Assembly (NCBI GenBank): GCA_014238155.1
Contig: JABABQ010000032.1
Location: 1 to 64,000 of the forward strand
Direction: 5' to 3'
Length of the DNA stretch: 64,000 nt
DNA from: Rhizobiaceae bacterium
GTDB lineage: Bacteria; Pseudomonadota; Alphaproteobacteria; Rhizobiales; Rhizobiaceae
A program made the position numbers and the translations under genes. Positions 1 through 64,000 of the stretch are shown here, piece after piece (position 1 is the stretch's first letter; the number at the start of each line of letters is the position of its first letter). The notes below the pieces were generated by a model. It saw only the letters and a program-made list of their open reading frames with translations. It made no database searches and had not been told where the DNA came from.

Positions 1-60
1 CCCTTCGCTCCGCGGGGGCGGGCCTGACCGGCCCGGACGGCTCTTCGCCGTCTTCTACGG
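1..60 (-). repeat. Inverted copy of a GC-rich intergenic repeat
   Basis: Read on the minus strand, this stretch repeats the core of the two elements at 131-214 and 288-384: a GGCGAAGAGCCG block followed by GCCCCCGCGGAGCGAAGGG. It is cut by the window edge, so the full unit may extend to the left. Together with the copy at 131-214 it could form a long imperfect hairpin. No coding role is seen. Confidence 0.6.
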
Positions 61-130
61 ATGGTTCAGAGCCAGGGAGCGTGGAGATAAGATTTTTGTC
101 GGCGGCGTCGCGCGCCAATTGACGAAGGTG

Positions 131-214
131 CCGTATCAGGCGGCGAAGAGCCGCCCGGTCGAAAGACCGCCCCCGCGGAGCGAAGGGCGCAAGCCCGACA
201 GCGCGAGCGCAAAA
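131..214 (+). repeat. GC-rich intergenic repeat, copy 1
   Basis: The unit begins CCGTATCAGGCGGCGAAGAG, contains a small internal palindrome (GGCG..CGCC), then the conserved CCCCCGCGGAGCGAAGGGCG block, and ends with AGCCCGACAGCG followed by GAGCGCAAA. It matches 288-384 over almost its whole length, differing mainly in the central loop. It lies downstream of nagA in a stretch with no credible gene. It resembles small palindromic repeats dispersed between genes in some Alphaproteobacteria; whether it is dispersed here cannot be seen from one window. Confidence 0.65.
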
Positions 215-287
215 CAAACAAAAACTCGAGGCCAGAACATCAACCCACACAATGCCCCCGGCGATAATCCAGCGCATTCCGCGCCCT

Positions 288-384
288 CCGTATCAGGCGG
301 CGGCGGCGAAGAGCCGCCCGCGCCTGATGGCGCGCCCCCGCGGAGCGAAGGGCGCCAGCCCGACAGCGTGAGCGCAAGCGCAAA
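288..384 (+). repeat. GC-rich intergenic repeat, copy 2
   Basis: This is a direct repeat of 131-214 with a longer loop (an extra CGG triplet, and CGCCTGATGGCGCG replacing the loop of copy 1) and a slightly extended AGCGCAAGCGCAAA tail. The copies diverge most in the loop and keep the flanks, as expected if a folded RNA or DNA structure is what is retained. It ends about 20 bases from the nagA stop and may end the nagA transcript. Confidence 0.65.
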
Positions 385-403
385 GCGCGCACCCAGAGTA
401 TCT

Positions 404-1576
404 TTACGCCTCAACCTGCACTTCTTCGCCCGCCATCCACACTTGCTCAACCTTCAACTGGCCGCCCAGATGGATGATATTGGCCACCTGTCCGGTGGCA
501 AATGTTCCCGACACTTTCGGGTTGTTCAAACAGCGTGCCGGATAGAGCGAGGCCATGCGCAGGGCTTCGTGAACCTCCAGCCCAACGGTTTCCACCATAT
601 AGCGCACCGCCGAACTGAGTTCGAGATCAGCCCCGGCAAGGGTTCCATCGGCCAGCGTCAAACGCCCGTCCCTGCGGAAGATGGTGCGGCCATTCAGGTC
701 AAACTGGCGCTGGTCGGAGCCAATTGTCGACATGGCATCGGACACCAGAAATATATCCGCGGCGTCATTCTTTGCCGCCAGCGATATGGAAATGACGGCA
801 GGGTCGACATGATAACCGTCGGCAATCAGGCCACAATGGAAGCCCAGGGGGGCCAAAGCTGCACCGACCATGCCCGGCTGCCGATGGGATATCGGGCTCA
901 TGGCGTTGTACAGATGGGTGATGCAGGACGCCCCCGCCTGTCTCGCCTGACCGGCCTGTTCAAAACTTGCGTCGGTGTGACCCAGGCTGACGATAATGCC
1001 GGCGTCGGTCAGTTGGGCAATCTGGGAATTGTTCACCGATTCAGGCGCCACGGTCACCATCAGGCCGGGCAATTGGGATCGCGCTGCAATCAGTTGTTGG
1101 CAATCATCCTGCTGCATCGGCCTGATCAGATTCGGGTCGTGGGCACCCTTTCTCGAGATTGCCAGGTGCGGACCTTCCAGATGCAGGCCGAGAAATCCGG
1201 GAACCTGCTTGTTGGCCGCCTCAATGCCGGCCTGAATGGCACGCCTTGTGATCTCGGGCGTGTCGGTGATCAAAGTTGGCAACATGCCGGTGACGCCAAA
1301 CGGCCGATGGGCGGCCAGGATGGTTTCAATGCTCTGCAAGGTTGGGGAATGATTGAACATCACGCCACCGCCGCCATTGACCTGCAAATCAATGAAGCCG
1401 GGGGCCAGCATTCCGCCTTCGACCCTGATCTGCTGATAGCCGTCTGGACCGCCGGGAATATCGTTGCGCAAACAGATGCCGGCAATCAGCCCATCATTGA
1501 CCAGCAGGCCATGCCGGTCATGCTGATTTTCACCATCAAAGATGCTGGCCCCCGTCAGGGCAAATTTGCGGCTCAT
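404..1576 (-). CDS. nagA: N-acetylglucosamine-6-phosphate deacetylase NagA
   Basis: A 390-residue cytosolic amidohydrolase of normal NagA length. It should remove acetate from GlcNAc-6-P to give glucosamine-6-P. The family landmarks are present: an early metal-site block ending PGFIDLQVNGGGG, HLEGPHL near residue 135, a GHTDAS motif and THLYNAMSP with the second metal histidine, and VSDAMS with the catalytic aspartate. Its start overlaps the stop of the SIS-domain deaminase gene by four bases (ATGA), so the two are translationally coupled. It is the last gene of the kinase-GntR-deaminase-nagA arm. Assignment is firm from family motifs and context. Confidence 0.93.
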   Translation of the reverse strand: MSRKFALTGASIFDGENQHDRHGLLVNDGLIAGICLRNDIPGGPDGYQQIRVEGGMLAPGFIDLQVNGGGGVMFNHSPTLQSIETILAAHRPFGVTGMLPTLITDTPEITRRAIQAGIEAANKQVPGFLGLHLEGPHLAISRKGAHDPNLIRPMQQDDCQQLIAARSQLPGLMVTVAPESVNNSQIAQLTDAGIIVSLGHTDASFEQAGQARQAGASCITHLYNAMSPISHRQPGMVGAALAPLGFHCGLIADGYHVDPAVISISLAAKNDAADIFLVSDAMSTIGSDQRQFDLNGRTIFRRDGRLTLADGTLAGADLELSSAVRYMVETVGLEVHEALRMASLYPARCLNNPKVSGTFATGQVANIIHLGGQLKVEQVWMAGEEVQVEA

Positions 1577-2604
1577 ACGGTTTCCGTCACTTTCTTCAGA
1601 TTGCGCGGTTTGTCGGGATCAAACCCGCGAAGCCGCGCCAGATTTTCGATGAAGGCGTAAAATGAGATGACCAGCAATAGCGGGTCCGTCAGCGGATGGC
1701 CGGAAGATACAAATGGCAGCCGGGTTGCTGCCTCAGTATTGTCGCTGGTGGCAAACACGTCGCCGCCCTGATCAACCAGCTTGTCGGCAACGTCGCATAT
1801 GGTTGGCTGTGATCTGTCCCGGGCAATCAGGGCCAGGACCGGATAGTGTGACGCAACGATCGATACGGGGCCGTGCAGGACTTCAGCGGAACTGAATGCC
1901 TCACCCTGTATCTGGCAGGTTTCCTTGAATTTCAAAGCAACTTCATTGGCAATTGCAAAGGAAGGACCACGCCCCAGCACAAACAGCGCATCAGCCCGCA
2001 ACAGGCGACGGGCGAGAGGTTCCCAGTCACATTGAATGGCCCGTTCTGCAAGTTCAGGCAATTGGTGCAAGGAGGTCAGCAGGTCGGTATCTTTTTGCCA
2101 ATGGGCCAGCAGCAGCAGGCCCGACACGATTGATGTGACAAAGGTTTTTGTTGCCGCCACACTCTCTTCTTTTCCGGCCTGAATGTTGAGCGTGTGATCA
2201 CTGGCCTGAGCCAGGGGCGAAGCCATTTCGTTGGTAATGGCCAAGGTGGTTGCCCCGCCCCGGCCTGCCGACGCCACCATGCTGACAATGTCAGGGCTTT
2301 TTCCCGACTGGGAGATGCCAATGCAAGCGCTGTCTTTTAACTGAAGTTCAACATCATAAATTGAACTGACCGAAGGGCCGATCGACGCAACCGGAACTTT
2401 CGCAGTCAGTTCAGTTGCATATTTCAAATAACTTGCGGCGTGGTCAGAAGACCCGCGTGCGACAGTGCAGATCAGTTTTGGATCTACCTGCCGCAAGTCC
2501 TCAGCAGCCGCCTCAATCGCCGACTGCGACTTGTCGAGCAGTCTTTGCAGAGCCTGCGGAATGTCTTCCACTTCGGCCCGCATTTTGGTGTGAAAATCAA
2601 ACAT
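1573..2604 (-). CDS. SIS-domain glucosamine-6-phosphate deaminase (NagB-II type)
   Basis: A 343-residue protein with two tandem SIS (sugar isomerase) domains and no N-terminal glutaminase domain. It therefore belongs with the NagB-II/AgaS-like deaminases and not with GlmS. The N-terminal MRAEVEDIPQALQRLL and the phosphosugar-binding stretches ARGSSDHAASYLKY and GISQSGKSPD are typical, as is RGPSFAIANEVALKFKE in the second domain. The likely reaction is glucosamine-6-P to fructose-6-P plus ammonia, directly after NagA, with which it overlaps by four bases. Inference: it replaces the classical NagB, which is absent here. A ketosamine-deglycase role is a less likely alternative. Confidence 0.85.
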   Translation of the reverse strand: MFDFHTKMRAEVEDIPQALQRLLDKSQSAIEAAAEDLRQVDPKLICTVARGSSDHAASYLKYATELTAKVPVASIGPSVSSIYDVELQLKDSACIGISQSGKSPDIVSMVASAGRGGATTLAITNEMASPLAQASDHTLNIQAGKEESVAATKTFVTSIVSGLLLLAHWQKDTDLLTSLHQLPELAERAIQCDWEPLARRLLRADALFVLGRGPSFAIANEVALKFKETCQIQGEAFSSAEVLHGPVSIVASHYPVLALIARDRSQPTICDVADKLVDQGGDVFATSDNTEAATRLPFVSSGHPLTDPLLLVISFYAFIENLARLRGFDPDKPRNLKKVTETV

Positions 2605-2613
2605 AATTCATCA

Positions 2614-3381
2614 TCAACTTTCATTGGATATCTGCAGTTCGGCGACAAAATCATAGGCATCGCCGCGATATACCGAGCGGGTAAATTCAACAATCTGGCC
2701 GGTTGGAAGATAGGAAATTCTTTGAATGCGAAGCCCTGCCGAACCGTCTGGCAGGTGCAATAGTCTCGCGTCCTCTCCGGTCAACATGTCGGCGGATATA
2801 CGTTGAATTGCGCGACTGGGCTTGTTGCCGCTTTTTGCCAGATGCGAATACAGGGACTCACCAATATTCTCGGGGTCGGGCAGAATTTGTGAAGACAGGG
2901 ATGCCCGCTCAATGGCCAGTGGCTGGCCGTCTGCAATTCGCAGTCGCGAAATTCGAGCGACATCTGAATCGGCGGTCAATCCAAGGGTGATTGTCTCTTC
3001 CGGTGAAGGTGGGAAGATACCTTTTTCCAACCATTGCGATTCGGCTTTCAATCCGCGCCTTTGCATATCTTCGCTGAACGATGTCAGGCGCGACAGGGAT
3101 TGCTGTACGCGACCTGCCTGAGGTGCAACAGATGTCCCTGACCCCTGTTTTTGCACGACCAGACCGTCACTAACCAGTTGGTGCACCGCTTTGCGAATGG
3201 TCACCCGCGACAAATTGCTGATGCTGGCCAATTCTCTTTCTGAGGGCAGCGCCGTTCCGGCTTCAAGCTGGCCGGAGCGTATCACCGATTCAATATGCTG
3301 ACTAAGCTGCGCATAGAGGGGCCCGGAATGGGCGCGTGACCAGGACTTCGGCGATAATAATTCCAGAATGTCGGAAGCCAT
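2614..3381 (-). CDS. GntR/HutC-family regulator of the amino-sugar genes (NagR-like)
   Basis: A 255-residue GntR regulator of the HutC subfamily. The N-terminal winged helix includes PLYAQLSQHIESVIRSG, ALPSERELA and SRVTIRKAVHQLVSDGLVV; a UTRA effector domain follows from about residue 85. A longer reading starting at 3495 exists but runs back into the kinase gene. The ATG at 3381 is preferred because it has a GGGAG ribosome site and sits one base after the kinase stop. The UTRA ligand in NagR/DasR relatives is a phosphorylated amino sugar. By position it should control both arms of the regulon through the boxes at 4277-4293 and 4411-4427. Confidence 0.85.
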   Translation of the reverse strand: MASDILELLSPKSWSRAHSGPLYAQLSQHIESVIRSGQLEAGTALPSERELASISNLSRVTIRKAVHQLVSDGLVVQKQGSGTSVAPQAGRVQQSLSRLTSFSEDMQRRGLKAESQWLEKGIFPPSPEETITLGLTADSDVARISRLRIADGQPLAIERASLSSQILPDPENIGESLYSHLAKSGNKPSRAIQRISADMLTGEDARLLHLPDGSAGLRIQRISYLPTGQIVEFTRSVYRGDAYDFVAELQISNES

Positions 3382-3382
3382 A

Positions 3383-4267
3383 TTATTGGGCTCCCGTTGA
3401 AAAGCGTTTTCGGGCGAGGTTGGCGGCTCCAACAACCGCATCTCCCAATGGTTCACCGACCCGATCGCGATAATAACTGGACAGCATTTTGGCATAGATC
3501 GGACCGAGACCTCCGATCATGCAAAATCGTGGTGCATCATCAGATAGGATGTGATCCAGGGTTTCTTCGATATCGGAGATGGCGCGTCGAAGAATGCGCC
3601 GGGCGATTGGATCGCGCTTGTCGACATATTCAAATACCAGCGGAGCCAATTCACCGAATTCACCAGGTCGTGCCGTATGGGCATATTCAACCACCGTCTG
3701 CGGATCGTTTTCAAACCGGCCCAGCACCGTTTTTGTCAAAGCCGATCCCTGATGGATGCCGTCGTAACTCAACAATGTTTCCTGAAGCAATCGCCGACCA
3801 AGCCAGGAACCGCTGGCCAGGTCGCCAACGGTAAAACCCCAACCACCGACGGTACGCACTTTATCTGCGATTCGAGAAATAAAAACGCTGCCTGTGCCTA
3901 TGATCGCCGCAACGCCATCAGCATCGCCGACCGCACCTTCCAAAGAAATCAGCGCATCGGTCTCAATGTGACAGGATTTGAAAGGCATATCCTGGACAAA
4001 GCGTTGCGCAAAATCGCCAATATTGGCACCCGCTAGGCCCATAAAGACGGGAATAGACGCCAGATCATCCTCCGCCAAACCCGCTTCCTGCATCGCAGCG
4101 CGACAGGCCGACAAGACATTGCTGCCAGCGCGGTCATAATGGGTCATGATATTGGCAGACCCAGACCGGCCGGCCCCCAGCGGTTCACCACGCGAATTGA
4201 TGAGCAGTGCCCGGCACCCGGTACCACCACCATCAATTCCCAAAAACGCATCCATAGAATTTGCCAT
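3383..4267 (-). CDS. BadF/BadG-type N-acetylhexosamine kinase
   Basis: A 294-residue member of the BadF/BadG/BcrA/BcrD ATPase family, the ASKHA fold that includes N-acetylglucosamine kinase and MurK-type kinases. Visible motifs are the phosphate-1 loop FLGIDGGGTGCRALL at the N terminus, a phosphate-2 region IIGTGSVF, VGGWGFTVGDLASGSWLGRR, and a late IGGLGP adenosine motif. It would phosphorylate imported GlcNAc or MurNAc, supplying NagA and the MurQ-like enzyme. The start at 4267 (MANSMDAF) is chosen because an upstream start would overlap the operator. A start at 4255 (MDAF) cannot be excluded; neither has a strong ribosome site. Confidence 0.82.
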   Translation of the reverse strand: MANSMDAFLGIDGGGTGCRALLINSRGEPLGAGRSGSANIMTHYDRAGSNVLSACRAAMQEAGLAEDDLASIPVFMGLAGANIGDFAQRFVQDMPFKSCHIETDALISLEGAVGDADGVAAIIGTGSVFISRIADKVRTVGGWGFTVGDLASGSWLGRRLLQETLLSYDGIHQGSALTKTVLGRFENDPQTVVEYAHTARPGEFGELAPLVFEYVDKRDPIARRILRRAISDIEETLDHILSDDAPRFCMIGGLGPIYAKMLSSYYRDRVGEPLGDAVVGAANLARKRFSTGAQ

Positions 4268-4276
4268 GCATTCAGT

Positions 4277-4293
4277 ATACCAATCTAATACCA
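4277..4293 (-). promoter_or_regulatory. Candidate GntR operator, left arm
   Basis: On the minus strand the box reads TGGTATTAGATTGGTAT and lies just upstream of the kinase start. It matches the box at 4411-4427 (TGGTATTATTTTGGCAT) at 14 of 17 positions, in the opposite orientation relative to the chromosome. Each box sits immediately before the first gene of its arm. Inferred to be the site of the GntR regulator at 2614-3381. Confidence 0.6.
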
Positions 4294-4410
4294 TTTACCA
4301 AGAGGTATTTTCGGTATTTGTGGAGAATTTTTTATTTTCCTTTTATTACAATTAGATAAACAAAAATTCATCGCCGCTGTGAAAAAAATGGTTAACAGCA
4401 TCTGGACAAT

Positions 4411-4427
4411 TGGTATTATTTTGGCAT
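4411..4427 (+). promoter_or_regulatory. Candidate GntR operator, right arm
   Basis: TGGTATTATTTTGGCAT, the partner of the minus-strand box at 4277-4293. It ends ten bases before the chosen start codon of the MurQ-like gene, overlapping the expected transcription start, which suits repression. Between the boxes lies an AT-rich stretch with TTTTTTATTTTCC-like tracts that probably carries both promoters; no clear -35/-10 pair is assigned. Confidence 0.58.
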
Positions 4428-4436
4428 TATGTCGAG

Positions 4437-5363
4437 ATGGAAGTTTCTACGACCAATTCTCCCGCCACTGAATCCCTGCACGCTTCGGCTGCCGGGATTG
4501 ACGGGCGCAGTCCTGATCAGATTTTGAGCCTGTTGCATCAGGGGCAAATGGCGGCGACTGAATCAGTCAAATCCGGCCTCGATCAAATTGCAGCTGCTGC
4601 AAAACATATGGCAGAAAGTCATCTTGCGGGTGGGAAACTAATATATGTCGGTGCAGGCAGCTCCGGCCTGATGGCTTTGGCAGATGGGCTTGAATTACCC
4701 GGTACGTTCGGCATTCCCATGAGCCAAATCCGCATCCTGTTTGCCGGAGGATACGCCAGTCTTGCAGACATGAAAGGTGGCCCCGAGGATGATGAGCAAC
4801 AGGCTCGCAAGGATGTAAATGCAGCCAATATTGAACCGGGCGATTGCGCAATTCTGATTTCTGCCAGCGGCACCACACCTTATACGCTGGCCGCCCAGCA
4901 ACATCTTCAATCACTTGGAGCAACCACTGTAGGTCTGGCCAATAATCAGCCTTCTGCGTTGCTGGAAAACTGTGACTTTGGGATATTTTTGCCAACACCG
5001 CCGGAAGTGATAGCCGGATCAACGCGCATGGGAGCTGGCACTTCGCAAAAAATTGCGTTGAACATGCTATCCACCCTGTTGGGTATTCATCTTGGCCATA
5101 TCCATGATGGCATGATGGTCAACTTAATAGCCGACAACGCAAAACTGCAGGACCGCGCCCGGAGAATGGTCGCCAATATTGCCAATTGCAACGAACAAAC
5201 TGCTGACCGCGCCTTGGCAGGAGCTGACGGGTCGGTAAAGATCGCAGTGCTTCTCGCCGTCGGCCAGAAGAACGTAAAACAGGCTCAGCAGCTGCTGGCC
5301 GCAAACCGGGGGAAACTCAGAGCGGCACTCTCCGATCTGACCGTTTCACAAACCTCAGACTAA
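4437..5363 (+). CDS. MurQ-like N-acetylmuramic acid 6-phosphate etherase
   Basis: A 308-residue SIS-fold protein resembling MurQ, which cleaves the lactyl ether of MurNAc-6-P to give GlcNAc-6-P and D-lactate. The diagnostic block TPPEVIAGSTRMGAGTSQK is intact. The two acidic residues used by MurQ appear kept, in LELPGTFG and GGPEDD. Other positions differ from classical MurQ: GAGSSGLMALADG in place of the usual GAGTSGRLGVLDA-type loop, and SASGTTPYT in place of SASGRTP. It may therefore be a divergent subfamily. A start at 4410 would overlap the operator, so 4437 is preferred. It heads the plus-strand arm and is followed by the transporter genes. Confidence 0.8.
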   Translation: MEVSTTNSPATESLHASAAGIDGRSPDQILSLLHQGQMAATESVKSGLDQIAAAAKHMAESHLAGGKLIYVGAGSSGLMALADGLELPGTFGIPMSQIRILFAGGYASLADMKGGPEDDEQQARKDVNAANIEPGDCAILISASGTTPYTLAAQQHLQSLGATTVGLANNQPSALLENCDFGIFLPTPPEVIAGSTRMGAGTSQKIALNMLSTLLGIHLGHIHDGMMVNLIADNAKLQDRARRMVANIANCNEQTADRALAGADGSVKIAVLLAVGQKNVKQAQQLLAANRGKLRAALSDLTVSQTSD

Positions 5364-5395
5364 CCGCGCCGCAGGCGCATAACAGGGAGATAGAT

Positions 5396-6655
5396 ATGAA
5401 ACGCAACTCACTCAAACTCATGCTGCTGGCATCTACCATATTGGGGGCAGCAACAGCGACCCATGCGGCAGATGTTACGCTGACCATCGAAAGCTGGCGC
5501 AACGATGACCTCGCCATCTGGCAGGAAATGATTATTCCGGCCTTTGAAGCGCAAAATGCTGGCATCAAGATCAAGTTCACCCCCTCTGCTCCGGCAGAGT
5601 ATAATGCCGTTTTGAATTCAAAACTTGAGGCTGGGTCGGCTGGTGATCTGATTACTTGTCGCCCATTCGACACGTCGCTTGCGCTTTATGACAACGGCCA
5701 TTTGGCGTCACTGGCTGACCTGGCAGGAATGTCAAATTTTTCTCCGGTATCAAAATCAGCCTGGATCACGGATGATGGCAAAAACCCGTTCTGTGTGCCG
5801 ATGGCGTCGGTCATCCACGGATTCATCTATAATGCCGAAGCGCTGGAAGATGCCGGTGTCAAAGTTCCGACCACAGAGGCTGAATTCTTTGCGGCCCTGG
5901 ATGCTATCAAAGCCAAGGGCAACTATATCCCCATGGCGATGGGCACTGCTGACCAGTGGGAAGCTGCCACAATGGGCTACAACAACATCGGACCAAATTA
6001 CTGGAAAGGTGAAGAAGGCCGTAACGCGCTGATCGCCGGCACCCAGAAATTGACCGACGATGGTTGGGTTGCTCCCTACCGTGCTCTGGCCAGATGGAAA
6101 GACTATCTGGGAGATGGGTTTGAAGCCCAGTCCTATCCCGACAGTCAAAATCTTTTCACACTTGGCCGTGCTGCCATTTATCCGGCAGGTTCTTGGGAAA
6201 TCTCTGGCTTTAACGCTAATGCCAGTTTCAAGATGGGTGCCTTCATTCCGCCAGTGCAGAATGCTGGCGATGAATGTCACATTTCGGATCACACCGATAT
6301 TGCCATTGGCATGAACGCGAAAACCAAAAATGCTGCGGCGGCGAAAATCTTCCTGAATTGGGTGGCATCATCTGAATTTGCAAAAATTTATGCAAATGCC
6401 CTGCCCGGCTTCTTCCCGCTCTCCAGCGCACCTGTGAAACTGGAAGATCCGCTGGCTCAGGAATTCATTTCCTGGCGTTCAAAATGTAAGTCAACAATTC
6501 GTTCGACTTACCAGATTCTTTCCCGCGGGACGCCAAACCTTGAAACCGAAACGTGGAATGCTTCCGCGCAGGTGATCAAAGGGGCAGAAACTCCAGATGC
6601 CGCTGGCAAGCGACTGCAGGACGGCTTGGCATCCTGGTATAAGCCACAACAGTAA
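5396..6655 (+). CDS. Sugar ABC transporter, periplasmic binding protein (family 1)
   Basis: A 419-residue extracellular solute-binding protein of the UgpB/MalE-like family 1. It has a clear Sec signal peptide (KLMLLASTILGAATATHA, cleavage before ADVTLTIESW). The body has the expected pattern of hinge and ligand motifs (VPMASVIHGFIYN, GRAAIYPAGSWEI). Ribosome site GGGAG lies before the ATG. It is preceded by the MurQ-like gene and followed, after an intrinsic-terminator-like hairpin, by two permeases. That arrangement usually gives an excess of binding protein over membrane parts. The likely ligand is an amino sugar or a chitin/peptidoglycan disaccharide, judged from the neighbours only. Confidence 0.88.
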   Translation: MKRNSLKLMLLASTILGAATATHAADVTLTIESWRNDDLAIWQEMIIPAFEAQNAGIKIKFTPSAPAEYNAVLNSKLEAGSAGDLITCRPFDTSLALYDNGHLASLADLAGMSNFSPVSKSAWITDDGKNPFCVPMASVIHGFIYNAEALEDAGVKVPTTEAEFFAALDAIKAKGNYIPMAMGTADQWEAATMGYNNIGPNYWKGEEGRNALIAGTQKLTDDGWVAPYRALARWKDYLGDGFEAQSYPDSQNLFTLGRAAIYPAGSWEISGFNANASFKMGAFIPPVQNAGDECHISDHTDIAIGMNAKTKNAAAAKIFLNWVASSEFAKIYANALPGFFPLSSAPVKLEDPLAQEFISWRSKCKSTIRSTYQILSRGTPNLETETWNASAQVIKGAETPDAAGKRLQDGLASWYKPQQ

Positions 6656-6666
6656 GATCAACATTA

Positions 6667-6695
6667 GGGCCGCACAAAGGTGCGGCCCTTTTTTT
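6667..6695 (+). terminator. Intercistronic hairpin with T-run
   Basis: GGGCCGCAC, loop AAAG, GTGCGGCCC, followed by seven T. It has the form of a rho-independent terminator twelve bases after the binding-protein stop. As the permease genes continue in the same direction, it probably works as a partial terminator or a 3' end stabiliser of the binding-protein message. Confidence 0.85.
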
Positions 6696-6722
6696 AACCA
6701 ATCCAGCGCAATGGGGAACCCA

Positions 6723-7649
6723 ATGGAAGAATCAGCTCACAAGCCACCTTTCAGATCGCACATCCTGGTGTTCCTGGCTCCTGCGTTCATTATCTACACC
6801 GCATTTATGGTCGTTCCGCTGTTTGGCACGATGCAAATGTCGCTGTATTCGCAAATAGACGGAGTGCAAAAATTCGTCGGTTTGGACAACTTTGCGACGC
6901 TGTTCGGCGATGATCGATGGGCCCAAAGTTTCTGGAACGCGTTGGTCAATAATACGTGGTTTTTCGTTATCCACATGTTGGTTCAAAATCCGATCGGCAT
7001 TCTGCTGGCGGCTTTGTTGAGCAGCAACAAATTACGCATGCGGGCGTTTTACCGCACCTCTATTTTTATCCCCACCATCCTGTCATTTGTGATTGTCGGG
7101 TTCGCCTGGAAACTCATTTTAAGCCCCTTGTGGGGCGTTGCTCCCAGCATGCTGGACGCGATCGGCCTTAAGAGCCTGTTTGCACCCTGGCTGGGCAAGG
7201 AAGAATATGCGCTTACCACGCTTGCTCTGATATCAGTTTGGCAGTTCGTCGGCATACCGATGATGCTGATCTATGCCGCCATGCTGTCGATTCCTGACGA
7301 AGTTCTTGAAGCAGCCGAATGTGACGGTCTGTCCGGCATGGCGCAGTTTTGGAAAATTAAACTGCCGCTGATCCTGCCCTCTATTGGCATCATATCAATT
7401 TTGACATTTGTCGGCAATTTCAACGCCTTTGACCTGATTTATTCGGCTCAGGGGGCTTTGGCTGGGCCAAATTACTCAACCGATGTGCTTGGCACATTCA
7501 TGTTCCGCACCTTCTTCGGTTTCCAGCTGCAATTGGGCGACCCGAATATGGGATCGGCCATCGCGTCGGCGATGTTCTTCATCATCCTTTGCGGTGTTTC
7601 GATATATCTCTTCGGCATCCAGACGCGGCTGCGCCGTTACCAGTTTTAG
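6723..7649 (+). CDS. Sugar ABC transporter permease (MalF/UgpA type)
   Basis: A 308-residue inner-membrane protein with six predicted helices. The EAA loop near residue 200 (EVLEAAECDGLSGMAQFWKI) contacts the ATPase. A longer frame from 6597 overlaps the binding-protein gene and the terminator, so it is rejected. Two ATGs are possible, 6711 and 6723; the second has GGGGA at suitable spacing. It pairs with the permease at 7659 and the ATPase at 9599 to form one importer. Confidence 0.88.
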   Translation: MEESAHKPPFRSHILVFLAPAFIIYTAFMVVPLFGTMQMSLYSQIDGVQKFVGLDNFATLFGDDRWAQSFWNALVNNTWFFVIHMLVQNPIGILLAALLSSNKLRMRAFYRTSIFIPTILSFVIVGFAWKLILSPLWGVAPSMLDAIGLKSLFAPWLGKEEYALTTLALISVWQFVGIPMMLIYAAMLSIPDEVLEAAECDGLSGMAQFWKIKLPLILPSIGIISILTFVGNFNAFDLIYSAQGALAGPNYSTDVLGTFMFRTFFGFQLQLGDPNMGSAIASAMFFIILCGVSIYLFGIQTRLRRYQF

Positions 7650-7658
7650 GAGGACACC

Positions 7659-8522
7659 ATGACCACTTCACAGTCCATTTCTGCATCCATGTTGTCCTCA
7701 AAAACCGCACGCGCAGTTGCTGCCCATGCGATCTTGATCACCTACACAATAATAGCTTTGTTTCCGGTTGTTGTGATTGTCATCAATTCATTCAAGTCGC
7801 GCAACGCCATTTTTCGCTCGCCGTTGTCGCTTCCCGATTCGGAATCATTCAGCTTGGTTGGATATGAAACGGTGATCAAGCAGGGCGACTTTGTGCTCTA
7901 TTTTCAAAACAGTCTCACTGTCACGATTGTATCGCTGACCATGGTATTGCTATTCGGCGCCATGGCGGCATTTGCCCTGGCTGAATATCGCTTTCGGCTC
8001 AACTTGCTGACCGGCCTGTATCTGGCGCTCGGCATCATGATCCCGATCAGACTAGGCACGGTGGCCATTCTGCAAATGATGGTGGCCAGTGGGCTGGTAA
8101 ATACGCTAACGGCATTGATCCTGGTCTATACCGCCCAGGGACTGCCACTCGCCATATTCATTCTGTCTGAATTCATGCAGGGCATTTCCGACGATTTGAA
8201 GAATGCCGGGCGGATTGATGGCCTGTCGGAATATCGGATATTCGTGCGTCTTGTGCTGCCCCTGATTCGTCCCGCTATGGCGACAGTTGCAGTGTTTACC
8301 ATGATCCCAATCTGGAATGATTTGTGGTTTCCACTCATTCTGGCACCGGCTGAGGAAGTCAAAACCGTAACGCTCGGCGCGCAGGTGTTCATCGGACAAT
8401 TTGTGACCAACTGGAACGCCGTTCTGGCCTCACTGTCACTGGCCATAGTTCCGGTGTTAATATTGTATCTGATCTTCTCAAAACAGCTCATCAAAGGCAT
8501 CACCTCCGGCGCTGTCAAATGA
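7659..8522 (+). CDS. Sugar ABC transporter permease (MalG/UgpE type)
   Basis: A 287-residue inner-membrane protein with six predicted helices and a MalG-type EAA loop (DLKNAGRIDGLSEYRIFVRL). A strong AGGAGG ribosome site overlaps the stop of the previous permease, and its own stop overlaps the next start by four bases (ATGA). Both points indicate a single tightly coupled transcript. Second membrane subunit of the amino-sugar importer. Confidence 0.9.
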   Translation: MTTSQSISASMLSSKTARAVAAHAILITYTIIALFPVVVIVINSFKSRNAIFRSPLSLPDSESFSLVGYETVIKQGDFVLYFQNSLTVTIVSLTMVLLFGAMAAFALAEYRFRLNLLTGLYLALGIMIPIRLGTVAILQMMVASGLVNTLTALILVYTAQGLPLAIFILSEFMQGISDDLKNAGRIDGLSEYRIFVRLVLPLIRPAMATVAVFTMIPIWNDLWFPLILAPAEEVKTVTLGAQVFIGQFVTNWNAVLASLSLAIVPVLILYLIFSKQLIKGITSGAVK

Positions 8523-9583
8523 GCAAGACTGCCAAACCATTGCGGGTACTTGTGGCCGGGCTGGGCAATATGGGGCGCAGTCACGCGCTGGCCTATCATG
8601 AGAATGATGGCTTTGAGATTGTCGGCCTGGTCAATCGATCTGATCTTCAGTTGCCAGCGGAACTGGCAGGTTACCCCTTTGGGAATTCCTTTGAAGTCGC
8701 TTTGGCGGATCTGAAGCCGGACGTGGTGTCGATCAACACTTATTCCGGCACCCATGCTGACTACGCAATCGCAGCAATGGAAGCCGGCGCCCATGTGTTT
8801 TTGGAAAAACCCATCGCAACAAATGTTGAAGATGCACAGCGGGTGACTGAAGCAGCCCAGCGGCTCAATCGCAAAGTGCTGGTCGGCTATATTTTGCGCC
8901 ACCACCCATCGTGGATGACGCTCATCGAGCGAGCCCGCGAGTTGGGTGGACCTTATGTTTTTCGTCTCAATCTCAATCAGCAGTCTTCAGGCGAGACCTG
9001 GAAAACCCACAAAAGCCTGATGGAAACAACTTCACCCATTGTCGATTGTGGCGTGCATTATGTTGATGTGATGTGTCAGGTCACCGACGCCAAACCCGTC
9101 AAAGTCAGTGGCATGGGACTACGGCTCAGCCAAGAGATAGACAATGACATGTATAATTACGGACATTTCCAGGTCACTTTTGAGGACGGATCCGTCGGCT
9201 GGTACGAGGCCGGGTGGGGTCCAATGATGTCGGAAACAGCGTTTTTCGTAAAAGACATCATTTCTCCGAATGGCAGCGTTTCGATCGTTGTTCCTGAAGG
9301 CACAAAATCCGATGATGTCGACGCACATACCAAGACGTCGCTTATTCGGGTTCACAGCTCCAAGATTGGCCCCGACGGCAGATTTCTTGCTGACGACCAG
9401 GACTTATCGATGGATGATGAACCCGACCATGACGCGCTGTGCGCACGGGAACAGGCCTATTTGCTGAAGGCCATTCGCGAAGACATCGACCTGAACCGAC
9501 ATCTTGGGGACGCGGTGCAGTCTCTCAGGATTTGTCTCGCCGCTGACACAAGTATCCGCACCGGTAAAGAAATTCATCTCTAG
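8519..9583 (+). CDS. Gfo/Idh/MocA-family NAD(P)-dependent sugar oxidoreductase
   Basis: A 354-residue cytosolic dehydrogenase. The N-terminal Rossmann fold starts VLVAGLGNMGRSHALAY (GxGxxG). The family motif EKP is seen in HVFLEKPIATN near residue 100, with catalytic-region histidines later in VDCGVHYVD. It is translationally coupled to the permease and followed by the ATPase, so it is a true member of the importer operon and not a neighbour by chance. Its substrate should be the imported sugar or a derivative; it is not needed for standard GlcNAc or MurNAc degradation, so it points to a modified or anhydro sugar. That part is inference. Confidence 0.85.
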   Translation: MSKTAKPLRVLVAGLGNMGRSHALAYHENDGFEIVGLVNRSDLQLPAELAGYPFGNSFEVALADLKPDVVSINTYSGTHADYAIAAMEAGAHVFLEKPIATNVEDAQRVTEAAQRLNRKVLVGYILRHHPSWMTLIERARELGGPYVFRLNLNQQSSGETWKTHKSLMETTSPIVDCGVHYVDVMCQVTDAKPVKVSGMGLRLSQEIDNDMYNYGHFQVTFEDGSVGWYEAGWGPMMSETAFFVKDIISPNGSVSIVVPEGTKSDDVDAHTKTSLIRVHSSKIGPDGRFLADDQDLSMDDEPDHDALCAREQAYLLKAIREDIDLNRHLGDAVQSLRICLAADTSIRTGKEIHL

Positions 9584-9598
9584 GATTGGGGTAATATT

Positions 9599-10603
9599 TT
9601 GGGATCTCTATCACTCAAAAACATTCACAAGTCATTCGGCGACGTCGAAGTGTTGAAGGGAATCAATCTGGAGGTTGAAGATGGCGAGTTTGTCATATTC
9701 GTCGGGCCTTCCGGTTGTGGAAAATCGACTTTGCTGCGGATCATTGCCGGTCTGGAAAATGAAACATCCGGCACTATCGAAATTGACGGCGAAATGGTCA
9801 ACGCACAGCCACCGACCAAACGCGGCATCTCTATGGTGTTTCAGACCTATGCTTTGTATCCGCATCTAACTGTGCGAGGCAATATGAGCCTGGGTCTAAA
9901 ACAAGCTAAAATACCCGCAGAAAAAATCAAAACCCAAGTTGAACAGGCTTCATCCATGCTGGCGCTTGATGAGTATCTCGACCGTCGGCCGGCCGAACTT
10001 TCGGGTGGACAACGGCAGCGCGTAGCAATCGGCAGGGCGATCGTGCGCAAACCGGATCTGTTCCTGTTCGACGAACCGCTGTCCAATCTCGATGCAGCGC
10101 TGCGGGTTAATACGCGCTTGGAAATCGCCGCTCTGCATCGCCAGCTTTCAGCGACAATGATTTATGTAACTCACGATCAGGTTGAGGCAATGACGCTGGC
10201 TGACCGCATTGTTGTTCTCCACGATGGCTACGTTGAGCAGGTTGGCACACCGATGGAATTGTACAATTCTCCGGCAAATAATTTTGTCGCAGGATTTATC
10301 GGGTCTCCGCAAATGAACTTCGTCCCGGCCCATGTTTTGGGCGATGACAAGTCAACAACCGTTGGAATTCGCCCGGAACACATTGTCCTGAGCGATGATG
10401 ATGGAGATGTGTCTGGAACAGTGTCTCATGTCGAACGGTTGGGAGGCGATACGAATGTCTATCTGGATTGTGGCGAAGCTGGCCTTGTCTCAATACGCCT
10501 GTTCGGCGAACACTATTATGAAGTGGATGCAAAACTGTCGGCCAAGTTTGACCCTGCCCGCGTTTACCGCTTTGATCAAAACGGCGATACAATCACCGGC
10601 TAA
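9599..10603 (+). CDS. Sugar ABC transporter ATPase (MsmX/UgpC type)
   Basis: A 334-residue nucleotide-binding subunit. It has Walker A GPSGCGKST near residue 38, signature [14 protein letters not shown], Walker B LFLFDEPLSNLDAALR and the H-loop in YVTHDQVEAM. A C-terminal TOBE-type regulatory domain (TVGIRPEHIVLS) follows. Translation starts at TTG 9599, eight bases after GGGG. It energises the permease pair at 6723-8522. The C-terminal part is somewhat short compared with typical UgpC (about 350-370 residues). Confidence 0.9.
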   Translation: MGSLSLKNIHKSFGDVEVLKGINLEVEDGEFVIFVGPSGCGKSTLLRIIAGLENETSGTIEIDGEMVNAQPPTKRGISMVFQTYALYPHLTVRGNMSLGLKQAKIPAEKIKTQVEQASSMLALDEYLDRRPAELSGGQRQRVAIGRAIVRKPDLFLFDEPLSNLDAALRVNTRLEIAALHRQLSATMIYVTHDQVEAMTLADRIVVLHDGYVEQVGTPMELYNSPANNFVAGFIGSPQMNFVPAHVLGDDKSTTVGIRPEHIVLSDDDGDVSGTVSHVERLGGDTNVYLDCGEAGLVSIRLFGEHYYEVDAKLSAKFDPARVYRFDQNGDTITG

Positions 10604-10624
10604 TTCTGACCAGGCATTCATCCG

Positions 10625-11788
10625 TTGAAGATTCTGAGCGCGCGCCAATCGGTTTCACTACTGTTTCTGGTCAATGGATTTCTGCTCGGAACCTGGGCTG
10701 GCAAAATTCCATCGTTCGCTGATCGACTGTCTTTGAGCGAAAGTGCTGTCGGGTTGATGATTGTCGTGTTTGGCGTGGGGTCAATTCTCACCATGCCAGT
10801 AATTGGCGTCGTAATTGCACGATTTGGGACGGCAACTGTCACAAAATTTTTAAGCCTTGCCGCCGCAACAACGATTTTATGGATTACCTTGTCCCCCAAT
10901 GTCGGGTTGGCTGGCGTGGCTCTGTTTGCATTTGGTGCTCTGATTGCCGGCATGGATGTGGCAATGAATGCCTTCGCCGTTGAGGTGGAGAAAAAATTCG
11001 CCAAACCCATTATGTCTTCCTGTCATGGATTCTGGAGCCTGGGCGGCCTGGGTGGTGCAATCATCAGCGGTATTTTTCTGGAATATTTTGACCCCTATTC
11101 CCACGCGATGGTCACAACATTGTTGTCTGTGTTGGTTGTGGCTGGGGCTATGCCGCAATTGCAAAACAGCGGTTCTTCCGCCCCCGTTGAAAAAACCAAA
11201 CTGGCATTTCCGCGCGTGCTGTTGCCCTATCTGGTGGGATTTGTAGCTTTGTGCGCAGCGATGCCCGAAGGTGCCGTGCTCGACTGGAGTGCGCTCTATC
11301 TGAAGCAGGAACTGGGGGCCAGCGCCTTGACGGCATCCTTTGCTTTTGGTGCCTTCTCGGGAACCATGGCGATCGTGCGTTTCTTTGGCGATCCTATCCG
11401 CGCGCATTATGGAGCCGTTCGGACCATGCGCGCCTGCTCCATAATTGCCTTTGTCGGGCTTTTGATTGCCGGAACCGCAAATTCTGTAACCATCGCAATT
11501 GCCGGATTTCTGATTGCCGGCCTGGGCATGTCCAATCTGGTACCGATAGCATTTTCGGCTGCCGGAAATTTGCCGGGACTGGCTCCTGGAATTGGGTTGT
11601 CGATCGCCACGACGATTGGCTATTCAGGACTGCTGGTGGCACCTGCAGCTTTTGGGTATCTGGCTGAAATTCTCACCTTTAGCACTGTGTTTACTGGATT
11701 GGCTGCGGTGCTTTTGCTGGTTGTTTATCTGGCACACATTGTCAGATCTGCCGACGGAGATTCAGGAAATTCTACCTTAAATAGTTAG
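10625..11788 (+). CDS. MFS transporter (YbjJ-like)
   Basis: A 387-residue twelve-helix major facilitator protein. The N terminus (QSVSLLFLVNGFLLGTWAGKIPSFA) and the VVFGVGSILTMPVIG segment resemble the YbjJ/FucP-like branch. It starts at TTG 10625, 21 bases after the ATPase stop, and probably belongs to the same operon as its last gene. Function in the pathway is unknown; export of a by-product or uptake of a monosaccharide are both possible. Its stop overlaps by a few bases with the convergent phosphatase gene. Confidence 0.8.
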   Translation: MKILSARQSVSLLFLVNGFLLGTWAGKIPSFADRLSLSESAVGLMIVVFGVGSILTMPVIGVVIARFGTATVTKFLSLAAATTILWITLSPNVGLAGVALFAFGALIAGMDVAMNAFAVEVEKKFAKPIMSSCHGFWSLGGLGGAIISGIFLEYFDPYSHAMVTTLLSVLVVAGAMPQLQNSGSSAPVEKTKLAFPRVLLPYLVGFVALCAAMPEGAVLDWSALYLKQELGASALTASFAFGAFSGTMAIVRFFGDPIRAHYGAVRTMRACSIIAFVGLLIAGTANSVTIAIAGFLIAGLGMSNLVPIAFSAAGNLPGLAPGIGLSIATTIGYSGLLVAPAAFGYLAEILTFSTVFTGLAAVLLLVVYLAHIVRSADGDSGNSTLNS

Positions 11789-12657
11789 CCAGAAACCTGC
11801 ACCAACAAGGCTGTGGCATCGTCGCTTTGCTTGAATCGAGGATATTTCTGGCCGTCTGAATCTGTCACCCGTTCAATCTGCCTCAACTCATCCATCAACG
11901 CGACCAGTCCTTCGCCCAACGCCGCATCAAGCAGCGTTTCGGCTGAATATCGGTGATAATCCGTCACCAGCGCGGAGAATCCGTCGCTGCACAAAAGCGC
12001 GTGGTAACCATCACTGATCGACAAAGCCTCAGTCCATAAATTCTTGGCCGCCATCGGTTCAAGTCCCAAGGTCCACACCCCGCTTTCCTCGGTATTCTGC
12101 ATCGCTCGAATTGACCGCAGATCTTGCAGCGTGGTTGCATCTTGAAGCAGGTTCTTTTGGCTACCAAATCCACCCAGCCGCTGCAAATGCCGGGCTGCAC
12201 TTTTGCTTTCGATGCCCTCGAATTTTCTCATCGGGTTGACTAGTTTCACTTCGCCATCGGCTTGTAGAAACAAGGTACAGTCGCCAAGCCCGCTAAATCG
12301 TGCGGTGTTTTGATCCATGTGCAACATTGCAAAGCTGGCGGACGGCCAAGCATAGCGCGGAACGGTCTGCTGATCGGCGGTGGTAAAAAATTCATCGCGC
12401 ATCTGACTGATGAATGTTGCAACACCGGGTGCAACTTCGGAACCTTGTGATATATTCTGCTCAAAATACATCACCGCTTTAGACGCCAGCCAGGCCGCAT
12501 CCGTGCCATGTTTGACAAAGACCTGCTGGTCCCCCAATCCGGTCGCCCCATCGATAACGAAAGCACATTCGCCATTGTGACCATGTGCATCCTCGTTGGT
12601 TCGGTCCGTCGAGCCCGCATCTGTTACCGCTTCGATGACTCTGAGTTTGGGGGCCAT
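11785..12657 (-). CDS. PP2C-type serine/threonine protein phosphatase
   Basis: A 290-residue PPM/PP2C-family protein. The metal-binding motifs are present in order: RTNEDAHG, FVIDGATGLG, FSGLGDCTLFL and LLCSDGFSAL, with a further aspartate late in the chain. It is longer than the catalytic core but has no membrane segment or sensor domain, so it should be cytosolic. The start at 12657 (MAPKLRV) is preferred over an upstream TTG because a GCAGGAAG sequence precedes it. No kinase or anti-sigma gene is adjacent, so its substrate is unknown. It is convergent with the MFS gene. Confidence 0.82.
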   Translation of the reverse strand: MAPKLRVIEAVTDAGSTDRTNEDAHGHNGECAFVIDGATGLGDQQVFVKHGTDAAWLASKAVMYFEQNISQGSEVAPGVATFISQMRDEFFTTADQQTVPRYAWPSASFAMLHMDQNTARFSGLGDCTLFLQADGEVKLVNPMRKFEGIESKSAARHLQRLGGFGSQKNLLQDATTLQDLRSIRAMQNTEESGVWTLGLEPMAAKNLWTEALSISDGYHALLCSDGFSALVTDYHRYSAETLLDAALGEGLVALMDELRQIERVTDSDGQKYPRFKQSDDATALLVQVSG

Positions 12658-12952
12658 TTGGAACCATCTTCCTGCATAAATTGACAATTCCGGGTTCGGA
12701 TTACCCGAGGGTCTGGGTGCTGTGTATCAATGAAGATCAGCATACATGAAACTGAGGCAATAGGTCAGCCAAAACTGCAGCTACGCAATCTTGTGATTGG
12801 AATTGTCCGATCAACTAGTCAGGTCAATTTGGACTGCCTATAGTCAATGCTAATGCCAGCATGTGAGACATACACTTGAAATCTGCACGAGAATTCCAAC
12901 GGAAGCCGACGGTGCTAATTGATACAACTCAACAACTTGTGAGGCGCATTTC
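12658..12952. other. Intergenic region, no recognised feature
   Basis: About 295 bases between the divergent phosphatase and Fe-S protein genes. It should contain both promoters. Short AT-rich tracts and an ACTAGTCAGGTCAATT stretch are visible, but no convincing palindrome, repeat or RNA gene was found. Confidence 0.5.
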
Positions 12953-14191
12953 ATGAGCTGGCCATCAAACTCCGATGGTATCTTGACGCCCCTGCAGGTC
13001 ATCGAACTTAATCGCAAGTTTGAATCCAGTGACGCGTTGCTGGGGTTTGAGGTATCGGATGATTTTGTTCAGTTTAATCAAAAGGATGACATGTTCACCC
13101 GCGCCTTTTGGGATGAGGCGATCAGATCAAAAGATACCGATGACTTCTTTTCATCCTACCGGATGGAGGCCGCACCTCGCCGCGGAGAAGGCTTTAACCA
13201 GAAAGACTTCGCGCTGCGAAATGCTGCCTGGGCGATATCGGATATTTTTTCAAACCGGGGAAATGATATCGGCGAACGAGAGGGGTTTCAGGCACCTATC
13301 GCAAATGACACGCCAGTCGCAGCAGACAAAATAAAGATCGACAACCCGCTGGCGGAAAGTGCCGAGATCAAGAAACTGGCGAAAATGTTTGGTGCTGACC
13401 TGGTTGGCATTACGGAAGTCGACGAGCGCTTTCATTATTCGCACCGTGTCGATACGCGCGACTTCACGGAAGTACCAAACAAGCTTCCCGACGGTGTCAC
13501 GCATGTCATCGTTATGGGCCACGCGATGGATGCTGATCTTGTCGACACCTATCCCTCTGCTTTGGCCGGCGTCTCTACCGGGATGGAATATTCGCACGAA
13601 GCCGCAATTGTCGTGCAGCTTGCCACCTACATTCGCAACCTCGGCTATGAAGCAATTGCCTCCATGAACGATACGGCGCTGGTGATACCCTATGCCATCA
13701 AAGCCGGTCTGGGAGAATATGGACGAAACCAAATGGTTCTCACACCAGAGTTCGGACCTCGGATCAGATTTTCGAAAATTTTCACCAACCTGCCATTGAT
13801 TGCAGATACGCCGCAGCCACTTGGCATCAAGCAATACTGTGATCAATGCACCAAATGCGCCAAAGCCTGCCCTCCCAAAGCGCTGCCTTTCGGTGGTCCC
13901 ACAGTTAAGGCTGAAAATCAGTCGACCCTTGCAAATGTCAAAAAATGGTCGGCCGATTGTGAAAAATGTTTTGGCTATTGGGCTAAGTTGAAGACCGACT
14001 GTGCCATATGTATGCGGGTATGTCCGTTTACACACAAAAGAAGCTGGTTGGACCGCTTGTGGTTTACACTTGCTACCAGTCGATTTCGTGGGTTGGCTCT
14101 TTGGCTGGACAGTCGGCGTGGCTTGCCGACCCGCCTAAAACCTGGCCAATGGTGGGAACGTTTACAGGGTCATCAACAAACCTCAGATTGA
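12953..14191 (+). CDS. Reductive-dehalogenase-like cobamide/Fe-S protein, cytosolic
   Basis: A 412-residue protein resembling the catalytic part of reductive dehalogenases (RdhA). The core block around residues 225-282 (GYEAIASMNDTALVIPYAIK, AGLGEYGRNQMVLTPEFGPR, FTNLPL) is characteristic of that family. Two Fe-S motifs follow: C296-x2-C299-x2-C302-x3-C306-P and C336-x2-C339-x10-C350-x2-C353-x3-C357-P. There is no Tat signal, no RdhB anchor gene nearby and no C-terminal flavin/ferredoxin reductase domain. It is therefore neither the respiratory nor the fused catabolic type. QueG also has two clusters but is shorter and lacks these blocks. The substrate is unknown and may not be a halogenated compound. 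Confidence 0.8.
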   Translation: MSWPSNSDGILTPLQVIELNRKFESSDALLGFEVSDDFVQFNQKDDMFTRAFWDEAIRSKDTDDFFSSYRMEAAPRRGEGFNQKDFALRNAAWAISDIFSNRGNDIGEREGFQAPIANDTPVAADKIKIDNPLAESAEIKKLAKMFGADLVGITEVDERFHYSHRVDTRDFTEVPNKLPDGVTHVIVMGHAMDADLVDTYPSALAGVSTGMEYSHEAAIVVQLATYIRNLGYEAIASMNDTALVIPYAIKAGLGEYGRNQMVLTPEFGPRIRFSKIFTNLPLIADTPQPLGIKQYCDQCTKCAKACPPKALPFGGPTVKAENQSTLANVKKWSADCEKCFGYWAKLKTDCAICMRVCPFTHKRSWLDRLWFTLATSRFRGLALWLDSRRGLPTRLKPGQWWERLQGHQQTSD

Positions 14192-14345
14192 TCTGAGCAT
14201 AGGCGCCAACCAATTCTGACATCAGACCAGGCAGGCGGGATGCCCCTGCCATTTCGCTTTGCCCCCTGCCAATGTTGCATATGCTGTCGCTGTTTATACG
14301 ACTATAATGCATACCATACTTCCGGGATTACACGGGATTGGATAG

Positions 14346-15590
14346 ATGGTTGAACCTTCTGAACATAAACACTCTCAACCCAATCAACTTAAACGTACGC
14401 TGACCCTCCCCTATGTTGTGCTCTATGGTCTGGGGGTCACGGTTGGTGCCGGCATTTATGTGCTGGTTGGTGAAGTCATCACCCGTTCCGGACAACATGC
14501 ACCGCTCGCCTTTTTGATCGCCGGGCTTGTGATGTTGTTGCCAGCGGCGGCATTTGCCGAGTTGACCGGGCGCATGCCATTTGCGGCCGCTGAGGCCCAT
14601 TTTGTCGGAACAGGATTCTCATCTCCGCGTTTATTCCTGCTGGTTGGGCTCGCGGTAGCACTGGTTGGGCTGGTGTCGTCTGCAGCCATTGCCCACGGGG
14701 CTGTCGGGTATTTGTCCCAGCTGCTTGATTGGCCGACCCATGTTCTCTTGATCATGGTCATTGTCAGTACGGGTGTTATTGCTGGGATAGATATTCGCAG
14801 TTCTATCGCCATGGCCGGCTTGCTAACGTTGATTGAAATTGGTGGCCTGCTGTCGATTGTGATTGGCTCGATCTGGTCCGGCAACGAATTGGTACTCCAG
14901 GCTGCCAAGGCTGTTCCCACGTCAATGTCACCAATGCTTTGGGGAGGAATTGCCGCTTCGAGCCTGCTCGCGTTTTTCGCCTTTATCGGATTTGAAGACA
15001 TTGATTCCATCGCCGAAGAAACCGTCAATCCTCAAAAGACACTGTCCCAGGGTATTTTTATTACACTGTTTGTCAGCATCGCGATCTATATTCTTGTGGT
15101 GCTTGCATCGCTGGCAGCGGTGTCCATATCTGATATCTCGGGGCACAGGGCGCCACTTGCCATCGTGTTTGCAAAAACGACCAATTTTTCTCCACTGATT
15201 ATCACTATGATCGCAATTATCGCCACGGTGAATGGTATCATTGTCCAGTTGATCATGGCTGGCCGCGTGATATACGGACTGGCAAATCGAGGCTCCATGC
15301 CGACAGTACTCGCCCGCATCAATCCAACAACAAATACGCCAATAGTTGCAACAGGACTTTCAGTTGTTGTTGTCTTGGCGCTGGCTCTCACATTTCCAAT
15401 TTCTCGCCTCGCAGAATGGACATCGGTGATCACCCTGGCGATCTTCATTCTGGTTTGTGCGGCGCTGATTAGAATTAAGAAAACCGGCGAGCCTGCCCCG
15501 AAAGGCACATTTATTGTTCCCGTCTGGGTCCCTTATGGTGGCATAATTGCCTGTTCGGCGCTGCTGCTGTCTGGATTGATTGCCAGTTGA
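14346..15590 (+). CDS. APC-family amino acid/amine permease
   Basis: A 414-residue inner-membrane protein with about twelve helices. The first helix motif GVTVGAGIYVLVGEV is typical of the amino acid-polyamine-organocation superfamily (GxGIF/Y). The gene stands alone between the RdhA-like gene and a cation antiporter, all on the plus strand. Substrate is not predictable; uptake of an amine for the gamma-glutamylation-type genes downstream is a possible link but only by proximity. Confidence 0.82.
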   Translation: MVEPSEHKHSQPNQLKRTLTLPYVVLYGLGVTVGAGIYVLVGEVITRSGQHAPLAFLIAGLVMLLPAAAFAELTGRMPFAAAEAHFVGTGFSSPRLFLLVGLAVALVGLVSSAAIAHGAVGYLSQLLDWPTHVLLIMVIVSTGVIAGIDIRSSIAMAGLLTLIEIGGLLSIVIGSIWSGNELVLQAAKAVPTSMSPMLWGGIAASSLLAFFAFIGFEDIDSIAEETVNPQKTLSQGIFITLFVSIAIYILVVLASLAAVSISDISGHRAPLAIVFAKTTNFSPLIITMIAIIATVNGIIVQLIMAGRVIYGLANRGSMPTVLARINPTTNTPIVATGLSVVVVLALALTFPISRLAEWTSVITLAIFILVCAALIRIKKTGEPAPKGTFIVPVWVPYGGIIACSALLLSGLIAS

Positions 15591-15655
15591 AGACACTGAC
15601 ATAACCGGTCTTCACAATGTACCATGCCAGTTAGACCAATTACGAACACGGAGCC

Positions 15656-16705
15656 ATGAACCTACATAATCTCTCAATTGCTGAACTGGCCACGATCTTT
15701 GCAATCGCCGCAACAAGCGTATGGTTTGCCGGTACGCGACTAGCAATTTATGGCGATGAGCTTTCCGAAAGGCTGAATATTTCGCGCGTGTTTATCGGGT
15801 TGATTTTTCTCGCTACCGTAACAGAGTTACCTGAAATCATCACGACAATCACCGCTGCCCGGATGGGCAATGCCGCACTGGTTCTTGGAAATATGTTTGG
15901 CGGCATCACCATGCAGACGGCCATTTTAGCGGTCGCGGATTTCTTTGTTGTTCGAAATGCATTGACGTCTTGGCCACGAAAACCAACTCATGCGCTGCTG
16001 GCGGTTTTGCTGATTGTTTTGCTGGCCATGCTTCTGGTAATCACTTTTTTGGGAGACGTCTCGCTGGCGCTGAATGTCGGTCTGGGGGCAATCTTGCTGT
16101 CCGGTGCTTATCCTGTCGTAATTGCCATGCTGCGAAAGTTCGATCAAAAAGAGAGCTGGGCGCCCATTGATCTGCCGGACGAAAGCCAGCAGGAAGTCGG
16201 ATTTTTGTCACGCGACAATCATCTGGACAAAACATCAACCCGCTCGCTTTTGCTGTTTTCCGCTCTGACAGCAAGTACCATTCTTATTGCCGGAGTGGGC
16301 TTGGCTATGACGGCGGATTCGATTGCTGAGAAAACGTCACTGGGATCCTCTTTCATTGGCATATCCCTGTTGGCGGCGGCCACTTCTCTTCCAGAACTCA
16401 GCACCACTTTCGCAGCGGCTCGCATGGGAGCGTATACCATGGCCCTTGCCAATATATTCGGCAGCAACCTGATAATGCTGGCGCTGATATTGCCAGCTGA
16501 TTTGGCCTATCGAGGCGGACCGATTCTTGCGGAAGCGGAGCCAAGCGCACAATTCAGCATTGCCACAGGAATAGCTGTTACTGCAATATATGTTGTGGGC
16601 TTACTGATCAGGAAAACACCCAGTCTGCTCGGTGCTGGACTGGATTCCTGGCTGGTCATGCTGGTCTATATGGGAATGCTGTTTTCATTGTTTTATTTAT
16701 TCTAG
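15656..16705 (+). CDS. Calcium/sodium-type cation antiporter (CaCA superfamily)
   Basis: A 349-residue membrane protein made of two homologous halves with about ten helices. The paired alpha repeats are seen as FLATVTELPEIITT with GNMFGGITMQ in the first half, and LAAATSLPELSTT with ANIFGSNLIM in the second. The acidic residue in each LPE motif is the expected cation ligand. The central loop is short and hydrophilic. No regulatory domain is attached. Exchange of Ca2+ (or another divalent ion) for Na+ or H+ is the family role. Confidence 0.85.
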   Translation: MNLHNLSIAELATIFAIAATSVWFAGTRLAIYGDELSERLNISRVFIGLIFLATVTELPEIITTITAARMGNAALVLGNMFGGITMQTAILAVADFFVVRNALTSWPRKPTHALLAVLLIVLLAMLLVITFLGDVSLALNVGLGAILLSGAYPVVIAMLRKFDQKESWAPIDLPDESQQEVGFLSRDNHLDKTSTRSLLLFSALTASTILIAGVGLAMTADSIAEKTSLGSSFIGISLLAAATSLPELSTTFAAARMGAYTMALANIFGSNLIMLALILPADLAYRGGPILAEAEPSAQFSIATGIAVTAIYVVGLLIRKTPSLLGAGLDSWLVMLVYMGMLFSLFYLF

Positions 16706-16805
16706 GATCGGCGGCAATTAGTATTGGTCATAGCCAGAAAGGCTTGTATCACCGGGAATTATTCCGCATGTATCCAGCAGCAATAGTTGAGTTCACTGAA
16801 TCCGC

Positions 16806-17540
16806 ATGAAACCATTTCTCATTTTGCAACTGCGCCCTGAAACCGAGGCGTCTGACGATGAATATCAGGCAATTCTCGACAAGGGCGGGTTGGAACCATC
16901 GCAAACCGTACGAATAAGGCTTGATCAGCATTCGATGCCGGACACTCTCAAGCTTGAAGAATATTCCGGAGTCATTGTCGGTGGCGGTCCAGGCTGCGTA
17001 AGTGATCTTGAGTCGGAAAAACCTGAATTGGACAAGCGTATTGAAGATGCCATTCTTGGTGTGATGCCCGCCATCACCGAGGCAGATTTTCCGTATATGG
17101 GCTGTTGCTACGGTATTGGCATTCTGGCGCATCATCTGGGCGGCAATGTCAGCAAGGAGCGGTTCGGTGAGGAAGTCGGCGCTGTGGAATGTGAACTGAC
17201 CGCCGATGGGATCAATGATCAGTTGATGCAAGGGTTGCCAAACAGGTTCATGGCGTTTGTCGGTCACAAGGAAGCGGTGCAGCACCTGCCGGATGGTTGC
17301 ACCCACTTGCTGGCTTCAGCTCCCTGCCCTTTTCAGATGATCCGCTACAAATCCAATGTCTATGCGACGCAGTTCCATCCAGAAGCCGACAGTGATGTGT
17401 TTGAAACACGTATCAAAGTTTACAAGAACAAAGGCTATTTTCCACCGTCCAAGGCCGATGAACTCATTCAGTTTTGCCATCAACAGGACGTTGGCATTCC
17501 GGGACAAATTTTGAAGAAATTCATCGACACTTACAAATAA
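16806..17540 (+). CDS. Class I glutamine amidotransferase-like protein
   Basis: A 244-residue stand-alone GATase1-fold protein. The nucleophile elbow is GCCYG with Cys101 the likely nucleophile; the partner His and Glu are H191 and E193 in FHPEAD. Oxyanion region VIVGGGPGC is normal. No synthetase domain is attached, so it may act as a gamma-glutamyl hydrolase of the PuuD/AtdA2 kind or as a partner of another enzyme. A second, only distantly similar GATase lies at 21409-22122 on the other side of a glutamine-synthetase-like gene. A shared gamma-glutamyl pathway is possible. Confidence 0.8.
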   Translation: MKPFLILQLRPETEASDDEYQAILDKGGLEPSQTVRIRLDQHSMPDTLKLEEYSGVIVGGGPGCVSDLESEKPELDKRIEDAILGVMPAITEADFPYMGCCYGIGILAHHLGGNVSKERFGEEVGAVECELTADGINDQLMQGLPNRFMAFVGHKEAVQHLPDGCTHLLASAPCPFQMIRYKSNVYATQFHPEADSDVFETRIKVYKNKGYFPPSKADELIQFCHQQDVGIPGQILKKFIDTYK

Positions 17541-17574
17541 ACGCGGTCCGGATGCGGATCATCGCAGTTATTTA

Positions 17575-18081
17575 CTAGGCGACGGGATTGACCTGCAGAT
17601 TTCTTTGATGCGAGCGACTGTGCTTCAACAATCTGACAAATATCATCACATGGGTGACAATCAGTAGCGGCACCAGGAAGGTTGGGATATACCATGCAGC
17701 TGCAAAATGTGGCACCGCTTCCGCCTGACGCAGCGCGTTGATTAGGTCAGACGAGCCGACAATGTTGAATATCCACACAAGGCCAATGGCCAGGGCCAAG
17801 TTTCTCCTCAGTGCGATCAGAGCAAAGATCGCCAGAATTCCGCTCGCCAGATCACCGTAGCCGGCAGCAGCAGCAAACCCTGCGGGCATGGTATCTGCGA
17901 CAACTGCGGGAGTTAAGAATGTCATGCCAACATGACGAAAGGCATGCGGAATGATCAATATCCCCAACGCCACCTGCAGCGGTTTGGTCGCAAGCCACGG
18001 CACCGCGTACCATCGCGCAAGCAGGCTGAAGACCGTCAGGGTGAGAACAAATTGCAAAAGGAAAATCTCTGTGGTTTCCAT
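17575..18081 (-). CDS. Small multi-pass membrane protein, unknown function
   Basis: A 168-residue protein with four to five hydrophobic helices (for example FLLQFVLTLTVFSLLARWY, ALGILIIPHAFRHVGMTFL and the C-terminal FLVPLLIVTHVMIFVRLL). No family is confidently recognised. It lies 144 bases downstream of the MarR gene on the same strand, and a copy of the MarR-type box occurs in between, so it is probably the main target of that regulator. MarR targets are often efflux or stress-related, but nothing in this sequence proves transport. Confidence 0.7.
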   Translation of the reverse strand: METTEIFLLQFVLTLTVFSLLARWYAVPWLATKPLQVALGILIIPHAFRHVGMTFLTPAVVADTMPAGFAAAAGYGDLASGILAIFALIALRRNLALAIGLVWIFNIVGSSDLINALRQAEAVPHFAAAWYIPTFLVPLLIVTHVMIFVRLLKHSRSHQRNLQVNPVA

Positions 18082-18188
18082 GACTTAACTCCTAGTTTGG
18101 GTTGAGGGGTCTAATGAGGGCGGTAAATCAAGTCTGGATCGAAGAGTCGTGCCCGAATTATCGCACTAACTTTCAGCACTTGATCTTG

Positions 18189-18211
18189 ATTTACCTGCAT
18201 ATACATATTAA
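18189..18211 (-). promoter_or_regulatory. Second MarR-type box
   Basis: Contains CTGCATATACA (18195-18205), identical to the core of the perfect inverted repeat upstream of marR read on the other strand, with related AT-rich flanks. It lies about 110 bases upstream of the membrane-protein gene, which is downstream on the minus strand. Supports a two-gene MarR regulon. Confidence 0.55.
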
Positions 18212-18225
18212 TTTCCAAAAAAATT

Positions 18226-18660
18226 CTAACTCGTCTCAACTAATTGCAGCATGTCGGCCAAATCGGCCCACCGTTCCCGACCAAAAACATCAAGCATTTC
18301 TTGTTGGGTTGTCTGCCACAGAGGCAGCGCCTGGCGATATATCGCTTCCCCCTGTGGTGAGGTTTTGACGATGCGCACCCGTTCGTCTTCGTGATATCTG
18401 GCATCTTCAATCAAACCGCGTTTGGAAAGAACCTCAAGATTCCGGGTGAGCGTTGTGCCATCTGTCACCAAGGCATGCGACAACTGGCCAATATTTTGCG
18501 GACCATTCATCACAAGCGCCGCCAACAGGGTGAATTGCGTATTACGCAGGCCAACAGGCTTTAGTCCAGCGTCGTATGTTTTTGCTACAACCCGCGCTGC
18601 CCGGCGCAGCCGAAAACTGACGCAGCAAACTGGAGACATGGGGTCAAATGAGGTTGTCAT
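18226..18660 (-). CDS. MarR-family transcriptional regulator
   Basis: A 144-residue winged-helix protein of standard MarR length. The DNA-binding part includes LRNTQFTLLAALVMNGPQNI, the recognition helix region LVTDGTTLTRNLEVLSKRGL, and the wing ARYHEDERVRIVKTSPQG. Two cysteines near the N terminus (VCCVS) could sense oxidants, as in OhrR relatives, but this is speculative. It is divergent from nothing immediately downstream; a perfect inverted repeat sits 27 bases before its start and suggests autorepression. Confidence 0.88.
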   Translation of the reverse strand: MTTSFDPMSPVCCVSFRLRRAARVVAKTYDAGLKPVGLRNTQFTLLAALVMNGPQNIGQLSHALVTDGTTLTRNLEVLSKRGLIEDARYHEDERVRIVKTSPQGEAIYRQALPLWQTTQQEMLDVFGRERWADLADMLQLVETS

Positions 18661-18686
18661 GAGGTTTGTGATCGCAAGGAACGTTA

Positions 18687-18708
18687 ATTATCTGTATATG
18701 CAGATAAT
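18687..18708. promoter_or_regulatory. MarR operator: perfect inverted repeat
   Basis: Half-sites ATTATCTG (18687-18694) and CAGATAAT (18701-18708) are exact reverse complements separated by TATATG. Location directly upstream of the marR start and the match to 18189-18211 make it the probable binding site. Confidence 0.75.
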
Positions 18709-18760
18709 AGACTCACAACCCGATGTCAACACCGAGCACGACCCACATAGGGGGTCTGTG

Positions 18761-20050
18761 TCAGATGAAGTTTATATAAAAATCCCTTTGGGCCTCAAAC
18801 GACAGATCCTTGGTTTTTGCCACTTCTTCCAGTTTCATAAATGCATGGTTGTCCACGAGTTCCTGACCAACCGCTGCACACAGGGCTTTGTCATTTGTCA
18901 GGTCGCCTATGGCTTCCTCAAGTGACCCGGCGGCACCAGTTGTTGCGTCATTTTCATCAAATCCATTTCCGGTTTCAGGGGGTGGCAGCTGGTAGTCATT
19001 TTCCACTCCCAGAAGCGCTGCCTGCAATACGCTGGCAACGGCGGTGTATGGATTGGCAGAAGCATCCGCCATGCGGTGTTCAAGCCGTGCTTTGCTGCCG
19101 CCTTCTTCAGATACGCGTGTCGTGACGTTACGATGATCGCCACCCCAGTTCTGCCAATACCCGGAAAGCGAAGCGGGCTGCAGACGGGCATATGAATTTG
19201 CCGTCGGCGCGGTAAGCCCGGCCAACCCCTTATGGTGGTGCACCAGACCGGATACGCAGCTGCGAGCCAGGTCATTCATATGATCCGGACCACCCTGAGT
19301 GCCGGTATCAAATGCATTCTTTCCGTCCTTATCGAGGAATGAGAAATTGATGTGCAGGCCACTACCACCGGCCTCTTCAATTGGCTTGGGTATAAAAGTC
19401 AGATGTACTCCCTGTTCGAAAGCGAGTTCGCGGGCCATTAATCGAAACAATACGATGTCATCAACTGCCTTCAGCGCGTCATCAAATGTTAGTGTGTATT
19501 CGAACTGGGGCGCGTCATATTCGGCCGTAAACATTTCGACGGGAAAGCCAAGCGCTTCGGCGGCTTCCCAAATCTCGTCGTTAAAATGTAGCGGATCGGT
19601 GAACGGGCCGGTTCCGTACACAACGGCGCCAGGGCTGTCGTAAGGCTCCAGCTTTCCCGCTTCATTCTGCTGCAGTACGAATCCCTCCAGTTCTACGCCG
19701 ACTTTCGGTGTCAGCCCTTTGGCTTCCCAAGCAGCAATTGCTCTTTTCAATGCTCCCCTTGGGCAGACGCCTAGTGGATTTCCAGCAGCATCGTAAAGAT
19801 CCCCAATGGCAATATCTGTATTCTGGTGCCAACTCTCGCGGACATCATCGGCCCTCCACCGCATTTCCATATCCGGCAGGCCATCCATCATCTTGGAACT
19901 GGGCGACGGCAAAAGATCACGGTCGTAATGGACTCCAAATACGCTTTGGCAGAACCGTGTATGCCTGGCCTCGGCTTTAGCAGCAGGCAGATATTTGCCC
20001 CGCATGATACTCAGGTGATCGCAAAAAACTGCGCGGAGGCGATTGCTCAT
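18761..20050 (-). CDS. Glutamine-synthetase-family ligase (gamma-glutamylamide synthetase type)
   Basis: A 429-residue member of the GS superfamily, in the PuuA/IpuC/GlnA-III-like branch and not a housekeeping GlnA. Key GS blocks are present: the metal/glutamate site VGVELEGFVL, the ammonium/substrate region FTAEYDAPQFEY, GSGLHINFS, and the ATP-side LEHRMADASANPY. Such enzymes join glutamate to an amine using ATP. AGGGGAA is the ribosome site. It starts ten bases after the P450 stop, so the two form an operon. With the amidotransferase at 21409, which could act as the hydrolase, it forms a possible gamma-glutamyl amine cycle. Confidence 0.85.
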   Translation of the reverse strand: MSNRLRAVFCDHLSIMRGKYLPAAKAEARHTRFCQSVFGVHYDRDLLPSPSSKMMDGLPDMEMRWRADDVRESWHQNTDIAIGDLYDAAGNPLGVCPRGALKRAIAAWEAKGLTPKVGVELEGFVLQQNEAGKLEPYDSPGAVVYGTGPFTDPLHFNDEIWEAAEALGFPVEMFTAEYDAPQFEYTLTFDDALKAVDDIVLFRLMARELAFEQGVHLTFIPKPIEEAGGSGLHINFSFLDKDGKNAFDTGTQGGPDHMNDLARSCVSGLVHHHKGLAGLTAPTANSYARLQPASLSGYWQNWGGDHRNVTTRVSEEGGSKARLEHRMADASANPYTAVASVLQAALLGVENDYQLPPPETGNGFDENDATTGAAGSLEEAIGDLTNDKALCAAVGQELVDNHAFMKLEEVAKTKDLSFEAQRDFYINFI

Positions 20051-20060
20051 GAAAATTCCC

Positions 20061-21329
20061 CTAAACTAAACAAACAGAAATCGGCAGCTGTTTCAAACCG
20101 CCAACAAAATTGGATCGAACAAATTTGTGCGGCCCCGCCACCGTGATATGGCTGATGCGTTTGGCCAACTCTTGAAACAGCACCCGCACTTCCAGACGGG
20201 CCAACCACATGCCGAGACAAAGATGCGGACCACCCTGGCCAAACGCGAGATGTCTGTTGGGAGAGCGGAACAGGTCCACATTGAATGGCTCATCAAATGC
20301 AGCATCGTCGCGATTGCCGGATACAAACCAGTATAAAACCTTGTCGCCTTCGCGAAGGGTCTTGCCGTGCATTTTGTGATCACGAGTCGCGGTGCGTCGA
20401 AAATAGACGGCAGGTGATGCCCACCGAATGATCTCGTCAGGTGCAGTTTTCCAAATTTCGCCATCCAAACCACCTTCTTGCATCTGGCCCAGAAGCTCGG
20501 GCTGAACGCACATTGCATGGATGCCCGCAGAAATTGAATAACGGGTCGTATCATTGCCGGCGGCCACCAGCAGGCAGAAGAAGTTTCGAAATTCGTTTTC
20601 CGAAATTACAGAACCGTCCTCAGCCGGTTGACGTATCAGATGGAGAATTCCATCCGTTTCACCGGCGGCATTTTTAGCGTCCATCAATTCAGTCGCATAA
20701 CCATAGAGCTCAGCACCAGCGGGCGAATTGAAAGGCATCATACGGTAATCGTTCGTTGTCAACTTATCGAGAACGTGCTCGGTGAAATCCGGGTCGGTAT
20801 TGGAAATCAACGCATCTCCCTTTTCAACCAGCCAGGGTAGATCCTTTTCCGGGACTCCAAGAATTCTGCCCAACATGCGCATGGGAAGTTCGCGCGATAT
20901 CTTGTTGGTTGCATCAAATGTTTCGGTGCTGAGCGCATCATCCAGAATATCAACACAAAGCTCGCGAATATCCTGCTCAAACTCAGCAATGACTGGTGCG
21001 GAGAACGCTTTTTGCACTTTCATGCGCATGGCGCGGTGTTCTACTCCATCGGTCTCCTGAAACGTCCGTCGGGCGAGGTATTCCTCATGGGTCTGATCCT
21101 CCATCCGTATGCCACAGGCAGAAGAAAACACTTCAAAATTGCGATTCATCTCCAGAATATCGGCATGACGAGTGACGGACCAGAAATCCTCTCCCCCTTC
21201 ATAATGCGTCCAGTACAGCGGGTCTTCACGGCGTAAACGTGAGAACGTATTGTGAGGTGCGCCATCAACAAATGTATCGTGGCTGGTCAGATCGGCATGA
21301 CCGTCATCTGTTGGTTTCCAGATTGTCAT
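20061..21329 (-). CDS. Cytochrome P450
   Basis: A 422-residue soluble bacterial P450. The oxygen-activation helix reads VAAGNDTTR, the K-helix EIIRWAS (ExxR) is present, and the haem-binding loop AFGQGGPHLCLGM places the proximal thiolate at Cys371. There is no membrane anchor and no fused reductase, and no ferredoxin gene is adjacent, so electrons must come from elsewhere. It is cotranscribed with the GS-like ligase. Bacterial P450s of this form hydroxylate terpenoid, alkyl or aromatic substrates; the particular CYP family is not assigned. The operon context suggests an amine or amine-derived substrate. Confidence 0.92.
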   Translation of the reverse strand: MTIWKPTDDGHADLTSHDTFVDGAPHNTFSRLRREDPLYWTHYEGGEDFWSVTRHADILEMNRNFEVFSSACGIRMEDQTHEEYLARRTFQETDGVEHRAMRMKVQKAFSAPVIAEFEQDIRELCVDILDDALSTETFDATNKISRELPMRMLGRILGVPEKDLPWLVEKGDALISNTDPDFTEHVLDKLTTNDYRMMPFNSPAGAELYGYATELMDAKNAAGETDGILHLIRQPAEDGSVISENEFRNFFCLLVAAGNDTTRYSISAGIHAMCVQPELLGQMQEGGLDGEIWKTAPDEIIRWASPAVYFRRTATRDHKMHGKTLREGDKVLYWFVSGNRDDAAFDEPFNVDLFRSPNRHLAFGQGGPHLCLGMWLARLEVRVLFQELAKRISHITVAGPHKFVRSNFVGGLKQLPISVCLV

Positions 21330-21408
21330 ATCAATAATCCAGCCATGTGTTCTCTCAAACTACTTAACATGCTACATATTGGCTGAATAAAATCTAGGGC
21401 TGATCGTT

Positions 21409-22122
21409 ATGCATTTGGCAATTCTGGTGACCAATACCGATGAAAGCAGCTTTGCCGATCGTCATCCCAAGGATGGCGAAAAATTCAGCCGTCTCATTCA
21501 TGCGGTGCGCCAGGATTGGAAATTGAGCGTTTTTCAAGTGAAAAATGATCAATTCCCAGATATGTTAGATCCGTATGACGGATTAATTCTCACCGGCAGC
21601 CCGGCTTCAGTTCATGATGGCAATGAATGGATTGACCGGCTCAGATTGCTGGTCATCAAAGCCCATCAGATCGGACAACCCATATTCGGCGCCTGTTTTG
21701 GCCATCAGGTGATTGCTGAAGCGCTCGGTGCAAAAGTTGGTGACAATCCTTCGGGCTGGGTTCTGGGAACAGTGGAAACCAGCCGCGTGTCCATACCTGA
21801 ATGGGAAGCCGACCTACCCGACAAGCTCAGTTTCTATGCAGCTCATCACGAGCAAGTCCTAAATCTTCCTGACGGTGCTGAGCTGATACACCAGGCGCCA
21901 ACCTGCCGAATCGCCGGCTTTCGTGTTGGCAATCAAATTTATACGACCCAATACCATCCAGAAATGGAGCATGAATTTATCACGGCTCTTACCCATGAGT
22001 TATCAGGCGAATTGCCTGACGATGTGATTGCCGCGTCAACCCATTCCCTCGCTGCAAGATCACATTACCTGGAATTCGCCGAGTCCATAGCCCGTTTCTT
22101 CGAACTGCACCCATCAAATTAG
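21409..22122 (+). CDS. Class I glutamine amidotransferase-like hydrolase
   Basis: A 237-residue GATase1 protein of the GMP-synthase-like stand-alone type. The nucleophile is Cys96 in FGACFGHQ, and the acid-base pair is H183 and E185 in YHPEM. It is transcribed divergently from the P450-GS operon with only 79 bases between the starts, so shared regulation is likely. In aniline and polyamine routes, a GATase-type hydrolase removes gamma-glutamyl groups put on by a GS-like enzyme (AtdA2, PuuD); that role is a fair hypothesis here. Confidence 0.8.
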   Translation: MHLAILVTNTDESSFADRHPKDGEKFSRLIHAVRQDWKLSVFQVKNDQFPDMLDPYDGLILTGSPASVHDGNEWIDRLRLLVIKAHQIGQPIFGACFGHQVIAEALGAKVGDNPSGWVLGTVETSRVSIPEWEADLPDKLSFYAAHHEQVLNLPDGAELIHQAPTCRIAGFRVGNQIYTTQYHPEMEHEFITALTHELSGELPDDVIAASTHSLAARSHYLEFAESIARFFELHPSN

Positions 22123-22212
22123 CAGTCGTTTGCTGCACGGATCATTGAGTCGGTTGATCATTTATTGATAGGCTCGCCCTTCACACATTCTGCAGGTTCG
22201 AAAGGTTCCCCG

Positions 22213-23244
22213 TTGCGCTCCTCAAAAATGGTTCATGTCGTCAGCTGCCATGCGGCCGGTGAAGTTGGAGATGTTATTGTCGGAGGGGTTGCACCACCTC
22301 CGGGGGATACGCTGTGGGATCAACGAAGCTGGATAGCGTCAGATGAAGTTTTGCGCAATTTTATGCTCAACGAACCTCGCGGTGGCGTGTTTCGTCACGT
22401 CAATCTTCTGGTGCCGCCGATCAATCCGGAAGCCGATGCTGCCTGGATCATCATGGAGCCGGAAGACACCCCACCAATGTCTGGCTCCAACTCCATGTGT
22501 GTCACAACCGTGCTGCTGGAGACCGGCATTTTACCCATGCAGGAGCCGGTTACGTCGCTGATTCTGGAGGCCCCTGGTGGATTGGTGCGCGTTGAAGCGG
22601 AGTGCAGCGCAGGCAAAGTAACGAAGGTGTCAGTCACCAATGTGGCCTCTTTTGCCGACCAACTCGACAAACCTTTGGAAGTTGAGGGACTGGGCACGCT
22701 CACCGTGGACACAGCCTTTGGGGGCGACAGTTTTGTCATTGTAGACGCTGAACAGGTCGGTTTGGAGATCGTACCGGACAATGCTCGCGAACTGGCGACG
22801 CTGGGTGCAAAGATCACCAACGCCGCCAATCAGCAGATCGGGTTTCATCACCCTGAAATCTCTGACTGGAATCACATTTCATTTTGCGAATTTGCCGATC
22901 CCATCCGCCAGGAGAATGGCCAGTCGATAGGGCTCAACACGGTGTCGATTAAGCCCGCCAAGCTGGACCGCTCTCCCTGCGGCACTGGCACATCTGCCCG
23001 TATGGCCGTACTGCACGCGAAAGGCCAGATGAAAGTTGGTGACCGGCTGCTTGCAAAGTCCATCATTGGATCCGAGTTTGAAGGCGAGATCTTAAAAACT
23101 GTGCAATTGGGTGATCAGATCGCGATCGTTCCAAAGATCTCCGGTACCGCCTGGATCACCGGCACCCATCAGGTGACGCTCGACCCCACCGATCCATGGC
23201 CGCAAGGCTATCGATTGAGCGATACCTGGCCCAAATTGAGGTAG
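22213..23244 (+). CDS. Proline racemase-family hydroxyproline epimerase (Ser/Cys type)
   Basis: A 343-residue protein of the proline racemase superfamily. The first catalytic position lies in PMSGSNSM and is Ser where proline racemase has Cys; the second is Cys in [10 protein letters not shown]. The Ser/Cys pair is known for 4-hydroxyproline/3-hydroxyproline epimerases, whereas trans-3-hydroxyproline dehydratases use Cys/Thr. Start: the frame is open from a TTG at 22165 and has an ATG at 22228. The TTG at 22213 is preferred because it follows AAAGG and gives the expected N terminus [10 protein letters not shown]. No other hydroxyproline genes are seen next to it. Confidence 0.82.
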
Positions 23245-23284
23245 GCATCGCCGCTGCTGACCCGTAAACCAGCGGTGATAAATT

Positions 23285-23545
23285 CTAACTGAAACATTTG
23301 CTGAATGGTGGTGCGGTCGGAAATAACCTGTCCGGGCTCGAAGGCAATTGCCGGAGATTTTTCATACGCTTCGTCACCCGATCCAGATTACCGTCATGGA
23401 AAGCTTCAGTCATCGAACTGACAGTGGCGAGAACGTCTTTTTGATCTCTATTCATAGGTTTATCCTGTTTTGCATTTGCTGGAGTTAGAGTGAGCAAGCC
23501 CGCCATACAGAGGGCGAGATACGGTGGGAATTTATGCATATGCAT
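23285..23545 (-). pseudogene. Frameshifted SnoaL/NTF2-like secreted protein
   Basis: The open frame encodes 86 residues: a signal peptide (FPPYLALCMAGLLTLTPANA) after an AAAAGGACA ribosome site, then LATVSSMTEAFHDGNLDRV, which matches the start of SnoaL-like (NTF2-fold) proteins. After that point the frame gives a sequence unlike the family. Another reading frame of the same strand gives YEKSPAIAFEPGQVISD followed by RTTIQQMFQ, which is exactly how the family continues. A single frameshift plus loss of the rest of the domain explains this. It could also be a sequencing error, but the domain is still truncated. Confidence 0.7.
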
Positions 23546-23630
23546 TGTCCTTTTGTTGGATGCTGGCCGCGCCTGGCCGTAGCCGCAGGCATCACGCTGC
23601 GGCTGGTGAAAATGATCGGTAGGTTTCGAG

Positions 23631-24182
23631 TTAGCGAATTTCGCCTTCAAAAATGCGGGCAATAGCAGTGCCGAAATCCTGCGGGCAAGACAGCGATGAA
23701 GTCGCAGTTTGCAACTTTAACACCGTCAGTTCCCATTCTACCTTTTGGGCCATGGCGACGACGTCATGATAGTCAGGAGCATCGCCGCCGGCATAGCGGA
23801 TATGTTTTGGATCCACCCGCCCGGATTTAACTGCCGCAGGCAGGCGCCGTGCGCAGGAACATTTTGCCTTGGTATTGGCTATCCCGCATCTGTTGGCGGT
23901 GAAGGCGACAACGTCGCTGCGGGCTCGCGACAGGCGCTTGCGAAAATTGGCCTGAGATATTTCGAGAATCTCTGCAGTTTCTGAATGGTCAAACTCCAGA
24001 ATATCGCCCAGCACATAGGCAATGCGGTGTTTCCGGTCGAGGCAAAGCAACATCGCCATGGTGCAGGACATGCGCAATTCATTGAGCATAGGCTTCGCGA
24101 GAAAAATGATACCGAAAGTTACCCGATCCAGCAGCAGTGAATGGTCGTTTCGTGCCGGCAACTCGGAGGTGACAAAACTCAT
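23631..24182 (-). pseudogene. Truncated ECF sigma factor (region 4 only)
   Basis: 183 residues that match the C-terminal half of an ECF-type RNA polymerase sigma factor: MLLCLDRKHRIAYVLGDI, then a helix-turn-helix with HSETAEILEISQANFRKRLS, then a cysteine-containing tail IANTKAKCSCARRLPAAV. The promoter -10-binding region 2, normally in the first 100 residues, is missing, and upstream DNA does not encode it in any frame examined. The intact protein would be nearly 300 residues. It sits beside the broken SnoaL gene, a pairing common for this sigma type, so the whole unit appears to be decaying. Confidence 0.7.
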
Positions 24183-24530
24183 GCCTCAGCCGCACACTTG
24201 GCCGCTGTTGTCACGACCAGCAGGCCGGTCTGCTTCTGAGCGCTCCAACAATACAACTGATCAAAATTGTTGCGCATCACCATTGAATTCAACCCGGACT
24301 TTTAACCCAGACTTAAATTGCTGATTTAACTGGGAAAGAATCAATGTGAATGCCGAATTAACCCTAATTTTCATAGATTTATTCGTAAGCCTGATAAAAC
24401 TGATTCAAGCTGCCAAGTGCCTGAATTTTCCTGTTTGTGGCTCCATTGGTTGCCAACAGAGTCCGTCCAACATGGTTATTCATGGCGATAAAAAACTCAC
24501 CAAACTCCATTCAATTGACCACAAAGACCG
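24183..24530. other. Intergenic region, no recognised feature
   Basis: 348 bases of lower GC content between the truncated sigma gene and the dehydrogenase gene. Small open frames exist, but none has a ribosome site or a recognisable product. It may include eroded upstream parts of the sigma gene, but nothing recognisable was found. Confidence 0.45.
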
Positions 24531-26969
24531 TCAAGTGCGAACACGTTGGTTTTGTGGATCGTAGCGGCTAAATTCATCAACCGAACAGGGAGTGACCATG
24601 CCAACATGCTGTACGGCAAGTAGTTTACCTGTCTCCAACTCACCGGGGTCAACGAAGCCCATGGCGATGTTTTGACCGATGCGATAGCCCCACGCTGCTG
24701 AAGTAACCGTCCCAACAACTTCGCCATCGCAAAGGATGGAATCGCCAGGATGTGCCGGAGCTTCTTTCGTGTCCAATGTCAAAGATACAAAACAGCGACG
24801 TGGCCCGGTCTTTTGCATCTCAATCAGTGCTGCCTTGCCGACGAATTCCTTGTCGAAATTCACAAACCGCGCCAACTCGGATTCCAACGGATTAAATTCT
24901 GTAATCAGATCGGCTTTCCAATGTCGGTAGCCTTTTTCCAACCGCATGCTTTCGGTTGCATTGAGGCCAAACGGTTTCATGCCAAACGGTTCACCAGCTT
25001 TTTGCAGCAGCACATAGGCCAGTGCCAGTTGTTCATTTGGTATGTGCAGCTCCCAGGCCAGTTCACCGCTAAATGATACAGCCATCGCCACCGCTTCAAC
25101 ATGACCGATATTGACTTTCTGGCAGGTTAGCCATTTGAAGTTTTCGGCGCGCCAGTCAGTGCGCGGCGCGGCAACCTGCAAAACTTCGCGCGACCTTGGA
25201 CCGGCAATTACGAGGATTGTGTGGCTGTTGGTCAAACTGGTGATTGTGATGACACTGTCCTCACCGCTCATCGATGGAAGCTGCTCATGCAGCCAATCCC
25301 AATCGTGATCTTCCGAAGCGGCAGCTGATCCATACCAGACACAATTGTCGGTCAGATTGGCAAGCGTCGCTTCACCTTTCACATTGCCCTGATGGTTGAG
25401 AAAATACGCCAGACCGACCTTGCCAGCCTTGCGGTTGATCCTGCTGCACATAATGCCATCCAGCCAGTCATGCACGTTGGTGCCAGTGATCTGATATCGG
25501 TTGAATCCCGAAACCTCCATAATGCCGACATTATTTTGAACATTGGCAATTTCCTGACCTACCAAATCAAAAGTATTGTTGAAGCGGAACGAATGCACTT
25601 CCTCAAAATCGGCATCGGGTTTGAAATAGAGCGCCCGTTCCCAGCCATTGACGACACCAAACTCAGCGCCCTGTTCTGCCAGTCGATGGGTAATCTGTGT
25701 GGTTTTGATGGGACGACCTGCCGGGCGATGCTCATGCGGCATGTGGAAGCGGAACTCGTTTTGATAGTCCTCGATTGCCTTCAGCGCAGTATATTCTTCG
25801 TTGGCATACCGGGTAAAACGACGGGGATCGAGACACCAGGTATCGTAACAGGCTTCGCCATGAGCAATGATCTGCGCCAGCAGCCAGCCGTGGCCGCCGC
25901 CTTCTCCCAAACCGGCGCGCAGACCGGTAATGCAATAGGCATTGCGCTTGCCTGGGATCTTGCCGACCAGCGGCAATCCGTCCGGCGTATAGGTGATTGG
26001 ACCATTGATGATCGACTTGATCCCTGTGGTCTCCAAACACGGCAGTCGGGCAAACGCCCCCTCCATCACATCCACGACACGGTCAAGATCGTCGGGGCAA
26101 AGTGCCATGGTGAAATTGGGGTCGATGCCGTCCAGACCCCAGGTCTTGCAATCCTGCTCATAAAATCCGATCAGCAGACCTTGTTTTTCGGCACGTTGAT
26201 AAAAATCATCGGTTGGGCAACGGATTAGTGGCACGCGAAAATCACCACCCATGTCGACAATCTCGGGAATGTCTTCCGTCAGCATATATTGGTGTTCCAT
26301 CGATGCTACGGGGTGTTCCACTCCCATCATGGAACCAACCTCGTTGCAACGATAGCCACCCGCATTGACCACTTTTTCGCAAGCTATGTCGCCTTTAGTG
26401 GTATGAACTATCCAGGTCCCGTCCGGGTTTTCTGTTAATCCCGTCACCGGGGTGAACCGATAGACTTCGGCCCCGGCCTTGCGGGCGCGCCGCGCCAGCG
26501 CCTGACACAATTGTGCCGGATCGATGTCTCCGTCGTTGGGATCCCACAGCGCTCCGAGCAGATTATCAGTGGTGATCAATGGATGACGCCGCTTGCATTC
26601 CTGTGGATCGAGAATTTCAAAGTCCACACCCATGCCCCTGGCCATCGACAAAAAATGTTCATATCCGTCCATGTGATCCTTGGTTGATGCCAGACGCAAA
26701 CCACCCGTGCCATGGTGATAATTGATGGGATAATCCGGATCTTCAGACATTTCCTTGTAAAGACCGATTGAATGAGTCTTCAGGCCAACCATTGTCTGAT
26801 TGCCACCAAAATTAGTCACTTGGGCCGCTGAGTGCCAGGTTGTGCCCGACGTCAGTTCGTCGCGCTCCACCATCACACAATCGGTAATACCTTCCTGCGT
26901 GAGGTGATAAAGTGTGGAACAACCGGCAATGCCGCCACCAATGACAACGACTTGTGTGTGAGATTTCAT
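24531..26969 (-). CDS. FAD-dependent GcvT-family dehydrogenase (dimethylglycine/sarcosine dehydrogenase-like)
   Basis: An 812-residue two-part flavoenzyme. Residues 1-390 form a DAO-type FAD domain with VVVIGGGIAGCSTLYHLT, EITSGTTWHS-like flavin-attachment region (DELTSGTTWHSAAQ) and GLRAGLGEGGGHGWL. From about 420 to the end lie GcvT folate-binding and C-terminal barrel domains. Relatives oxidatively demethylate dimethylglycine or sarcosine and pass the formyl unit to tetrahydrofolate. The frame is open from 27089, but the ATG at 26969 has AGGA upstream and begins at the canonical dinucleotide-binding fold. It shares a LysR gene and a methyltransferase as neighbours; methylated-amine catabolism is inferred. 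Confidence 0.88.
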   Translation of the reverse strand: MKSHTQVVVIGGGIAGCSTLYHLTQEGITDCVMVERDELTSGTTWHSAAQVTNFGGNQTMVGLKTHSIGLYKEMSEDPDYPINYHHGTGGLRLASTKDHMDGYEHFLSMARGMGVDFEILDPQECKRRHPLITTDNLLGALWDPNDGDIDPAQLCQALARRARKAGAEVYRFTPVTGLTENPDGTWIVHTTKGDIACEKVVNAGGYRCNEVGSMMGVEHPVASMEHQYMLTEDIPEIVDMGGDFRVPLIRCPTDDFYQRAEKQGLLIGFYEQDCKTWGLDGIDPNFTMALCPDDLDRVVDVMEGAFARLPCLETTGIKSIINGPITYTPDGLPLVGKIPGKRNAYCITGLRAGLGEGGGHGWLLAQIIAHGEACYDTWCLDPRRFTRYANEEYTALKAIEDYQNEFRFHMPHEHRPAGRPIKTTQITHRLAEQGAEFGVVNGWERALYFKPDADFEEVHSFRFNNTFDLVGQEIANVQNNVGIMEVSGFNRYQITGTNVHDWLDGIMCSRINRKAGKVGLAYFLNHQGNVKGEATLANLTDNCVWYGSAAASEDHDWDWLHEQLPSMSGEDSVITITSLTNSHTILVIAGPRSREVLQVAAPRTDWRAENFKWLTCQKVNIGHVEAVAMAVSFSGELAWELHIPNEQLALAYVLLQKAGEPFGMKPFGLNATESMRLEKGYRHWKADLITEFNPLESELARFVNFDKEFVGKAALIEMQKTGPRRCFVSLTLDTKEAPAHPGDSILCDGEVVGTVTSAAWGYRIGQNIAMGFVDPGELETGKLLAVQHVGMVTPCSVDEFSRYDPQNQRVRT

Positions 26970-27101
26970 GGTTTCAACGTCCTGAACGCCTGTTTCTTGG
27001 CATTTGCTTGGCGAGACGTGCTGCAGGACCGGCCCCATGGCAAGGTGAATCCACATACTCATGGCTAGTTTAAGTATAATCGAAATCAAACTTCGATTTT
27101 C

Positions 27102-28085
27102 TCAAACTGCATCATCATCAAAAACATGCACATGAGCTGGCAGCGTAATTTCGCCTTCGCCCTGATGAAAAACGTCGCGCAAACATTTTCGCAAATCTGT
27201 CGCTGCGCGTTCAGGCACCGTGCTCAGAATATCCTTGCGTGCATAGAGCGACACGTTTCGGCTGAAGTTCGGCATTGGCAATTTGTAAAAGCGGAATTTG
27301 TGAAGCGTATCCCGACGGTGGGAAAGCGTTCCATGCACCGCCGACGCCGTGCTGATTGCCCACCCCCCGGTGGCAGTTACCATTGAGAACAGGGTCTGGT
27401 TGGAGGAGAACTCATGGACTTTTGGCGGCACAAATTTTATCCGGCGCAATTGTGCTTCAACCTGGCGCCCCATGTGCTGTTCGCGCGCATAGCGCACCAT
27501 TGGATAGTTGATCAAATCGGCAAGCTCAGGATTGGCCGGAACGTTTGGACTGGTCACCAACATATATGGATCGCGCATCAGGGGGTGTTCCTCGATCCAG
27601 TCGACAGGGTCCATCGCATCAACCGCCACAATCAGATCGGTGGCACGGCTGTTGAGGATCGAAAAATTTTCATGACTCGGTCCGCTTTTGACGACAAACC
27701 GGGAATTGGGAAATGCCTCACTCAACGACGTCAGCCAACGCGGCATGATGTGGTTGTCAAAATCTTCCACCACAGCCATGCGCAGCGTGAAGTGCGGCGA
27801 TTCCTGTCTTGTGGTCAGTTCAGTAATCGCTCCATCGACCTCGTCCAAAATACGCAACGCCCGCTGGCGAAACAGGTGCCCGGCTTCGGTCAGTGCAAAT
27901 CGCTGGGCGCTGCGCTCTACGAGGCGTGTGTTGAGTGCTTTTTCCAGGTTGGACAATTGCAAAGAGACTGCCGAAACGCTGGCCCCTAGACGATGAGCCC
28001 CCCGCGAAACAGACCCTTCTTCCACCACCGCAATAAAGGCCTCAATCGCCCGAAACGAAAGCTTTCCGCTGCCCTTATCCATCAT
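27102..28085 (-). CDS. LysR-family transcriptional regulator
   Basis: A 327-residue LysR protein. The N-terminal helix-turn-helix (SFRAIEAFIAVVEEGSVSRG, LGASVSAVSLQLSNLEKAL) is followed by a periplasmic-binding-like effector domain from about residue 95. It sits between the GcvT-type dehydrogenase (same strand) and the MttB-type methyltransferase (divergent, 118 bases from start to start), the standard position for a LysR controlling both. The start may be at 28085 or 28082. The promoter contains the AT-rich TTGTTTTGAATTTTTCAAAAC region with imperfect dyad symmetry. Confidence 0.88.
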   Translation of the reverse strand: MMDKGSGKLSFRAIEAFIAVVEEGSVSRGAHRLGASVSAVSLQLSNLEKALNTRLVERSAQRFALTEAGHLFRQRALRILDEVDGAITELTTRQESPHFTLRMAVVEDFDNHIMPRWLTSLSEAFPNSRFVVKSGPSHENFSILNSRATDLIVAVDAMDPVDWIEEHPLMRDPYMLVTSPNVPANPELADLINYPMVRYAREQHMGRQVEAQLRRIKFVPPKVHEFSSNQTLFSMVTATGGWAISTASAVHGTLSHRRDTLHKFRFYKLPMPNFSRNVSLYARKDILSTVPERAATDLRKCLRDVFHQGEGEITLPAHVHVFDDDAV

Positions 28086-28203
28086 GATTTACTCAAATAT
28101 TGTTTTGAATTTTTCAAAACAACGCATAATGGCTTGTGTCTGGGTCGGGCAAGAACAAAATGACCATCCAGCGACAAAACGAACAGTGCAAGTTGAGAGC
28201 ACA

Positions 28204-29724
28204 ATGAGAAAAAGTGGCAGATCAGGTGGACGGGCCTCACGGGTGGCAGCCCGCACCGCCGCTGTTTCCGAAATAAACCCCTGCCCTCCGGGTCAGGTCG
28301 GCGGCCAGTACCGGCCACTCAACGACCATGATTTGAAGCGCGTGATCGATACAGCTTTCAAAATTCTGTCGGATATCGGCATGTCGGAAGTTCCTGAAAA
28401 CTTTCAGTCGATTGCATTGCAAAAAGGTGCCGCCCTGAACCAACTAGGGCGGCTGACATTTTCCCGCGACTTGATGGAAGATATTATCGACGGCGCCGCC
28501 AAAAGCTTCATTTATCACGGTCGCGATTCAAAACACGATTTCGAACTTGGTGGCGACAGGGTCTATTTCGGTACTGGCGGTGCAGCGGTGCAAACGCTCG
28601 ATCTGCAAACTGGTGCTTACCGACCATCAACGCTGGCAGACCTTGCGGATTTCACCCGTCTCATTGATACGCTGGAAAATGTCAGCTGGTTTACGCGCTG
28701 CTGCGTGGCAACCGATGTGCCAGAACTAATTGATCTCGATGTCAACACGGCCTATGCGCTGTTGCGCGGCACTACCAAACCCGTTGGCACCAGCTTCACA
28801 ATTGCCGAGACCGTTGATCCCATCATTGACATGTTTGATACGGCACTGGGTGGTGAGGGCAGGTTTGTCAAACGCCCGTTTTGCAAGGCGCATATTTCGC
28901 CTGTGATCTCGCCGCTGAGATACGGAGAAGATGCAGTGGAGGTTACGCAGGCCTGTATTCGTCGACGGGTGCCAATCAATTCCATTATTGCCGCCCAGTC
29001 CGGTGCCACCGCTCCTGCACCACTAGCTGGCATGTTGGCGATGACGACCGCGGAAACCCTGGCCGGGCTTGCACTGGTCAACCTGCTGGAGCCCGGCTAT
29101 CCGATGATATTTTCCAATTGGCCGCTGGTGATTGACCTTCGCACGGGCGCATTTTGTGGCGGCGGCGGTGAAATCTCGATCCTCAATGCTGCGTCAGCGC
29201 AAATATCCAACCATCTGGGCCTGCCATCGGGTGTGGCCAGCTCGATGGCGGATGCAAAATCGGTCGACGCGCAAATGGGATCGGAAAAAGCCATGAGCGC
29301 TGTTGCTGCAGGTCTTGCCGGGGCCAATATGGTCTATGAATCGTCCGGCATGATGGCAAGCCTGCTGGGTGCGTCATTTGAAGCCTTCATCATCGATAAC
29401 GAAATGCTCAATCATGTCCACCGGATGATACGCGGCATTGAGGTGACCGACGAGACACTGGGATTTGAAACCATCCTTGAAACCGTCACAGGTGAAGGCC
29501 ACTTTCTTGGCTCCAACCAGACAATGGGCGCCATGCATCGTGACTATTATTACCCGGACCTTGCCAATCGCGACGATCCGCGCACCTGGGAGCAAAAGGG
29601 CAAAGAAGACATCTGGCAGACGGCCAATCAAAGAGCCGTGGACGTGCTTGCCCAACATCATCCAGACTATCTCAGCAGCGCTGCTGATCAGAAAATCAGA
29701 CAGGCAATGAATATCCTGCTTTGA
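28204..29724 (+). CDS. MttB-family (non-pyrrolysine) corrinoid methyltransferase
   Basis: A 506-residue protein of the trimethylamine methyltransferase (MttB) superfamily. Typical stretches are SDIGMSEVPENFQSIALQKG, VYFGTGGAAVQTLD, KAHISPVISPLRYG, GATAPAPLAGMLAM and ESSGMMASLLGASFEAFIID. No in-frame amber codon is present, so it is a non-pyrrolysine member such as the glycine betaine:corrinoid methyltransferases. The frame is open from 28084, but the ATG at 28204 has GAGAG upstream and leaves room for the divergent promoter. No corrinoid protein gene is adjacent. Paired with the GcvT-type dehydrogenase across LysR it suggests stepwise demethylation of a quaternary or tertiary amine. Confidence 0.87.
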   Translation: MRKSGRSGGRASRVAARTAAVSEINPCPPGQVGGQYRPLNDHDLKRVIDTAFKILSDIGMSEVPENFQSIALQKGAALNQLGRLTFSRDLMEDIIDGAAKSFIYHGRDSKHDFELGGDRVYFGTGGAAVQTLDLQTGAYRPSTLADLADFTRLIDTLENVSWFTRCCVATDVPELIDLDVNTAYALLRGTTKPVGTSFTIAETVDPIIDMFDTALGGEGRFVKRPFCKAHISPVISPLRYGEDAVEVTQACIRRRVPINSIIAAQSGATAPAPLAGMLAMTTAETLAGLALVNLLEPGYPMIFSNWPLVIDLRTGAFCGGGGEISILNAASAQISNHLGLPSGVASSMADAKSVDAQMGSEKAMSAVAAGLAGANMVYESSGMMASLLGASFEAFIIDNEMLNHVHRMIRGIEVTDETLGFETILETVTGEGHFLGSNQTMGAMHRDYYYPDLANRDDPRTWEQKGKEDIWQTANQRAVDVLAQHHPDYLSSAADQKIRQAMNILL

Positions 29725-29800
29725 CAATAGCAATTTACTTTGGAATCTGATCGAAATAAGTTTCCGGGCTGGGGCGCATGATCAGGGATTTGGAAGAACA

Positions 29801-30721
29801 ATGCAGCAGGTGGATCACAAATCAATAATTGCGAGCCTTTCCGCCGAGCAACGGACCAGGCTGCTGGAACGTTCGGACTCGATCGGACTAAAACATCTCG
29901 CTCTGCATCTGGGAGCGATCACAACAGGCGCGACGCTGATCGCCTTGCAAGTGCCGTTTCAACCGTTGATCCTGCTTCTTCAGGGTATCCTGATTGTCTT
30001 TCTGTTCACCCTGCTGCATGAGACTGTTCACCGTACTCCGTTCGCCAGCGACAAGTTAAACCTGTGGTCGGGGCGGATATGTGGGTTCTTGGTATTTCTT
30101 GGCCCGGAATGGTTTCGCTATTTTCATTTCGCCCATCACCGTTTTACCCACGATCCCGACAAGGACCCCGAACTGGCAAGTCCCAAACCATCAACACCAT
30201 TGCAATATCTGACATATCTTTCGGGAATTCCGGAAACCATTCAGCGCTTTCGCACGCTGTTTCATAATGCGTTTTTCGCCAATTTCGACGCATTTGTCCC
30301 TGCCAAGGGCAAGGCCAAGGTGATGCGCGAAGCGCGGACCCAATTGGGACTCTATCTGACATTGCTGATTATCAGCATCGGATTTGGAACAACGCTGCTT
30401 ATCTGGGTCTGGTTGGTTCCGGTACTCCTGGGCGGACCATTTTTGCGCGGCTATTTACTAGCCGAACATGCCCGCTGCCCGCATGTGGCTTCAATGCTTG
30501 AAAACACCCGCACAACATTCACCAACCCCCTGATGCGGCTACTGGCCTGGAACATGCCATATCACATCGAGCATCACGCTTATCCGGCGGTGCCGTTTCA
30601 TAAACTGCAAGAGTTTCACCAGTTCACTAAATCCCACAGCCAGGATTTGCAAAACGGTTATTTGCGGTTCAATCACGCCTACCTTACAGATAGTTGGTCG
30701 GGCAAACTGGACGTCGACTGA
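29801..30721 (+). CDS. Membrane fatty-acid desaturase family protein
   Basis: A 306-residue integral membrane di-iron enzyme. All three histidine boxes are present: HETVH at 73-77, HFAHH at 109-113 and HIEHH at 255-259, with hydrophobic helix pairs between them. GGAAG is a good ribosome site. This superfamily also includes beta-carotene hydroxylases/ketolases and alkane hydroxylases. The third box HIEHH followed by YPAVPFHKL fits fatty-acid or carotenoid-type desaturases. No electron donor gene is linked. Same direction as the TPR gene, 57 bases before it. Confidence 0.87.
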   Translation: MQQVDHKSIIASLSAEQRTRLLERSDSIGLKHLALHLGAITTGATLIALQVPFQPLILLLQGILIVFLFTLLHETVHRTPFASDKLNLWSGRICGFLVFLGPEWFRYFHFAHHRFTHDPDKDPELASPKPSTPLQYLTYLSGIPETIQRFRTLFHNAFFANFDAFVPAKGKAKVMREARTQLGLYLTLLIISIGFGTTLLIWVWLVPVLLGGPFLRGYLLAEHARCPHVASMLENTRTTFTNPLMRLLAWNMPYHIEHHAYPAVPFHKLQEFHQFTKSHSQDLQNGYLRFNHAYLTDSWSGKLDVD

Positions 30722-30778
30722 ATTCCCGTCGAGCCAGTGGAAAACACCCTGAACTGATCAGAATTGCGGAGACAAATC

Positions 30779-32449
30779 GTGGATCGATTCAATCTGGGCA
30801 AGTACGGAAGAGAAATATCGACCCAGTCCCAACAGGTACAGTTCTGGTTCGATATGGGCCTCAACTGGTGCTATGGTTTCAACCATGAAGAAGGGGTGAA
30901 GTGCTTTGAAAAGGCACTGGAATTCGATCCACATTGCGTCATGGCCCATTGGGGCGCGGCCTATGGAACCGGACCGTTTTACAACAATGTCTGGCGGCAA
31001 TTCAGCCGACAGGAAGCGGATACTGCAACCCGGTATTGTTTCAATCACATTCTAAGCGCACGCCAACACTGCGACCATGCCTCTGCGTGGGAAAACGATC
31101 TTGTTGAAGCGCTGGCGATGCGCTTTCAAAAACCCTACGGGGTATCGGGCGGTGAATTCGACCAGTGGGATGACGCATATGCTGACGCGATGCGCAAAGT
31201 CCATCAAAAACATCTCGATGATCATGACGTCATGGCACTGTTTGCCGAGGCAATGATGACCCGCACGCCATGGAAATTGTGGGATGTGAAAAGCGGCCAA
31301 CCCGCGCAAGGGTCCGATGCACTGGAAATCCTTAAAATTGTCGAGCGTTCAATCGAGCTGAAAGATCAAGCAGGTGAGCCACAGCATCCGGCTATTCTTC
31401 ATCTGCACATTCACGCGACCGAAATGTCAAATGAACCCGAACAGGCAATGCGTTCTGCCGATATATTGGGAACATTATGCCCCGATGCAGGACACATGAA
31501 TCACATGCCCGGACACGTCTATGTTCTGTGCGGAGACTACACGAAAGCCAAGACCGCGAGCGAAAAGTCCATTGTGGCCGACAATAAATATGTCGATTAT
31601 GCCGGGGCGTTCAATTTCTACACCGCTGCCCGGGCCCATGATCTGCATCTGATGATGTATACCTGCATGTTTTTAGGGCAGTACAAACCTGCCATCGCTG
31701 CGGCGGAACAGATGTGCGCAACCCTCACAAGGGAAGTTTTAAGCGTCAGGGATCGCCCCCAGCTCGCCATCACCATGGAGGGCTATTATTCCATGAAAAT
31801 GCATGTGTTGGTGCGATTTGGTCGCTGGCAAAATATTGTTGAGGAACCGATGCCGGATGATCCGCAGCTCTATTGCGTATCCACAGCCATGCATCATTAC
31901 GCCAAAGGAGTAGCGCATGCGTCGCTAAAAAATTTTGAGGCGGCAGACCGAGAGAGAGCAGCGTTTTATCGGGCCGTTGAAAACATTCCCGCAGACCGAA
32001 AGTTTTTTAACAATGACGCCCGTTCAACGCTTGCAGTTGGTGAAATGATGCTGGAGGGCGAGCTTGAATACCACCGGGGCAATTACCAATTGGCCTTTCA
32101 ACATCTGCGCGAGAGCGTCAGTCGAGACGACAATCTTGAATATACCGAGCCCTGGGCGTGGATGCATCCGCCACGTCACGCGCTGGCGGCATTGCTGCTG
32201 GAGCAAGGTCAGTTTGAAGAGGCCGAAACCATTTACCGCGCCGACCTCGGCCTGGACAAAGTGTTGCAACGATGTGCCCAACATCCCAACAACGTATGGT
32301 CGCTGCATGGGCTGGTCGAATGTATGCGCCAGCGCGGTGAGCAGCAGGAATTGCCGACAATGGAAATCAAACTGGAAGCGGCTCTGGCCAGAACAGATCT
32401 GACGATTACCTCGTCGTGTATGTGCCGGCAAAATTCATTGGGCCGCTGA
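30779..32449 (+). CDS. TPR-repeat protein
   Basis: A 556-residue cytosolic protein composed largely of helical repeats. TPR-like units are recognisable near FEKALEFDPHCVMAHWGAAY, in the 230-260 region and at the end (ALAALLLEQGQFEEAETIY). There is no signal peptide or catalytic domain. Start: TTG 30764 is possible, but GTG 30779 (MDRFNLGKYG) has a CGGAGA ribosome site at the right distance. Function is unknown; this full-length TPR architecture is widespread but poorly characterised. Probably cotranscribed with the desaturase. It ends 4 bases from the convergent metalloprotease-like gene. Confidence 0.75.
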   Translation: MDRFNLGKYGREISTQSQQVQFWFDMGLNWCYGFNHEEGVKCFEKALEFDPHCVMAHWGAAYGTGPFYNNVWRQFSRQEADTATRYCFNHILSARQHCDHASAWENDLVEALAMRFQKPYGVSGGEFDQWDDAYADAMRKVHQKHLDDHDVMALFAEAMMTRTPWKLWDVKSGQPAQGSDALEILKIVERSIELKDQAGEPQHPAILHLHIHATEMSNEPEQAMRSADILGTLCPDAGHMNHMPGHVYVLCGDYTKAKTASEKSIVADNKYVDYAGAFNFYTAARAHDLHLMMYTCMFLGQYKPAIAAAEQMCATLTREVLSVRDRPQLAITMEGYYSMKMHVLVRFGRWQNIVEEPMPDDPQLYCVSTAMHHYAKGVAHASLKNFEAADRERAAFYRAVENIPADRKFFNNDARSTLAVGEMMLEGELEYHRGNYQLAFQHLRESVSRDDNLEYTEPWAWMHPPRHALAALLLEQGQFEEAETIYRADLGLDKVLQRCAQHPNNVWSLHGLVECMRQRGEQQELPTMEIKLEAALARTDLTITSSCMCRQNSLGR

Positions 32450-32452
32450 CAT

Positions 32453-33196
32453 TCATTGCGGAATTTCAAGTTGATAGAAAGCCGCTGCCGATTCAGGTAT
32501 TTGGTTGAATCGCGTGTCAAATATGGCCTGCATTTCCCGGCGTGCCAGTCTCTTTTGCAGGTCTGAGGCGTTGGAATAATGCCGCACCAGATGCAAGAAA
32601 TGGATGTTGAAATTGTAGGCGCCGCCAAGTTGCGGTTTTTCAAGCAAGACCGCATCACATGAATTCGACGACTCTCTCAGGCAGGGCACATGGGTATTTA
32701 TTCCTTCCTCAAGATGCCGCATTTCATGCATCAGGATGCCCGCAACCCGCACTGGGTTGTTGTCGGCCAATACCAGGTTGTTCAGTATGATTTTACGACT
32801 TTCGAAAACTGTCTTTCCGGCACGGGAAAACAATAGGTCATGGTCCAGCACAGGAGATTGCCGCTTCAACCTTTGGTAAAAATCACCTTTGCGTTTCGAA
32901 CCGACAGTTTGTTCAGTGTCCAGACCGTCAAGAAACTGCAACGCTCGAACCAGCCCTGATACAATCGAGGGACATTCAAATTCTGCACGGTTCCAGGCTT
33001 TCGAATAGTCAAACTCCGTTTGATATTTGTCCTGCCACAGCTTGTTTAACTGCCCGCATTGACCGTCGAACAGAGATAGGTCGAGCCTTACGGGCAGCAC
33101 GAATATTACAAAAACCATCACAAGAATCGCGCCAAGCAGGCAAAGAGATTGCATTTCGGATCGACTACTTTTCTGGCGGGCTCGCGGATCAAACAT
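32453..33196 (-). CDS. Membrane-anchored protein with HExxH zinc-site motif
   Basis: A 247-residue protein with one hydrophobic anchor near residues 17-37 (SLCLLGAILVMVFVIFVLPV) and a probable periplasmic remainder. The stretch VAGILMHEMRHLEEG has the gluzincin-type HExxH motif (H157, E158, H161), with glutamates at 163-164 close to where a third ligand might lie. Cysteines at 47, 75, 172 and 180 could form disulfides, consistent with export. No family is recognised. It follows the XRE gene by 59 bases on the same strand, so they may be cotranscribed. Protease activity is a prediction from the motif only. Confidence 0.65.
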   Translation of the reverse strand: MFDPRARQKSSRSEMQSLCLLGAILVMVFVIFVLPVRLDLSLFDGQCGQLNKLWQDKYQTEFDYSKAWNRAEFECPSIVSGLVRALQFLDGLDTEQTVGSKRKGDFYQRLKRQSPVLDHDLLFSRAGKTVFESRKIILNNLVLADNNPVRVAGILMHEMRHLEEGINTHVPCLRESSNSCDAVLLEKPQLGGAYNFNIHFLHLVRHYSNASDLQKRLARREMQAIFDTRFNQIPESAAAFYQLEIPQ

Positions 33197-33255
33197 GGAT
33201 TGAGTCTCGCTGGTTTAAGTCGACACTACAAGCAACCAACGAACCCAGGCGCTGC

Positions 33256-34104
33256 TCAGCTATACGCCTTGATCAGTTTAGCGATGTGATCCGATACGCC
33301 GCGCGCATCCACTTCAGCCGCCCGCACCAGGGCGTCAAAATGATCGCTCAGAGACCGAACGCGCTGACCCTCGCGGAAAGCCAAATAGAACTGGCCAACA
33401 TAGATGACCGCCAGATTTGGACCGAACACCGTCACCGGCGCGCTGAATATTGTCCGCGCATTAAACACAAACAATCGCAGCCGGGGATACATGCTTTCAC
33501 AAATATCAGCGATGAAATTCAATTGTTCGTGACGTATCTGTCGGTTAACGCCTGCATAATAGGCCGATCCGGACGCGCAGGCTTCCAATTCGTGCAACGG
33601 TAGAGCAATTTCATAATCTGACGCTCCAGATTCTAGCCATTCCATCTGATCGCGCATTGCATCAATTGCCTGGTCCAGCCCGAGGTTGCGTTGAGACGAA
33701 TATTCCCAGTCCAACATTCCCTCGGTCTTTAATATGTCCGGCAGGGTGGCGGGCACGTGGCGAATTTTGTACCCAGTAGATTCACGATGCCATTCGAGCA
33801 ATTGTGAATCAGCTGAGCTGCGCTCCGCCGGACTCATCGACATGGCAGCGGCGACAATGTCGCCGGGCCTTTCCGGTCGGTTGGTCAATCCCAGAAGCCA
33901 GTCACTGCTCACTCGAAGCACCGCCGCAGCATCAGCAGCCAATTGCGCATTGGGCAGACGCGGCAGATCGTCTTTGAGCAGTTGACCTATGGTCGAGCGG
34001 TCCACTCCGGTGCGACGAGCCAGTGCGGAACGCGACATCTGACCGCGATCCATCGCCAGCATTAGGCGTTTTCTGAAAATATCCGACCGGTCACGTTTAT
34101 CCAT
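33256..34104 (-). CDS. XRE-family transcriptional regulator with large C-terminal domain
   Basis: A 282-residue protein. The N-terminal helix-turn-helix is seen as MSRSALARRTGVDRSTIGQLL (residues about 23-43), followed by a Cro-type extension ending SSDWLLGLTNRP. The remaining 180 residues form an alpha/beta domain of unknown kind with no recognised sensor motif. It starts at ATG 34104 and is divergent from the DUF2061 gene. The downstream gene codes for the HExxH membrane protein. A regulator-protease pairing like ImmR/ImmA is conceivable but would need a different mechanism, because the protease here is membrane-anchored. Confidence 0.78.
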   Translation of the reverse strand: MDKRDRSDIFRKRLMLAMDRGQMSRSALARRTGVDRSTIGQLLKDDLPRLPNAQLAADAAAVLRVSSDWLLGLTNRPERPGDIVAAAMSMSPAERSSADSQLLEWHRESTGYKIRHVPATLPDILKTEGMLDWEYSSQRNLGLDQAIDAMRDQMEWLESGASDYEIALPLHELEACASGSAYYAGVNRQIRHEQLNFIADICESMYPRLRLFVFNARTIFSAPVTVFGPNLAVIYVGQFYLAFREGQRVRSLSDHFDALVRAAEVDARGVSDHIAKLIKAYS

Positions 34105-34224
34105 AAAAATACACTTTGCAGATTTTTATCACCAACTTGGATATTAAGCAGCGAATATACAGAATGTCCAGTCGACCACTTTGGGCATAGTTGTGAGACA
34201 AGGAAACCAAAACGAGGCCATCAC

Positions 34225-34437
34225 ATGGACACGCCAAAGAGAATGATCTGCAAATCCGTCACCTGGCAAATCGCCGGTTTCTTTTCAATGATGCTCATCG
34301 GATTTGTGTTCACCGGTTCGCTGACTGCCAGCGGTGGCATAGCGGTCGCTGGATCAATCGCCGGCTTTACAAGTTATTTTATCCACGAAATGATCTGGTC
34401 AAAAATCCATTGGGGACGCAGAGCAATGGGCCTATAA
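34225..34437 (+). CDS. DUF2061 small membrane protein
   Basis: A 70-residue protein with two hydrophobic helices. It has the DUF2061 pattern: basic start with KSVTWQIAGFF, then YFIHEMIWSKIHWGRR at the end. GAGG lies upstream of the ATG. Function of the family is unknown. The gene stands alone, divergent from the XRE regulator and convergent with a LysR gene. Confidence 0.82.
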   Translation: MDTPKRMICKSVTWQIAGFFSMMLIGFVFTGSLTASGGIAVAGSIAGFTSYFIHEMIWSKIHWGRRAMGL

Positions 34438-34479
34438 TCAATGGCTTTGAACGAAATGCGCAACAACCCATGCGGCCTC

Positions 34480-35385
34480 TTAATCGGAGTTGCCCTCAAG
34501 AAGCGATTGCTGAGCGCGCAATTGGCGACCCACAAAGGAGGTAAATGCTCTGACCTTTGCTGCCTTGCGCACGTCCGGATGGGTCAATACCCAGAGGTTC
34601 GTCTCCATATCAACAATCACAGATGACACCCTTTCCACGCCAGGCTCTGGATCACCCAGACAACAGGGCAATGTCGCAAGCCCCGTTGCGCTGCGTGCCA
34701 ATGAACGCAACGCCACAAATGTGTCGGCGGTTGTTTTGATCCTATCGGGAGGAATATGCGTGCCAATCCACTGGGCAGCAGGAGACCGGGACAACGTATC
34801 TCCCAAACCAATCCAGGGCATTTGCGTCAACTCCTCCAATGCGGGTGTTTTGCCCAGACCGGCGATTAAATCGTGGTGACCATAGACCGCAAAAGCAACG
34901 CCCGAGACCCGTTGGCAAATCAGATTTTCCGGCGGGTTTATCGACGCCCGAACCGCCACATGAGCATCTTGACGGGACAAATTGAGTCGGCTGGTCGTCA
35001 CCATCGTGTCAATGCGGATTTGCGGGTGCAGAGCGCAGAACTCACCAATAATGTCGGCCATGACGGCTTCCAAAAAGCTGTCGGTAGTTGTTACTGCAAT
35101 AGTACCTTCCAAACGCAGATCGTGGCCGGTAATACGGCGATCAATCTCGCTGACCCCGTCCTGAAGTTCCCTGGCCAACTTGACAATCGCTTCGCATTCA
35201 AGCGTTGGCGTATAGCCGGATGGCATTCTGTCAAACAGCTGAATGCCACGTTCTTCTTCGAATTTCGTAATTCGGCGAATGACGGTAGTGCCGTCCACAC
35301 CCAAAACCCTGGCCGCACCGACCGCAGATCCAGAATCCACCACCGCCACCACAAATCTGAAAATGTCCCAATCTAGGCTCTGCAT
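34480..35385 (-). CDS. LysR-family transcriptional regulator
   Basis: A 301-residue LysR protein: helix-turn-helix in SLDWDIFRFVVAVVDSGSAV and LGVDGTTVIRRITKFEEERG, then an effector domain from about residue 90. The frame is open to 35478, but residues before MQSLDWDIF do not look like LysR and the normal start is at 35385. It is divergent from the cytochrome c' gene (121 bases), so control of that gene is possible, although LysR regulators of cytochrome c' are not a known rule. A 14-base palindrome lies across its start codon. Confidence 0.85.
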   Translation of the reverse strand: MQSLDWDIFRFVVAVVDSGSAVGAARVLGVDGTTVIRRITKFEEERGIQLFDRMPSGYTPTLECEAIVKLARELQDGVSEIDRRITGHDLRLEGTIAVTTTDSFLEAVMADIIGEFCALHPQIRIDTMVTTSRLNLSRQDAHVAVRASINPPENLICQRVSGVAFAVYGHHDLIAGLGKTPALEELTQMPWIGLGDTLSRSPAAQWIGTHIPPDRIKTTADTFVALRSLARSATGLATLPCCLGDPEPGVERVSSVIVDMETNLWVLTHPDVRKAAKVRAFTSFVGRQLRAQQSLLEGNSD

Positions 35386-35393
35386 ATATGCAG
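35380..35393. promoter_or_regulatory. Palindrome across the lysR start codon
   Basis: CTGCATATATGCAG is a perfect 14-base palindrome containing the initiation codon of the LysR gene. It could be an autoregulatory operator. It also shares ATATGCAGAT with the MarR operator at 18687-18708, so an alternative is a third MarR-type box; chance is not excluded. Confidence 0.35.
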
Positions 35394-35506
35394 ATGGTGC
35401 CTGCATTTCGGGATATTGTCCAGCATATGTGAAGAGCCTATAATCTTGCTTTGGCTGCCTAAACGGGTGTTGCTGCAATCACAACTGGATTGAGGAGAAA
35501 TTTAAG

Positions 35507-35947
35507 ATGAAGTTGAAGATTATGTTGGCTGCGGCCGTATTGATGAGTAGTACTGGCCCCGGCATGAGTGCCGAAGACCCAATAGCCGTGCGAAAGGCAA
35601 TAATGAAGAATGTTGGTGCGGCCACTGGAGCCGGAGCCAAAATGGCCAAGGGCGAGGCAGAATTCAGCGCCGCGACTGCGGAACTGGTCTTGCGGACCAT
35701 GAATACTGCGTCTTTGGGTTTCGGCGAACTGTTTCCAGCTGGAAGTGAAACGGGTGGAAAGTCCATCGCATCTCCAAAAATCTGGGAAGATCGGGCTGGC
35801 TTCAACGCGGCGGTCGCCAAGTTTGCCTCCGATACCGCAGCTGGCATTGCCGCCAAACCTGCGGATCTCGATGCCTTCCGCGCAGCGTTTGGTGCGGCCG
35901 CATCTAATTGTAACGCCTGTCACAAGGCATATCGTATCAAACAGTAG
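35507..35947 (+). CDS. Cytochrome c' (periplasmic)
   Basis: A 146-residue exported haem protein. A Sec signal peptide (MKLKIMLAAAVLMSSTGPGMSA) is followed by a four-helix bundle sequence with an early RKAIMKNVG, and the C-terminal haem site CNACHKAYR (Cys135, Cys138, His139). This is the class II cytochrome c arrangement. Cytochrome c' binds NO and protects against nitrosative stress in several Proteobacteria. The truncated haemoglobin and NsrR-like regulator within 1.3 kb support that role here. A strong hairpin follows at 36008-36037. Confidence 0.9.
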   Translation: MKLKIMLAAAVLMSSTGPGMSAEDPIAVRKAIMKNVGAATGAGAKMAKGEAEFSAATAELVLRTMNTASLGFGELFPAGSETGGKSIASPKIWEDRAGFNAAVAKFASDTAAGIAAKPADLDAFRAAFGAAASNCNACHKAYRIKQ

Positions 35948-36007
35948 GCCAGTCTGCGGCAATCGACGCGCTTCAGGCGGCCTGCCCGCCCGAGCGCCCG
36001 GCACAAT

Positions 36008-36037
36008 CGGCAGTTTCGGATCTTCCTGAAACTGCCG
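36008..36037. terminator. Hairpin after the cytochrome c' gene
   Basis: CGGCAGTTTC and GAAACTGCCG are perfect 10-base arms around a 10-base loop. No long T-run follows on either strand (AATTCTT on the plus side, TTGTGC on the minus side), so termination may be inefficient or the hairpin may serve both convergent transcripts. Confidence 0.6.
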
Positions 36038-36073
36038 AATTCTTGCCTGACAAGCGTTGGTTCTGACGCAGGT

Positions 36074-36241
36074 TCAGGCCACCATTGTCAATGCAATCAC
36101 CAGAGCGACCGTCCCCCAGACACAGGAATTGATGAACGAGCGGATAATACCGCTGTCCTCTTCTACGGAAATTCCGAGCCCATTGAGCACCAGGTTGCCG
36201 GGTAGAAAGAAGAGGTTGAGAAGAAATTTCGCTACAGGCAT
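36074..36241 (-). CDS. Small membrane protein downstream of the haemoglobin gene
   Basis: A 55-residue protein starting MPVAKFLLNL, preceded by a strong AAGGAAG ribosome site. It has two hydrophobic stretches (FLLNLFFLPGNLVLNGLGI and WGTVALVIALTMVA). It begins 10 bases after the truncated-haemoglobin stop on the same strand, so the two are cotranscribed and would respond together to the NsrR-like control. No family is recognised. The same frame is open further upstream to 36508, but that part overlaps the haemoglobin gene and is not credible. Confidence 0.65.
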   Translation of the reverse strand: MPVAKFLLNLFFLPGNLVLNGLGISVEEDSGIIRSFINSCVWGTVALVIALTMVA

Positions 36242-36251
36242 GGCAGCTTCC

Positions 36252-36740
36252 TTAAAGTGAGGATTGCAGATTTTGAACCGAGGCTGGCTGCGACCAGGCT
36301 GGAGGTGAAGCAAAAGGATCTGATGTTCGAGACAACCACAGGCTGGTGGCAATCCGCTGGGCGGCTTGAGTGACGACATCGGCAGCCTCGCTGGTGAATA
36401 CATTTTCACAAATGCTGGAAAACAATCGCAGCCATTCTTCAAAATCTTCTGACTGAATGTCGGTGATCTGCAGATGTACTGGCACCGGGCGGCCTTTGTA
36501 TTCTCCACTCTTGAGCAGCACCGACCTCCAAAAACCCTTCATCTTTTCAAGATGTGGATCCCAGTCACCACTCAAATTCCGGGCGAACAGTGGCGCCAGA
36601 CGCGGATTGGACTGGACCAGAGCGTAAAATTGATCGACCAGTTGAGATATCTGTTCCGCCGTAATCGATGGATGCATGCTCTCGCGTTTGACTGCGGGGC
36701 GGGCCTCAAAACTTGACATTGTCAGCTCATTATCATTCAT
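36252..36740 (-). CDS. Group III truncated haemoglobin
   Basis: A 162-residue 2-over-2 globin. Group III landmarks include ITAEQISQLVDQFYALVQSN, LAPLFARNLSGDWDPHLEKM, FWRSVLLKSGEYKGRPVPVH with the proximal histidine in VHLQI, and a C-terminal region with FEEWLRLF. Such proteins bind O2 and NO; group III members are linked to NO metabolism in Campylobacter and others. The start at 36740 lies inside the NsrR-like box; a start at 36719 (MSSFEARP) is possible and would place the box upstream. The divergent regulator and the downstream small membrane protein complete the unit. Confidence 0.88.
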   Translation of the reverse strand: MNDNELTMSSFEARPAVKRESMHPSITAEQISQLVDQFYALVQSNPRLAPLFARNLSGDWDPHLEKMKGFWRSVLLKSGEYKGRPVPVHLQITDIQSEDFEEWLRLFSSICENVFTSEAADVVTQAAQRIATSLWLSRTSDPFASPPAWSQPASVQNLQSSL

Positions 36741-36754
36741 TTTAAATGCATCTT
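36732..36754 (-). promoter_or_regulatory. NsrR-like box, haemoglobin side
   Basis: On the minus strand it reads AAGATGCATTT, A, then AAATGAATGAT: two inverted arms built on the AAGATGCATTT half-site known for NsrR. It spans the haemoglobin start. The match to NsrR boxes is from family knowledge; binding is inferred. Confidence 0.6.
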
Positions 36755-36783
36755 TTATTTAGGCGAGCTTTCTGCTAAATGCA

Positions 36784-36802
36784 ACATATAAAATGAATGT
36801 AT
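36784..36802 (+). promoter_or_regulatory. NsrR-like box, regulator side
   Basis: ACATATAAAATGAATGTAT, an imperfect inverted repeat sharing AAAATGAATG with the box at 36732-36754. It ends 13 bases before the Rrf2 start codon and would give autorepression. Confidence 0.5.
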
Positions 36803-36815
36803 ATGGAGAGCCTTG

Positions 36816-37229
36816 ATGCGACTCAACCAGGCGAGCGATTTTGCGCTGCGAATATTGATGCTACTGGCTGATAAGAAGGCACCAATGACCGTCGAGGTGA
36901 TTGCTGGTAATCTCCAACTGGTCAAATCTCATGTGATGAAGATTGTTGCCAAACTGGCGCGCGCTGGCATCGTGAAATCCTCCCGCGGCCGTTCAGGTGG
37001 GATCAGTCTGGCGCGTCCGATGGCCTACATTTCCGTTGGCGAAGTTGTACGTGTAATCGAGGCCGATTTTGCTGTTGTGGAATGCCTGCGCGCGGGGCAG
37101 TCCAACTGTGTATATTCCTCTCACTGCAAATTGCGCGGTGTCATGAATAATGCGACCCGTGCGTTTATGCAGGTGCTGGATCAACAAAGCCTGCAATCCA
37201 TTTCTGTCCCCCTGCCCCACGAAAAGTAA
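36816..37229 (+). CDS. Rrf2-family regulator, NsrR-like
   Basis: A 137-residue Rrf2 winged-helix protein. The N terminus MRLNQASDFALRILMLLA is typical of NsrR/RirA/IscR relatives; SSRGRSGGISLARP is the wing. Three cysteines, C90, C98 and C104 in the VECLRAGQSNCVYSSHC segment, are placed to hold an Fe-S cluster, as in the NO sensor NsrR (the first spacing is a little longer than the usual C-x5-C). GGAGAG precedes the ATG at 36816. It is divergent from the truncated-haemoglobin gene with boxes in between. Confidence 0.82.
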   Translation: MRLNQASDFALRILMLLADKKAPMTVEVIAGNLQLVKSHVMKIVAKLARAGIVKSSRGRSGGISLARPMAYISVGEVVRVIEADFAVVECLRAGQSNCVYSSHCKLRGVMNNATRAFMQVLDQQSLQSISVPLPHEK

Positions 37230-37353
37230 ATGGCACGGGTAATCCACCCCAACACGGGCTTGGCATTCCTTCCAAATCAGGCGAACATGCACGAGTTGAG
37301 GATATTCATGGCATGATTCTGGAGCTTCAAGTGTCGCGCCTGTGGGAGGGTAA

Positions 37354-38991
37354 ATGTTGATCATTCGAAAATACCTTGTAGCGGCAGTCGCAGCAGCTGC
37401 ATTTACTGCTGCGAATTCTGCTCTGGCCTGGGGCCAAAGCAACACGGACCAGCATACAACGGCTCAGATTCTTTCCGACCTTCAGCAACAGATCAAGACA
37501 CAACTTGAGCAATTGCCAAGATCGGGAGCGGCCCAGAAATCACGAGCAAAAAATATATCCAATTGGTATGCCGAACGAGACTATCAGCCCCTATGGATTG
37601 ACAGCAGCAAAGTGACGGACGCGGCGGAGCGAACCATATACCAGCTTCTCACCGCATATAAAGATGGATTGAGTGCGGCCGACTATAGCGGTGGAGAGCT
37701 TTTTTCAATGGTCGATTCCAGCGAGCCGCAAGATCTCGCTAAGCTGGAAGTAGGCCTGTCGAACGCCGCCGTGGTCTATGGCCAGCATTTGCGTTCCGGA
37801 CGGGTGCAGCCCAACACAATCAACCGCGAACTGGTGATCTATCCCAAACAATTGTCAGCTGAAAAATTGCTGTCGCGGCTGGCCGACTCTGCGACACCGG
37901 CCGATTTGCTTGCTTCACTTCCTCCTCAAACAGATCGCTATTTCCGGCTGCGCAACCATCTCATTGCTTTAAAACTTCAGGAAGCCAATGGCGGCTGGGT
38001 GAGCATCCCTGCTGGCGATGTGCTCAAACCTGACATGGAGGATGAGCGGCTCGACATACTGCGCAAACGACTCATCCAGAGCCGTGACCTGGCCAAAACG
38101 GCGCATCAGGGCACAATTTATGATGGAGCTTTGGTTGACGCTGTCAAACGGTTTCAGGCGCGTACCGGCTTGGCCATTGACGGGGTGGTTGGTCCGACCA
38201 CAATGGGCCAGTTGAACATAACGATACAGCAGCGCATTGCTCTGGTGACGCTCAATCTGGAGCGACGCCGCTGGATGCAGGCCGACTTCGGCAATCCTTA
38301 TGTTTTTGTCAATCTGGCGGATCAGGTGTTGAAACTGGTCAAGGATGGAAAAACCATCCACGCGGAACTGACTCAGGTCGGTCAACCCTATCACCGAACA
38401 CCGGTTTTCGCCGACGTGCTGGAATATCTGGAATTCAATCCCTACTGGAACGTCCCTTATTCCATCGCCACCAAGGAATATCTGCCAAAGCTGAAAAACA
38501 ATCCCTACGTATTGCAGCGGCAGCAAATAAGAGTATTGCGCAATGGCAAATCAGTCGATCCTGGTGGCGTGCCATGGGCGTCGTATTCCCGGGCCAATTT
38601 TCCGGTTCGTTTGCGCCAGGACCCCAATCCGAAAAATGCTTTGGGCCGCGTCAAATTTATGTTCCCCAACAAATTCAATGTCTACATTCACGACACCCCG
38701 TCGAAATCCAAATTTACCAAGGATTCCCGGTATTTCAGCCATGGCTGTATCCGCCTGCGATCGCCCATGGATTTTGCTGAAAAACTACTTGGGTTTCAGG
38801 ATATTACGCGCGGCAGGATTGATCGTATTGTCGCCTCCAAGAAACGCACTGTTGTCAAACTCAAACAAAAAATCCCGGTGCATGTGACCTATCTGACTGC
38901 CTGGGTCAACAAAGACGGATCAGTGCATTATCGTCGTGATATTTATGGTCGCGACAAAATATTGGCGAAGGCTTTGGCAGTTAACTCCTGA
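37354..38991 (+). CDS. L,D-transpeptidase, YcbB (LdtD)-like
   Basis: A 545-residue exported peptidoglycan cross-linking enzyme. It has an N-terminal signal (YLVAAVAAAAFTAANSALA), a scaffold domain with NWYAERDYQPLWID, and a peptidoglycan-binding module (VKRFQARTGLAIDGVVG, about 265-285). The YkuD catalytic domain has IHDTPSKSKF and SHGCIR with Cys465. The domain order matches LdtD-type enzymes that make 3-3 cross-links. GGGAGGG is a strong ribosome site. No partner gene is adjacent; the HAD gene is convergent with a gap of eight bases. Confidence 0.92.
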   Translation: MLIIRKYLVAAVAAAAFTAANSALAWGQSNTDQHTTAQILSDLQQQIKTQLEQLPRSGAAQKSRAKNISNWYAERDYQPLWIDSSKVTDAAERTIYQLLTAYKDGLSAADYSGGELFSMVDSSEPQDLAKLEVGLSNAAVVYGQHLRSGRVQPNTINRELVIYPKQLSAEKLLSRLADSATPADLLASLPPQTDRYFRLRNHLIALKLQEANGGWVSIPAGDVLKPDMEDERLDILRKRLIQSRDLAKTAHQGTIYDGALVDAVKRFQARTGLAIDGVVGPTTMGQLNITIQQRIALVTLNLERRRWMQADFGNPYVFVNLADQVLKLVKDGKTIHAELTQVGQPYHRTPVFADVLEYLEFNPYWNVPYSIATKEYLPKLKNNPYVLQRQQIRVLRNGKSVDPGGVPWASYSRANFPVRLRQDPNPKNALGRVKFMFPNKFNVYIHDTPSKSKFTKDSRYFSHGCIRLRSPMDFAEKLLGFQDITRGRIDRIVASKKRTVVKLKQKIPVHVTYLTAWVNKDGSVHYRRDIYGRDKILAKALAVNS

Positions 38992-38999
38992 GCTCGGAT

Positions 39000-39932
39000 C
39001 TATATCTGCGGCACGATATAAGTCGGCACTATCTGGCTTTCGGCGATTGGGCTGGCAGTATCGCGGCCACGAAACAGGCCATGATCGCTGACCAGTACGG
39101 TTGACCAGCCCTGTGCTGCACCGCCCAAAATATCAGTGTGCAACGTGTCTCCGACCATCGCGATGCGACTTCGCGGCTGTTGCGGTCCCAACCGTTGCAT
39201 GACCATATCGAATACTGAAGGAAACGGCTTGCCATGAAACACGACTTCAGCATCGAAACGTTTGGCGATGCGATGACCGACAAAACCGGGCTCTGTCGAA
39301 AATGCTGCTTCCAGCGGTGCAATAACGTCCGGGTTGGCCACAACCATCAATTTCAATTGCTTCTCGTAGGCGCAGTCCAGCAACCGCTGACGTTCAACAT
39401 TCCACTCCCACGTGGACAATAAAAGAAACGCTTCGGCCCAGTCGTAGTCGGCGGGGTTGTCTCTCAGCATGCGCGTTTCAAGATCAAAATCCTGAGGCGC
39501 TGAATCCGTCATTCCCATGACGCCCCAGCGAAGCGGTGGCAGTGTCGCGATGAATTGCTGCGCGCCCATGCGGCTGGAAATAATTTCCTTTGGAGCAAAA
39601 TCAAAGCCGAATTTTTGGAATTTCTCGAAATTTCGGTGAGCTGGAAAGGTCGCCGAATTGGTCAGGACGAAGACCTTTTTTCCCATGTCACGCAGAGCGG
39701 CAACGGCGTCAGTCGCCCCCGCAATGGGCGTGCTGCCGACATTCAGAACACCGTAGGCATCAAACACAAATACGTCGATATCATCAGCAATCTGCAACAG
39801 ACCGCTCGCCCTTTGACTGATGTGTGGGAAGGTCGCCACGGGCAGACTTTCCCGCACTGCTTGATAAAATTCGAATGCGGAATCCGCGTTGAAGCCTTCG
39901 TAATAGACCCCGTAATGATCAGATAATGGCAC
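39000..39932 (-). CDS. HAD-superfamily (class IIA) phosphatase
   Basis: A 310-residue HAD hydrolase of the NagD/PGPase-like IIA class. Motif I reads VFDAYGVLN with nucleophile Asp58; motif II is VLTNSA, motif III FHGKPFPSVFD, and motif IV MVGDTLHTDI. Tyr in place of the second motif I Asp is usual for a subset of this class. The start is GTG 39932 with AAAGG upstream, overlapping the permease stop by 14 bases, so it is translationally coupled to the phosphonate-type transporter. Hydrolysis of an imported phosphate ester or phosphonate product is inferred. Confidence 0.85.
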   Translation of the reverse strand: MPLSDHYGVYYEGFNADSAFEFYQAVRESLPVATFPHISQRASGLLQIADDIDVFVFDAYGVLNVGSTPIAGATDAVAALRDMGKKVFVLTNSATFPAHRNFEKFQKFGFDFAPKEIISSRMGAQQFIATLPPLRWGVMGMTDSAPQDFDLETRMLRDNPADYDWAEAFLLLSTWEWNVERQRLLDCAYEKQLKLMVVANPDVIAPLEAAFSTEPGFVGHRIAKRFDAEVVFHGKPFPSVFDMVMQRLGPQQPRSRIAMVGDTLHTDILGGAAQGWSTVLVSDHGLFRGRDTASPIAESQIVPTYIVPQI

Positions 39933-40731
39933 CGCGCACCTTTGCGGAAACCCATTCGCTGACGATGACGGTTACCAGAATTACCAGCAGGATCATCGAT
40001 ACCTGGGTCCAGGCCAGTGTATTGATGGAACCGTTCAACTCCAGACCAATTCCCCCGGCTCCGACAAGTCCCAGGATAGTCGACTCGCGGATGTTAATGT
40101 CCCAGCGAAAAACACCAATGCCGGCAAATGTCGGCAATACCTGCGGTACAATCCCGTAAGCCATCTTCTGAGCGCCAGAAGCGCCAGTCGCTTCAATCGC
40201 TTCGACCTGAGAGTGATCAATTTCCTCAATGCCTTCATACAAAAGCTTGGCACAAAAGCCGATGGACCGCAGACCGATAGCTATGGTTCCTGCAAGCACG
40301 CCAGGCCCGAAAATAAAAACCAACATCAGCGCCCAGATCAGCGAGTTCACCGAGCGCGATGACACAATGATGAAGATTGCAATTGTGCGAACGATTGGGT
40401 GGGGCGTCGTGTTGCGAGCCGCTGCAAAAGCGACAGGCACGGCAATAATCAGGGCAATTACAGTTCCCAAAGTTGCGATATTCAGAGTATCCCAAATCGG
40501 CGCCCACAGTCTGCTCATGTAGGATATTTTCGGTGGAATCATCCGCCCCCCGATATCGGCAGCCTGACTCGGTGCGTCCTGAACAAAAAACCAGATGGTT
40601 TTATCTGAAATGCCCTGCCAAGCATAAGCCGCTATCGCCAGCGCTACGAGCCAGCCGAACCAAATTGCCCATTGCTTGGACGTAGTGCGCCGTTTCCAGA
40701 CCGGGCCGCTATCTGTCTCTATCCTAGGCAT
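39919..40731 (-). CDS. Phosphonate-type ABC transporter permease (PhnE-like), second copy
   Basis: A 270-residue inner-membrane protein with six predicted helices and the PhnE-type loop EAIEATGASGAQKMAYGI, which contacts PhnC. The next motif, WDINIRESTILGLVGAGGIG, is characteristic of PhnE proteins. It directly follows the other permease (starts one base before the stop codon boundary) and overlaps the HAD gene. Two different PhnE-type permeases in tandem is a common form for phosphonate and phosphite transporters. Confidence 0.9.
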   Translation of the reverse strand: MPRIETDSGPVWKRRTTSKQWAIWFGWLVALAIAAYAWQGISDKTIWFFVQDAPSQAADIGGRMIPPKISYMSRLWAPIWDTLNIATLGTVIALIIAVPVAFAAARNTTPHPIVRTIAIFIIVSSRSVNSLIWALMLVFIFGPGVLAGTIAIGLRSIGFCAKLLYEGIEEIDHSQVEAIEATGASGAQKMAYGIVPQVLPTFAGIGVFRWDINIRESTILGLVGAGGIGLELNGSINTLAWTQVSMILLVILVTVIVSEWVSAKVRGAII

Positions 40732-41553
40732 CTATTGTACATACTTTCTCAAAAACCCGGACGTGTATTCCAGCGCCATGACAATCGCGATGATGATCAA
40801 CAAAATGGCGGCCGCTGTATCGAACTCGTAGCGTTCAAATGCCGTATTTAACGTTGCGCCGATACCGCCACCACCGACAATGCCAACAACCGCCGATTCA
40901 CGGAAATTGATATCCAGACGATAAACCGAAAGACCGATCATGCGAGGCATGACCTGCGGTTGAATGGCATAATTGATCCATTGAAACCAACCTGCCCCGG
41001 TCGCCTTGATAGCTTCCGCCTGAGTGGCGCTCATGTTCTCAATATCTTCTGCAAGAAGCTTGGCATAGAATCCAATTGTTCCGATGGACAAGGCCACAAA
41101 ACCTGCAAACGGTCCAAACCCAAACAGTTTCACCGCAAAAATCGCCAGAATAATTTCGGGAAAGGTCCGCGATCCGCCAATGATTCCACGGTTCAGCAGA
41201 TAAACCCATTTGGGCGCCAAATTTTTTGCCGCGCCCAATCCGATCGGAATGGAGAGCGCTATGCCGGCAATCGTTGAAATGATCGCCATCCATATGCTTT
41301 CGAAAATGCCGTCCCACATCACCCCAAGATTGTCGGAGAAATTGGGGGGAAAGAACGCCGTCACGAACCTTTGACCGCGCGGCAAACCTTCAGCGGCGCG
41401 CTGCCAGTTGACCTCCATCGTGCCGAATGCCAGGGCCAGATATATCGCCGCCCCAATTATAATGCCCCAGCGCAACAGAGGGTTTTTAATGAAGGGTGGT
41501 TTGCGCCAACTGTTTGGGAATGACTGGCCAGACTCTGGCGAAGTGACGCTCAT
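40732..41553 (-). CDS. Phosphonate-type ABC transporter permease (PhnE-like), first copy
   Basis: A 273-residue inner-membrane protein. The EAA-type loop [18 protein letters not shown] and [20 protein letters not shown] are the same PhnE signatures as in its neighbour, but the two proteins are diverged. Its start overlaps the PhnC stop by four bases (ATGA) and it abuts the second permease with no gap. Confidence 0.9.
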
Positions 41554-42398
41554 GTCATGCTCCCCTGCACTGCCTCTTCTTTGCTGTCCTTGCCGTGTTC
41601 TCCACCGTCGCCGTCGCCGTCGCCGTCTTCATCTTCGACCTTTTCAATGGTCGCTTCCCAATCTTCCTCGCCGTAAATCTCAGTCAGCACGTCAGACGTC
41701 AGACCATCAGGTTTCCCGTCATAGACGATTTCACCCAACTTCAGACCGACAACTCGCTGGGAAAACATCTGGGCCAGAAGCACGTCATGGATGTTGATGA
41801 TGGCTGCGAGACCACGCTCTTCACATAGTTCATTGATCAGCCGCATGATTTGACGAGACGTTTTGGGATCGAGGCTGGCCGTCGGCTCGTCGATCAACAA
41901 GAGGTCTGGATTTTGAATCAACGCCCGGCATATACCGACCCGCTGACGCTGCCCGCCCGACAATTCATCGGCCCTCTTGTCGGCCATCTGCATCAGGCCA
42001 ACCCGGTCGAGCAACCGATAGGCTTCCTGTACATCCGTTGCAGGGAAGTGGCGGAAATAGCTCCTCCAGAAACCGACATATCCAAGACGCCCGGACAGCA
42101 CATTTTCCATCACGGTCAACCGCTCGACCAAAGCATATTCCTGAAAAATCATGCCCATGCGACTGCGCGCTTTGCGAAGTTTGGACGAAGACAGACCGGT
42201 CAGTTCCAAATCGCCGAGAAAAGCTTTGCCGCCAGTTGGTTCTACCAATCGGTTGACACATCGAATCAGTGTCGATTTGCCCGCTCCCGATGGCCCAATC
42301 AGAGCGATCACCTGCCCGTCGGGGATCTCAAGGTCCACGCCCTTGAGGGCCTCATCGCCAGTTTTATAGCGCTTTTTCAACCCTTCAAGTCGAAGCAT
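41550..42398 (-). CDS. Phosphonate-type ABC transporter ATPase (PhnC-like) with acidic tail
   Basis: A 282-residue nucleotide-binding subunit with Walker [16 protein letters not shown], signature [15 protein letters not shown], and Walker [14 protein letters not shown]. The first 245 residues match PhnC. The C terminus carries an extra tail, [20 protein letters not shown], encoded by the hexanucleotide repeat at 41605-41627. The tail is acidic and disordered-looking and is not part of the usual fold. Start at 42398; ends in a four-base overlap with the first permease. Confidence 0.9.
41605..41627 (+). repeat. In-frame hexanucleotide repeat in the phnC-like gene
   Basis: CCGTCG occurs three times in tandem plus a partial fourth unit. 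On the coding (minus) strand it encodes alternating Gly-Asp residues. A change in unit number would keep the frame, so length could vary between strains without inactivating the gene. Confidence 0.8.
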
Positions 42399-42427
42399 GC
42401 AGCATCCCCATTTCCCCGTTCATTGAA

Positions 42428-42460
42428 AGCGCCGGACGGTCCAGAAGGCCGCCCGGCGCT
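42428..42460 (-). terminator. Intercistronic hairpin between phnD-like and phnC-like genes
   Basis: AGCGCCGG (42428-42435) and CCGGCGCT (42453-42460) are perfect arms of a GC-rich hairpin just after the binding-protein stop. On the minus strand only CTTTC follows, so full termination is unlikely; it probably protects or attenuates the upstream message, giving more binding protein than ATPase. Confidence 0.6.
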
Positions 42461-42485
42461 GTTCATTTTATTATTAAAGTATGCT

Positions 42486-43457
42486 CTATTTACAGTCGTA
42501 GCTGACGCCGTTGGCAGCATCGATTTTGCGAATAACATCCCAGTCAAATTTGTGAGTAATGCCGACAAATCGATCAGCCTTTTTGAACTCCTTTACGAAA
42601 TTCTCATCTTCAGACCACGGGAAAGTCCAGAAAGCCTGTTTCACTTTGGCAACCAGGTTCGGATGCAGATTGTGGGCATGGCCATATCCGGTTGTCGGAA
42701 AGGTTTGCGATTTATAAATTGAACGCACCTGGCCTTCTTTGACCACACCACGGCGGATCATACGCTCCAGCACAGAGTTGGCGATCGCGGCAACTTCATA
42801 GTCGCCGTTTGCCACACCGAGGATGGAGTTGTCGTGTTTACCAGAAAAAGTCGGTGTAAAATCCGTGTCAGCAATCAGACCGAACTCGCCTTTAAGAATC
42901 GCCGATGGTGCCTTGAAGCCCGAATTCGAGGTTGGCGCTGTAAAGGCCATCGTCTTGCCCTTGATATCAGCAGGTGTCTGCATGGCAGAATCGGCCGGTA
43001 CAATAATTTCCATCTCATAGCCGAATGAACCATCGTTATAAGCCATCATGCCGAACGGTACGAAACCAGCACAACTCACCGCGATCGGATTGGAACCGGT
43101 GTTGAAACCAGCCACGTGCAAACGGCCCGAACGCATGGCTTCAAGCTGAGCCGCATTCGACTGGACCGGGAAAAATACCACGTTTTTGCCTGTGGTAGCT
43201 TTCATGTGACTGACGAAACCATCCCAGATATTGGCGTAAACGGCAGGATCTTCAACCGGAGTATAGGTAAAAATGATGGTGTCTGGATCGACCCACTTGC
43301 TTTCATCCATCGGCAAGTCTGCTACCTGATCCAGGTTGCGGTCACAATAAGCAACGTCAAGCGTGCCGCGGCTGCATTCTTCCTGTGCCTGCGCAGGAAT
43401 TACCCATGCAAACAGCAACGCCGCAAAAGCGCTAAACAGTATTTGTTTGATTTTCAT
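42486..43457 (-). CDS. Phosphonate-type ABC transporter periplasmic binding protein (PhnD-like)
   Basis: A 323-residue exported binding protein. It has signal peptide FSAFAALLFAWVIPAQA, cleavage before QEECSRG. PhnD-type motifs include IIFTYTPVEDPAVYANIWDG near residue 60, RSGRLHVAGFNTGS, and the ligand-domain stretch FTAPTSNSGFKAPS, which resembles the phosphonate-binding STSGY/NSG loop. GGGAGAAATAA precedes the ATG. Ligand may be a phosphonate, phosphite or a phosphate ester; no C-P lyase, phosphonatase or phosphite dehydrogenase gene lies in the window. First gene of the transporter operon. Confidence 0.87.
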   Translation of the reverse strand: MKIKQILFSAFAALLFAWVIPAQAQEECSRGTLDVAYCDRNLDQVADLPMDESKWVDPDTIIFTYTPVEDPAVYANIWDGFVSHMKATTGKNVVFFPVQSNAAQLEAMRSGRLHVAGFNTGSNPIAVSCAGFVPFGMMAYNDGSFGYEMEIIVPADSAMQTPADIKGKTMAFTAPTSNSGFKAPSAILKGEFGLIADTDFTPTFSGKHDNSILGVANGDYEVAAIANSVLERMIRRGVVKEGQVRSIYKSQTFPTTGYGHAHNLHPNLVAKVKQAFWTFPWSEDENFVKEFKKADRFVGITHKFDWDVIRKIDAANGVSYDCK

Positions 43458-43721
43458 GATTTATTTCTCCCAAAAACTAAAATCCTACCAAAGTGGAGGG
43501 TCGAGAGAGTGTATCGGTTGATCAATCGGAGTCAATCGATTGCAGGTGCCCAGTTGGAGGAACCGACCCAACCGAATCCCACACAATCAGAAGGAGTATC
43601 CTCTATTAACCTTTTGAATATATTCAATTTTCTTGAAATCTTTCAGGTCAAGGCCCAGCGTCAAAAAATAACTGTACAGAACTCAATAATCACGACGGTG
43701 AAAGAAGCTTCTTACTTTCCA
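43458..43721. promoter_or_regulatory. Promoter region of the phosphonate-type operon
   Basis: 264 bases between the IclR stop and the phnD-like start. It contains TTGATCAA (43518-43525) and CAATCGATTG (43533-43542), two adjacent short palindromes that also share the CAATCG unit. These might be an operator; no Pho box is recognisable with confidence. The rest holds nothing identifiable. Confidence 0.35.
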
Positions 43722-44486
43722 TCAGCTTCTGCCAAAAGCCACTGCCTGCTTGCGCGCCTCATTCAACGCGCTTTTCACCGTCTCGCAACTGCTGGAATAA
43801 CGGCTCGAGGGGATCGGAACCGATATCGAGTGAATTTCGCCGCTCCAGTCCCTGAAAGCAAAACCGATGGCACTGATGCCCTCCGTGTGTTCGTCAAGAT
43901 CGTAAGCCAAGCCTTCTTTGCGGATCAGATTGATCAGGTCCAAATATTTCTGCCTGTTCACCGACCGACCCGTACGAAGCCATTCCGCTTCCACCAGTTT
44001 CATCAAACTGACATCGTCCATTTGAGCTAGCGCCGCGCGGCCGTTTGCAGTTGTGGTCAACGGAAACGCCTCACCTACCGATGAGACCGTGCGCAAACGG
44101 TGTAGGCCCGGCACCTGATCAAGAAAGATCATGCCGGCACCTCGCTGAACCGCCAGATCAACTGTTTCACCCGTAACTTGCGCCAGTTCCGACAGTAGCA
44201 GCCTACAACTTTCAACAATATCGTAGCGGGCATGATCGGCCATTGAGTGAAACTCCGGCCCGAGACGCAATCCACCTTCAGCGCTGGAGGCAATGACCAA
44301 CCGCTCGTCCTGCAATGCACCTACAATACGTTGCACGGTGGATCTCGGCAATCCAACCTGCCGGGCGATCTGACCAAGACTCAACCCCGTCTCGCTGTCG
44401 CGCAGGATCCTCAGGATTGCTGCGGCGCGCGCAATCACCTGAATGCCTGTAGTCCGGCGTGATTTGGCATCCACCTTGCTCATCAA
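43722..44486 (-). CDS. IclR-family transcriptional regulator
   Basis: A 254-residue IclR protein: winged helix VIARAAAILRILRDSETGL, LGQIARQVGLPRSTVQRIVG, then an effector domain with FLDQVPGLHRLRTVSSVGEA and TTTANGRAALA. It is divergent from the long catabolic operon starting at 44679, with repeated CACAATGCGG-like boxes between them, and should be its specific regulator. IclR proteins bind small aromatic or organic acids. Start may be at 44486 or 44483. Confidence 0.88.
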   Translation of the reverse strand: MMSKVDAKSRRTTGIQVIARAAAILRILRDSETGLSLGQIARQVGLPRSTVQRIVGALQDERLVIASSAEGGLRLGPEFHSMADHARYDIVESCRLLLSELAQVTGETVDLAVQRGAGMIFLDQVPGLHRLRTVSSVGEAFPLTTTANGRAALAQMDDVSLMKLVEAEWLRTGRSVNRQKYLDLINLIRKEGLAYDLDEHTEGISAIGFAFRDWSGEIHSISVPIPSSRYSSSCETVKSALNEARKQAVAFGRS

Positions 44487-44540
44487 CGGCTTTGACCCAT
44501 TCGCAGACCTCGTTTGTCAGGAGTCTTCCACAGATTGACC

Positions 44541-44603
44541 CACAATGCGGTACACTAATTCCACAATCTTGACTACAATGCAATACAGCTATACCGTATT
44601 GTG
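44541..44603. promoter_or_regulatory. Candidate IclR operator cluster
   Basis: Three related boxes: CACAATGCGGTAC at 44541-44553 (plus), ACAATGCAATACA from 44575 (plus), and on the minus strand CACAATACGGTAT at 44603-44591, matching the first at 11 of 13 positions. The last two form an inverted pair CAATAC...GTATTG. Location between iclR and its divergent operon supports a regulatory role. Confidence 0.6.
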
Positions 44604-44678
44604 ATTATTCCTGGCGAATACCCAGGAACCAACGCTGCGTTTGGGGCCCGCGAGTTCCAGCAACAGGAGGAGCGGCAG

Positions 44679-45518
44679 ATGACAATTTCAATTCGTGGCA
44701 TCGAATTTCAGGAAAATACAAACAATGATATGGGGCTGGAATTTATCAACCTGAGCCACCGCTTTGGCTATCAGTGCCCAAACTGGCCCTATTTCAAAGA
44801 CGTTGCGATTGAGCGCAAACATTACATGGCAAAGTCGGGTGTGTTGAGCCAGACGATCACCACCACAATGCATGTCACCACACACATTGATGCACCGGCC
44901 CATGTCGTGCAGGGCACGCCGTTCATCGACGAAGTCCCCCTGCCCCATTTCTTTGGCACCGGTCTGGTTGTTTCAATTCCCAAAGATAAGTGGGAGCAGA
45001 TTACCGCTGACGATCTGGAAAAGGCCTGCGGTCACGCAATCCGCAAAGGAGATGTCCTGATCATCAACACCGGTTGGCACAAGCAATATGAAGACGGCGA
45101 TTATTTCGCCTATTGTCCGGGTCTCGTTCCGTCGGCAGCTGACTGGATGGTGGAAAAGGGCGTTAAGGTGGTTGGCCACGACACCCAGGCCAACGATCAT
45201 CCGCTGGCCACAGCCATTGGCCCTCAGCGCAATGGTCCTATACTGCCGCATCTGGAGCAGGAATATTTTGACTGGTCGGGAGGAGTCGATTGGAAAGATG
45301 CTTTTCCGGAATGGGAGCCAGTACACAATAAACTGTTCTCCAACGGCATATTGGGGATTGAAAATGTTGGGGGAGATCTCGATTCAGTTACCGGCAAACG
45401 CTGCACCTTCGCCTTCTTCCCATGGAACTGGGATCGCGGTGACGGATGCATCATTCGCCTCGTGGCGATGCTCGACAAGGGCCAACAATATCGAATTGAA
45501 CCAGGCGAGGACTTTTAA
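44679..45518 (+). CDS. Cyclase-family metal-dependent hydrolase
   Basis: A 279-residue protein of the cyclase/kynurenine-formamidase fold. The metal motif HxxTHxDxPxH is present (His65, His69, Asp71, His75 in MHVTTHIDAPAHV). Members hydrolyse formamides, isatins and other cyclic or amide substrates. AGGAGG lies upstream of the ATG at 44679; a GTG at 44601 would overlap the operator and is rejected. First gene of the IclR-linked operon, followed after three bases by a cupin gene. The reaction in this pathway is not known. Confidence 0.85.
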   Translation: MTISIRGIEFQENTNNDMGLEFINLSHRFGYQCPNWPYFKDVAIERKHYMAKSGVLSQTITTTMHVTTHIDAPAHVVQGTPFIDEVPLPHFFGTGLVVSIPKDKWEQITADDLEKACGHAIRKGDVLIINTGWHKQYEDGDYFAYCPGLVPSAADWMVEKGVKVVGHDTQANDHPLATAIGPQRNGPILPHLEQEYFDWSGGVDWKDAFPEWEPVHNKLFSNGILGIENVGGDLDSVTGKRCTFAFFPWNWDRGDGCIIRLVAMLDKGQQYRIEPGEDF

Positions 45519-45521
45519 GCC

Positions 45522-45869
45522 ATGCTGGTCAACCGGTTTGTAGAAGCACAGAAATATGAAGCTCCCAACCACTGGGATGTGACCGGCCTGCGACTTCAGG
45601 GATTTGCCGAAGGCGGGCCGGAAAATCAGTGGGTGGGTCTGAGCCAGTTCCTGCCCGGCGGCGGAGCTGGTCCCGACTCAACTCCTTTTGAAAAGGTTTA
45701 TGTGGTGCTCGATGGTGAAATGACCGTCACAATTGATGGGCAGGATACGGTTCTGGGAAAATACGACTCCTGCACCATAGCCCCCCACGAGATGCGCAAG
45801 ATTGAAAACCGACGCAACGATGTTTGCGTGATGCTGGTCGTCATGCCCTATCCGCCAAAAGCAAGCTGA
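45522..45869 (+). CDS. Small cupin-domain protein
   Basis: A 115-residue single-domain cupin (LSQFLPGGGAGPDSTPFEKV, VVLDGEMTVTIDGQD and TIAPHEMRKIEN). Metal histidines are sparse: only the His in APHEMRK is in a standard place, so it may bind metal weakly or act as a non-enzymatic sensor/isomerase. Starts 4 bases after the previous stop. Likely an accessory step of the same pathway. Confidence 0.82.
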   Translation: MLVNRFVEAQKYEAPNHWDVTGLRLQGFAEGGPENQWVGLSQFLPGGGAGPDSTPFEKVYVVLDGEMTVTIDGQDTVLGKYDSCTIAPHEMRKIENRRNDVCVMLVVMPYPPKAS

Positions 45870-45880
45870 AAGGACGTCTC

Positions 45881-46684
45881 ATGAGTGGCAGTCCCCTCAC
45901 CAACCCTCTTTCCATGTTTGACGTTAAAGGCAAAGTAGCTCTGATCACCGGAGCTTCGGGCGCATTTGGTATGGTGGCAGCCCGGGTGCTTGCGGGTGCC
46001 GGATGCAGTCTTGTATTGGCCGCCGGCAATCAACAGGCATTGCAGGACATCAGCAAGGAATGCCGCGATGGTGGCGCCAGCGCCGCGGCGGTCAACGTTC
46101 GGCCGGATGACGAAGCGTCCTGTCAAAAACTGGTGGACGAAGCGGTCTCGACATTCGGCCGACTTGACATTCTGGTTGTTGCTTCTGGCATGAACAAAGT
46201 GGCCCTGATCAACGACATGGACCCTTCCACCTTTACCGATGTCATGGACGCCAACGTCACGCAAAGCTGGCTGATGGCCCGTGCGGCGGCCGGTCAGATG
46301 AAGGCCCAGGGAGAGGGCGGCAAAATTGTGCTGGTTTCCTCCGCGCGTGGTCTGTTGGGTCATCCGGCTGGATATACTGCCTATTGCGCTTCCAAGGCTG
46401 CTGTCGACGGCATGACCAAGGCGCTCGGCTGCGAATTGGGACCAACTGGCATCACAGTAAACGCCATTGCACCAACGGTGTTTCGCTCGCCTCTGACTTC
46501 CTGGATGTTTGAAGACAATGATGAGGCAAAAAAAATCCGGGCAGGATTCCTTTCTCGGGTTCCGAAGGGACGCCTTGGAGAACCCGAAGACCTTGCCGGA
46601 CCGTTGCTGTTCCTGGCGTCGAACGCGTCCGATTTCTACACCGGACACATTCTTTATGCCGACGGTGGATATACCGCCGGATGA
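45881..46684 (+). CDS. Short-chain dehydrogenase/reductase (SDR)
   Basis: A 267-residue classical SDR. It has cofactor motif TGASGAFG (23-30), active-site Tyr168 and Lys172 in YTAYCASK, and catalytic Ser in VLVSSARG. Ends with the usual GGYTAG. AAAGGA precedes the ATG at 45881; the longer frame from 45824 overlaps the cupin gene. The next gene starts within its stop codon (ATGA). Oxidation of a secondary alcohol or reduction of a ketone in the IclR-controlled pathway. Confidence 0.88.
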   Translation: MSGSPLTNPLSMFDVKGKVALITGASGAFGMVAARVLAGAGCSLVLAAGNQQALQDISKECRDGGASAAAVNVRPDDEASCQKLVDEAVSTFGRLDILVVASGMNKVALINDMDPSTFTDVMDANVTQSWLMARAAAGQMKAQGEGGKIVLVSSARGLLGHPAGYTAYCASKAAVDGMTKALGCELGPTGITVNAIAPTVFRSPLTSWMFEDNDEAKKIRAGFLSRVPKGRLGEPEDLAGPLLFLASNASDFYTGHILYADGGYTAG

Positions 46685-47613
46685 CCAACCAATCGAACTC
46701 CATTGTCGGTGTTATCGGTGCTGGCCTGATGGGTCACGGCATTGCCCTTGTAATGGCGCGGGCCGGACATCAGGTCGAAATCTGCGATCCGGTTTCCGAA
46801 TCCCGTAATACCCTGCACCACCGTGTCACTGATAGTTTGCTCAGCATAGGGGTCGATGGTTCTGAAATTACGCATATCATCTCACGCGTTTCGGTGCATC
46901 CCGACATCAAAACAACAGTTGGAAACGCCGATTTTGTTTTCGAAGCTGCTCCTGAAAAACTTGCCTTGAAACAGCAGTTATTTGCTGAAATTGAACAATA
47001 CGCGCCAGCCGATTGCATTTTGGCTTCAAACACTTCGGTGATTCAGATCAGCTTGATCATGGAAGATCTAAAAACCAAACACCGCGCTCTGGGAACCCAT
47101 TGGTGGAATCCACCACACCTAATCCCATTGGTGGAAGTCATCCGAACCAAATGGACCGATGATGCAGCAATAGAGGCTATGACAGAGTTGCTCGATGAGG
47201 CTGGTAAAACTCCTGTCACGGTAGAAAAGGACGTGCCTGGCTTCATCGGAAACCGTTTGCAACACGCGCTGTGGCGAGAGGCCATCAGCCTCGTTGAGAA
47301 CGGCATCTGTGATGCGCAAGCCGTAGATACTGTTATAAAAGCCAGCTTCGGTCGGCGCTTGGCGGTGCTCGGTCCGCTGGAGAATGCGGATTTGGTCGGC
47401 ACGGACCTGACGCTGGACATCCATGAAAATGTGTTGTTCGATTTGGAGAGCCGAAAAGGACCATCCCCCTATCTTCAGCAATTGGTGAAGGACGGCAGGC
47501 TTGGGATGAAATCGGGAGAAGGGTTTCGGCCCTGGACCGACGAAGAGGCCAATCAATTACGCGGCAAGATACCAACTTATCTGGCAGAGGTGTCGCAACT
47601 GCTGAACAAGTAA
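46681..47613 (+). CDS. 3-hydroxyacyl-CoA dehydrogenase-family enzyme
   Basis: A 310-residue single-subunit NAD enzyme. It has N-terminal GVIGAGLMGHGIALVMA, the FEAAPEKLALKQQLFAEIE region, catalytic histidine in THWWNPPHLIPLVEVI, and a C-terminal dimerisation domain. The length and the HWWNPP motif place it with stand-alone members that act on small hydroxy acids or carnitine-like substrates, not with fatty-acid FadB. With the BKACE gene downstream it could make the beta-keto acid that BKACE cleaves. Coupled to the SDR gene by a four-base overlap. Confidence 0.85.
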   Translation: MTNQSNSIVGVIGAGLMGHGIALVMARAGHQVEICDPVSESRNTLHHRVTDSLLSIGVDGSEITHIISRVSVHPDIKTTVGNADFVFEAAPEKLALKQQLFAEIEQYAPADCILASNTSVIQISLIMEDLKTKHRALGTHWWNPPHLIPLVEVIRTKWTDDAAIEAMTELLDEAGKTPVTVEKDVPGFIGNRLQHALWREAISLVENGICDAQAVDTVIKASFGRRLAVLGPLENADLVGTDLTLDIHENVLFDLESRKGPSPYLQQLVKDGRLGMKSGEGFRPWTDEEANQLRGKIPTYLAEVSQLLNK

Positions 47614-47655
47614 TTCAACGGCCGGGAAATTCCGGCAAATTATGGGAGAAACAAT

Positions 47656-48933
47656 ATGAACTGGACTCCACAAGGACTGAACCGTCGACGGTTTTTGACC
47701 ATTGCGGGTGGCAGCCTCGCTGCTCCTGCGGTCCTACGCTCAACCCGCGCTTACGCCGCCGACCCAACCATTAAAATTGGTTATGTCAGCCCCAAAACAG
47801 GGCCCCTGGCAGGTTTTGCAGAGGCCGATGATTTCATCATCAAGGGATTGACCGAAAAATTCGCGTCCGGCATCGCTAATAATGGCAAGAACTGGAACAT
47901 CGAAATTCACGTTCGTGACAGCCAGTCGAATCCAAACCGCGCTTCTGAAGTTGCTTCGGAATTGTTGCTCGGCGAAGAAGTTGACATCATAACCGCTGCA
48001 GCAACGCCCGACACAACCAATCCGGTTGCTGATCAGGCTGAAGTCAACGGCACTCCCTGCATCACCACCGACTGTCCCTGGCAGCCCTATTTCTTTGGTC
48101 GTAACGGCAATCCCGCAGAAGGATTTGAAAACACCTTTCACTTCTTCTGGGGCCTGGAAGATGTGATCGGTGCATTTCTCGATATGTGGGGCGGTTCAGG
48201 CGTCGCCAAGAAAGTTGGGGGCCTGTTTCCCAATGATGCTGATGGCAATGCCTGGGGTGATCCAAATCTCGGTCTGCCAAAACCATTTGCAGGGGCTGGC
48301 TACGAACTAACCGATCCGGGTCGCTATCAGCCGTTGAGCGATGATTTTTCGAGCCAGATTCAGGCATTCAAAAACGCCGGTTGTGAAATCGTCACAGGCG
48401 TGATGATCCCGCCTGACTTTGCGACATTTTGGTCGCAGGCGGCCCAGCAGGGTTTCAATCCAAAGATTGTCACTATTGGTAAGGCGCTATTGTTCCCATC
48501 GGTGATCGATTCTCTCGGCGACCGGGGTAACGGTCTTTCTTCTGAAGTCTGGTGGTCACCCAACCATCCGTTCTCGTCTTCACTCACCGGCGTTTCTGCC
48601 CGTGACCTTGCAGACGGTTATACTAAGGACACCGGCAAACAGTGGACGCAGCCAATTGGCTTCCGCCACGCATTGTTTGAAGTTGTGGCAGATGTTGTGT
48701 CGCGCGCAGAAGACCTTGAAAGCCCTGAATCGGTGACAGCGGCCATTGCAGCCACCAAATTGAACACCATGGTTGGCCCCGTAGACTGGTCCAACGGGCC
48801 GGTAAGAAATGTATCAAAAACCCCATTGGTATCTGGTCAGTGGCAGAAGGAAGGCGACAATTACGATCTCAAGATCGTCGCCAATGCCGCCGCGTCAAAT
48901 ATTCCGATCACGGGCGAACTAAAACTTCTGTAG
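47656..48933 (+). CDS. Branched-chain-type ABC binding protein, Tat-exported
   Basis: A 425-residue periplasmic type I binding protein (LivK-like). The twin-arginine signal NRRRFLTIAGG is followed by a hydrophobic stretch and AYAADP, so it is exported folded. Domain motifs such as IKIGYVSPKTGPLAGFAEAD and EVDIITAAATPDTTNPVAD are typical. It is separated from the ATPase gene by a hairpin (48944-48971). Substrate is presumably the compound degraded by the surrounding enzymes, such as an aromatic or organic acid. Confidence 0.9.
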   Translation: MNWTPQGLNRRRFLTIAGGSLAAPAVLRSTRAYAADPTIKIGYVSPKTGPLAGFAEADDFIIKGLTEKFASGIANNGKNWNIEIHVRDSQSNPNRASEVASELLLGEEVDIITAAATPDTTNPVADQAEVNGTPCITTDCPWQPYFFGRNGNPAEGFENTFHFFWGLEDVIGAFLDMWGGSGVAKKVGGLFPNDADGNAWGDPNLGLPKPFAGAGYELTDPGRYQPLSDDFSSQIQAFKNAGCEIVTGVMIPPDFATFWSQAAQQGFNPKIVTIGKALLFPSVIDSLGDRGNGLSSEVWWSPNHPFSSSLTGVSARDLADGYTKDTGKQWTQPIGFRHALFEVVADVVSRAEDLESPESVTAAIAATKLNTMVGPVDWSNGPVRNVSKTPLVSGQWQKEGDNYDLKIVANAAASNIPITGELKLL

Positions 48934-48943
48934 TCCAATCTGT

Positions 48944-48971
48944 TTTGGCGGGGTGACACTGCTCCGCCAAA
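48944..48971 (+). terminator. Hairpin after the binding-protein gene
   Basis: TTTGGCGG and CCGCCAAA are perfect arms; the downstream sequence is ATACATGATCTTTC with a T-rich tract shortly after. Probably a partial terminator or stabiliser that raises binding-protein levels relative to the rest of the transporter. Confidence 0.55.
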
Positions 48972-49034
48972 TACATGATCTTTCTATTTTGTGCGGCACT
49001 GCGCTGACATAAATTATTCGGTATTGCTGACCTC

Positions 49035-49781
49035 ATGACCACCATTCTCAAGCTGGACAAACTGTCGAAAGCCTTCGGAGCGGTGATTGTGTCCGACGAC
49101 ACTACTTTTGGTGTGGAAGAGGGAGAAGCACTTGGCATTATCGGTCCGAATGGGGCGGGCAAAACGTCGATGTTTAATCTGGTAACTGGTACGCTGACGC
49201 CGGATTCCGGTCGCATCGAATTTCTCGGGCAGGACATAACCAGGCAAAGCGCCGCGTGGCGGTGTCGCGCAGGAATGTCGCGCAGTTTCCAAGTACCGCA
49301 GCCTTTTGGCGGCCTTTCCGTGTATGAAAACGCCCTCGTCGCCGCCACCCAGGGTGCAGGTTTGAAAGGCCATGCAGCGGAAAAATTATGCCTCGATGTG
49401 CTGGAAGATACCGGGCTGTTGGACAAGGCAAACACTCTGGCAGGTTCGTTGACATTACTGGATCGCAAGCGACTCGAGCTCACAAGAGCGCTTTGCGCAA
49501 AACCGAAATTACTGTTGCTGGATGAAATAGCTGGTGGTTTGACCGAAGCCGAGTGTGTCTCATTGGTCGACACGATCAAGGCAATCCACAAAAGCGGAAT
49601 TTCGATCATCTGGATAGAGCATGTTGTGCATGCCCTGCTTGCGGTTGTTGACCGCCTGGCAGTGATCGATTTTGGGCGTTTGATCGCTGAAGGAGAGCCC
49701 AAACAAATAATGGCGAGCAAGCAGGTACAGGAAATCTATCTGGGTATCGAAGTCGATTCGGAGATGGATGCTCATGAGTGA
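49035..49781 (+). CDS. Branched-chain-type ABC ATPase (LivG-like)
   Basis: A 248-residue ATPase with Walker A IIGPNGAGKTSMFN, Q-loop region, and Walker B LLLLDEIAGGL. The usual signature is replaced by LTLLDRKRLELTRAL, a form found in some LivG-type subunits that lack a canonical LSGGQ. It overlaps the LivF-like start. First ATPase of the pair. Confidence 0.88.
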   Translation: MTTILKLDKLSKAFGAVIVSDDTTFGVEEGEALGIIGPNGAGKTSMFNLVTGTLTPDSGRIEFLGQDITRQSAAWRCRAGMSRSFQVPQPFGGLSVYENALVAATQGAGLKGHAAEKLCLDVLEDTGLLDKANTLAGSLTLLDRKRLELTRALCAKPKLLLLDEIAGGLTEAECVSLVDTIKAIHKSGISIIWIEHVVHALLAVVDRLAVIDFGRLIAEGEPKQIMASKQVQEIYLGIEVDSEMDAHE

Positions 49782-50478
49782 TTTTGAACTTTGTGTCGCC
49801 CAGTTGGAAGCCCACTATGGTGACTTTCAGGCGTTGTTTGGCATTGATTTCAACGTGTCAAAAGGTGAAGTCATCGCAGTCATTGGATCGAACGGTGCGG
49901 GGAAATCAACATTGATGCGTTCGATCAGCGGTTTGATGACCAATGGCGCTTCTCAAGTGATATTTCAGGGGGAGCCGATTGGTGCTTTGCGTGCCGATGA
50001 GGTTGCCGCTCGAGGTATCGCGCTGGTTCCCGAAGGGCGACAATTGTTTCCGTCCCTTTCGGTTGAGGAAAATCTTATCATCGGTAGCCAGATCGGCAGA
50101 ACTGGCTTCTGGTCTTTGCAGCGAGTCCATGAACTGTTCCCGATATTGCAGGAACGACGTCACCAGCCGTCCACATCGCTCTCAGGTGGCCAGCAACAGA
50201 TGGTTGCAATTGGTCGTGCCTTGATGGCCAATCCTGACCTGCTATTGCTGGATGAAGTCAGCCTCGGCCTCGCTCCGGTGGTGATCAAGTCAATTTATGA
50301 AGCGCTTCCCCGAATTATTGAAGGCGGCATGAGCGCAGTCATCGTCGAACAGGATATATCAAAAGCACTTTCAGTATCGACCCGTTTTTATTGCCTTCAG
50401 GAAGGCCGGGTGTCGCTGGAGGGCAAGTCCGGCAGCCAGACACGCGAAGAAATTTCCCGCGCCTATTTCGGAGTTTGA
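49774..50478 (+). CDS. Branched-chain-type ABC ATPase (LivF-like)
   Basis: A 234-residue ATPase: Walker A VIGSNGAGKSTLMRS, signature SLSGGQQQMVAIGRAL, Walker B LLLLDEVSLGL. Short and of LivF length. The ATG at 49774 has GGAG-like sequence upstream and lies inside the LivG-like gene, giving translational coupling. Cytoplasmic, with the LivG-like subunit. Confidence 0.9.
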   Translation: MSDFELCVAQLEAHYGDFQALFGIDFNVSKGEVIAVIGSNGAGKSTLMRSISGLMTNGASQVIFQGEPIGALRADEVAARGIALVPEGRQLFPSLSVEENLIIGSQIGRTGFWSLQRVHELFPILQERRHQPSTSLSGGQQQMVAIGRALMANPDLLLLDEVSLGLAPVVIKSIYEALPRIIEGGMSAVIVEQDISKALSVSTRFYCLQEGRVSLEGKSGSQTREEISRAYFGV

Positions 50479-50483
50479 CGCAG

Positions 50484-51347
50484 ATGGATTGGATAAATTC
50501 TATCGTTCAGGGCGTTCTGCTTGGCGGGTTATACGCCATGATTGCCGCCGGACTGTCGTTGATATTCGGGGTTATGCGGCTTGTAAATATCGCCCATGGT
50601 GACTTGATCATTCTGGCCGCCTATCTTGGATTGACCGTTGCAACGGCGCTTGGGTTGTATCCTCTGATTGCCCTGCTCATCATTGTCCCGGTGATGGCCA
50701 TTATTGGCTATATCTTGCAGCGGGTTATCCTGAACAACACTTTGAGCGATGATATCCTGCCGCCGCTTCTTGTGACATTTGGCCTGTCGGTAATCATCCA
50801 AAATGCACTGCTGGAAATCTATTCCGCCGACCCGCAAAAAATGGATCCTGGTGCACTGGGAACCGCCAGCGCAAATATCGGTGGAATTTCCGTCGGCCTG
50901 TTGCCCCTGTTGATGTTTGCAACCGCAATTGTGGTGATCGCCGGGTTGCAGTTCATATTTTATCGTACGGCTTTGGGGCGGGCATTTCGCGCCGTCTCCG
51001 ACAATCAGGAAGTGGCCCAATTGATGGGCCTCAACAAACGTCACGTTTATGGTCTGGCGATGGCTCTATCGCTGGCTGTCGTTGCCATTGCTGGCATATT
51101 TTTGGGCATGCGCACCAGTTTCGATCCATCGATTGGTGGAGGTCGCCTGATTTTTGGATTTGAAGCGGTTATCATAGGCGGGCTGGGGAATTTATGGGGG
51201 ACCTTGATTGGAGGGGTGATCCTCGGTGTTGCGCAAAACATCGGCGCTCAAATCAATCCCGGATGGCAGGTGTTGGCTGGCCACGTGGTGTTTTTGGTGA
51301 TCCTCGCGTTCCGACCACGCGGGCTGTTTCCGCGAATGACGGGGTGA
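50484..51347 (+). CDS. Branched-chain-type ABC permease (LivH-like)
   Basis: A 287-residue membrane protein with the LivH N terminus SIVQGVLLGGLYAMIAAGLS, LIFGVMRLVNIAHGDLI, and the conserved AVSDNQEVAQLMGLN loop. The longer frame from 50391 lies within the LivF gene and is not used; ATG 50484 is right after the LivF stop. Eight or so helices. Confidence 0.9.
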   Translation: MDWINSIVQGVLLGGLYAMIAAGLSLIFGVMRLVNIAHGDLIILAAYLGLTVATALGLYPLIALLIIVPVMAIIGYILQRVILNNTLSDDILPPLLVTFGLSVIIQNALLEIYSADPQKMDPGALGTASANIGGISVGLLPLLMFATAIVVIAGLQFIFYRTALGRAFRAVSDNQEVAQLMGLNKRHVYGLAMALSLAVVAIAGIFLGMRTSFDPSIGGGRLIFGFEAVIIGGLGNLWGTLIGGVILGVAQNIGAQINPGWQVLAGHVVFLVILAFRPRGLFPRMTG

Positions 51348-51348
51348 T

Positions 51349-52389
51349 ATGATGAATTCATCCGAAACCCACACCGTGGTTAGATCTTCACGCGCCAGCT
51401 ACATGGCCGGGATTGCAGGCATTGTCGTGCTGATCGTTCTGGTTGCCGCTCCGCTTTGGGCGGGTCGCGCCGACATGCGGCTGATGAGTGAAATCTTTCT
51501 CTATCTGGCGCTTGCCAGCCTGTGGAATCTGTTGGCGGGCTATGCCGGACTGGTCTCAGTCGGCCAACAGGCCTTTGTTGGTTTTGGCGGCTACCTGCTG
51601 TTTGCGCTGACTATTTTCGGCGGCCTGCATCCGCTGTTGGCAATCGGCGTGGCCAGTCTTTTTGGGGCCGCGATGTCGGTACCGGTCGCAGCACTGATAT
51701 TCCGCTTGCGAGGGGCGTATTTTGCCATCGGCACCTGGGTGGTTGCGGAAGTGTTTCGACTGACTTTCGCACAGATATCGGCACTTGGCGGTGGCTCAGG
51801 TTCATCGCTGCCAGTAAAGATCGTCAAATCCGTGGCCTCTGGCCGTACCATGCGGGAATGGACAAGCTACTGGCTGGCATTGGGGCTGGTGGTGCTGGTT
51901 TTGGTAGTCGTCTATCTGTTCCTGCGCTCCCGCAAAGGGCTGGCGCTGACAGCTATTCGCGACAACGAGCTGGCGGCGGGATCTCTGGGCATTGACATCT
52001 GGCGCACCCAGTTTCTCGTCTACGTGGTGACCGCGGGATTAACAACAATGACCGGCGGGTTGATATTTTTACAAAAATTACGCATTTCGCCTGACGCTGC
52101 ATTCTCGGTCAACGACTGGACCGCATTCGTCATTTTCATCGTGGTGATCGGCGGCATCGGCACAATAGAGGGGCCGATCATCGGGACGCTGGTCTATTTT
52201 GCCCTACGTGAATTTCTGGCAGACCTCGGCACCATCTACCTTATTGTGCTTGGAATTGTCGCCATTCTCATCATGCTCAAAGCTCCCAAGGGGCTCTGGG
52301 GCCTTATTCGAGCGCACTGGGGGTTGGAATTGTTTCCCCTGACTCATCGCGTCGAGACTAAAACTTCAAAGGAAGATCAACATGGCTAA
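51349..52389 (+). CDS. Branched-chain-type ABC permease (LivM-like)
   Basis: A 346-residue membrane protein. Characteristic stretches are LASLWNLLAGYAGLVSVGQQ, FRLRGAYFAIGTWVVAE and the coupling loop ALTAIRDNELAAGSLGID. Starts one base after LivH and overlaps the next gene by eight bases. Completes the five-part importer. Confidence 0.9.
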   Translation: MMNSSETHTVVRSSRASYMAGIAGIVVLIVLVAAPLWAGRADMRLMSEIFLYLALASLWNLLAGYAGLVSVGQQAFVGFGGYLLFALTIFGGLHPLLAIGVASLFGAAMSVPVAALIFRLRGAYFAIGTWVVAEVFRLTFAQISALGGGSGSSLPVKIVKSVASGRTMREWTSYWLALGLVVLVLVVVYLFLRSRKGLALTAIRDNELAAGSLGIDIWRTQFLVYVVTAGLTTMTGGLIFLQKLRISPDAAFSVNDWTAFVIFIVVIGGIGTIEGPIIGTLVYFALREFLADLGTIYLIVLGIVAILIMLKAPKGLWGLIRAHWGLELFPLTHRVETKTSKEDQHG

Positions 52390-53317
52390 ACCACAAAAGA
52401 AAACCATCATCACATGTGCTGTCACCGGGGCAATTCACACGCCAACCATGTCCGATGGTCTACCCTACACGGCGGATGATATTGCTGGTCAGGCTATTGC
52501 CGCAGCTGAGGCCGGGGCATCAATCCTGCATTTGCACGCCCGCGACCCAAACGATGGTGGTGTATCCATGGATATCGATCATTTCGGCGCCTTTTTGCCA
52601 CGCATCAAGCAGGCGACCAATTCAGTCGTCAACATATCAACCGGCGGATCGCTAAAAACGACGATCGAAAAACGCATCGCACCAGCCATGCGGTATTCCC
52701 CGGAAATGTGTTCGCTCAATATGGGGTCGATGAACTTTTCATTTCATCCATTGGCAAAACGCTATGACACCTGGAAGTTCGACTGGGAAAAAGAATATAT
52801 AGAAAATTCGGACTCCTACATATTCCGCAACACGTTTCGCGATATTGGCGTGGTTGCCGAAAACCTGGCACCCCATGACATCAAATTTGAACACGAATGC
52901 TATGACGTTGGCCATCTTTATAATTTGCGGTTCTGCATGGATATTGGCTTGTTCAAGGCACCTATTTTTCTGCAATTTGTGTTCGGCATTTTGGGTGGCA
53001 TCGGCCCTGAAGTGGACAATTTGATCTTCATGAAACGTACCGCTGACCGACTATTTGGCGACGACTATCGCTGGTCTGTCCTCGGTGCTGGAGCAGCCCA
53101 GATGCCGCTCGCCACAACGGGCAGCCAGATGGGCGGCCATGTTCGCGTCGGTTTGGAAGACAGCCTGTTTATATCACGCGGCAAACTAGCCGATAATAAT
53201 GCTCAACAGGTGGCAAAAATCAAACGTATCGTGGAAGACCTGGGCAGTCAGGTTGCCACGCCGGATGAGGCTCGGGATATACTTGGGCTCAAGGGTGGCG
53301 ACCGGGTCAATTTCTGA
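52382..53317 (+). CDS. BKACE-type beta-keto acid cleavage enzyme (DUF849)
   Basis: A 311-residue protein of the 3-keto-5-aminohexanoate cleavage/BKACE family. Zn ligands are His50 and His52 in ILHLHARDPNDGG; other landmarks are ITCAVTGAIHTP, VNISTGGS and GHVRVGLEDSLFISRGKLA. BKACEs condense a beta-keto acid with acetyl-CoA, giving acetoacetate and a CoA thioester or amine product. Substrates vary by pocket and cannot be read here. The overlap with LivM means it is transported and degraded as one program. The HCDH-family enzyme at 46681 may supply its substrate. Confidence 0.88.
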   Translation: MAKPQKKTIITCAVTGAIHTPTMSDGLPYTADDIAGQAIAAAEAGASILHLHARDPNDGGVSMDIDHFGAFLPRIKQATNSVVNISTGGSLKTTIEKRIAPAMRYSPEMCSLNMGSMNFSFHPLAKRYDTWKFDWEKEYIENSDSYIFRNTFRDIGVVAENLAPHDIKFEHECYDVGHLYNLRFCMDIGLFKAPIFLQFVFGILGGIGPEVDNLIFMKRTADRLFGDDYRWSVLGAGAAQMPLATTGSQMGGHVRVGLEDSLFISRGKLADNNAQQVAKIKRIVEDLGSQVATPDEARDILGLKGGDRVNF

Positions 53318-53363
53318 TCAAAAGCTTCCAGACCACGCAAAGCCGGACAGGAGAAATGGCAAT

Positions 53364-54251
53364 ATGAGCAGCAACAATACTGGTTTGACCCGCCCGACAG
53401 TTTACCAATTTGCCTTTGGCAAAGCGATAATTACAAATATTTTGGAGGGGTATTTCCATCGCAATGACATGCACCCCTTCATCGCTACCAATGCCGATGC
53501 GAGTACGGTTGAGGATCTTGCTCATGCCCATCATCTGCCATTTCCAGCGATGGAACATAATTTTGTCGCCACCGTCATCAGGACACCGGACAAATTGATC
53601 GTGGTGGATCCGGGCTTTGGCGCGGCGGCTCCCGCCCCGTCAACAGGATGGTTCATGAAAGGTCTGCAAAAAGCTGGATATTCCAAAGATGACGTCGACA
53701 TGGTGTTGATCAGCCATTGTCACCCCGATCATATCGGCAACGTTGCCACCGATGGGGTCGCGACATTTCCCAATGCGGAGATTGTCATAGGCCGAACTGA
53801 GTTTGAATTCTGGAAACGAGGCGAAGGCATCTCAGAAATGCGTCAGCCAACCCTCGCGCTGTTCCAAAAAACATTGCTGCCGCTGGAAAATCAGTTGCGA
53901 CTGATCGAACCTACGGATGAGATCTTGCCAGGCCTTCATCCGATCAATGCCTTTGGTCATTCGGCCGGCCATCTGGTCTTCAGGCTGTCGTCTGGCGGCA
54001 AGCAGATGTTGTTGCTGAATGACACAACTCCGCACTATGTGGCGTCGTTTGCCCATCCTGAATGGCATTTTTCCATGGATGATGATCCGCAGGCCGCCGC
54101 TGCGACACGCCAGCGCATATTGGATATGGCAGCCGAGGAATCTTTGCCGGTGATCGGTTATCACATCCCTTTCCCGTCGCTTGGCTTCGTAAAATCCAGG
54201 CAGCAAGGTTTTGAATTTGTCCCGGCGTCGTATCAGTTTCAACTGACGTAA
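53364..54251 (+). CDS. Metallo-beta-lactamase-fold hydrolase
   Basis: A 295-residue MBL-fold enzyme with HxHxDH (His118, His120, Asp122, His123 in SHCHPDHIGN) and GHSAGH as the next metal ligand. Substrate classes in this group include lactones, thioesters and phosphodiesters. An AGGAGA lies upstream of ATG 53364. Last gene of the IclR-linked operon and convergent with the second cyclase gene after one base. Confidence 0.87.
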   Translation: MSSNNTGLTRPTVYQFAFGKAIITNILEGYFHRNDMHPFIATNADASTVEDLAHAHHLPFPAMEHNFVATVIRTPDKLIVVDPGFGAAAPAPSTGWFMKGLQKAGYSKDDVDMVLISHCHPDHIGNVATDGVATFPNAEIVIGRTEFEFWKRGEGISEMRQPTLALFQKTLLPLENQLRLIEPTDEILPGLHPINAFGHSAGHLVFRLSSGGKQMLLLNDTTPHYVASFAHPEWHFSMDDDPQAAAATRQRILDMAAEESLPVIGYHIPFPSLGFVKSRQQGFEFVPASYQFQLT

Positions 54252-54252
54252 A

Positions 54253-55206
54253 TTACTTGATTGCCTGAGGATTGATTGGCGAACCGGCACCGCCGGGTAA
54301 ATGCAAAGGCGGTGCGACAAAGAAAAACTCATAGACCGCGTCTTCGGCGCAGTCTTCTGCCAGTTCCTTGACGTAGAAAATTTCGCCCATCGAAATTCCG
54401 ATGGCCGGAATAACAACCCAGTGCCAGGGTTGATTGGCTTCGGTGGTTTCATTGGGACGAACTTCACACCCCCAAGTATCGGCACAGATTGCTGCAATGT
54501 CGGTTTCTTTCAACCAATGAGCAGTTTCAAATGCCAGGCCTGGTGCGTCGCCGCCAGCATATCCGGACCAGTCACCTTTGGCGAGACAGCGCTCCTGGTG
54601 GCCCGTGCGCACAATAACAAAATCTCCTTTTTTGATTTCCACCCCCTGATCGCGGGCGCATGAATCGAGGTCGTTATTGGTAATTGCATAGCCATCATCA
54701 AGTGACGCGACGCCTTTGTGGCGAGCAATGTCCAGCAGGACACCGCGCCCAACCATCTTGTCGCGGACATTTTCAATGCCCAGTTTCGCAGCACCCTGAA
54801 CTGTAACTTCCGTCGCCTCATAGCCATTGTACATTTTATCATCGAGGAATATATGCGCCAGCGCGTCCCATTGAGTTGACGCCTGACAGGGCATGTTAAT
54901 GCCATCATCGGCATAGCGCAGATAAGCTTTGCCATCTCCATCCTGTTTGCCGATAGCGGCGTCAGTGCCGGTTGCCAGCATTTGATGAACCGGGTTCCAA
55001 CGCCCGCCAAACAGACCCGACTGGATGGGCTCTTTCAGTGACAGTCCAAGGGCAAAAACCTTACCTTTTTTGATCAGACCGGCAGCGGCGACAATATCGG
55101 CCGGTTCAATATTATTGAGCGTGCCGATCTGGTCGTCTTTGCCCCAACGTCCCCAATTGGAAAGCTTCTTTGCGGTTTGATATATTTTTTCTCGAGTCAA
55201 AGTCAT
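54253..55206 (-). CDS. Cyclase-family hydrolase, STQWD subgroup
   Basis: A 317-residue cyclase-fold protein, distinct from that at 44679. The metal motif is STQWDALAHIF (110-120), the form found in the longer cyclase subgroup where a Gln/Trp replaces the HxxTHID pattern; LSLKEPI and FVIVRTGHQE are also typical. Divergent from the flavin monooxygenase operon over 182 bases that contain the TetR-type box at 55254-55275, so it may share its control. Reaction not known; hydrolysis of a cyclic amide or lactone is consistent. Confidence 0.82.
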   Translation of the reverse strand: MTLTREKIYQTAKKLSNWGRWGKDDQIGTLNNIEPADIVAAAGLIKKGKVFALGLSLKEPIQSGLFGGRWNPVHQMLATGTDAAIGKQDGDGKAYLRYADDGINMPCQASTQWDALAHIFLDDKMYNGYEATEVTVQGAAKLGIENVRDKMVGRGVLLDIARHKGVASLDDGYAITNNDLDSCARDQGVEIKKGDFVIVRTGHQERCLAKGDWSGYAGGDAPGLAFETAHWLKETDIAAICADTWGCEVRPNETTEANQPWHWVVIPAIGISMGEIFYVKELAEDCAEDAVYEFFFVAPPLHLPGGAGSPINPQAIK

Positions 55207-55253
55207 GGTCAGCTGTCCGTCTGTTTTGAAGCGAAATCATGGATCGCAATGGC

Positions 55254-55275
55254 TTATTTATCGATTGAAAAATAA
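55254..55275. promoter_or_regulatory. TetR-type operator, copy 1
   Basis: 22 bases with arms TTATTTATCGA and TTGAAAAATAA (imperfect inverted repeat, 9 of 11 pairs). It matches the reverse complement of 59065-59086 at 20 of 22 positions. It lies in the divergent promoter between the second cyclase gene and the monooxygenase operon that includes the TetR gene. Confidence 0.75.
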
Positions 55276-55388
55276 CTCGAAGCCGGTGTCAATTGCCAGA
55301 GCGCAGGGGACACGACTTGCGGTCACCGGCAAGCTGCGATATTTATCAAACGATAACCAGAGCCGTTCACCATAAAATGAGGCAGGCC

Positions 55389-56603
55389 ATGACCGACACC
55401 ATCATTCAATTGCATGATGCATTTGATGAAGGGTCGCTGAATGACTATGTGAATCGGGCTCGCGAATTGGCACCAATATTGAAACAACGGGCGGATGAAA
55501 CCGAAGAATTGCGGTGCCTGCCGGGAGAAACGGAAACCGACCTTCATAATTCAGGCATTTTTCGGATGATGCAGCCGCAGAGGGTCGGTGGCGCAGAACT
55601 GGATTATGTGGCGCTGATAGATGTCGCTGAAGAACTCGCTAAAGCAGATGCTTCTGTCGCCTGGAATGTCGCCAATCTGAGCAGCCATCACTGGATGCTG
55701 GCAATGTTTCCACCGGCCGCTCAAAATGCCGTCTGGACCGATAACGCCAACGCGTTGATTGCTTCGTCGTTCATCTTTCCTACCGGTCGGGCTGACCGGG
55801 TTGACGGGGGATACAGACTGAGTGGACGCTGGCCATTTTCTTCGGGAGTAGATCCTTCCACATGGAACATGCTGGCAGGAGTGGTTCAACCCGACGATGA
55901 CACGCAAGCTGCGGAACAACGCATTTTTTTACTGCCGAAAAGCGATTATTCCATCATCGACACCTGGTTCACAACGGGGCTGAAAGGCACCGGGTCAAAA
56001 GATGTCGAAGTGGACAACATTTTTGTGCCGCAAGACATGACATTGGCCGTCAAAGAGGTGGCCGGAGGTGATACGCCCGGATCAAGTCTCAATGCCGGGG
56101 CACTGTATCGCGTGCCTGTTTTTGCTTTATTTCCGTTTGTGCTTTCCGGCTGCGCCGTGGGAAATGCTCAAGCTTGCCTCGACGATTTTATTGCCATTAC
56201 CCGACAGCGAACGTCGAACTATAATCGAGCCCGCCTGTCAGATTTCCAATCCACCCAGATAAAAATTGCGGAAGCCGGTGCCAAAATTGATGCGGCCCGG
56301 CAGATCATGCGTTCAATCTGCATCGAAGCCATGGAACATGCCCGTGCGTCGCAGATTCCCGACTTGCTGACCAAAACCAGATATCGCCGTGATGGCGCTT
56401 TTTCTGTTCGACTTTGCACTGAGGCTGTCGATCTTCTGTTCGCCGCCAGTGGTGCAGGTGGATTGTTTTCATCCGGCCATTTGCAACGTCAATTTCGGGA
56501 GGCGCATGCAATAAATGCGCATATCGCTTTTAATTTTGACGCCGCGGGCTCCAATAACGGTCGGGTCGAATTGGGCCTGCCGTCTGAAAATCCGACACTT
56601 TAG
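55389..56603 (+). CDS. FAD/FMN-dependent two-component monooxygenase, oxygenase subunit (HsaA/DszC-like)
   Basis: A 404-residue acyl-CoA-dehydrogenase-fold protein. It differs from true dehydrogenases by the C-terminal type 2 domain and by the hydroxylase-type stretch LSGRWPFSSGVDPSTWNML, which resembles HsaA and HpaH-type oxygenases. The flavin reductase gene follows after 14 bases, completing a two-component system. ATG 55389 has AGGC-type spacing; an upstream frame from 55293 runs through the promoter. Probable ring or side-chain hydroxylation of an aromatic or heteroaromatic compound. Confidence 0.85.
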   Translation: MTDTIIQLHDAFDEGSLNDYVNRARELAPILKQRADETEELRCLPGETETDLHNSGIFRMMQPQRVGGAELDYVALIDVAEELAKADASVAWNVANLSSHHWMLAMFPPAAQNAVWTDNANALIASSFIFPTGRADRVDGGYRLSGRWPFSSGVDPSTWNMLAGVVQPDDDTQAAEQRIFLLPKSDYSIIDTWFTTGLKGTGSKDVEVDNIFVPQDMTLAVKEVAGGDTPGSSLNAGALYRVPVFALFPFVLSGCAVGNAQACLDDFIAITRQRTSNYNRARLSDFQSTQIKIAEAGAKIDAARQIMRSICIEAMEHARASQIPDLLTKTRYRRDGAFSVRLCTEAVDLLFAASGAGGLFSSGHLQRQFREAHAINAHIAFNFDAAGSNNGRVELGLPSENPTL

Positions 56604-56617
56604 GGGCACAATCATCA

Positions 56618-57151
56618 ATGAGCGATTTGGCTTCTTCCGAAAAAGACCTTTCTGACCCAGTGGAAACAGAATTCGACCCGCGATTGCTGCGCGATGCGCT
56701 GGGCAGTTTTGCAACCGGTGTTACAATCATAACGGCAGCCGGTGACAATGGTCTGCGCGTTGGTCTGACCGCCAATTCATTCTCGTCTGTGTCTCTCAAT
56801 CCGGCATTGGTATCATGGAGCCTTGCTTCCCATGCACCCAGTATGCCGGTTTTTCAAAATTGCTCACATTTTTCAATCCACGTTCTCAAACGCGACCAGG
56901 AAGAACTGGCCATCCGCTTTTCCCAATCTCGTGATGACAAGTTTGACGGGGTGAATGTGAAGGAGGGCTTGGGTGGAGCACCCGTCCTAGCCGAGTGCCT
57001 GGCCAGTTTTCAATGCCGCAATGCCTATCGCCATGCCGGTGGAGATCACATAATTTTTCTGGGCGCTGTCGAGAAGTTCGAAGTTGATGGCGGCGCACCT
57101 TTGATTTTTCATCGTGGAAAGTTTGGCGATTTGATGCAACAGGAGGGATAG
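56618..57151 (+). CDS. Flavin reductase, component of the monooxygenase
   Basis: A 177-residue FMN/FAD reductase of the HpaC/HsaB family. The flavin-binding GSFATGVTIITA, GLTANSFSSVSLNPALVSWS and HSIHV-like (HFSIHVLKRDQ) segments are standard. It supplies reduced flavin to the oxygenase immediately upstream. Confidence 0.9.
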   Translation: MSDLASSEKDLSDPVETEFDPRLLRDALGSFATGVTIITAAGDNGLRVGLTANSFSSVSLNPALVSWSLASHAPSMPVFQNCSHFSIHVLKRDQEELAIRFSQSRDDKFDGVNVKEGLGGAPVLAECLASFQCRNAYRHAGGDHIIFLGAVEKFEVDGGAPLIFHRGKFGDLMQQEG

Positions 57152-57152
57152 G

Positions 57153-57650
57153 TTGGAAATCATGGTTGAAAAAAAGAAACAATTCGATGTCATATTTGAA
57201 GGTGTTGGCACCACCGGCCCCAATATGCGTAACGACATCTCGGTTGAATGGCCGATGATGAAAGAAAAATTCGAACTGGCCACAGATGAAGGCCCGTTTC
57301 ACGGTGGAGATGGCACCGCACCGCCGCCGCTTGCATTGTTTACTGCCGCGCTGACTGGTTGTCTGATGACCCAGATCCGGGCATTCGCCAAACGCCTTAA
57401 GATCGAAGTCGAAAATGTTGAGGTCAAAGCGCGGCTGCACTGGCGAGGCGAACAGCACGGAATGGAGCCTTATGTGACATCACCGGTTGGATTTGGGCTG
57501 GACGTTGATATTGATTCAGACGCCTCTGGCGAGCAACTGAAACATTTGCTGGAATGCGCCAAAAAGGGATGCTTTATTGAACAAACTCTGGCTCAAGGTC
57601 TGATTGTTGACCACAGGCTTATGCTGGACGGTGAATGGCACGACGCCTGA
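57153..57650 (+). CDS. OsmC-family protein
   Basis: A 165-residue OsmC/Ohr-type protein. LALFTAALTGCLMTQI carries the first conserved Cys and ECAKKGCFIEQTL the second. OsmC proteins reduce organic peroxides, but some clusters use them as pathway hydrolases of thioesters. The start is TTG 57153, six bases after AGGAGG; ATG 57162 would have poor spacing. Cotranscribed with the monooxygenase genes. Confidence 0.85.
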   Translation: MEIMVEKKKQFDVIFEGVGTTGPNMRNDISVEWPMMKEKFELATDEGPFHGGDGTAPPPLALFTAALTGCLMTQIRAFAKRLKIEVENVEVKARLHWRGEQHGMEPYVTSPVGFGLDVDIDSDASGEQLKHLLECAKKGCFIEQTLAQGLIVDHRLMLDGEWHDA

Positions 57651-57675
57651 AGGCGCGCCAAGTAGGATACAGCCC

Positions 57676-58323
57676 ATGAGTGAGACAGCCCAGGCCAAGC
57701 CACGCAAAAAACGCCTTTCTTCCACCGAAAGGCGGGCGGAATTCATTACCAAGGCCATCGAATTTTTTGCCGAAGAGGGATTTGAAAGCAGCACCCGCGA
57801 CCTGGCCAAACATCTGGGCGTCACGCAACCGCTGCTGTACCGTTATTTTCCCAGCAAAAATGATCTCATCAAGGAAGTCTACCAAACGGTCTATCTAAAC
57901 CGGTGGCGCGAAGAATGGGACATTTTGCTGTGTGACAGAGAGCGCCCCTTACGAGAACGGCTACAGACATTTTATGAAGCCTATACCGACGCAATATTCA
58001 CCCGCGAATGGATGCGTATTTTTCTGTTCTCCGGCCTCAAGGGTGTTGAAATCAACCGGTGGTATGTGGGGCTGGTCAACGAGCGAATCCTCAACCGCAT
58101 CCTGACGGAATACCGGTTCGAAAACGGAGATAGTTCTGATCGCCAAGCAACACCGGAAGAACTGGAGCTTGCCTGGGTGATGCACGGCGGAATTTTCTAC
58201 TATGGCATTCGAAAGCATATCTACGAATCGCCTGTACTCGCTGATAAATCCCGAATGATTTCGGACGCACTCGATGTGTTTTTGATGGGAATTGGTGAGA
58301 CTGGTTCAGCTTTTAAAGACTAA
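57676..58323 (+). CDS. TetR-family transcriptional regulator
   Basis: A 215-residue TetR protein. Helix-turn-helix near 20-65 (ITKAIEFFAEEGFESSTRDL, LGVTQPLLYRYFPSKNDLI) and an all-helical ligand domain. ATG 57676 follows AGGATA; the frame from 57604 overlaps the OsmC gene. Being the last gene of the monooxygenase operon, it is likely autoregulated through 55254-55275 and acts on 59065-59086. Confidence 0.88.
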   Translation: MSETAQAKPRKKRLSSTERRAEFITKAIEFFAEEGFESSTRDLAKHLGVTQPLLYRYFPSKNDLIKEVYQTVYLNRWREEWDILLCDRERPLRERLQTFYEAYTDAIFTREWMRIFLFSGLKGVEINRWYVGLVNERILNRILTEYRFENGDSSDRQATPEELELAWVMHGGIFYYGIRKHIYESPVLADKSRMISDALDVFLMGIGETGSAFKD

Positions 58324-58345
58324 ATGCCTGTGTTGTTACCACCAC

Positions 58346-58864
58346 TTATGCGCCACCACGCGCTGGATAGTTATTCTCAACTGCAAACGGCACTTTTGAC
58401 AGCAGGAACTCAAGGTCGGGGCGCGCCCATGGCATATTGGACACGTCAACCATATAAAGACGTCCATCTGGCCGCACCCAGAACAGACCAGGCTCACAAA
58501 ATGTGTCGGCTTCGGCGTCCTTGATCGCTTTGGAAATATAAAGGCCCCAGGCTCGGGCGTCTGATTCCGACAGACCATAGCCAACGGTCAGGCCGTCAAG
58601 TTGCCAATCACTGGCGGTCTGTTTGGCGAGGTCTTCGTCATTCATTGAGATGGCAATCGTTGAAAACCCAGCTTCCTCATAGCCCGTCTGCAATGTCAAA
58701 AGCTTCTGCAGATAGGATTTGCAAACCGGACAATGCAAGCCTCGGTAAAAAATTACCATAGTAAAATTCTTCGGCGATTGCGCCGACAATTCCCAGTTAT
58801 CGCCGGCAACAGTATTTACACTAAGCGCGGGCACCTGCGCGTTTGGAGTGAGCATGACTGACAT
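58346..58864 (-). CDS. Peroxiredoxin-like (AhpC/TSA) protein
   Basis: A 172-residue thioredoxin-fold protein of the AhpC/TSA group. The active site reads FYRGLHCPVCKSYLQKL with a CxxC. PxxxT is not seen in the usual place (RGLHCPVC), so it belongs to the alkyl hydroperoxide-like group with CPVC. It is convergent with the TetR gene and divergent from the molybdenum hydroxylase operon. Probably a redox-protection role beside two oxidising enzymes. Confidence 0.82.
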   Translation of the reverse strand: MSVMLTPNAQVPALSVNTVAGDNWELSAQSPKNFTMVIFYRGLHCPVCKSYLQKLLTLQTGYEEAGFSTIAISMNDEDLAKQTASDWQLDGLTVGYGLSESDARAWGLYISKAIKDAEADTFCEPGLFWVRPDGRLYMVDVSNMPWARPDLEFLLSKVPFAVENNYPARGGA

Positions 58865-59064
58865 TGTTTATTTCCCTATATTGGCACCGGTCAAAGCGGG
58901 TGCACCCTCAAGTTTTCTGTAAATTTGGTTCCGTTGTCGCGGATCAATTTGGCAATCGACAAGATTTGACGAACCTGTTGTTGGCCACTCGACAACCTCC
59001 CGAACCTTCAAATTGGCCCGTGCAACGGGTGCATCTGCAAAAAATTCCAATTCTGACCATCGGC

Positions 59065-59086
59065 TTATTTATAAATCGATAAATAA
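59065..59086. promoter_or_regulatory. TetR-type operator, copy 2
   Basis: 22 bases: TTATTTATAAA then TCGATAAATAA. Its reverse complement matches 55254-55275 at 20 of 22 positions. Located about 70 bases upstream of the molybdenum hydroxylase operon and 200 upstream of the peroxiredoxin-like gene. Confidence 0.75.
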
Positions 59087-59155
59087 AGGATATAGAAGGA
59101 ACAGGCAACATACTCACCAGGAAGTGATGATGCCGTACGGCACCAGGAGGCGTGT

Positions 59156-60007
59156 ATGAAAGCTGCCGATTTTGACTATCAACGACCATCGAATTTGGAG
59201 GCTGCGCTAGATCTTTTAGACGACGAGTCAGGAGATGTTCAGGTTCTGGCTGGCGGCCAAAGTTTGATGCCGATGATGAATTTTCGTCTGGCGCAACCAG
59301 AACTGCTGGTCGACCTGAATGGCCTGGAAGACCTGCAGTTTATTCGCGAGGCTGATGGACACATTCAAATCGGGTCAATGACACGCTATTGCGAATTGGA
59401 AAACTCACCGTTGATCCAACAGCATGTGCCGCTTTTCTCCAAAGCCCTACCCCATATTGCCCATGTGGCAATCAGAAACCGTGGAACAATCGGCGGGAGC
59501 ACGGCGCTTGCTGATCCGGCCGCTGAAATGCCGGCGCTGTTGATTGCACTTGATGCTATTATCGTCGCCCGCTCCCGCCATGGTGAGCGCTCGATCAAGG
59601 CAGCGGAGTTTTTTCTCGGGCTGTACGAAACCGCCCTGGAAATGGGTGAGTTGATTGCATCGATATCCATTCCAATATCCGAAGCCGGTTGTGAATGTGG
59701 ATTTTATGAACTGGCGCGCCGCCACGGCGATTATGCCATGGCCGGCGTGGCCATCACGGTGCAGACGACCAATCCCATCAGCGAAGCCCGCGTTGTATTT
59801 TTTGCGGTGAGCGATCGAGCCACCCGAACCGAGGCAGTCGAAAATCAGTTGAACGGAGTGTCCACATTGGCAGGAGAGGAAATGAAAAATGCGATGGAAG
59901 AAATAGGCAAACTGGATTTTCACGGTGATCTGAACGCCGACATTGCCACCAAACAACATCTCGCCAAAGTCGTATTCAAGCGAGCGATTGCGGAGATTTT
60001 TTCTTGA
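59156..60007 (+). CDS. Molybdenum hydroxylase, FAD-binding medium subunit (CoxM/CutM-like)
   Basis: A 283-residue FAD subunit. Flavin-binding motifs AGGQSLMPMMNFRLA near residue 32 and TIGGSTALADPAAEMP near 104 are conserved. Same domain order as CoxM. Followed by the Fe-S and molybdopterin subunits with four-base overlaps, so the three make one enzyme. Confidence 0.9.
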   Translation: MKAADFDYQRPSNLEAALDLLDDESGDVQVLAGGQSLMPMMNFRLAQPELLVDLNGLEDLQFIREADGHIQIGSMTRYCELENSPLIQQHVPLFSKALPHIAHVAIRNRGTIGGSTALADPAAEMPALLIALDAIIVARSRHGERSIKAAEFFLGLYETALEMGELIASISIPISEAGCECGFYELARRHGDYAMAGVAITVQTTNPISEARVVFFAVSDRATRTEAVENQLNGVSTLAGEEMKNAMEEIGKLDFHGDLNADIATKQHLAKVVFKRAIAEIFS

Positions 60008-60483
60008 TAAACAGCCAGAACATCTCGTTAGTCGTCAATGGCGAACCAGTTTCAGCCTCAGTTCCCAATCGCACCAATCTGGTGGATTTCTTGCGCAATC
60101 AATTGGGTTTGACCGGATCACATGTCGGCTGCGAACACGGGGTTTGCGGAGCCTGCACATTGGAAGTCAACGGCTCAATGATCCGGGGTTGCTTGATGCT
60201 GGCCGTTCAGGCAGACGGCGCGGAAATTACTACGGTTGAAGGTTTCACCAGCCGAGACAAAGCAGCACAACTGCAGCGCTCCTTTCAGAAAAACAACGCT
60301 CTGCAATGCGGCTATTGCACCCCCGGCATGTTGGCCAGTGCGTTGGAATATGTTGAAGCGGGAGGCGGAGCTGATCGCGCCGCCATTCGCCAACATCTCT
60401 CCGGCAACTATTGTCGCTGCACCGGTTACCAGTCAATTGTAGATGCCGTGGTTGACGTAATTGAACAGGGAGCAAAGCAATGA
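60004..60483 (+). CDS. Molybdenum hydroxylase, 2Fe-2S small subunit (CoxS-like)
   Basis: A 159-residue subunit with two 2Fe-2S clusters: C43, C48, C51 and C63 (CEHGVCGACT plus Cys) and C102, C105, C137, C139 (CGYC and CRC). Starts at TTG 60004 overlapping the previous stop; GGAG-like upstream is weak. Electron path between FAD and Mo subunits. Confidence 0.92.
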   Translation: MINSQNISLVVNGEPVSASVPNRTNLVDFLRNQLGLTGSHVGCEHGVCGACTLEVNGSMIRGCLMLAVQADGAEITTVEGFTSRDKAAQLQRSFQKNNALQCGYCTPGMLASALEYVEAGGGADRAAIRQHLSGNYCRCTGYQSIVDAVVDVIEQGAKQ

Positions 60484-62858
60484 GCGGCCCGCTAACCCTG
60501 TTTGACAAGCCCAATTCCTATATCGGCAAATCAGTGCCGCGTCCCGATGCGCGGCGCCTCGTGGAGGGGCGCGGCAAATATGTTGACGATCTGCAACTGC
60601 CGAGAATGCTGCATGCAGCGTTTGTCCGTTCTCCCCATGCTCACGCCGAGATTGGTATCATTGACACGGCGGCAGCAACCGCCCTGCCCGGCGTAATTGC
60701 CGCATACACTGCAACCGATCTTGCCGATCACGTCAGCCCCTATGTCGGTATTCTCACCCATCTGCAGGGTCTGCGCTCGCCACCGCAAATGCCTCTGGCC
60801 GTAGATCGGGCGCGCTGGCAGGGAGAACCGGTGGTGATGATTGTAGCGCAGAGCCGCGCAATAGCAGAAGATGCCTGCGAGTTGGTCGAGATTGACTTTC
60901 ATACGCTGGAGGCAACTTGCGACGCCAAAACCGCCCTGCAAGACGATGCTCCGGTGATTCACGCGGAATTTGACAGTAACCTCGCCTGGCAACGCACGGT
61001 TGATGCCGGAAATGTTGAAGAAGCCTTCAACCGCGACGATGTCACCGTGATCGAACGGGAATTCACTTTTGGCCGTCATACCGGCGTTACTCTGGAACCA
61101 CGGGCCTCGGTGGTCGAATATGATCCATCGGAAGAAGTGCTGACTTATCATTATTCCGGTCAGGCTCCTCATATGATGCAGGCTGTACTGGCCAAACATC
61201 TGAGACTATTGGAAGAGAATGTGCGCATCATCGCGCGGGATGTCGGCGGATCATTCGGCATTAAAATTCACACCTATGGCGACGACGTCGCAACTGCAGC
61301 AGCGGCAAAAATTCTTGGACGCCCGATAAAATTCATCGCCGATCGAAATGAAAGCTTTGTTTCGGATATTCATGCCCGCGATCACACGGTGCGCGGGCGT
61401 CTGGCAGTTGATGCAGAAGGAAAGATAGCAGCACTTGAAATTGATGATCTGACCGGCATCGGTCCTTACAGCATGTATCCGCGCACATCGGCGATCGAAT
61501 GCAATCAAATCCTCAATCTGACAGGCGCGCCTTATGCGATTGATAACTATCGGGCGCGAGGGACCGTCGTTTTCCAGAACAAGAACATGATGTGTCAGTA
61601 TCGGGCTGTCGGCCATCCCGTGGCGATGGCGGTCGCCGATGGACTGCTGGAAGAGGCAGCCCATAAAATTGGCATGGATGTGGTTGATATTCGACGCCAC
61701 AACTTGTTTGCCGATAATGCCTATCCGACAAACTCTGCTGCAGGGATGAAATTTGACGATCTGTCGCATCAAAAAGCGCTCGAGAAATTGGTCAAATTTA
61801 TGGATTACGACGCGTTGCGTCAGAATCAGACTGAAGCACGAACTCAAAACGTTTATCGGGGAATTGGCCTGGTTTCCATGGTCGAAGTGACCAATCCCAG
61901 TCCGATGTTTTATGGCATTGGCGGAGCGCCGATTTCTGCTCAGGACGGGGCCAGTGTCAGACTGGACGCGGCAGGTGCGCTGCATGTTTCAGCCTCAATT
62001 ACCGAACAGGGACAAGGCACCAATACAATCATTGCCCAGATCTCAGCTGGTGTGTTTGGTGTGGATATTGATCGGGTTAAAGTGACTACCGGGGACACGG
62101 CGACCACCCCCTATGGTGGCGGCACTTGGGCATCACGCGGAGCAGGAATTGGCGGCGAAGCCGTTTTGCAGGCCTCCCATGCTTTGAAGCAACAGGTTCT
62201 GGATGTAGCGGGGGTGATACTGCAGGCTGTTTCAGATCAACTGGATATCGTGGACGGACACGTGGTCGACAAAGATGCTGGCACGCAGCGAATCTCACTC
62301 GCGGATTTGGGGAAAATTGTCTATTATCGAGGCAATGAACTTCCCGCCGATGTGACACCGGAACTGATTGCCACCCGCCATTACCGCGTCACCGACTTCC
62401 CTTTCGTTTTTACCAATGGCGCGATGGCTGCCCATGTCGAAGTCGATGTCGAAACCGGCTTTGTAAAAGTTTTGAACTTCTGGGCTGTTGAAGACTGCGG
62501 GCGGGTGATCAATCCCAAATTGGTGGATGAGCAAATCAGAGGTGGCGTTGTGCAAGGCATAGGTGGTGCGCTCTACGAGGAATGTATCTATTCCCCAGAT
62601 GGTCAGTTGCAAAATGCTTCAATGGCCGACTATCTGGTGCCGATGGCTGCGGAAATGCCGGATATCCACATTGACCATATCGAGACTCCCACCAAAACAT
62701 CGGTCCTTGGTGCTAAGGGTGCGGGTGAAGCTGGTACAGGTGGCGCGCCTGCCGCAATCATGAACGCCGTCAACGACGCGCTTCGACCGCTGAGTACATC
62801 GCTGCATCAGATGCCGATGACCCCGCAAAGGATACTCAAAGCCCTGGGGAAAGTTTAG
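60480..62858 (+). CDS. Molybdenum hydroxylase, molybdopterin large subunit (CoxL-like)
   Basis: A 792-residue xanthine-dehydrogenase-family subunit. DVGGSFGIK (254-262), GAGIGGEAVLQ and GAKGAGEAGTGGAP with the catalytic glutamate are present. The active-site loop reads QYRAVGHP (373-380). That is neither the AYRCSFR of aerobic CO dehydrogenase nor the AYRGAGR of form II, so CO oxidation is unlikely. Aldehyde or N-heterocycle hydroxylation is more probable. Starts in the CoxS-like stop codon. Confidence 0.9.
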   Translation: MSGPLTLFDKPNSYIGKSVPRPDARRLVEGRGKYVDDLQLPRMLHAAFVRSPHAHAEIGIIDTAAATALPGVIAAYTATDLADHVSPYVGILTHLQGLRSPPQMPLAVDRARWQGEPVVMIVAQSRAIAEDACELVEIDFHTLEATCDAKTALQDDAPVIHAEFDSNLAWQRTVDAGNVEEAFNRDDVTVIEREFTFGRHTGVTLEPRASVVEYDPSEEVLTYHYSGQAPHMMQAVLAKHLRLLEENVRIIARDVGGSFGIKIHTYGDDVATAAAAKILGRPIKFIADRNESFVSDIHARDHTVRGRLAVDAEGKIAALEIDDLTGIGPYSMYPRTSAIECNQILNLTGAPYAIDNYRARGTVVFQNKNMMCQYRAVGHPVAMAVADGLLEEAAHKIGMDVVDIRRHNLFADNAYPTNSAAGMKFDDLSHQKALEKLVKFMDYDALRQNQTEARTQNVYRGIGLVSMVEVTNPSPMFYGIGGAPISAQDGASVRLDAAGALHVSASITEQGQGTNTIIAQISAGVFGVDIDRVKVTTGDTATTPYGGGTWASRGAGIGGEAVLQASHALKQQVLDVAGVILQAVSDQLDIVDGHVVDKDAGTQRISLADLGKIVYYRGNELPADVTPELIATRHYRVTDFPFVFTNGAMAAHVEVDVETGFVKVLNFWAVEDCGRVINPKLVDEQIRGGVVQGIGGALYEECIYSPDGQLQNASMADYLVPMAAEMPDIHIDHIETPTKTSVLGAKGAGEAGTGGAPAAIMNAVNDALRPLSTSLHQMPMTPQRILKALGKV

Positions 62859-62864
62859 GGTTGG

Positions 62865-63779
62865 TCAACCAGACAAGGCATCCATTTGTCCGCGATACCA
62901 ATCGCCGATCTCGCTGGCGGTCATCCAGCAAACTCCTTCATGACCACCGATATAGTCGAACAATTCTTCCAGATAACGGATGCGATGCGGCACGCCGGTA
63001 ATGTAGGGGTGCATGGAAATTGCCATGATGCGTGCATTGTCCGCACTCTCCTGGTAGAGCCGGTCAAACTGGTCGATACCACGGCGCAGCAGTTCATCCG
63101 AACGATGTTGTTGTAACGCATAGACGGCAATATCGTTTGTCTCCACCGTATAGGGAATCGTGGTAATCATACCAAACGGCGTCTCGATATCCTGTGGCAG
63201 ATCGTCAATCACCCAGTCCGCGACATATTCAATACCGTGCTGGCGCAGCAGATCCAGCGTTTCATCGGTTTCCGTCAGTCCCGGACATTCCCAGGAACGC
63301 GGTGCAACACCGCAAAAATCGGCCAGAGAATCGACAGTATTGGCAATGGCCTGGGATTGATTTTCCAATTTATGGGTCGGCCCCTGCAGGAAGCCGTGCC
63401 CCATAAATTCCCAACCTGCCTCTTTGCCCGCTGAGGCGACGCGTGGATAGGAGTTGCAAACATTGCCGTTGATTGCCAGGGTCGTTGGAATATTCCGATC
63501 GGTCAACGCCTTATATTGCCGCCAGAAACCGGACCGCATGCCGTATTCGTGCCAAGACCAGTTGGGAATGTCGGGCAGCAAAGGCTGCCCCATTGGGGGA
63601 GGCAGAACTGTGCGTGGCATCGGTTTTTCAATCTGCCATTCTTCGACATTCAAAATCACCCAGACAGCCATTCGTTTGCCGTGGGCAAACTGAAGTTTTG
63701 GGCGGTCAACAATCGCCTGATAGGGTATCCGGTCGGTCAGACGCATCGCTGAGCAGCCATAGATGAGCCAATCGCACAT
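62865..63779 (-). CDS. Polysaccharide deacetylase-family protein (PuuE/allantoinase-like)
   Basis: A 304-residue NodB-fold protein of the PuuE-like branch, whose members hydrolyse cyclic amides such as allantoin as well as sugar N-acetyl groups. Segments RIPYQAIVDRPKLQF, MAVWVILNVEEWQ, WEFMGHGFLQGP, and the late SMHPYITGVPHR fit that branch. ATG at 63779 or 63746 is possible; neither has a good ribosome site, and a longer frame to 63878 gives an unlikely hydrophobic N terminus. Convergent with the molybdenum hydroxylase operon. Confidence 0.75.
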   Translation of the reverse strand: MCDWLIYGCSAMRLTDRIPYQAIVDRPKLQFAHGKRMAVWVILNVEEWQIEKPMPRTVLPPPMGQPLLPDIPNWSWHEYGMRSGFWRQYKALTDRNIPTTLAINGNVCNSYPRVASAGKEAGWEFMGHGFLQGPTHKLENQSQAIANTVDSLADFCGVAPRSWECPGLTETDETLDLLRQHGIEYVADWVIDDLPQDIETPFGMITTIPYTVETNDIAVYALQQHRSDELLRRGIDQFDRLYQESADNARIMAISMHPYITGVPHRIRYLEELFDYIGGHEGVCWMTASEIGDWYRGQMDALSG

Positions 63780-64000
63780 ATTGCGATGCGCATGATGAAA
63801 AAACCAAATTCCATAATACAATACTCTCTTAACAAAGGCGGAGCTAATCCAACAGCTGAGGCTCAAATATTTTTTCAATCATTTCTGATAGATAGGGTCC
63901 AATAGTCTGATGAAACAATACGATCACTGACATAAAAAAGGGCGGCCAATGGCCGCCCCAAATGACCCTGATTTTAAAGGCTGCTCAGGGTTTAGTTCAA
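63780..64000. other. Right-edge intergenic region
   Basis: Upstream region of the deacetylase-like gene, then a terminator at 63934-63958. A minus-strand TAA at 63994-63992, preceded by codons for Leu-Asn, may be the end of a gene lying beyond the right edge. Nothing else is recognised. Confidence 0.4.
63934..63958 (-). terminator. Rho-independent terminator, minus strand
   Basis: Stem GGGCGGCC / GGCCGCCC with a three-base loop. On the minus strand it is followed by TTTTTT, as required for a terminator of a minus-strand gene outside the right edge. Confidence 0.85.

Follow-up and report, generated by a model that had tools for sequence, protein, structure and literature searches.

A predicted phloroglucinol ring-opening module beside a separately inherited oxidation module in a Rhizobiaceae bacterium

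The stretch of DNA analysed here (the window, 64,000 nucleotides of contig JABABQ010000032.1 from a Rhizobiaceae bacterium) harbours a run of catabolic genes between positions 43722 and 63779, which raises the question of whether they constitute one pathway and which compound they consume. The initial annotation proposed a single island encoding one undescribed route for a probably (N-hetero)aromatic compound. Its view of the genes as catabolic and directed at an aromatic substrate is very probably right, but the comparisons below speak against a single island with a single undescribed route. The favoured reading, given a probability of about 0.86, is that the stretch comprises two neighbouring, separately inherited catabolic modules: module 1 (43722-53317; IclR, cyclase, cupin, SDR, HCDH, LivKGFHM and BKACE) would open the ring of phloroglucinol, whilst module 2 (53364-63779, beginning with an MBL-fold gene) would be an independent oxidation module. 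The sequences establish which genes are there, their order and families, the separate inheritance of the modules and an acetoacetyl-CoA synthetase passing its model; the catalytic steps, the role of the importer, the regulation, the partner of the cupin and the chemistry of module 2 are predictions. Pfam recovered every family named in the initial annotation at its coordinates, namely two PF04199 cyclases, cupin, SDR, 3HCDH, five Liv-type transporter genes, BKACE, a metallo-beta-lactamase-fold protein, an acyl-CoA-dehydrogenase-fold monooxygenase with a flavin reductase, OsmC, a three-subunit molybdenum hydroxylase and a PuuE/polysaccharide-deacetylase-like protein, together with IclR, TetR and AhpC/TSA genes. 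The features are as follows, with Pfam as the basis and further evidence in brackets.

43722-44486, minus: IclR-family regulator, divergent from module 1 (match at ≥40% identity in 67 of 80 related loci)
44679-45518, plus: cyclase-family protein, predicted dihydrophloroglucinol cyclohydrolase, DPGC (PF04199; ORF open from 44601)
45522-45869, plus: cupin without the usual metal ligands, paired with the SDR (AlphaFold model and fold match)
45881-46684, plus: SDR, predicted phloroglucinol reductase, PGR (solved relatives 5g4k/5g4l; ORF open from 45824)
46681-47613, plus: HCDH-family protein, predicted (S)-3-hydroxy-5-oxohexanoate dehydrogenase, TfD (S119, H140, N191)
47656-48933, plus: Liv-type periplasmic binding protein
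49035-49781, plus: Liv-type ATPase, LivG-like (also NCBIfam)
49768-50478, plus: Liv-type ATPase, LivF-like (also NCBIfam)
50484-51347, plus: Liv-type permease, LivH-like (ORF open from 50391)
51349-52389, plus: Liv-type permease, LivM-like
52382-53317, plus: BKACE, predicted 3,5-dioxohexanoate (triacetate):acetyl-CoA cleavage enzyme (NF053538 equivalog)
53364-54251, plus: MBL-fold hydrolase, first gene of module 2 (ORF open from 53199)
54253-55206, minus: second cyclase-family hydrolase, Cyc2, relative of 5ibz and of a pRL8 gene (PF04199; 5ibz 233 bits)
55389-56603, plus: HsaA-like flavin monooxygenase, oxygenase component (ORF open from 55293)
56618-57151, plus: flavin reductase (in detached copy L192, not found in L193 and L194)
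57153-57650, plus: OsmC-like protein (NF041052 118.7 bits, cut-off 95)
57676-58323, plus: TetR regulator (ORF open from 57604)
58346-58864, minus: AhpC/TSA-type redox protein (in detached copy L194, not found in L192 and L193)
59156-60007, plus: molybdenum hydroxylase FAD subunit, CoxM type
60004-60483, plus: molybdenum hydroxylase 2Fe-2S subunit, CoxS type
60480-62858, plus: molybdenum hydroxylase large subunit (1t3q best solved relative)
62865-63779, minus: PuuE/polysaccharide-deacetylase-like hydrolase (TIGR03212; ORF open from 63878)

Absence of joint conservation had been named in the initial annotation among the observations that would speak against a single island, and in the gene-order comparison across genomes the two modules do not stay together. 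Sequence reaches 5 kb or more beyond BKACE in 68 loci, and a single one of these (L021) carries any module 2 gene at ≥40% identity. Within the genus, Cyc2 is present in 6 of 15 genomes; module 2 occurs detached, lacking module 1 alongside and minus one or two small genes, in G001, G006 and G009, with about 1.33 Mb separating the modules in G006, and in G010 module 1 is present with no Cyc2 found at 1e-60. Each module has a regulator of its own, and the type of transporter nearby differs between them. A scheme in which the whole stretch is one pathway, module 2 converting a larger aromatic into phloroglucinol that module 1 then opens, can draw on G000 (the genome of the window), G003 and G008, three members of the genus in which the modules adjoin; the pattern of separation, together with the distinct regulators and transporters, makes it very improbable.

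Module 1 itself is a coherent unit. Of 80 related loci, 66 hold the whole five-gene core and 56 reproduce the exact order of all 11 genes, so the clustering is not due to chance. The importer can be exchanged whilst the core is kept, with MFS in Novosphingobium and TRAP DctM-type genes next to the core in two further loci (L027 and L035). One genome (G029) retains cyclase, HCDH and BKACE with no SDR detectable genome-wide at 1e-60, which implies that the phloroglucinol route is not complete everywhere; similarly, three Paracoccus loci have BKACE alone, with no SDR at 1e-60, and this BKACE may thus serve other routes too.

Judged from its sequences, module 1 very probably encodes the reductive phloroglucinol ring-opening route described in Clostridium scatologenes (PMC10470551), a match by homology that removes the earlier impression of an undescribed pathway. 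In this scheme the Liv-type ABC importer would take up phloroglucinol, or a compound yielding it, and the SDR, with which the small cupin may act, would reduce phloroglucinol to dihydrophloroglucinol. The first cyclase would then hydrolyse the ring by retro-Claisen C-C cleavage, giving 3-hydroxy-5-oxohexanoate, which the HCDH-family enzyme is predicted to oxidize to triacetate (3,5-dioxohexanoate). From triacetate and acetyl-CoA, BKACE would generate acetoacetate and acetoacetyl-CoA, and the acetoacetate could be activated by an acetoacetyl-CoA synthetase whose gene lies outside the modules in the same genome and whose score is 1003 bits against a cut-off of 520.9. The acetoacetate CoA-transferase model stayed under its cut-off (76.8 versus 128.5). 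PF18089, the phloretin/DAPG hydrolase family that yields phloroglucinol from flavonoids, had no match in the same genome and none in the controls either, which makes its absence uninformative.

The individual enzymes support this assignment to differing extents. The best sequence matches of the SDR among solved structures are 5g4k and 5g4l (186 and 184 bits; next solved SDR 142), both entries titled phloroglucinol reductase, and their chains are also the top three structural matches of the SDR model (pLDDT 75.1). The protein has a PTVFRS-LT-WMF stretch in common with the clostridial phloroglucinol reductase. Its cofactor loop (residues counted from the ORF opening at 45824) reads AAGN at 66-69, versus TGRN in 5g4k and TGRT in Acetoanaerobium noterae, and so lacks the Arg; the Arg of TGRN is probably the counterpart of that in the conserved NADPH motif TR(S/N) (PMC10470551), and the cofactor of the SDR may therefore differ. 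This Arg is a mark of cofactor use and does not define the pathway. In the first cyclase, numbered from the ORF opening at 44601, the W-P-Y pair W62/Y64 and the H-TTHIDAPAH stretch (HVTTHIDAPAH at 91-101) are at least 98% conserved in 74 sequences, and thus both the Trp/Tyr pair of DPGC and the conserved metal motif of cyclases are present. The pair, W20/Y22 in the A. noterae cyclase, is likewise numbered W20/Y22 in CsDPGC, where it replaces Ile/Leu of isatin hydrolase (PMC10470551). The HCDH-family protein keeps Ser119, His140 and Asn191, equated by motif rather than by direct alignment with Ser122, His143 and Asn194 of CsTfD.

BKACE passes the 3,5-dioxohexanoate:acetyl-CoA model NF053538 with 523.6 against a cut-off of 430; this cut-off is exceeded in 21 of the 200 phylum genomes, the present one included, and in none of 14 controls. 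The position of Glu14 in the aminohexanoate enzyme is taken here to be the one directly after TGA in BKACE. That Glu is lost in the window protein as it is in CsTAL, which is reported to have Trp16 (PMC10470551) where the window protein has Ile18 and A. noterae Trp. The Ile-for-Trp exchange and the missing Arg of the SDR loop, together with a conserved cupin absent from the main text of the C. scatologenes paper and an importer type that is in itself unspecific, would also suit a module that applies the same reductive retro-Claisen chemistry to a close relative of phloroglucinol, such as an alkyl-, acyl- or carboxy-phloroglucinol or a different meta-polyphenol, phloroglucinol itself being only a side substrate. 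As the substrate named by the equivalog that BKACE passes arises from the unsubstituted ring, the reductase has the clostridial stretch and the cyclase retains its Trp/Tyr, such a main substrate is considered improbable.

HCDH and BKACE families also pair in carnitine degradation, and on this pairing the initial annotation had suggested a carnitine-like route as an alternative. The dehydrogenase lies far below both carnitine dehydrogenase models (136.3 versus 414 and 154.2 versus 592 bits), BKACE fits another equivalog and neither cyclase nor SDR is known to play a part in the carnitine route, leaving this interpretation with hardly any likelihood. Two further candidates were rejected on scores: vitamin B6 degradation (FHMPC dehydrogenase 226.4 versus 500 bits, 4-pyridoxolactonase 32.5 versus 325) and kynurenine arylformamidase (TIGR03035), for which the first cyclase reached 49.3 versus 223.05, the second cyclase having no NCBIfam match at 0.001.

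Preceding the SDR is a reductase-linked cupin, which is new here. It is found in 67 of the 80 loci (SDR in 68) and lies immediately 5' of the SDR also in genomes whose SDR is located apart from the cassette (3 of 3), as well as adjoining the SDR in A. noterae. Asp52, Thr54, Lys58 and Arg92 occupy the positions of the usual cupin metal ligands, and a fold search returned general cupins (TM1459, DddK, RemF and KdgF) that point to no function. The word "cupin" has no occurrence in the main text of PMC10470551, although Fig. 8 of that paper may depict one. In a literature search judged by its listings, no paper seemed to treat an aerobic or Rhodobacteraceae phloroglucinol cluster, or a cupin therein; PMC12203004 and PMC8084988 mention phloroglucinol degradation. 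A tentative proposal, held with rather low confidence, gives the cupin a place in reductive phloroglucinol catabolism as a dedicated fifth component, both in proteobacteria and in one clostridial species or more. It would bind the polyphenol or its enolate and pass the keto tautomer to the reductase, whose changed cofactor loop would allow use of NADH. Were this so, NADH from the next dehydrogenase would pay for the reduction, and ring opening would be redox-neutral without oxygen.

Module 2 would be a TetR-associated oxidation module combining a molybdenum hydroxylase, a two-component flavin monooxygenase, Cyc2 and the MBL and deacetylase-like hydrolases. With the TRAP transporter genes found at and past the window end, it may serve a different compound, probably an aromatic or N-heteroaromatic acid. 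The MBL-fold gene heads the module in three genomes without an adjoining module 1, and its placement in module 1, for instance for triacetic lactone hydrolysis, was dropped for this reason and because the window MBL protein had no match at 1e-4 in the Aminobacter cassette, which carries an MBL-fold gene of its own. The deacetylase-like protein reaches 109.6 bits versus the 424.6 demanded of PuuE, so that, whilst the family resemblance noted in the initial annotation stands, the name "allantoinase" reflects resemblance only and allantoinase PuuE is rejected.

The N-heteroaromatic substrate first suggested for the whole locus is possible for module 2 only. Here, the molybdenum hydroxylase would oxidize a carbon beside the nitrogen of an N-heteroaromatic carboxylic acid, the monooxygenase would hydroxylate the product, the cyclase and deacetylase-like hydrolases would open the ring, and OsmC and AhpC would remove peroxides. 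The large subunit lies closest to quinoline 2-oxidoreductase (1t3q, 444 bits, versus 400 and 332 for the next two solved relatives, both CO dehydrogenases), but it passes no NCBIfam model; aerobic CO dehydrogenase itself was rejected, the CoxL models giving 433.9 versus 991.15 and 520.6 versus 950 bits. TRAP genes occur near module 2 in the window genome, G001, L131 and L132, although none is among the five G006 neighbours scanned. On pRL8 and on an Ancylobacter plasmid, relatives of Cyc2 have TetR, molybdenum hydroxylase and histidinol-dehydrogenase-family genes in the same region, yet the hydroxylase is in both cases just 32% identical. Furthermore, the closest relatives of the monooxygenase are phenol and steroid-phenol hydroxylases (HsaA model NF045629, 320.7 versus 450 bits; 2rfq, 213 bits; hydroxyphenylacetate oxygenase model, 239.9 versus 650), and in G006 and G009 no flavin reductase was found next to it. 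On balance this chemistry is conceivable but somewhat doubtful. A TetR gene 56-60% identical adjoins Cyc2 on three plasmids, no plasmid record matched the monooxygenase at 1e-90, and the neighbourhoods of Cyc2 relatives in Rhodococcus DK17 (49%) and Streptomyces (48.6%) are uninformative. No ring-cleavage dioxygenase is among the module 2 genes scanned.

Phloroglucinol is a phenol building block of plants and algae. What looked like an unknown pathway can now be assigned and tested. The cassette occurs in records titled Rhodobacteraceae, Ruegeria, Rhizobium, Devosia and similar, among them the cultured Thalassococcus halodurans DSM 26915 (L059) and Allorhizobium borbori DSM 26385 (L029). On the sequence evidence it would cleave the phloroglucinol ring with no need of an oxygenase, a point relevant to what becomes of phlorotannins and flavonoids. 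Two questions are singled out, namely the role of the reductase-linked cupin and the compound consumed by module 2.

Amongst known systems, module 1 most resembles the C. scatologenes cluster, where genes of the same four families (PGR, DPGC, TfD and TAL) form a compact group that also includes a regulator and a transporter; such clusters have already been reported in marine alpha- and gammaproteobacteria, Mesorhizobium loti and Bradyrhizobium (PMC10470551). The window differs in its Liv-type ABC importer, in place of the major family transporter of that study, in its IclR regulator and reductase-tied cupin, in a reductase without Arg in the cofactor loop and in a BKACE with Ile for Trp that belongs to the longer NF053538 subfamily. 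A. noterae DSL2 (L201) has adjoining cupin, SDR, HCDH, cyclase and BKACE genes in one direction, whose products share 44, 39, 47, 35 and 34% identity, respectively, with their window counterparts. Their order differs from that in the window, however, the SDR has Arg in its cofactor loop, and the BKACE scores 228.1 versus 430 with NF053538 and has Trp after TGA. For module 2, the oxygenase and reductase families are those of HsaAB and p-hydroxyphenylacetate hydroxylase, although the oxygenase is under the cut-offs. Its other counterpart is the pRL8 region of Rhizobium leguminosarum 3841 (pRL80021-38), which has a cyclase 81% and a TetR 60% identical to those of module 2 and a CoxMSL hydroxylase. 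The pRL8 region carries SDR and histidinol-dehydrogenase-family genes where module 2 has a monooxygenase and OsmC, a Liv importer where TRAP genes lie near module 2, and a hydroxylase 32% identical over the 303 residues compared. The pRL8 gene to which Cyc2 is kin is reported to be induced in the pea rhizosphere and belongs to a region that matters for competitiveness there (PMC3333776).

All of the gene families named in the initial annotation were borne out by Pfam and NCBIfam scans of the window. That observation is sound, but its reading of the island as a single pathway is not: two separately conserved modules are present, and no one pathway spans both.

Gene groups in the window
18761-29724: closely grouped glutamine-synthetase-family, P450, DAO/GCV_T (dimethylglycine-dehydrogenase-like) and MTTB-family genes
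39919-43457, minus strand: phosphonate-type ABC transporter (binding protein, ATPase, two permeases), directly before module 1
43722-53317: module 1, with IclR, first cyclase, cupin, SDR, HCDH, five Liv genes and BKACE
53364-63779: module 2, with MBL, second cyclase (Cyc2), monooxygenase, flavin reductase, OsmC, TetR, AhpC, CoxMSL and a deacetylase-like gene

The first of these groups suggests methylamine or betaine use. Several of the listed ORFs start too far upstream; in their place, internal ATGs were picked by eye for minimal or zero overlap with the preceding gene. With these starts, neighbouring genes of module 1 from the first cyclase to BKACE overlap or lie no more than 101 bases apart, which is consistent with an operon.

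Conservation of module 1 was assessed at 80 loci around BKACE relatives of at least 76% identity, the best 80 of 447, a gene being scored as present if its match reached 40% identity and covered more than 30% of the query. All five core genes (first cyclase, cupin, SDR, HCDH and BKACE) were found at 66 of these best 80 loci, 62 also carried the five Liv genes, and the exact order of the window from IclR to BKACE was retained at 56. Among the 14 loci with an incomplete core, eight have less than 8 kb upstream (L024, L041, L054, L060, L065, L092, L095 and L098), three lack the cupin and SDR only (L038, L051 and L061), and three from Paracoccus (L068, L082 and L100) carry a 79% identical BKACE with no other core gene at 40% identity nearby. 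A genome-wide SDR search of seven genomes with a BKACE locus lacking SDR and cupin recovered an SDR elsewhere in those of L038, L051 and L061 (72 to 75% identical), in all three with a cupin directly in front and an IclR gene near. At 1e-60, no SDR was found in the other four, the three Paracoccus records and G029; the latter keeps cyclase, HCDH and BKACE, and is thus a counter-example to a complete route.

Conservation breaks off at the junction of the modules: among the 68 loci that extend 5 kb or more downstream, L021 alone, very probably the near relative G003, carries any module 2 gene. Cyc2 occurs in six of 15 genomes of the window's genus. The modules adjoin in the window's own genome, G003 and G008, separated in G008 by one additional gene that appears PhyH-like when its sequence is read by eye. 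Three further genomes (G001, G006 and G009) carry module 2 without module 1 alongside, in the conserved order MBL, Cyc2, monooxygenase, OsmC, TetR, CoxMSL, deacetylase. Since the flavin reductase was not found in the copies of G006 and G009, nor the AhpC gene in those of G001 and G006, none of the three detached copies is complete. Module 1 of G006 lies ~1.33 Mb from module 2. In G009, a different contig holds a partial match to BKACE at 78%, so fragments of module 1 may be present, not adjoining module 2. In G010, module 1 is present and the Cyc2 search gave no match at 1e-60. In another family of the same order, L131 carries module 2 minus MBL and deacetylase, and L132 retains CoxLSM, AhpC, TetR, OsmC and Cyc2 but has neither the monooxygenase nor its reductase. 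Module 2 is a unit in its own right.

The initial annotation recognised no described pathway; by homology, module 1 resembles the clostridial phloroglucinol pathway (PMC10470551). The enzymes PGR, DPGC, TfD and TAL of Clostridium scatologenes, whose counterparts here are the SDR, first cyclase, HCDH and BKACE, have been characterised and the route rebuilt in vitro (PMC10470551, Zhou et al. 2023); the cluster was already reported in marine alpha- and gammaproteobacteria, Mesorhizobium loti and Bradyrhizobium (PMC10470551). The closest solved relatives of the SDR are 5g4k and 5g4l, entries titled phloroglucinol reductase; their top rank by structure is supporting only, given the model's pLDDT of 75.1. 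The first cyclase contains the W-P-Y pair, which occupies residues 20 and 22 in the Acetoanaerobium noterae homologue, the same numbering as in CsDPGC (PMC10470551). HCDH retains all three residues termed catalytic or stereo-specific in that study, and BKACE passes the 3,5-dioxohexanoate equivalog model. The window's genome also encodes an acetoacetyl-CoA synthetase (1003 bits against a cut-off of 520.9); the CoA-transferase model scored below its cut-off. We predict strongly that module 1 follows the logic of the phloroglucinol route, and slightly less firmly that phloroglucinol itself is its substrate.

The cupin also precedes the SDR in A. noterae. A 41-cupin alignment and an AlphaFold model (pLDDT 89.8) give a cupin barrel fold, nearest to TM1459. 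At the metal-ligand positions, assigned by eye from the cupin motifs, it carries Asp52, Thr54, Lys58 and Arg92; Arg92 is invariant and Lys58 almost invariant in a 44-row set. Of 31 plasmid records matching the cupin, seven were inspected. Four place it in phloroglucinol-type clusters; in the other three (Rhizobium, Bosea and Skermanella), its neighbours include an intradiol-type dioxygenase, an SDR, a BKACE and a zinc alcohol dehydrogenase. This second cupin-sharing cluster type (L202:3377-7333, L203:3377-7351 and L204:183-7390) may encode a hydroxyquinol route whose last step is cleavage by BKACE. On a Mycobacterium riyadhense plasmid (L173:8408-12739), SDR, a partial HCDH match, cyclase, cupin, a shorter BKACE and IclR occur together.

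The importer beside the module 1 core is Liv in the window and MFS in Novosphingobium, and TRAP DctM-type genes adjoin the core at L027 and L035, the latter with weak Liv-type matches ~7 kb farther along. A varying importer with a constant core is as expected if the core defines the substrate. In Aminobacter sp. MSH1 (L172:13060-14374), the expected LivK place is taken by an MBL-fold gene that shows no match to the MBL gene of the window and follows a short LivK-like stretch. Beyond module 2, a DctP gene starts at the window's last bases, and the contig then carries transposase and DctQ/DctM genes; TRAP genes also lie near module 2 in G001, L131 and L132, and none was among the five G006 neighbours scanned. 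At L200:3635-5029, a transposase gene sits ~1.8 kb beyond the deacetylase gene, between TRAP DctP and DctQ/DctM genes.

For module 2, the nearest solved relative of the molybdenum subunit is quinoline 2-oxidoreductase, and Cyc2 of the window has zero NCBIfam matches at 0.001. A Cyc2 relative lies in a pea-rhizosphere region of the Rhizobium leguminosarum plasmid pRL8; the study of this region describes coxG, coxM and pRL80026 mutants as less competitive in the pea rhizosphere, takes the cyclase for an N-formylkynurenine formamidase and weighs CO and amino acids as substrates (PMC3333776). We tentatively suggest that module 2 might oxidise an aromatic or N-heteroaromatic acid and open it by hydrolysis. 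Cyc2 relatives are repeatedly found close to a histidinol-dehydrogenase-family gene, in many cases together with an SDR (L137:7564-12262, L132:18111-19418, L133:8300-9607 and L198:2544-6006); at L137, deacetylase-like and MBL genes are also near.

Module 1 differs from the clostridial system at two reported residues: the cofactor loop of the SDR reads AAGN, whereas that of the Clostridium enzyme is TGRN, and BKACE has Ile18 where CsTAL has Trp16. The SDR relatives of Aminobacter, Novosphingobium and Mycobacterium likewise lack the Arg, and because this residue is missing we would guess, from sequence, that the SDR uses NADH. As both AAGN and Ile18 depart from the clostridial residues, the identity of the substrate is claimed slightly less firmly than the type of route.
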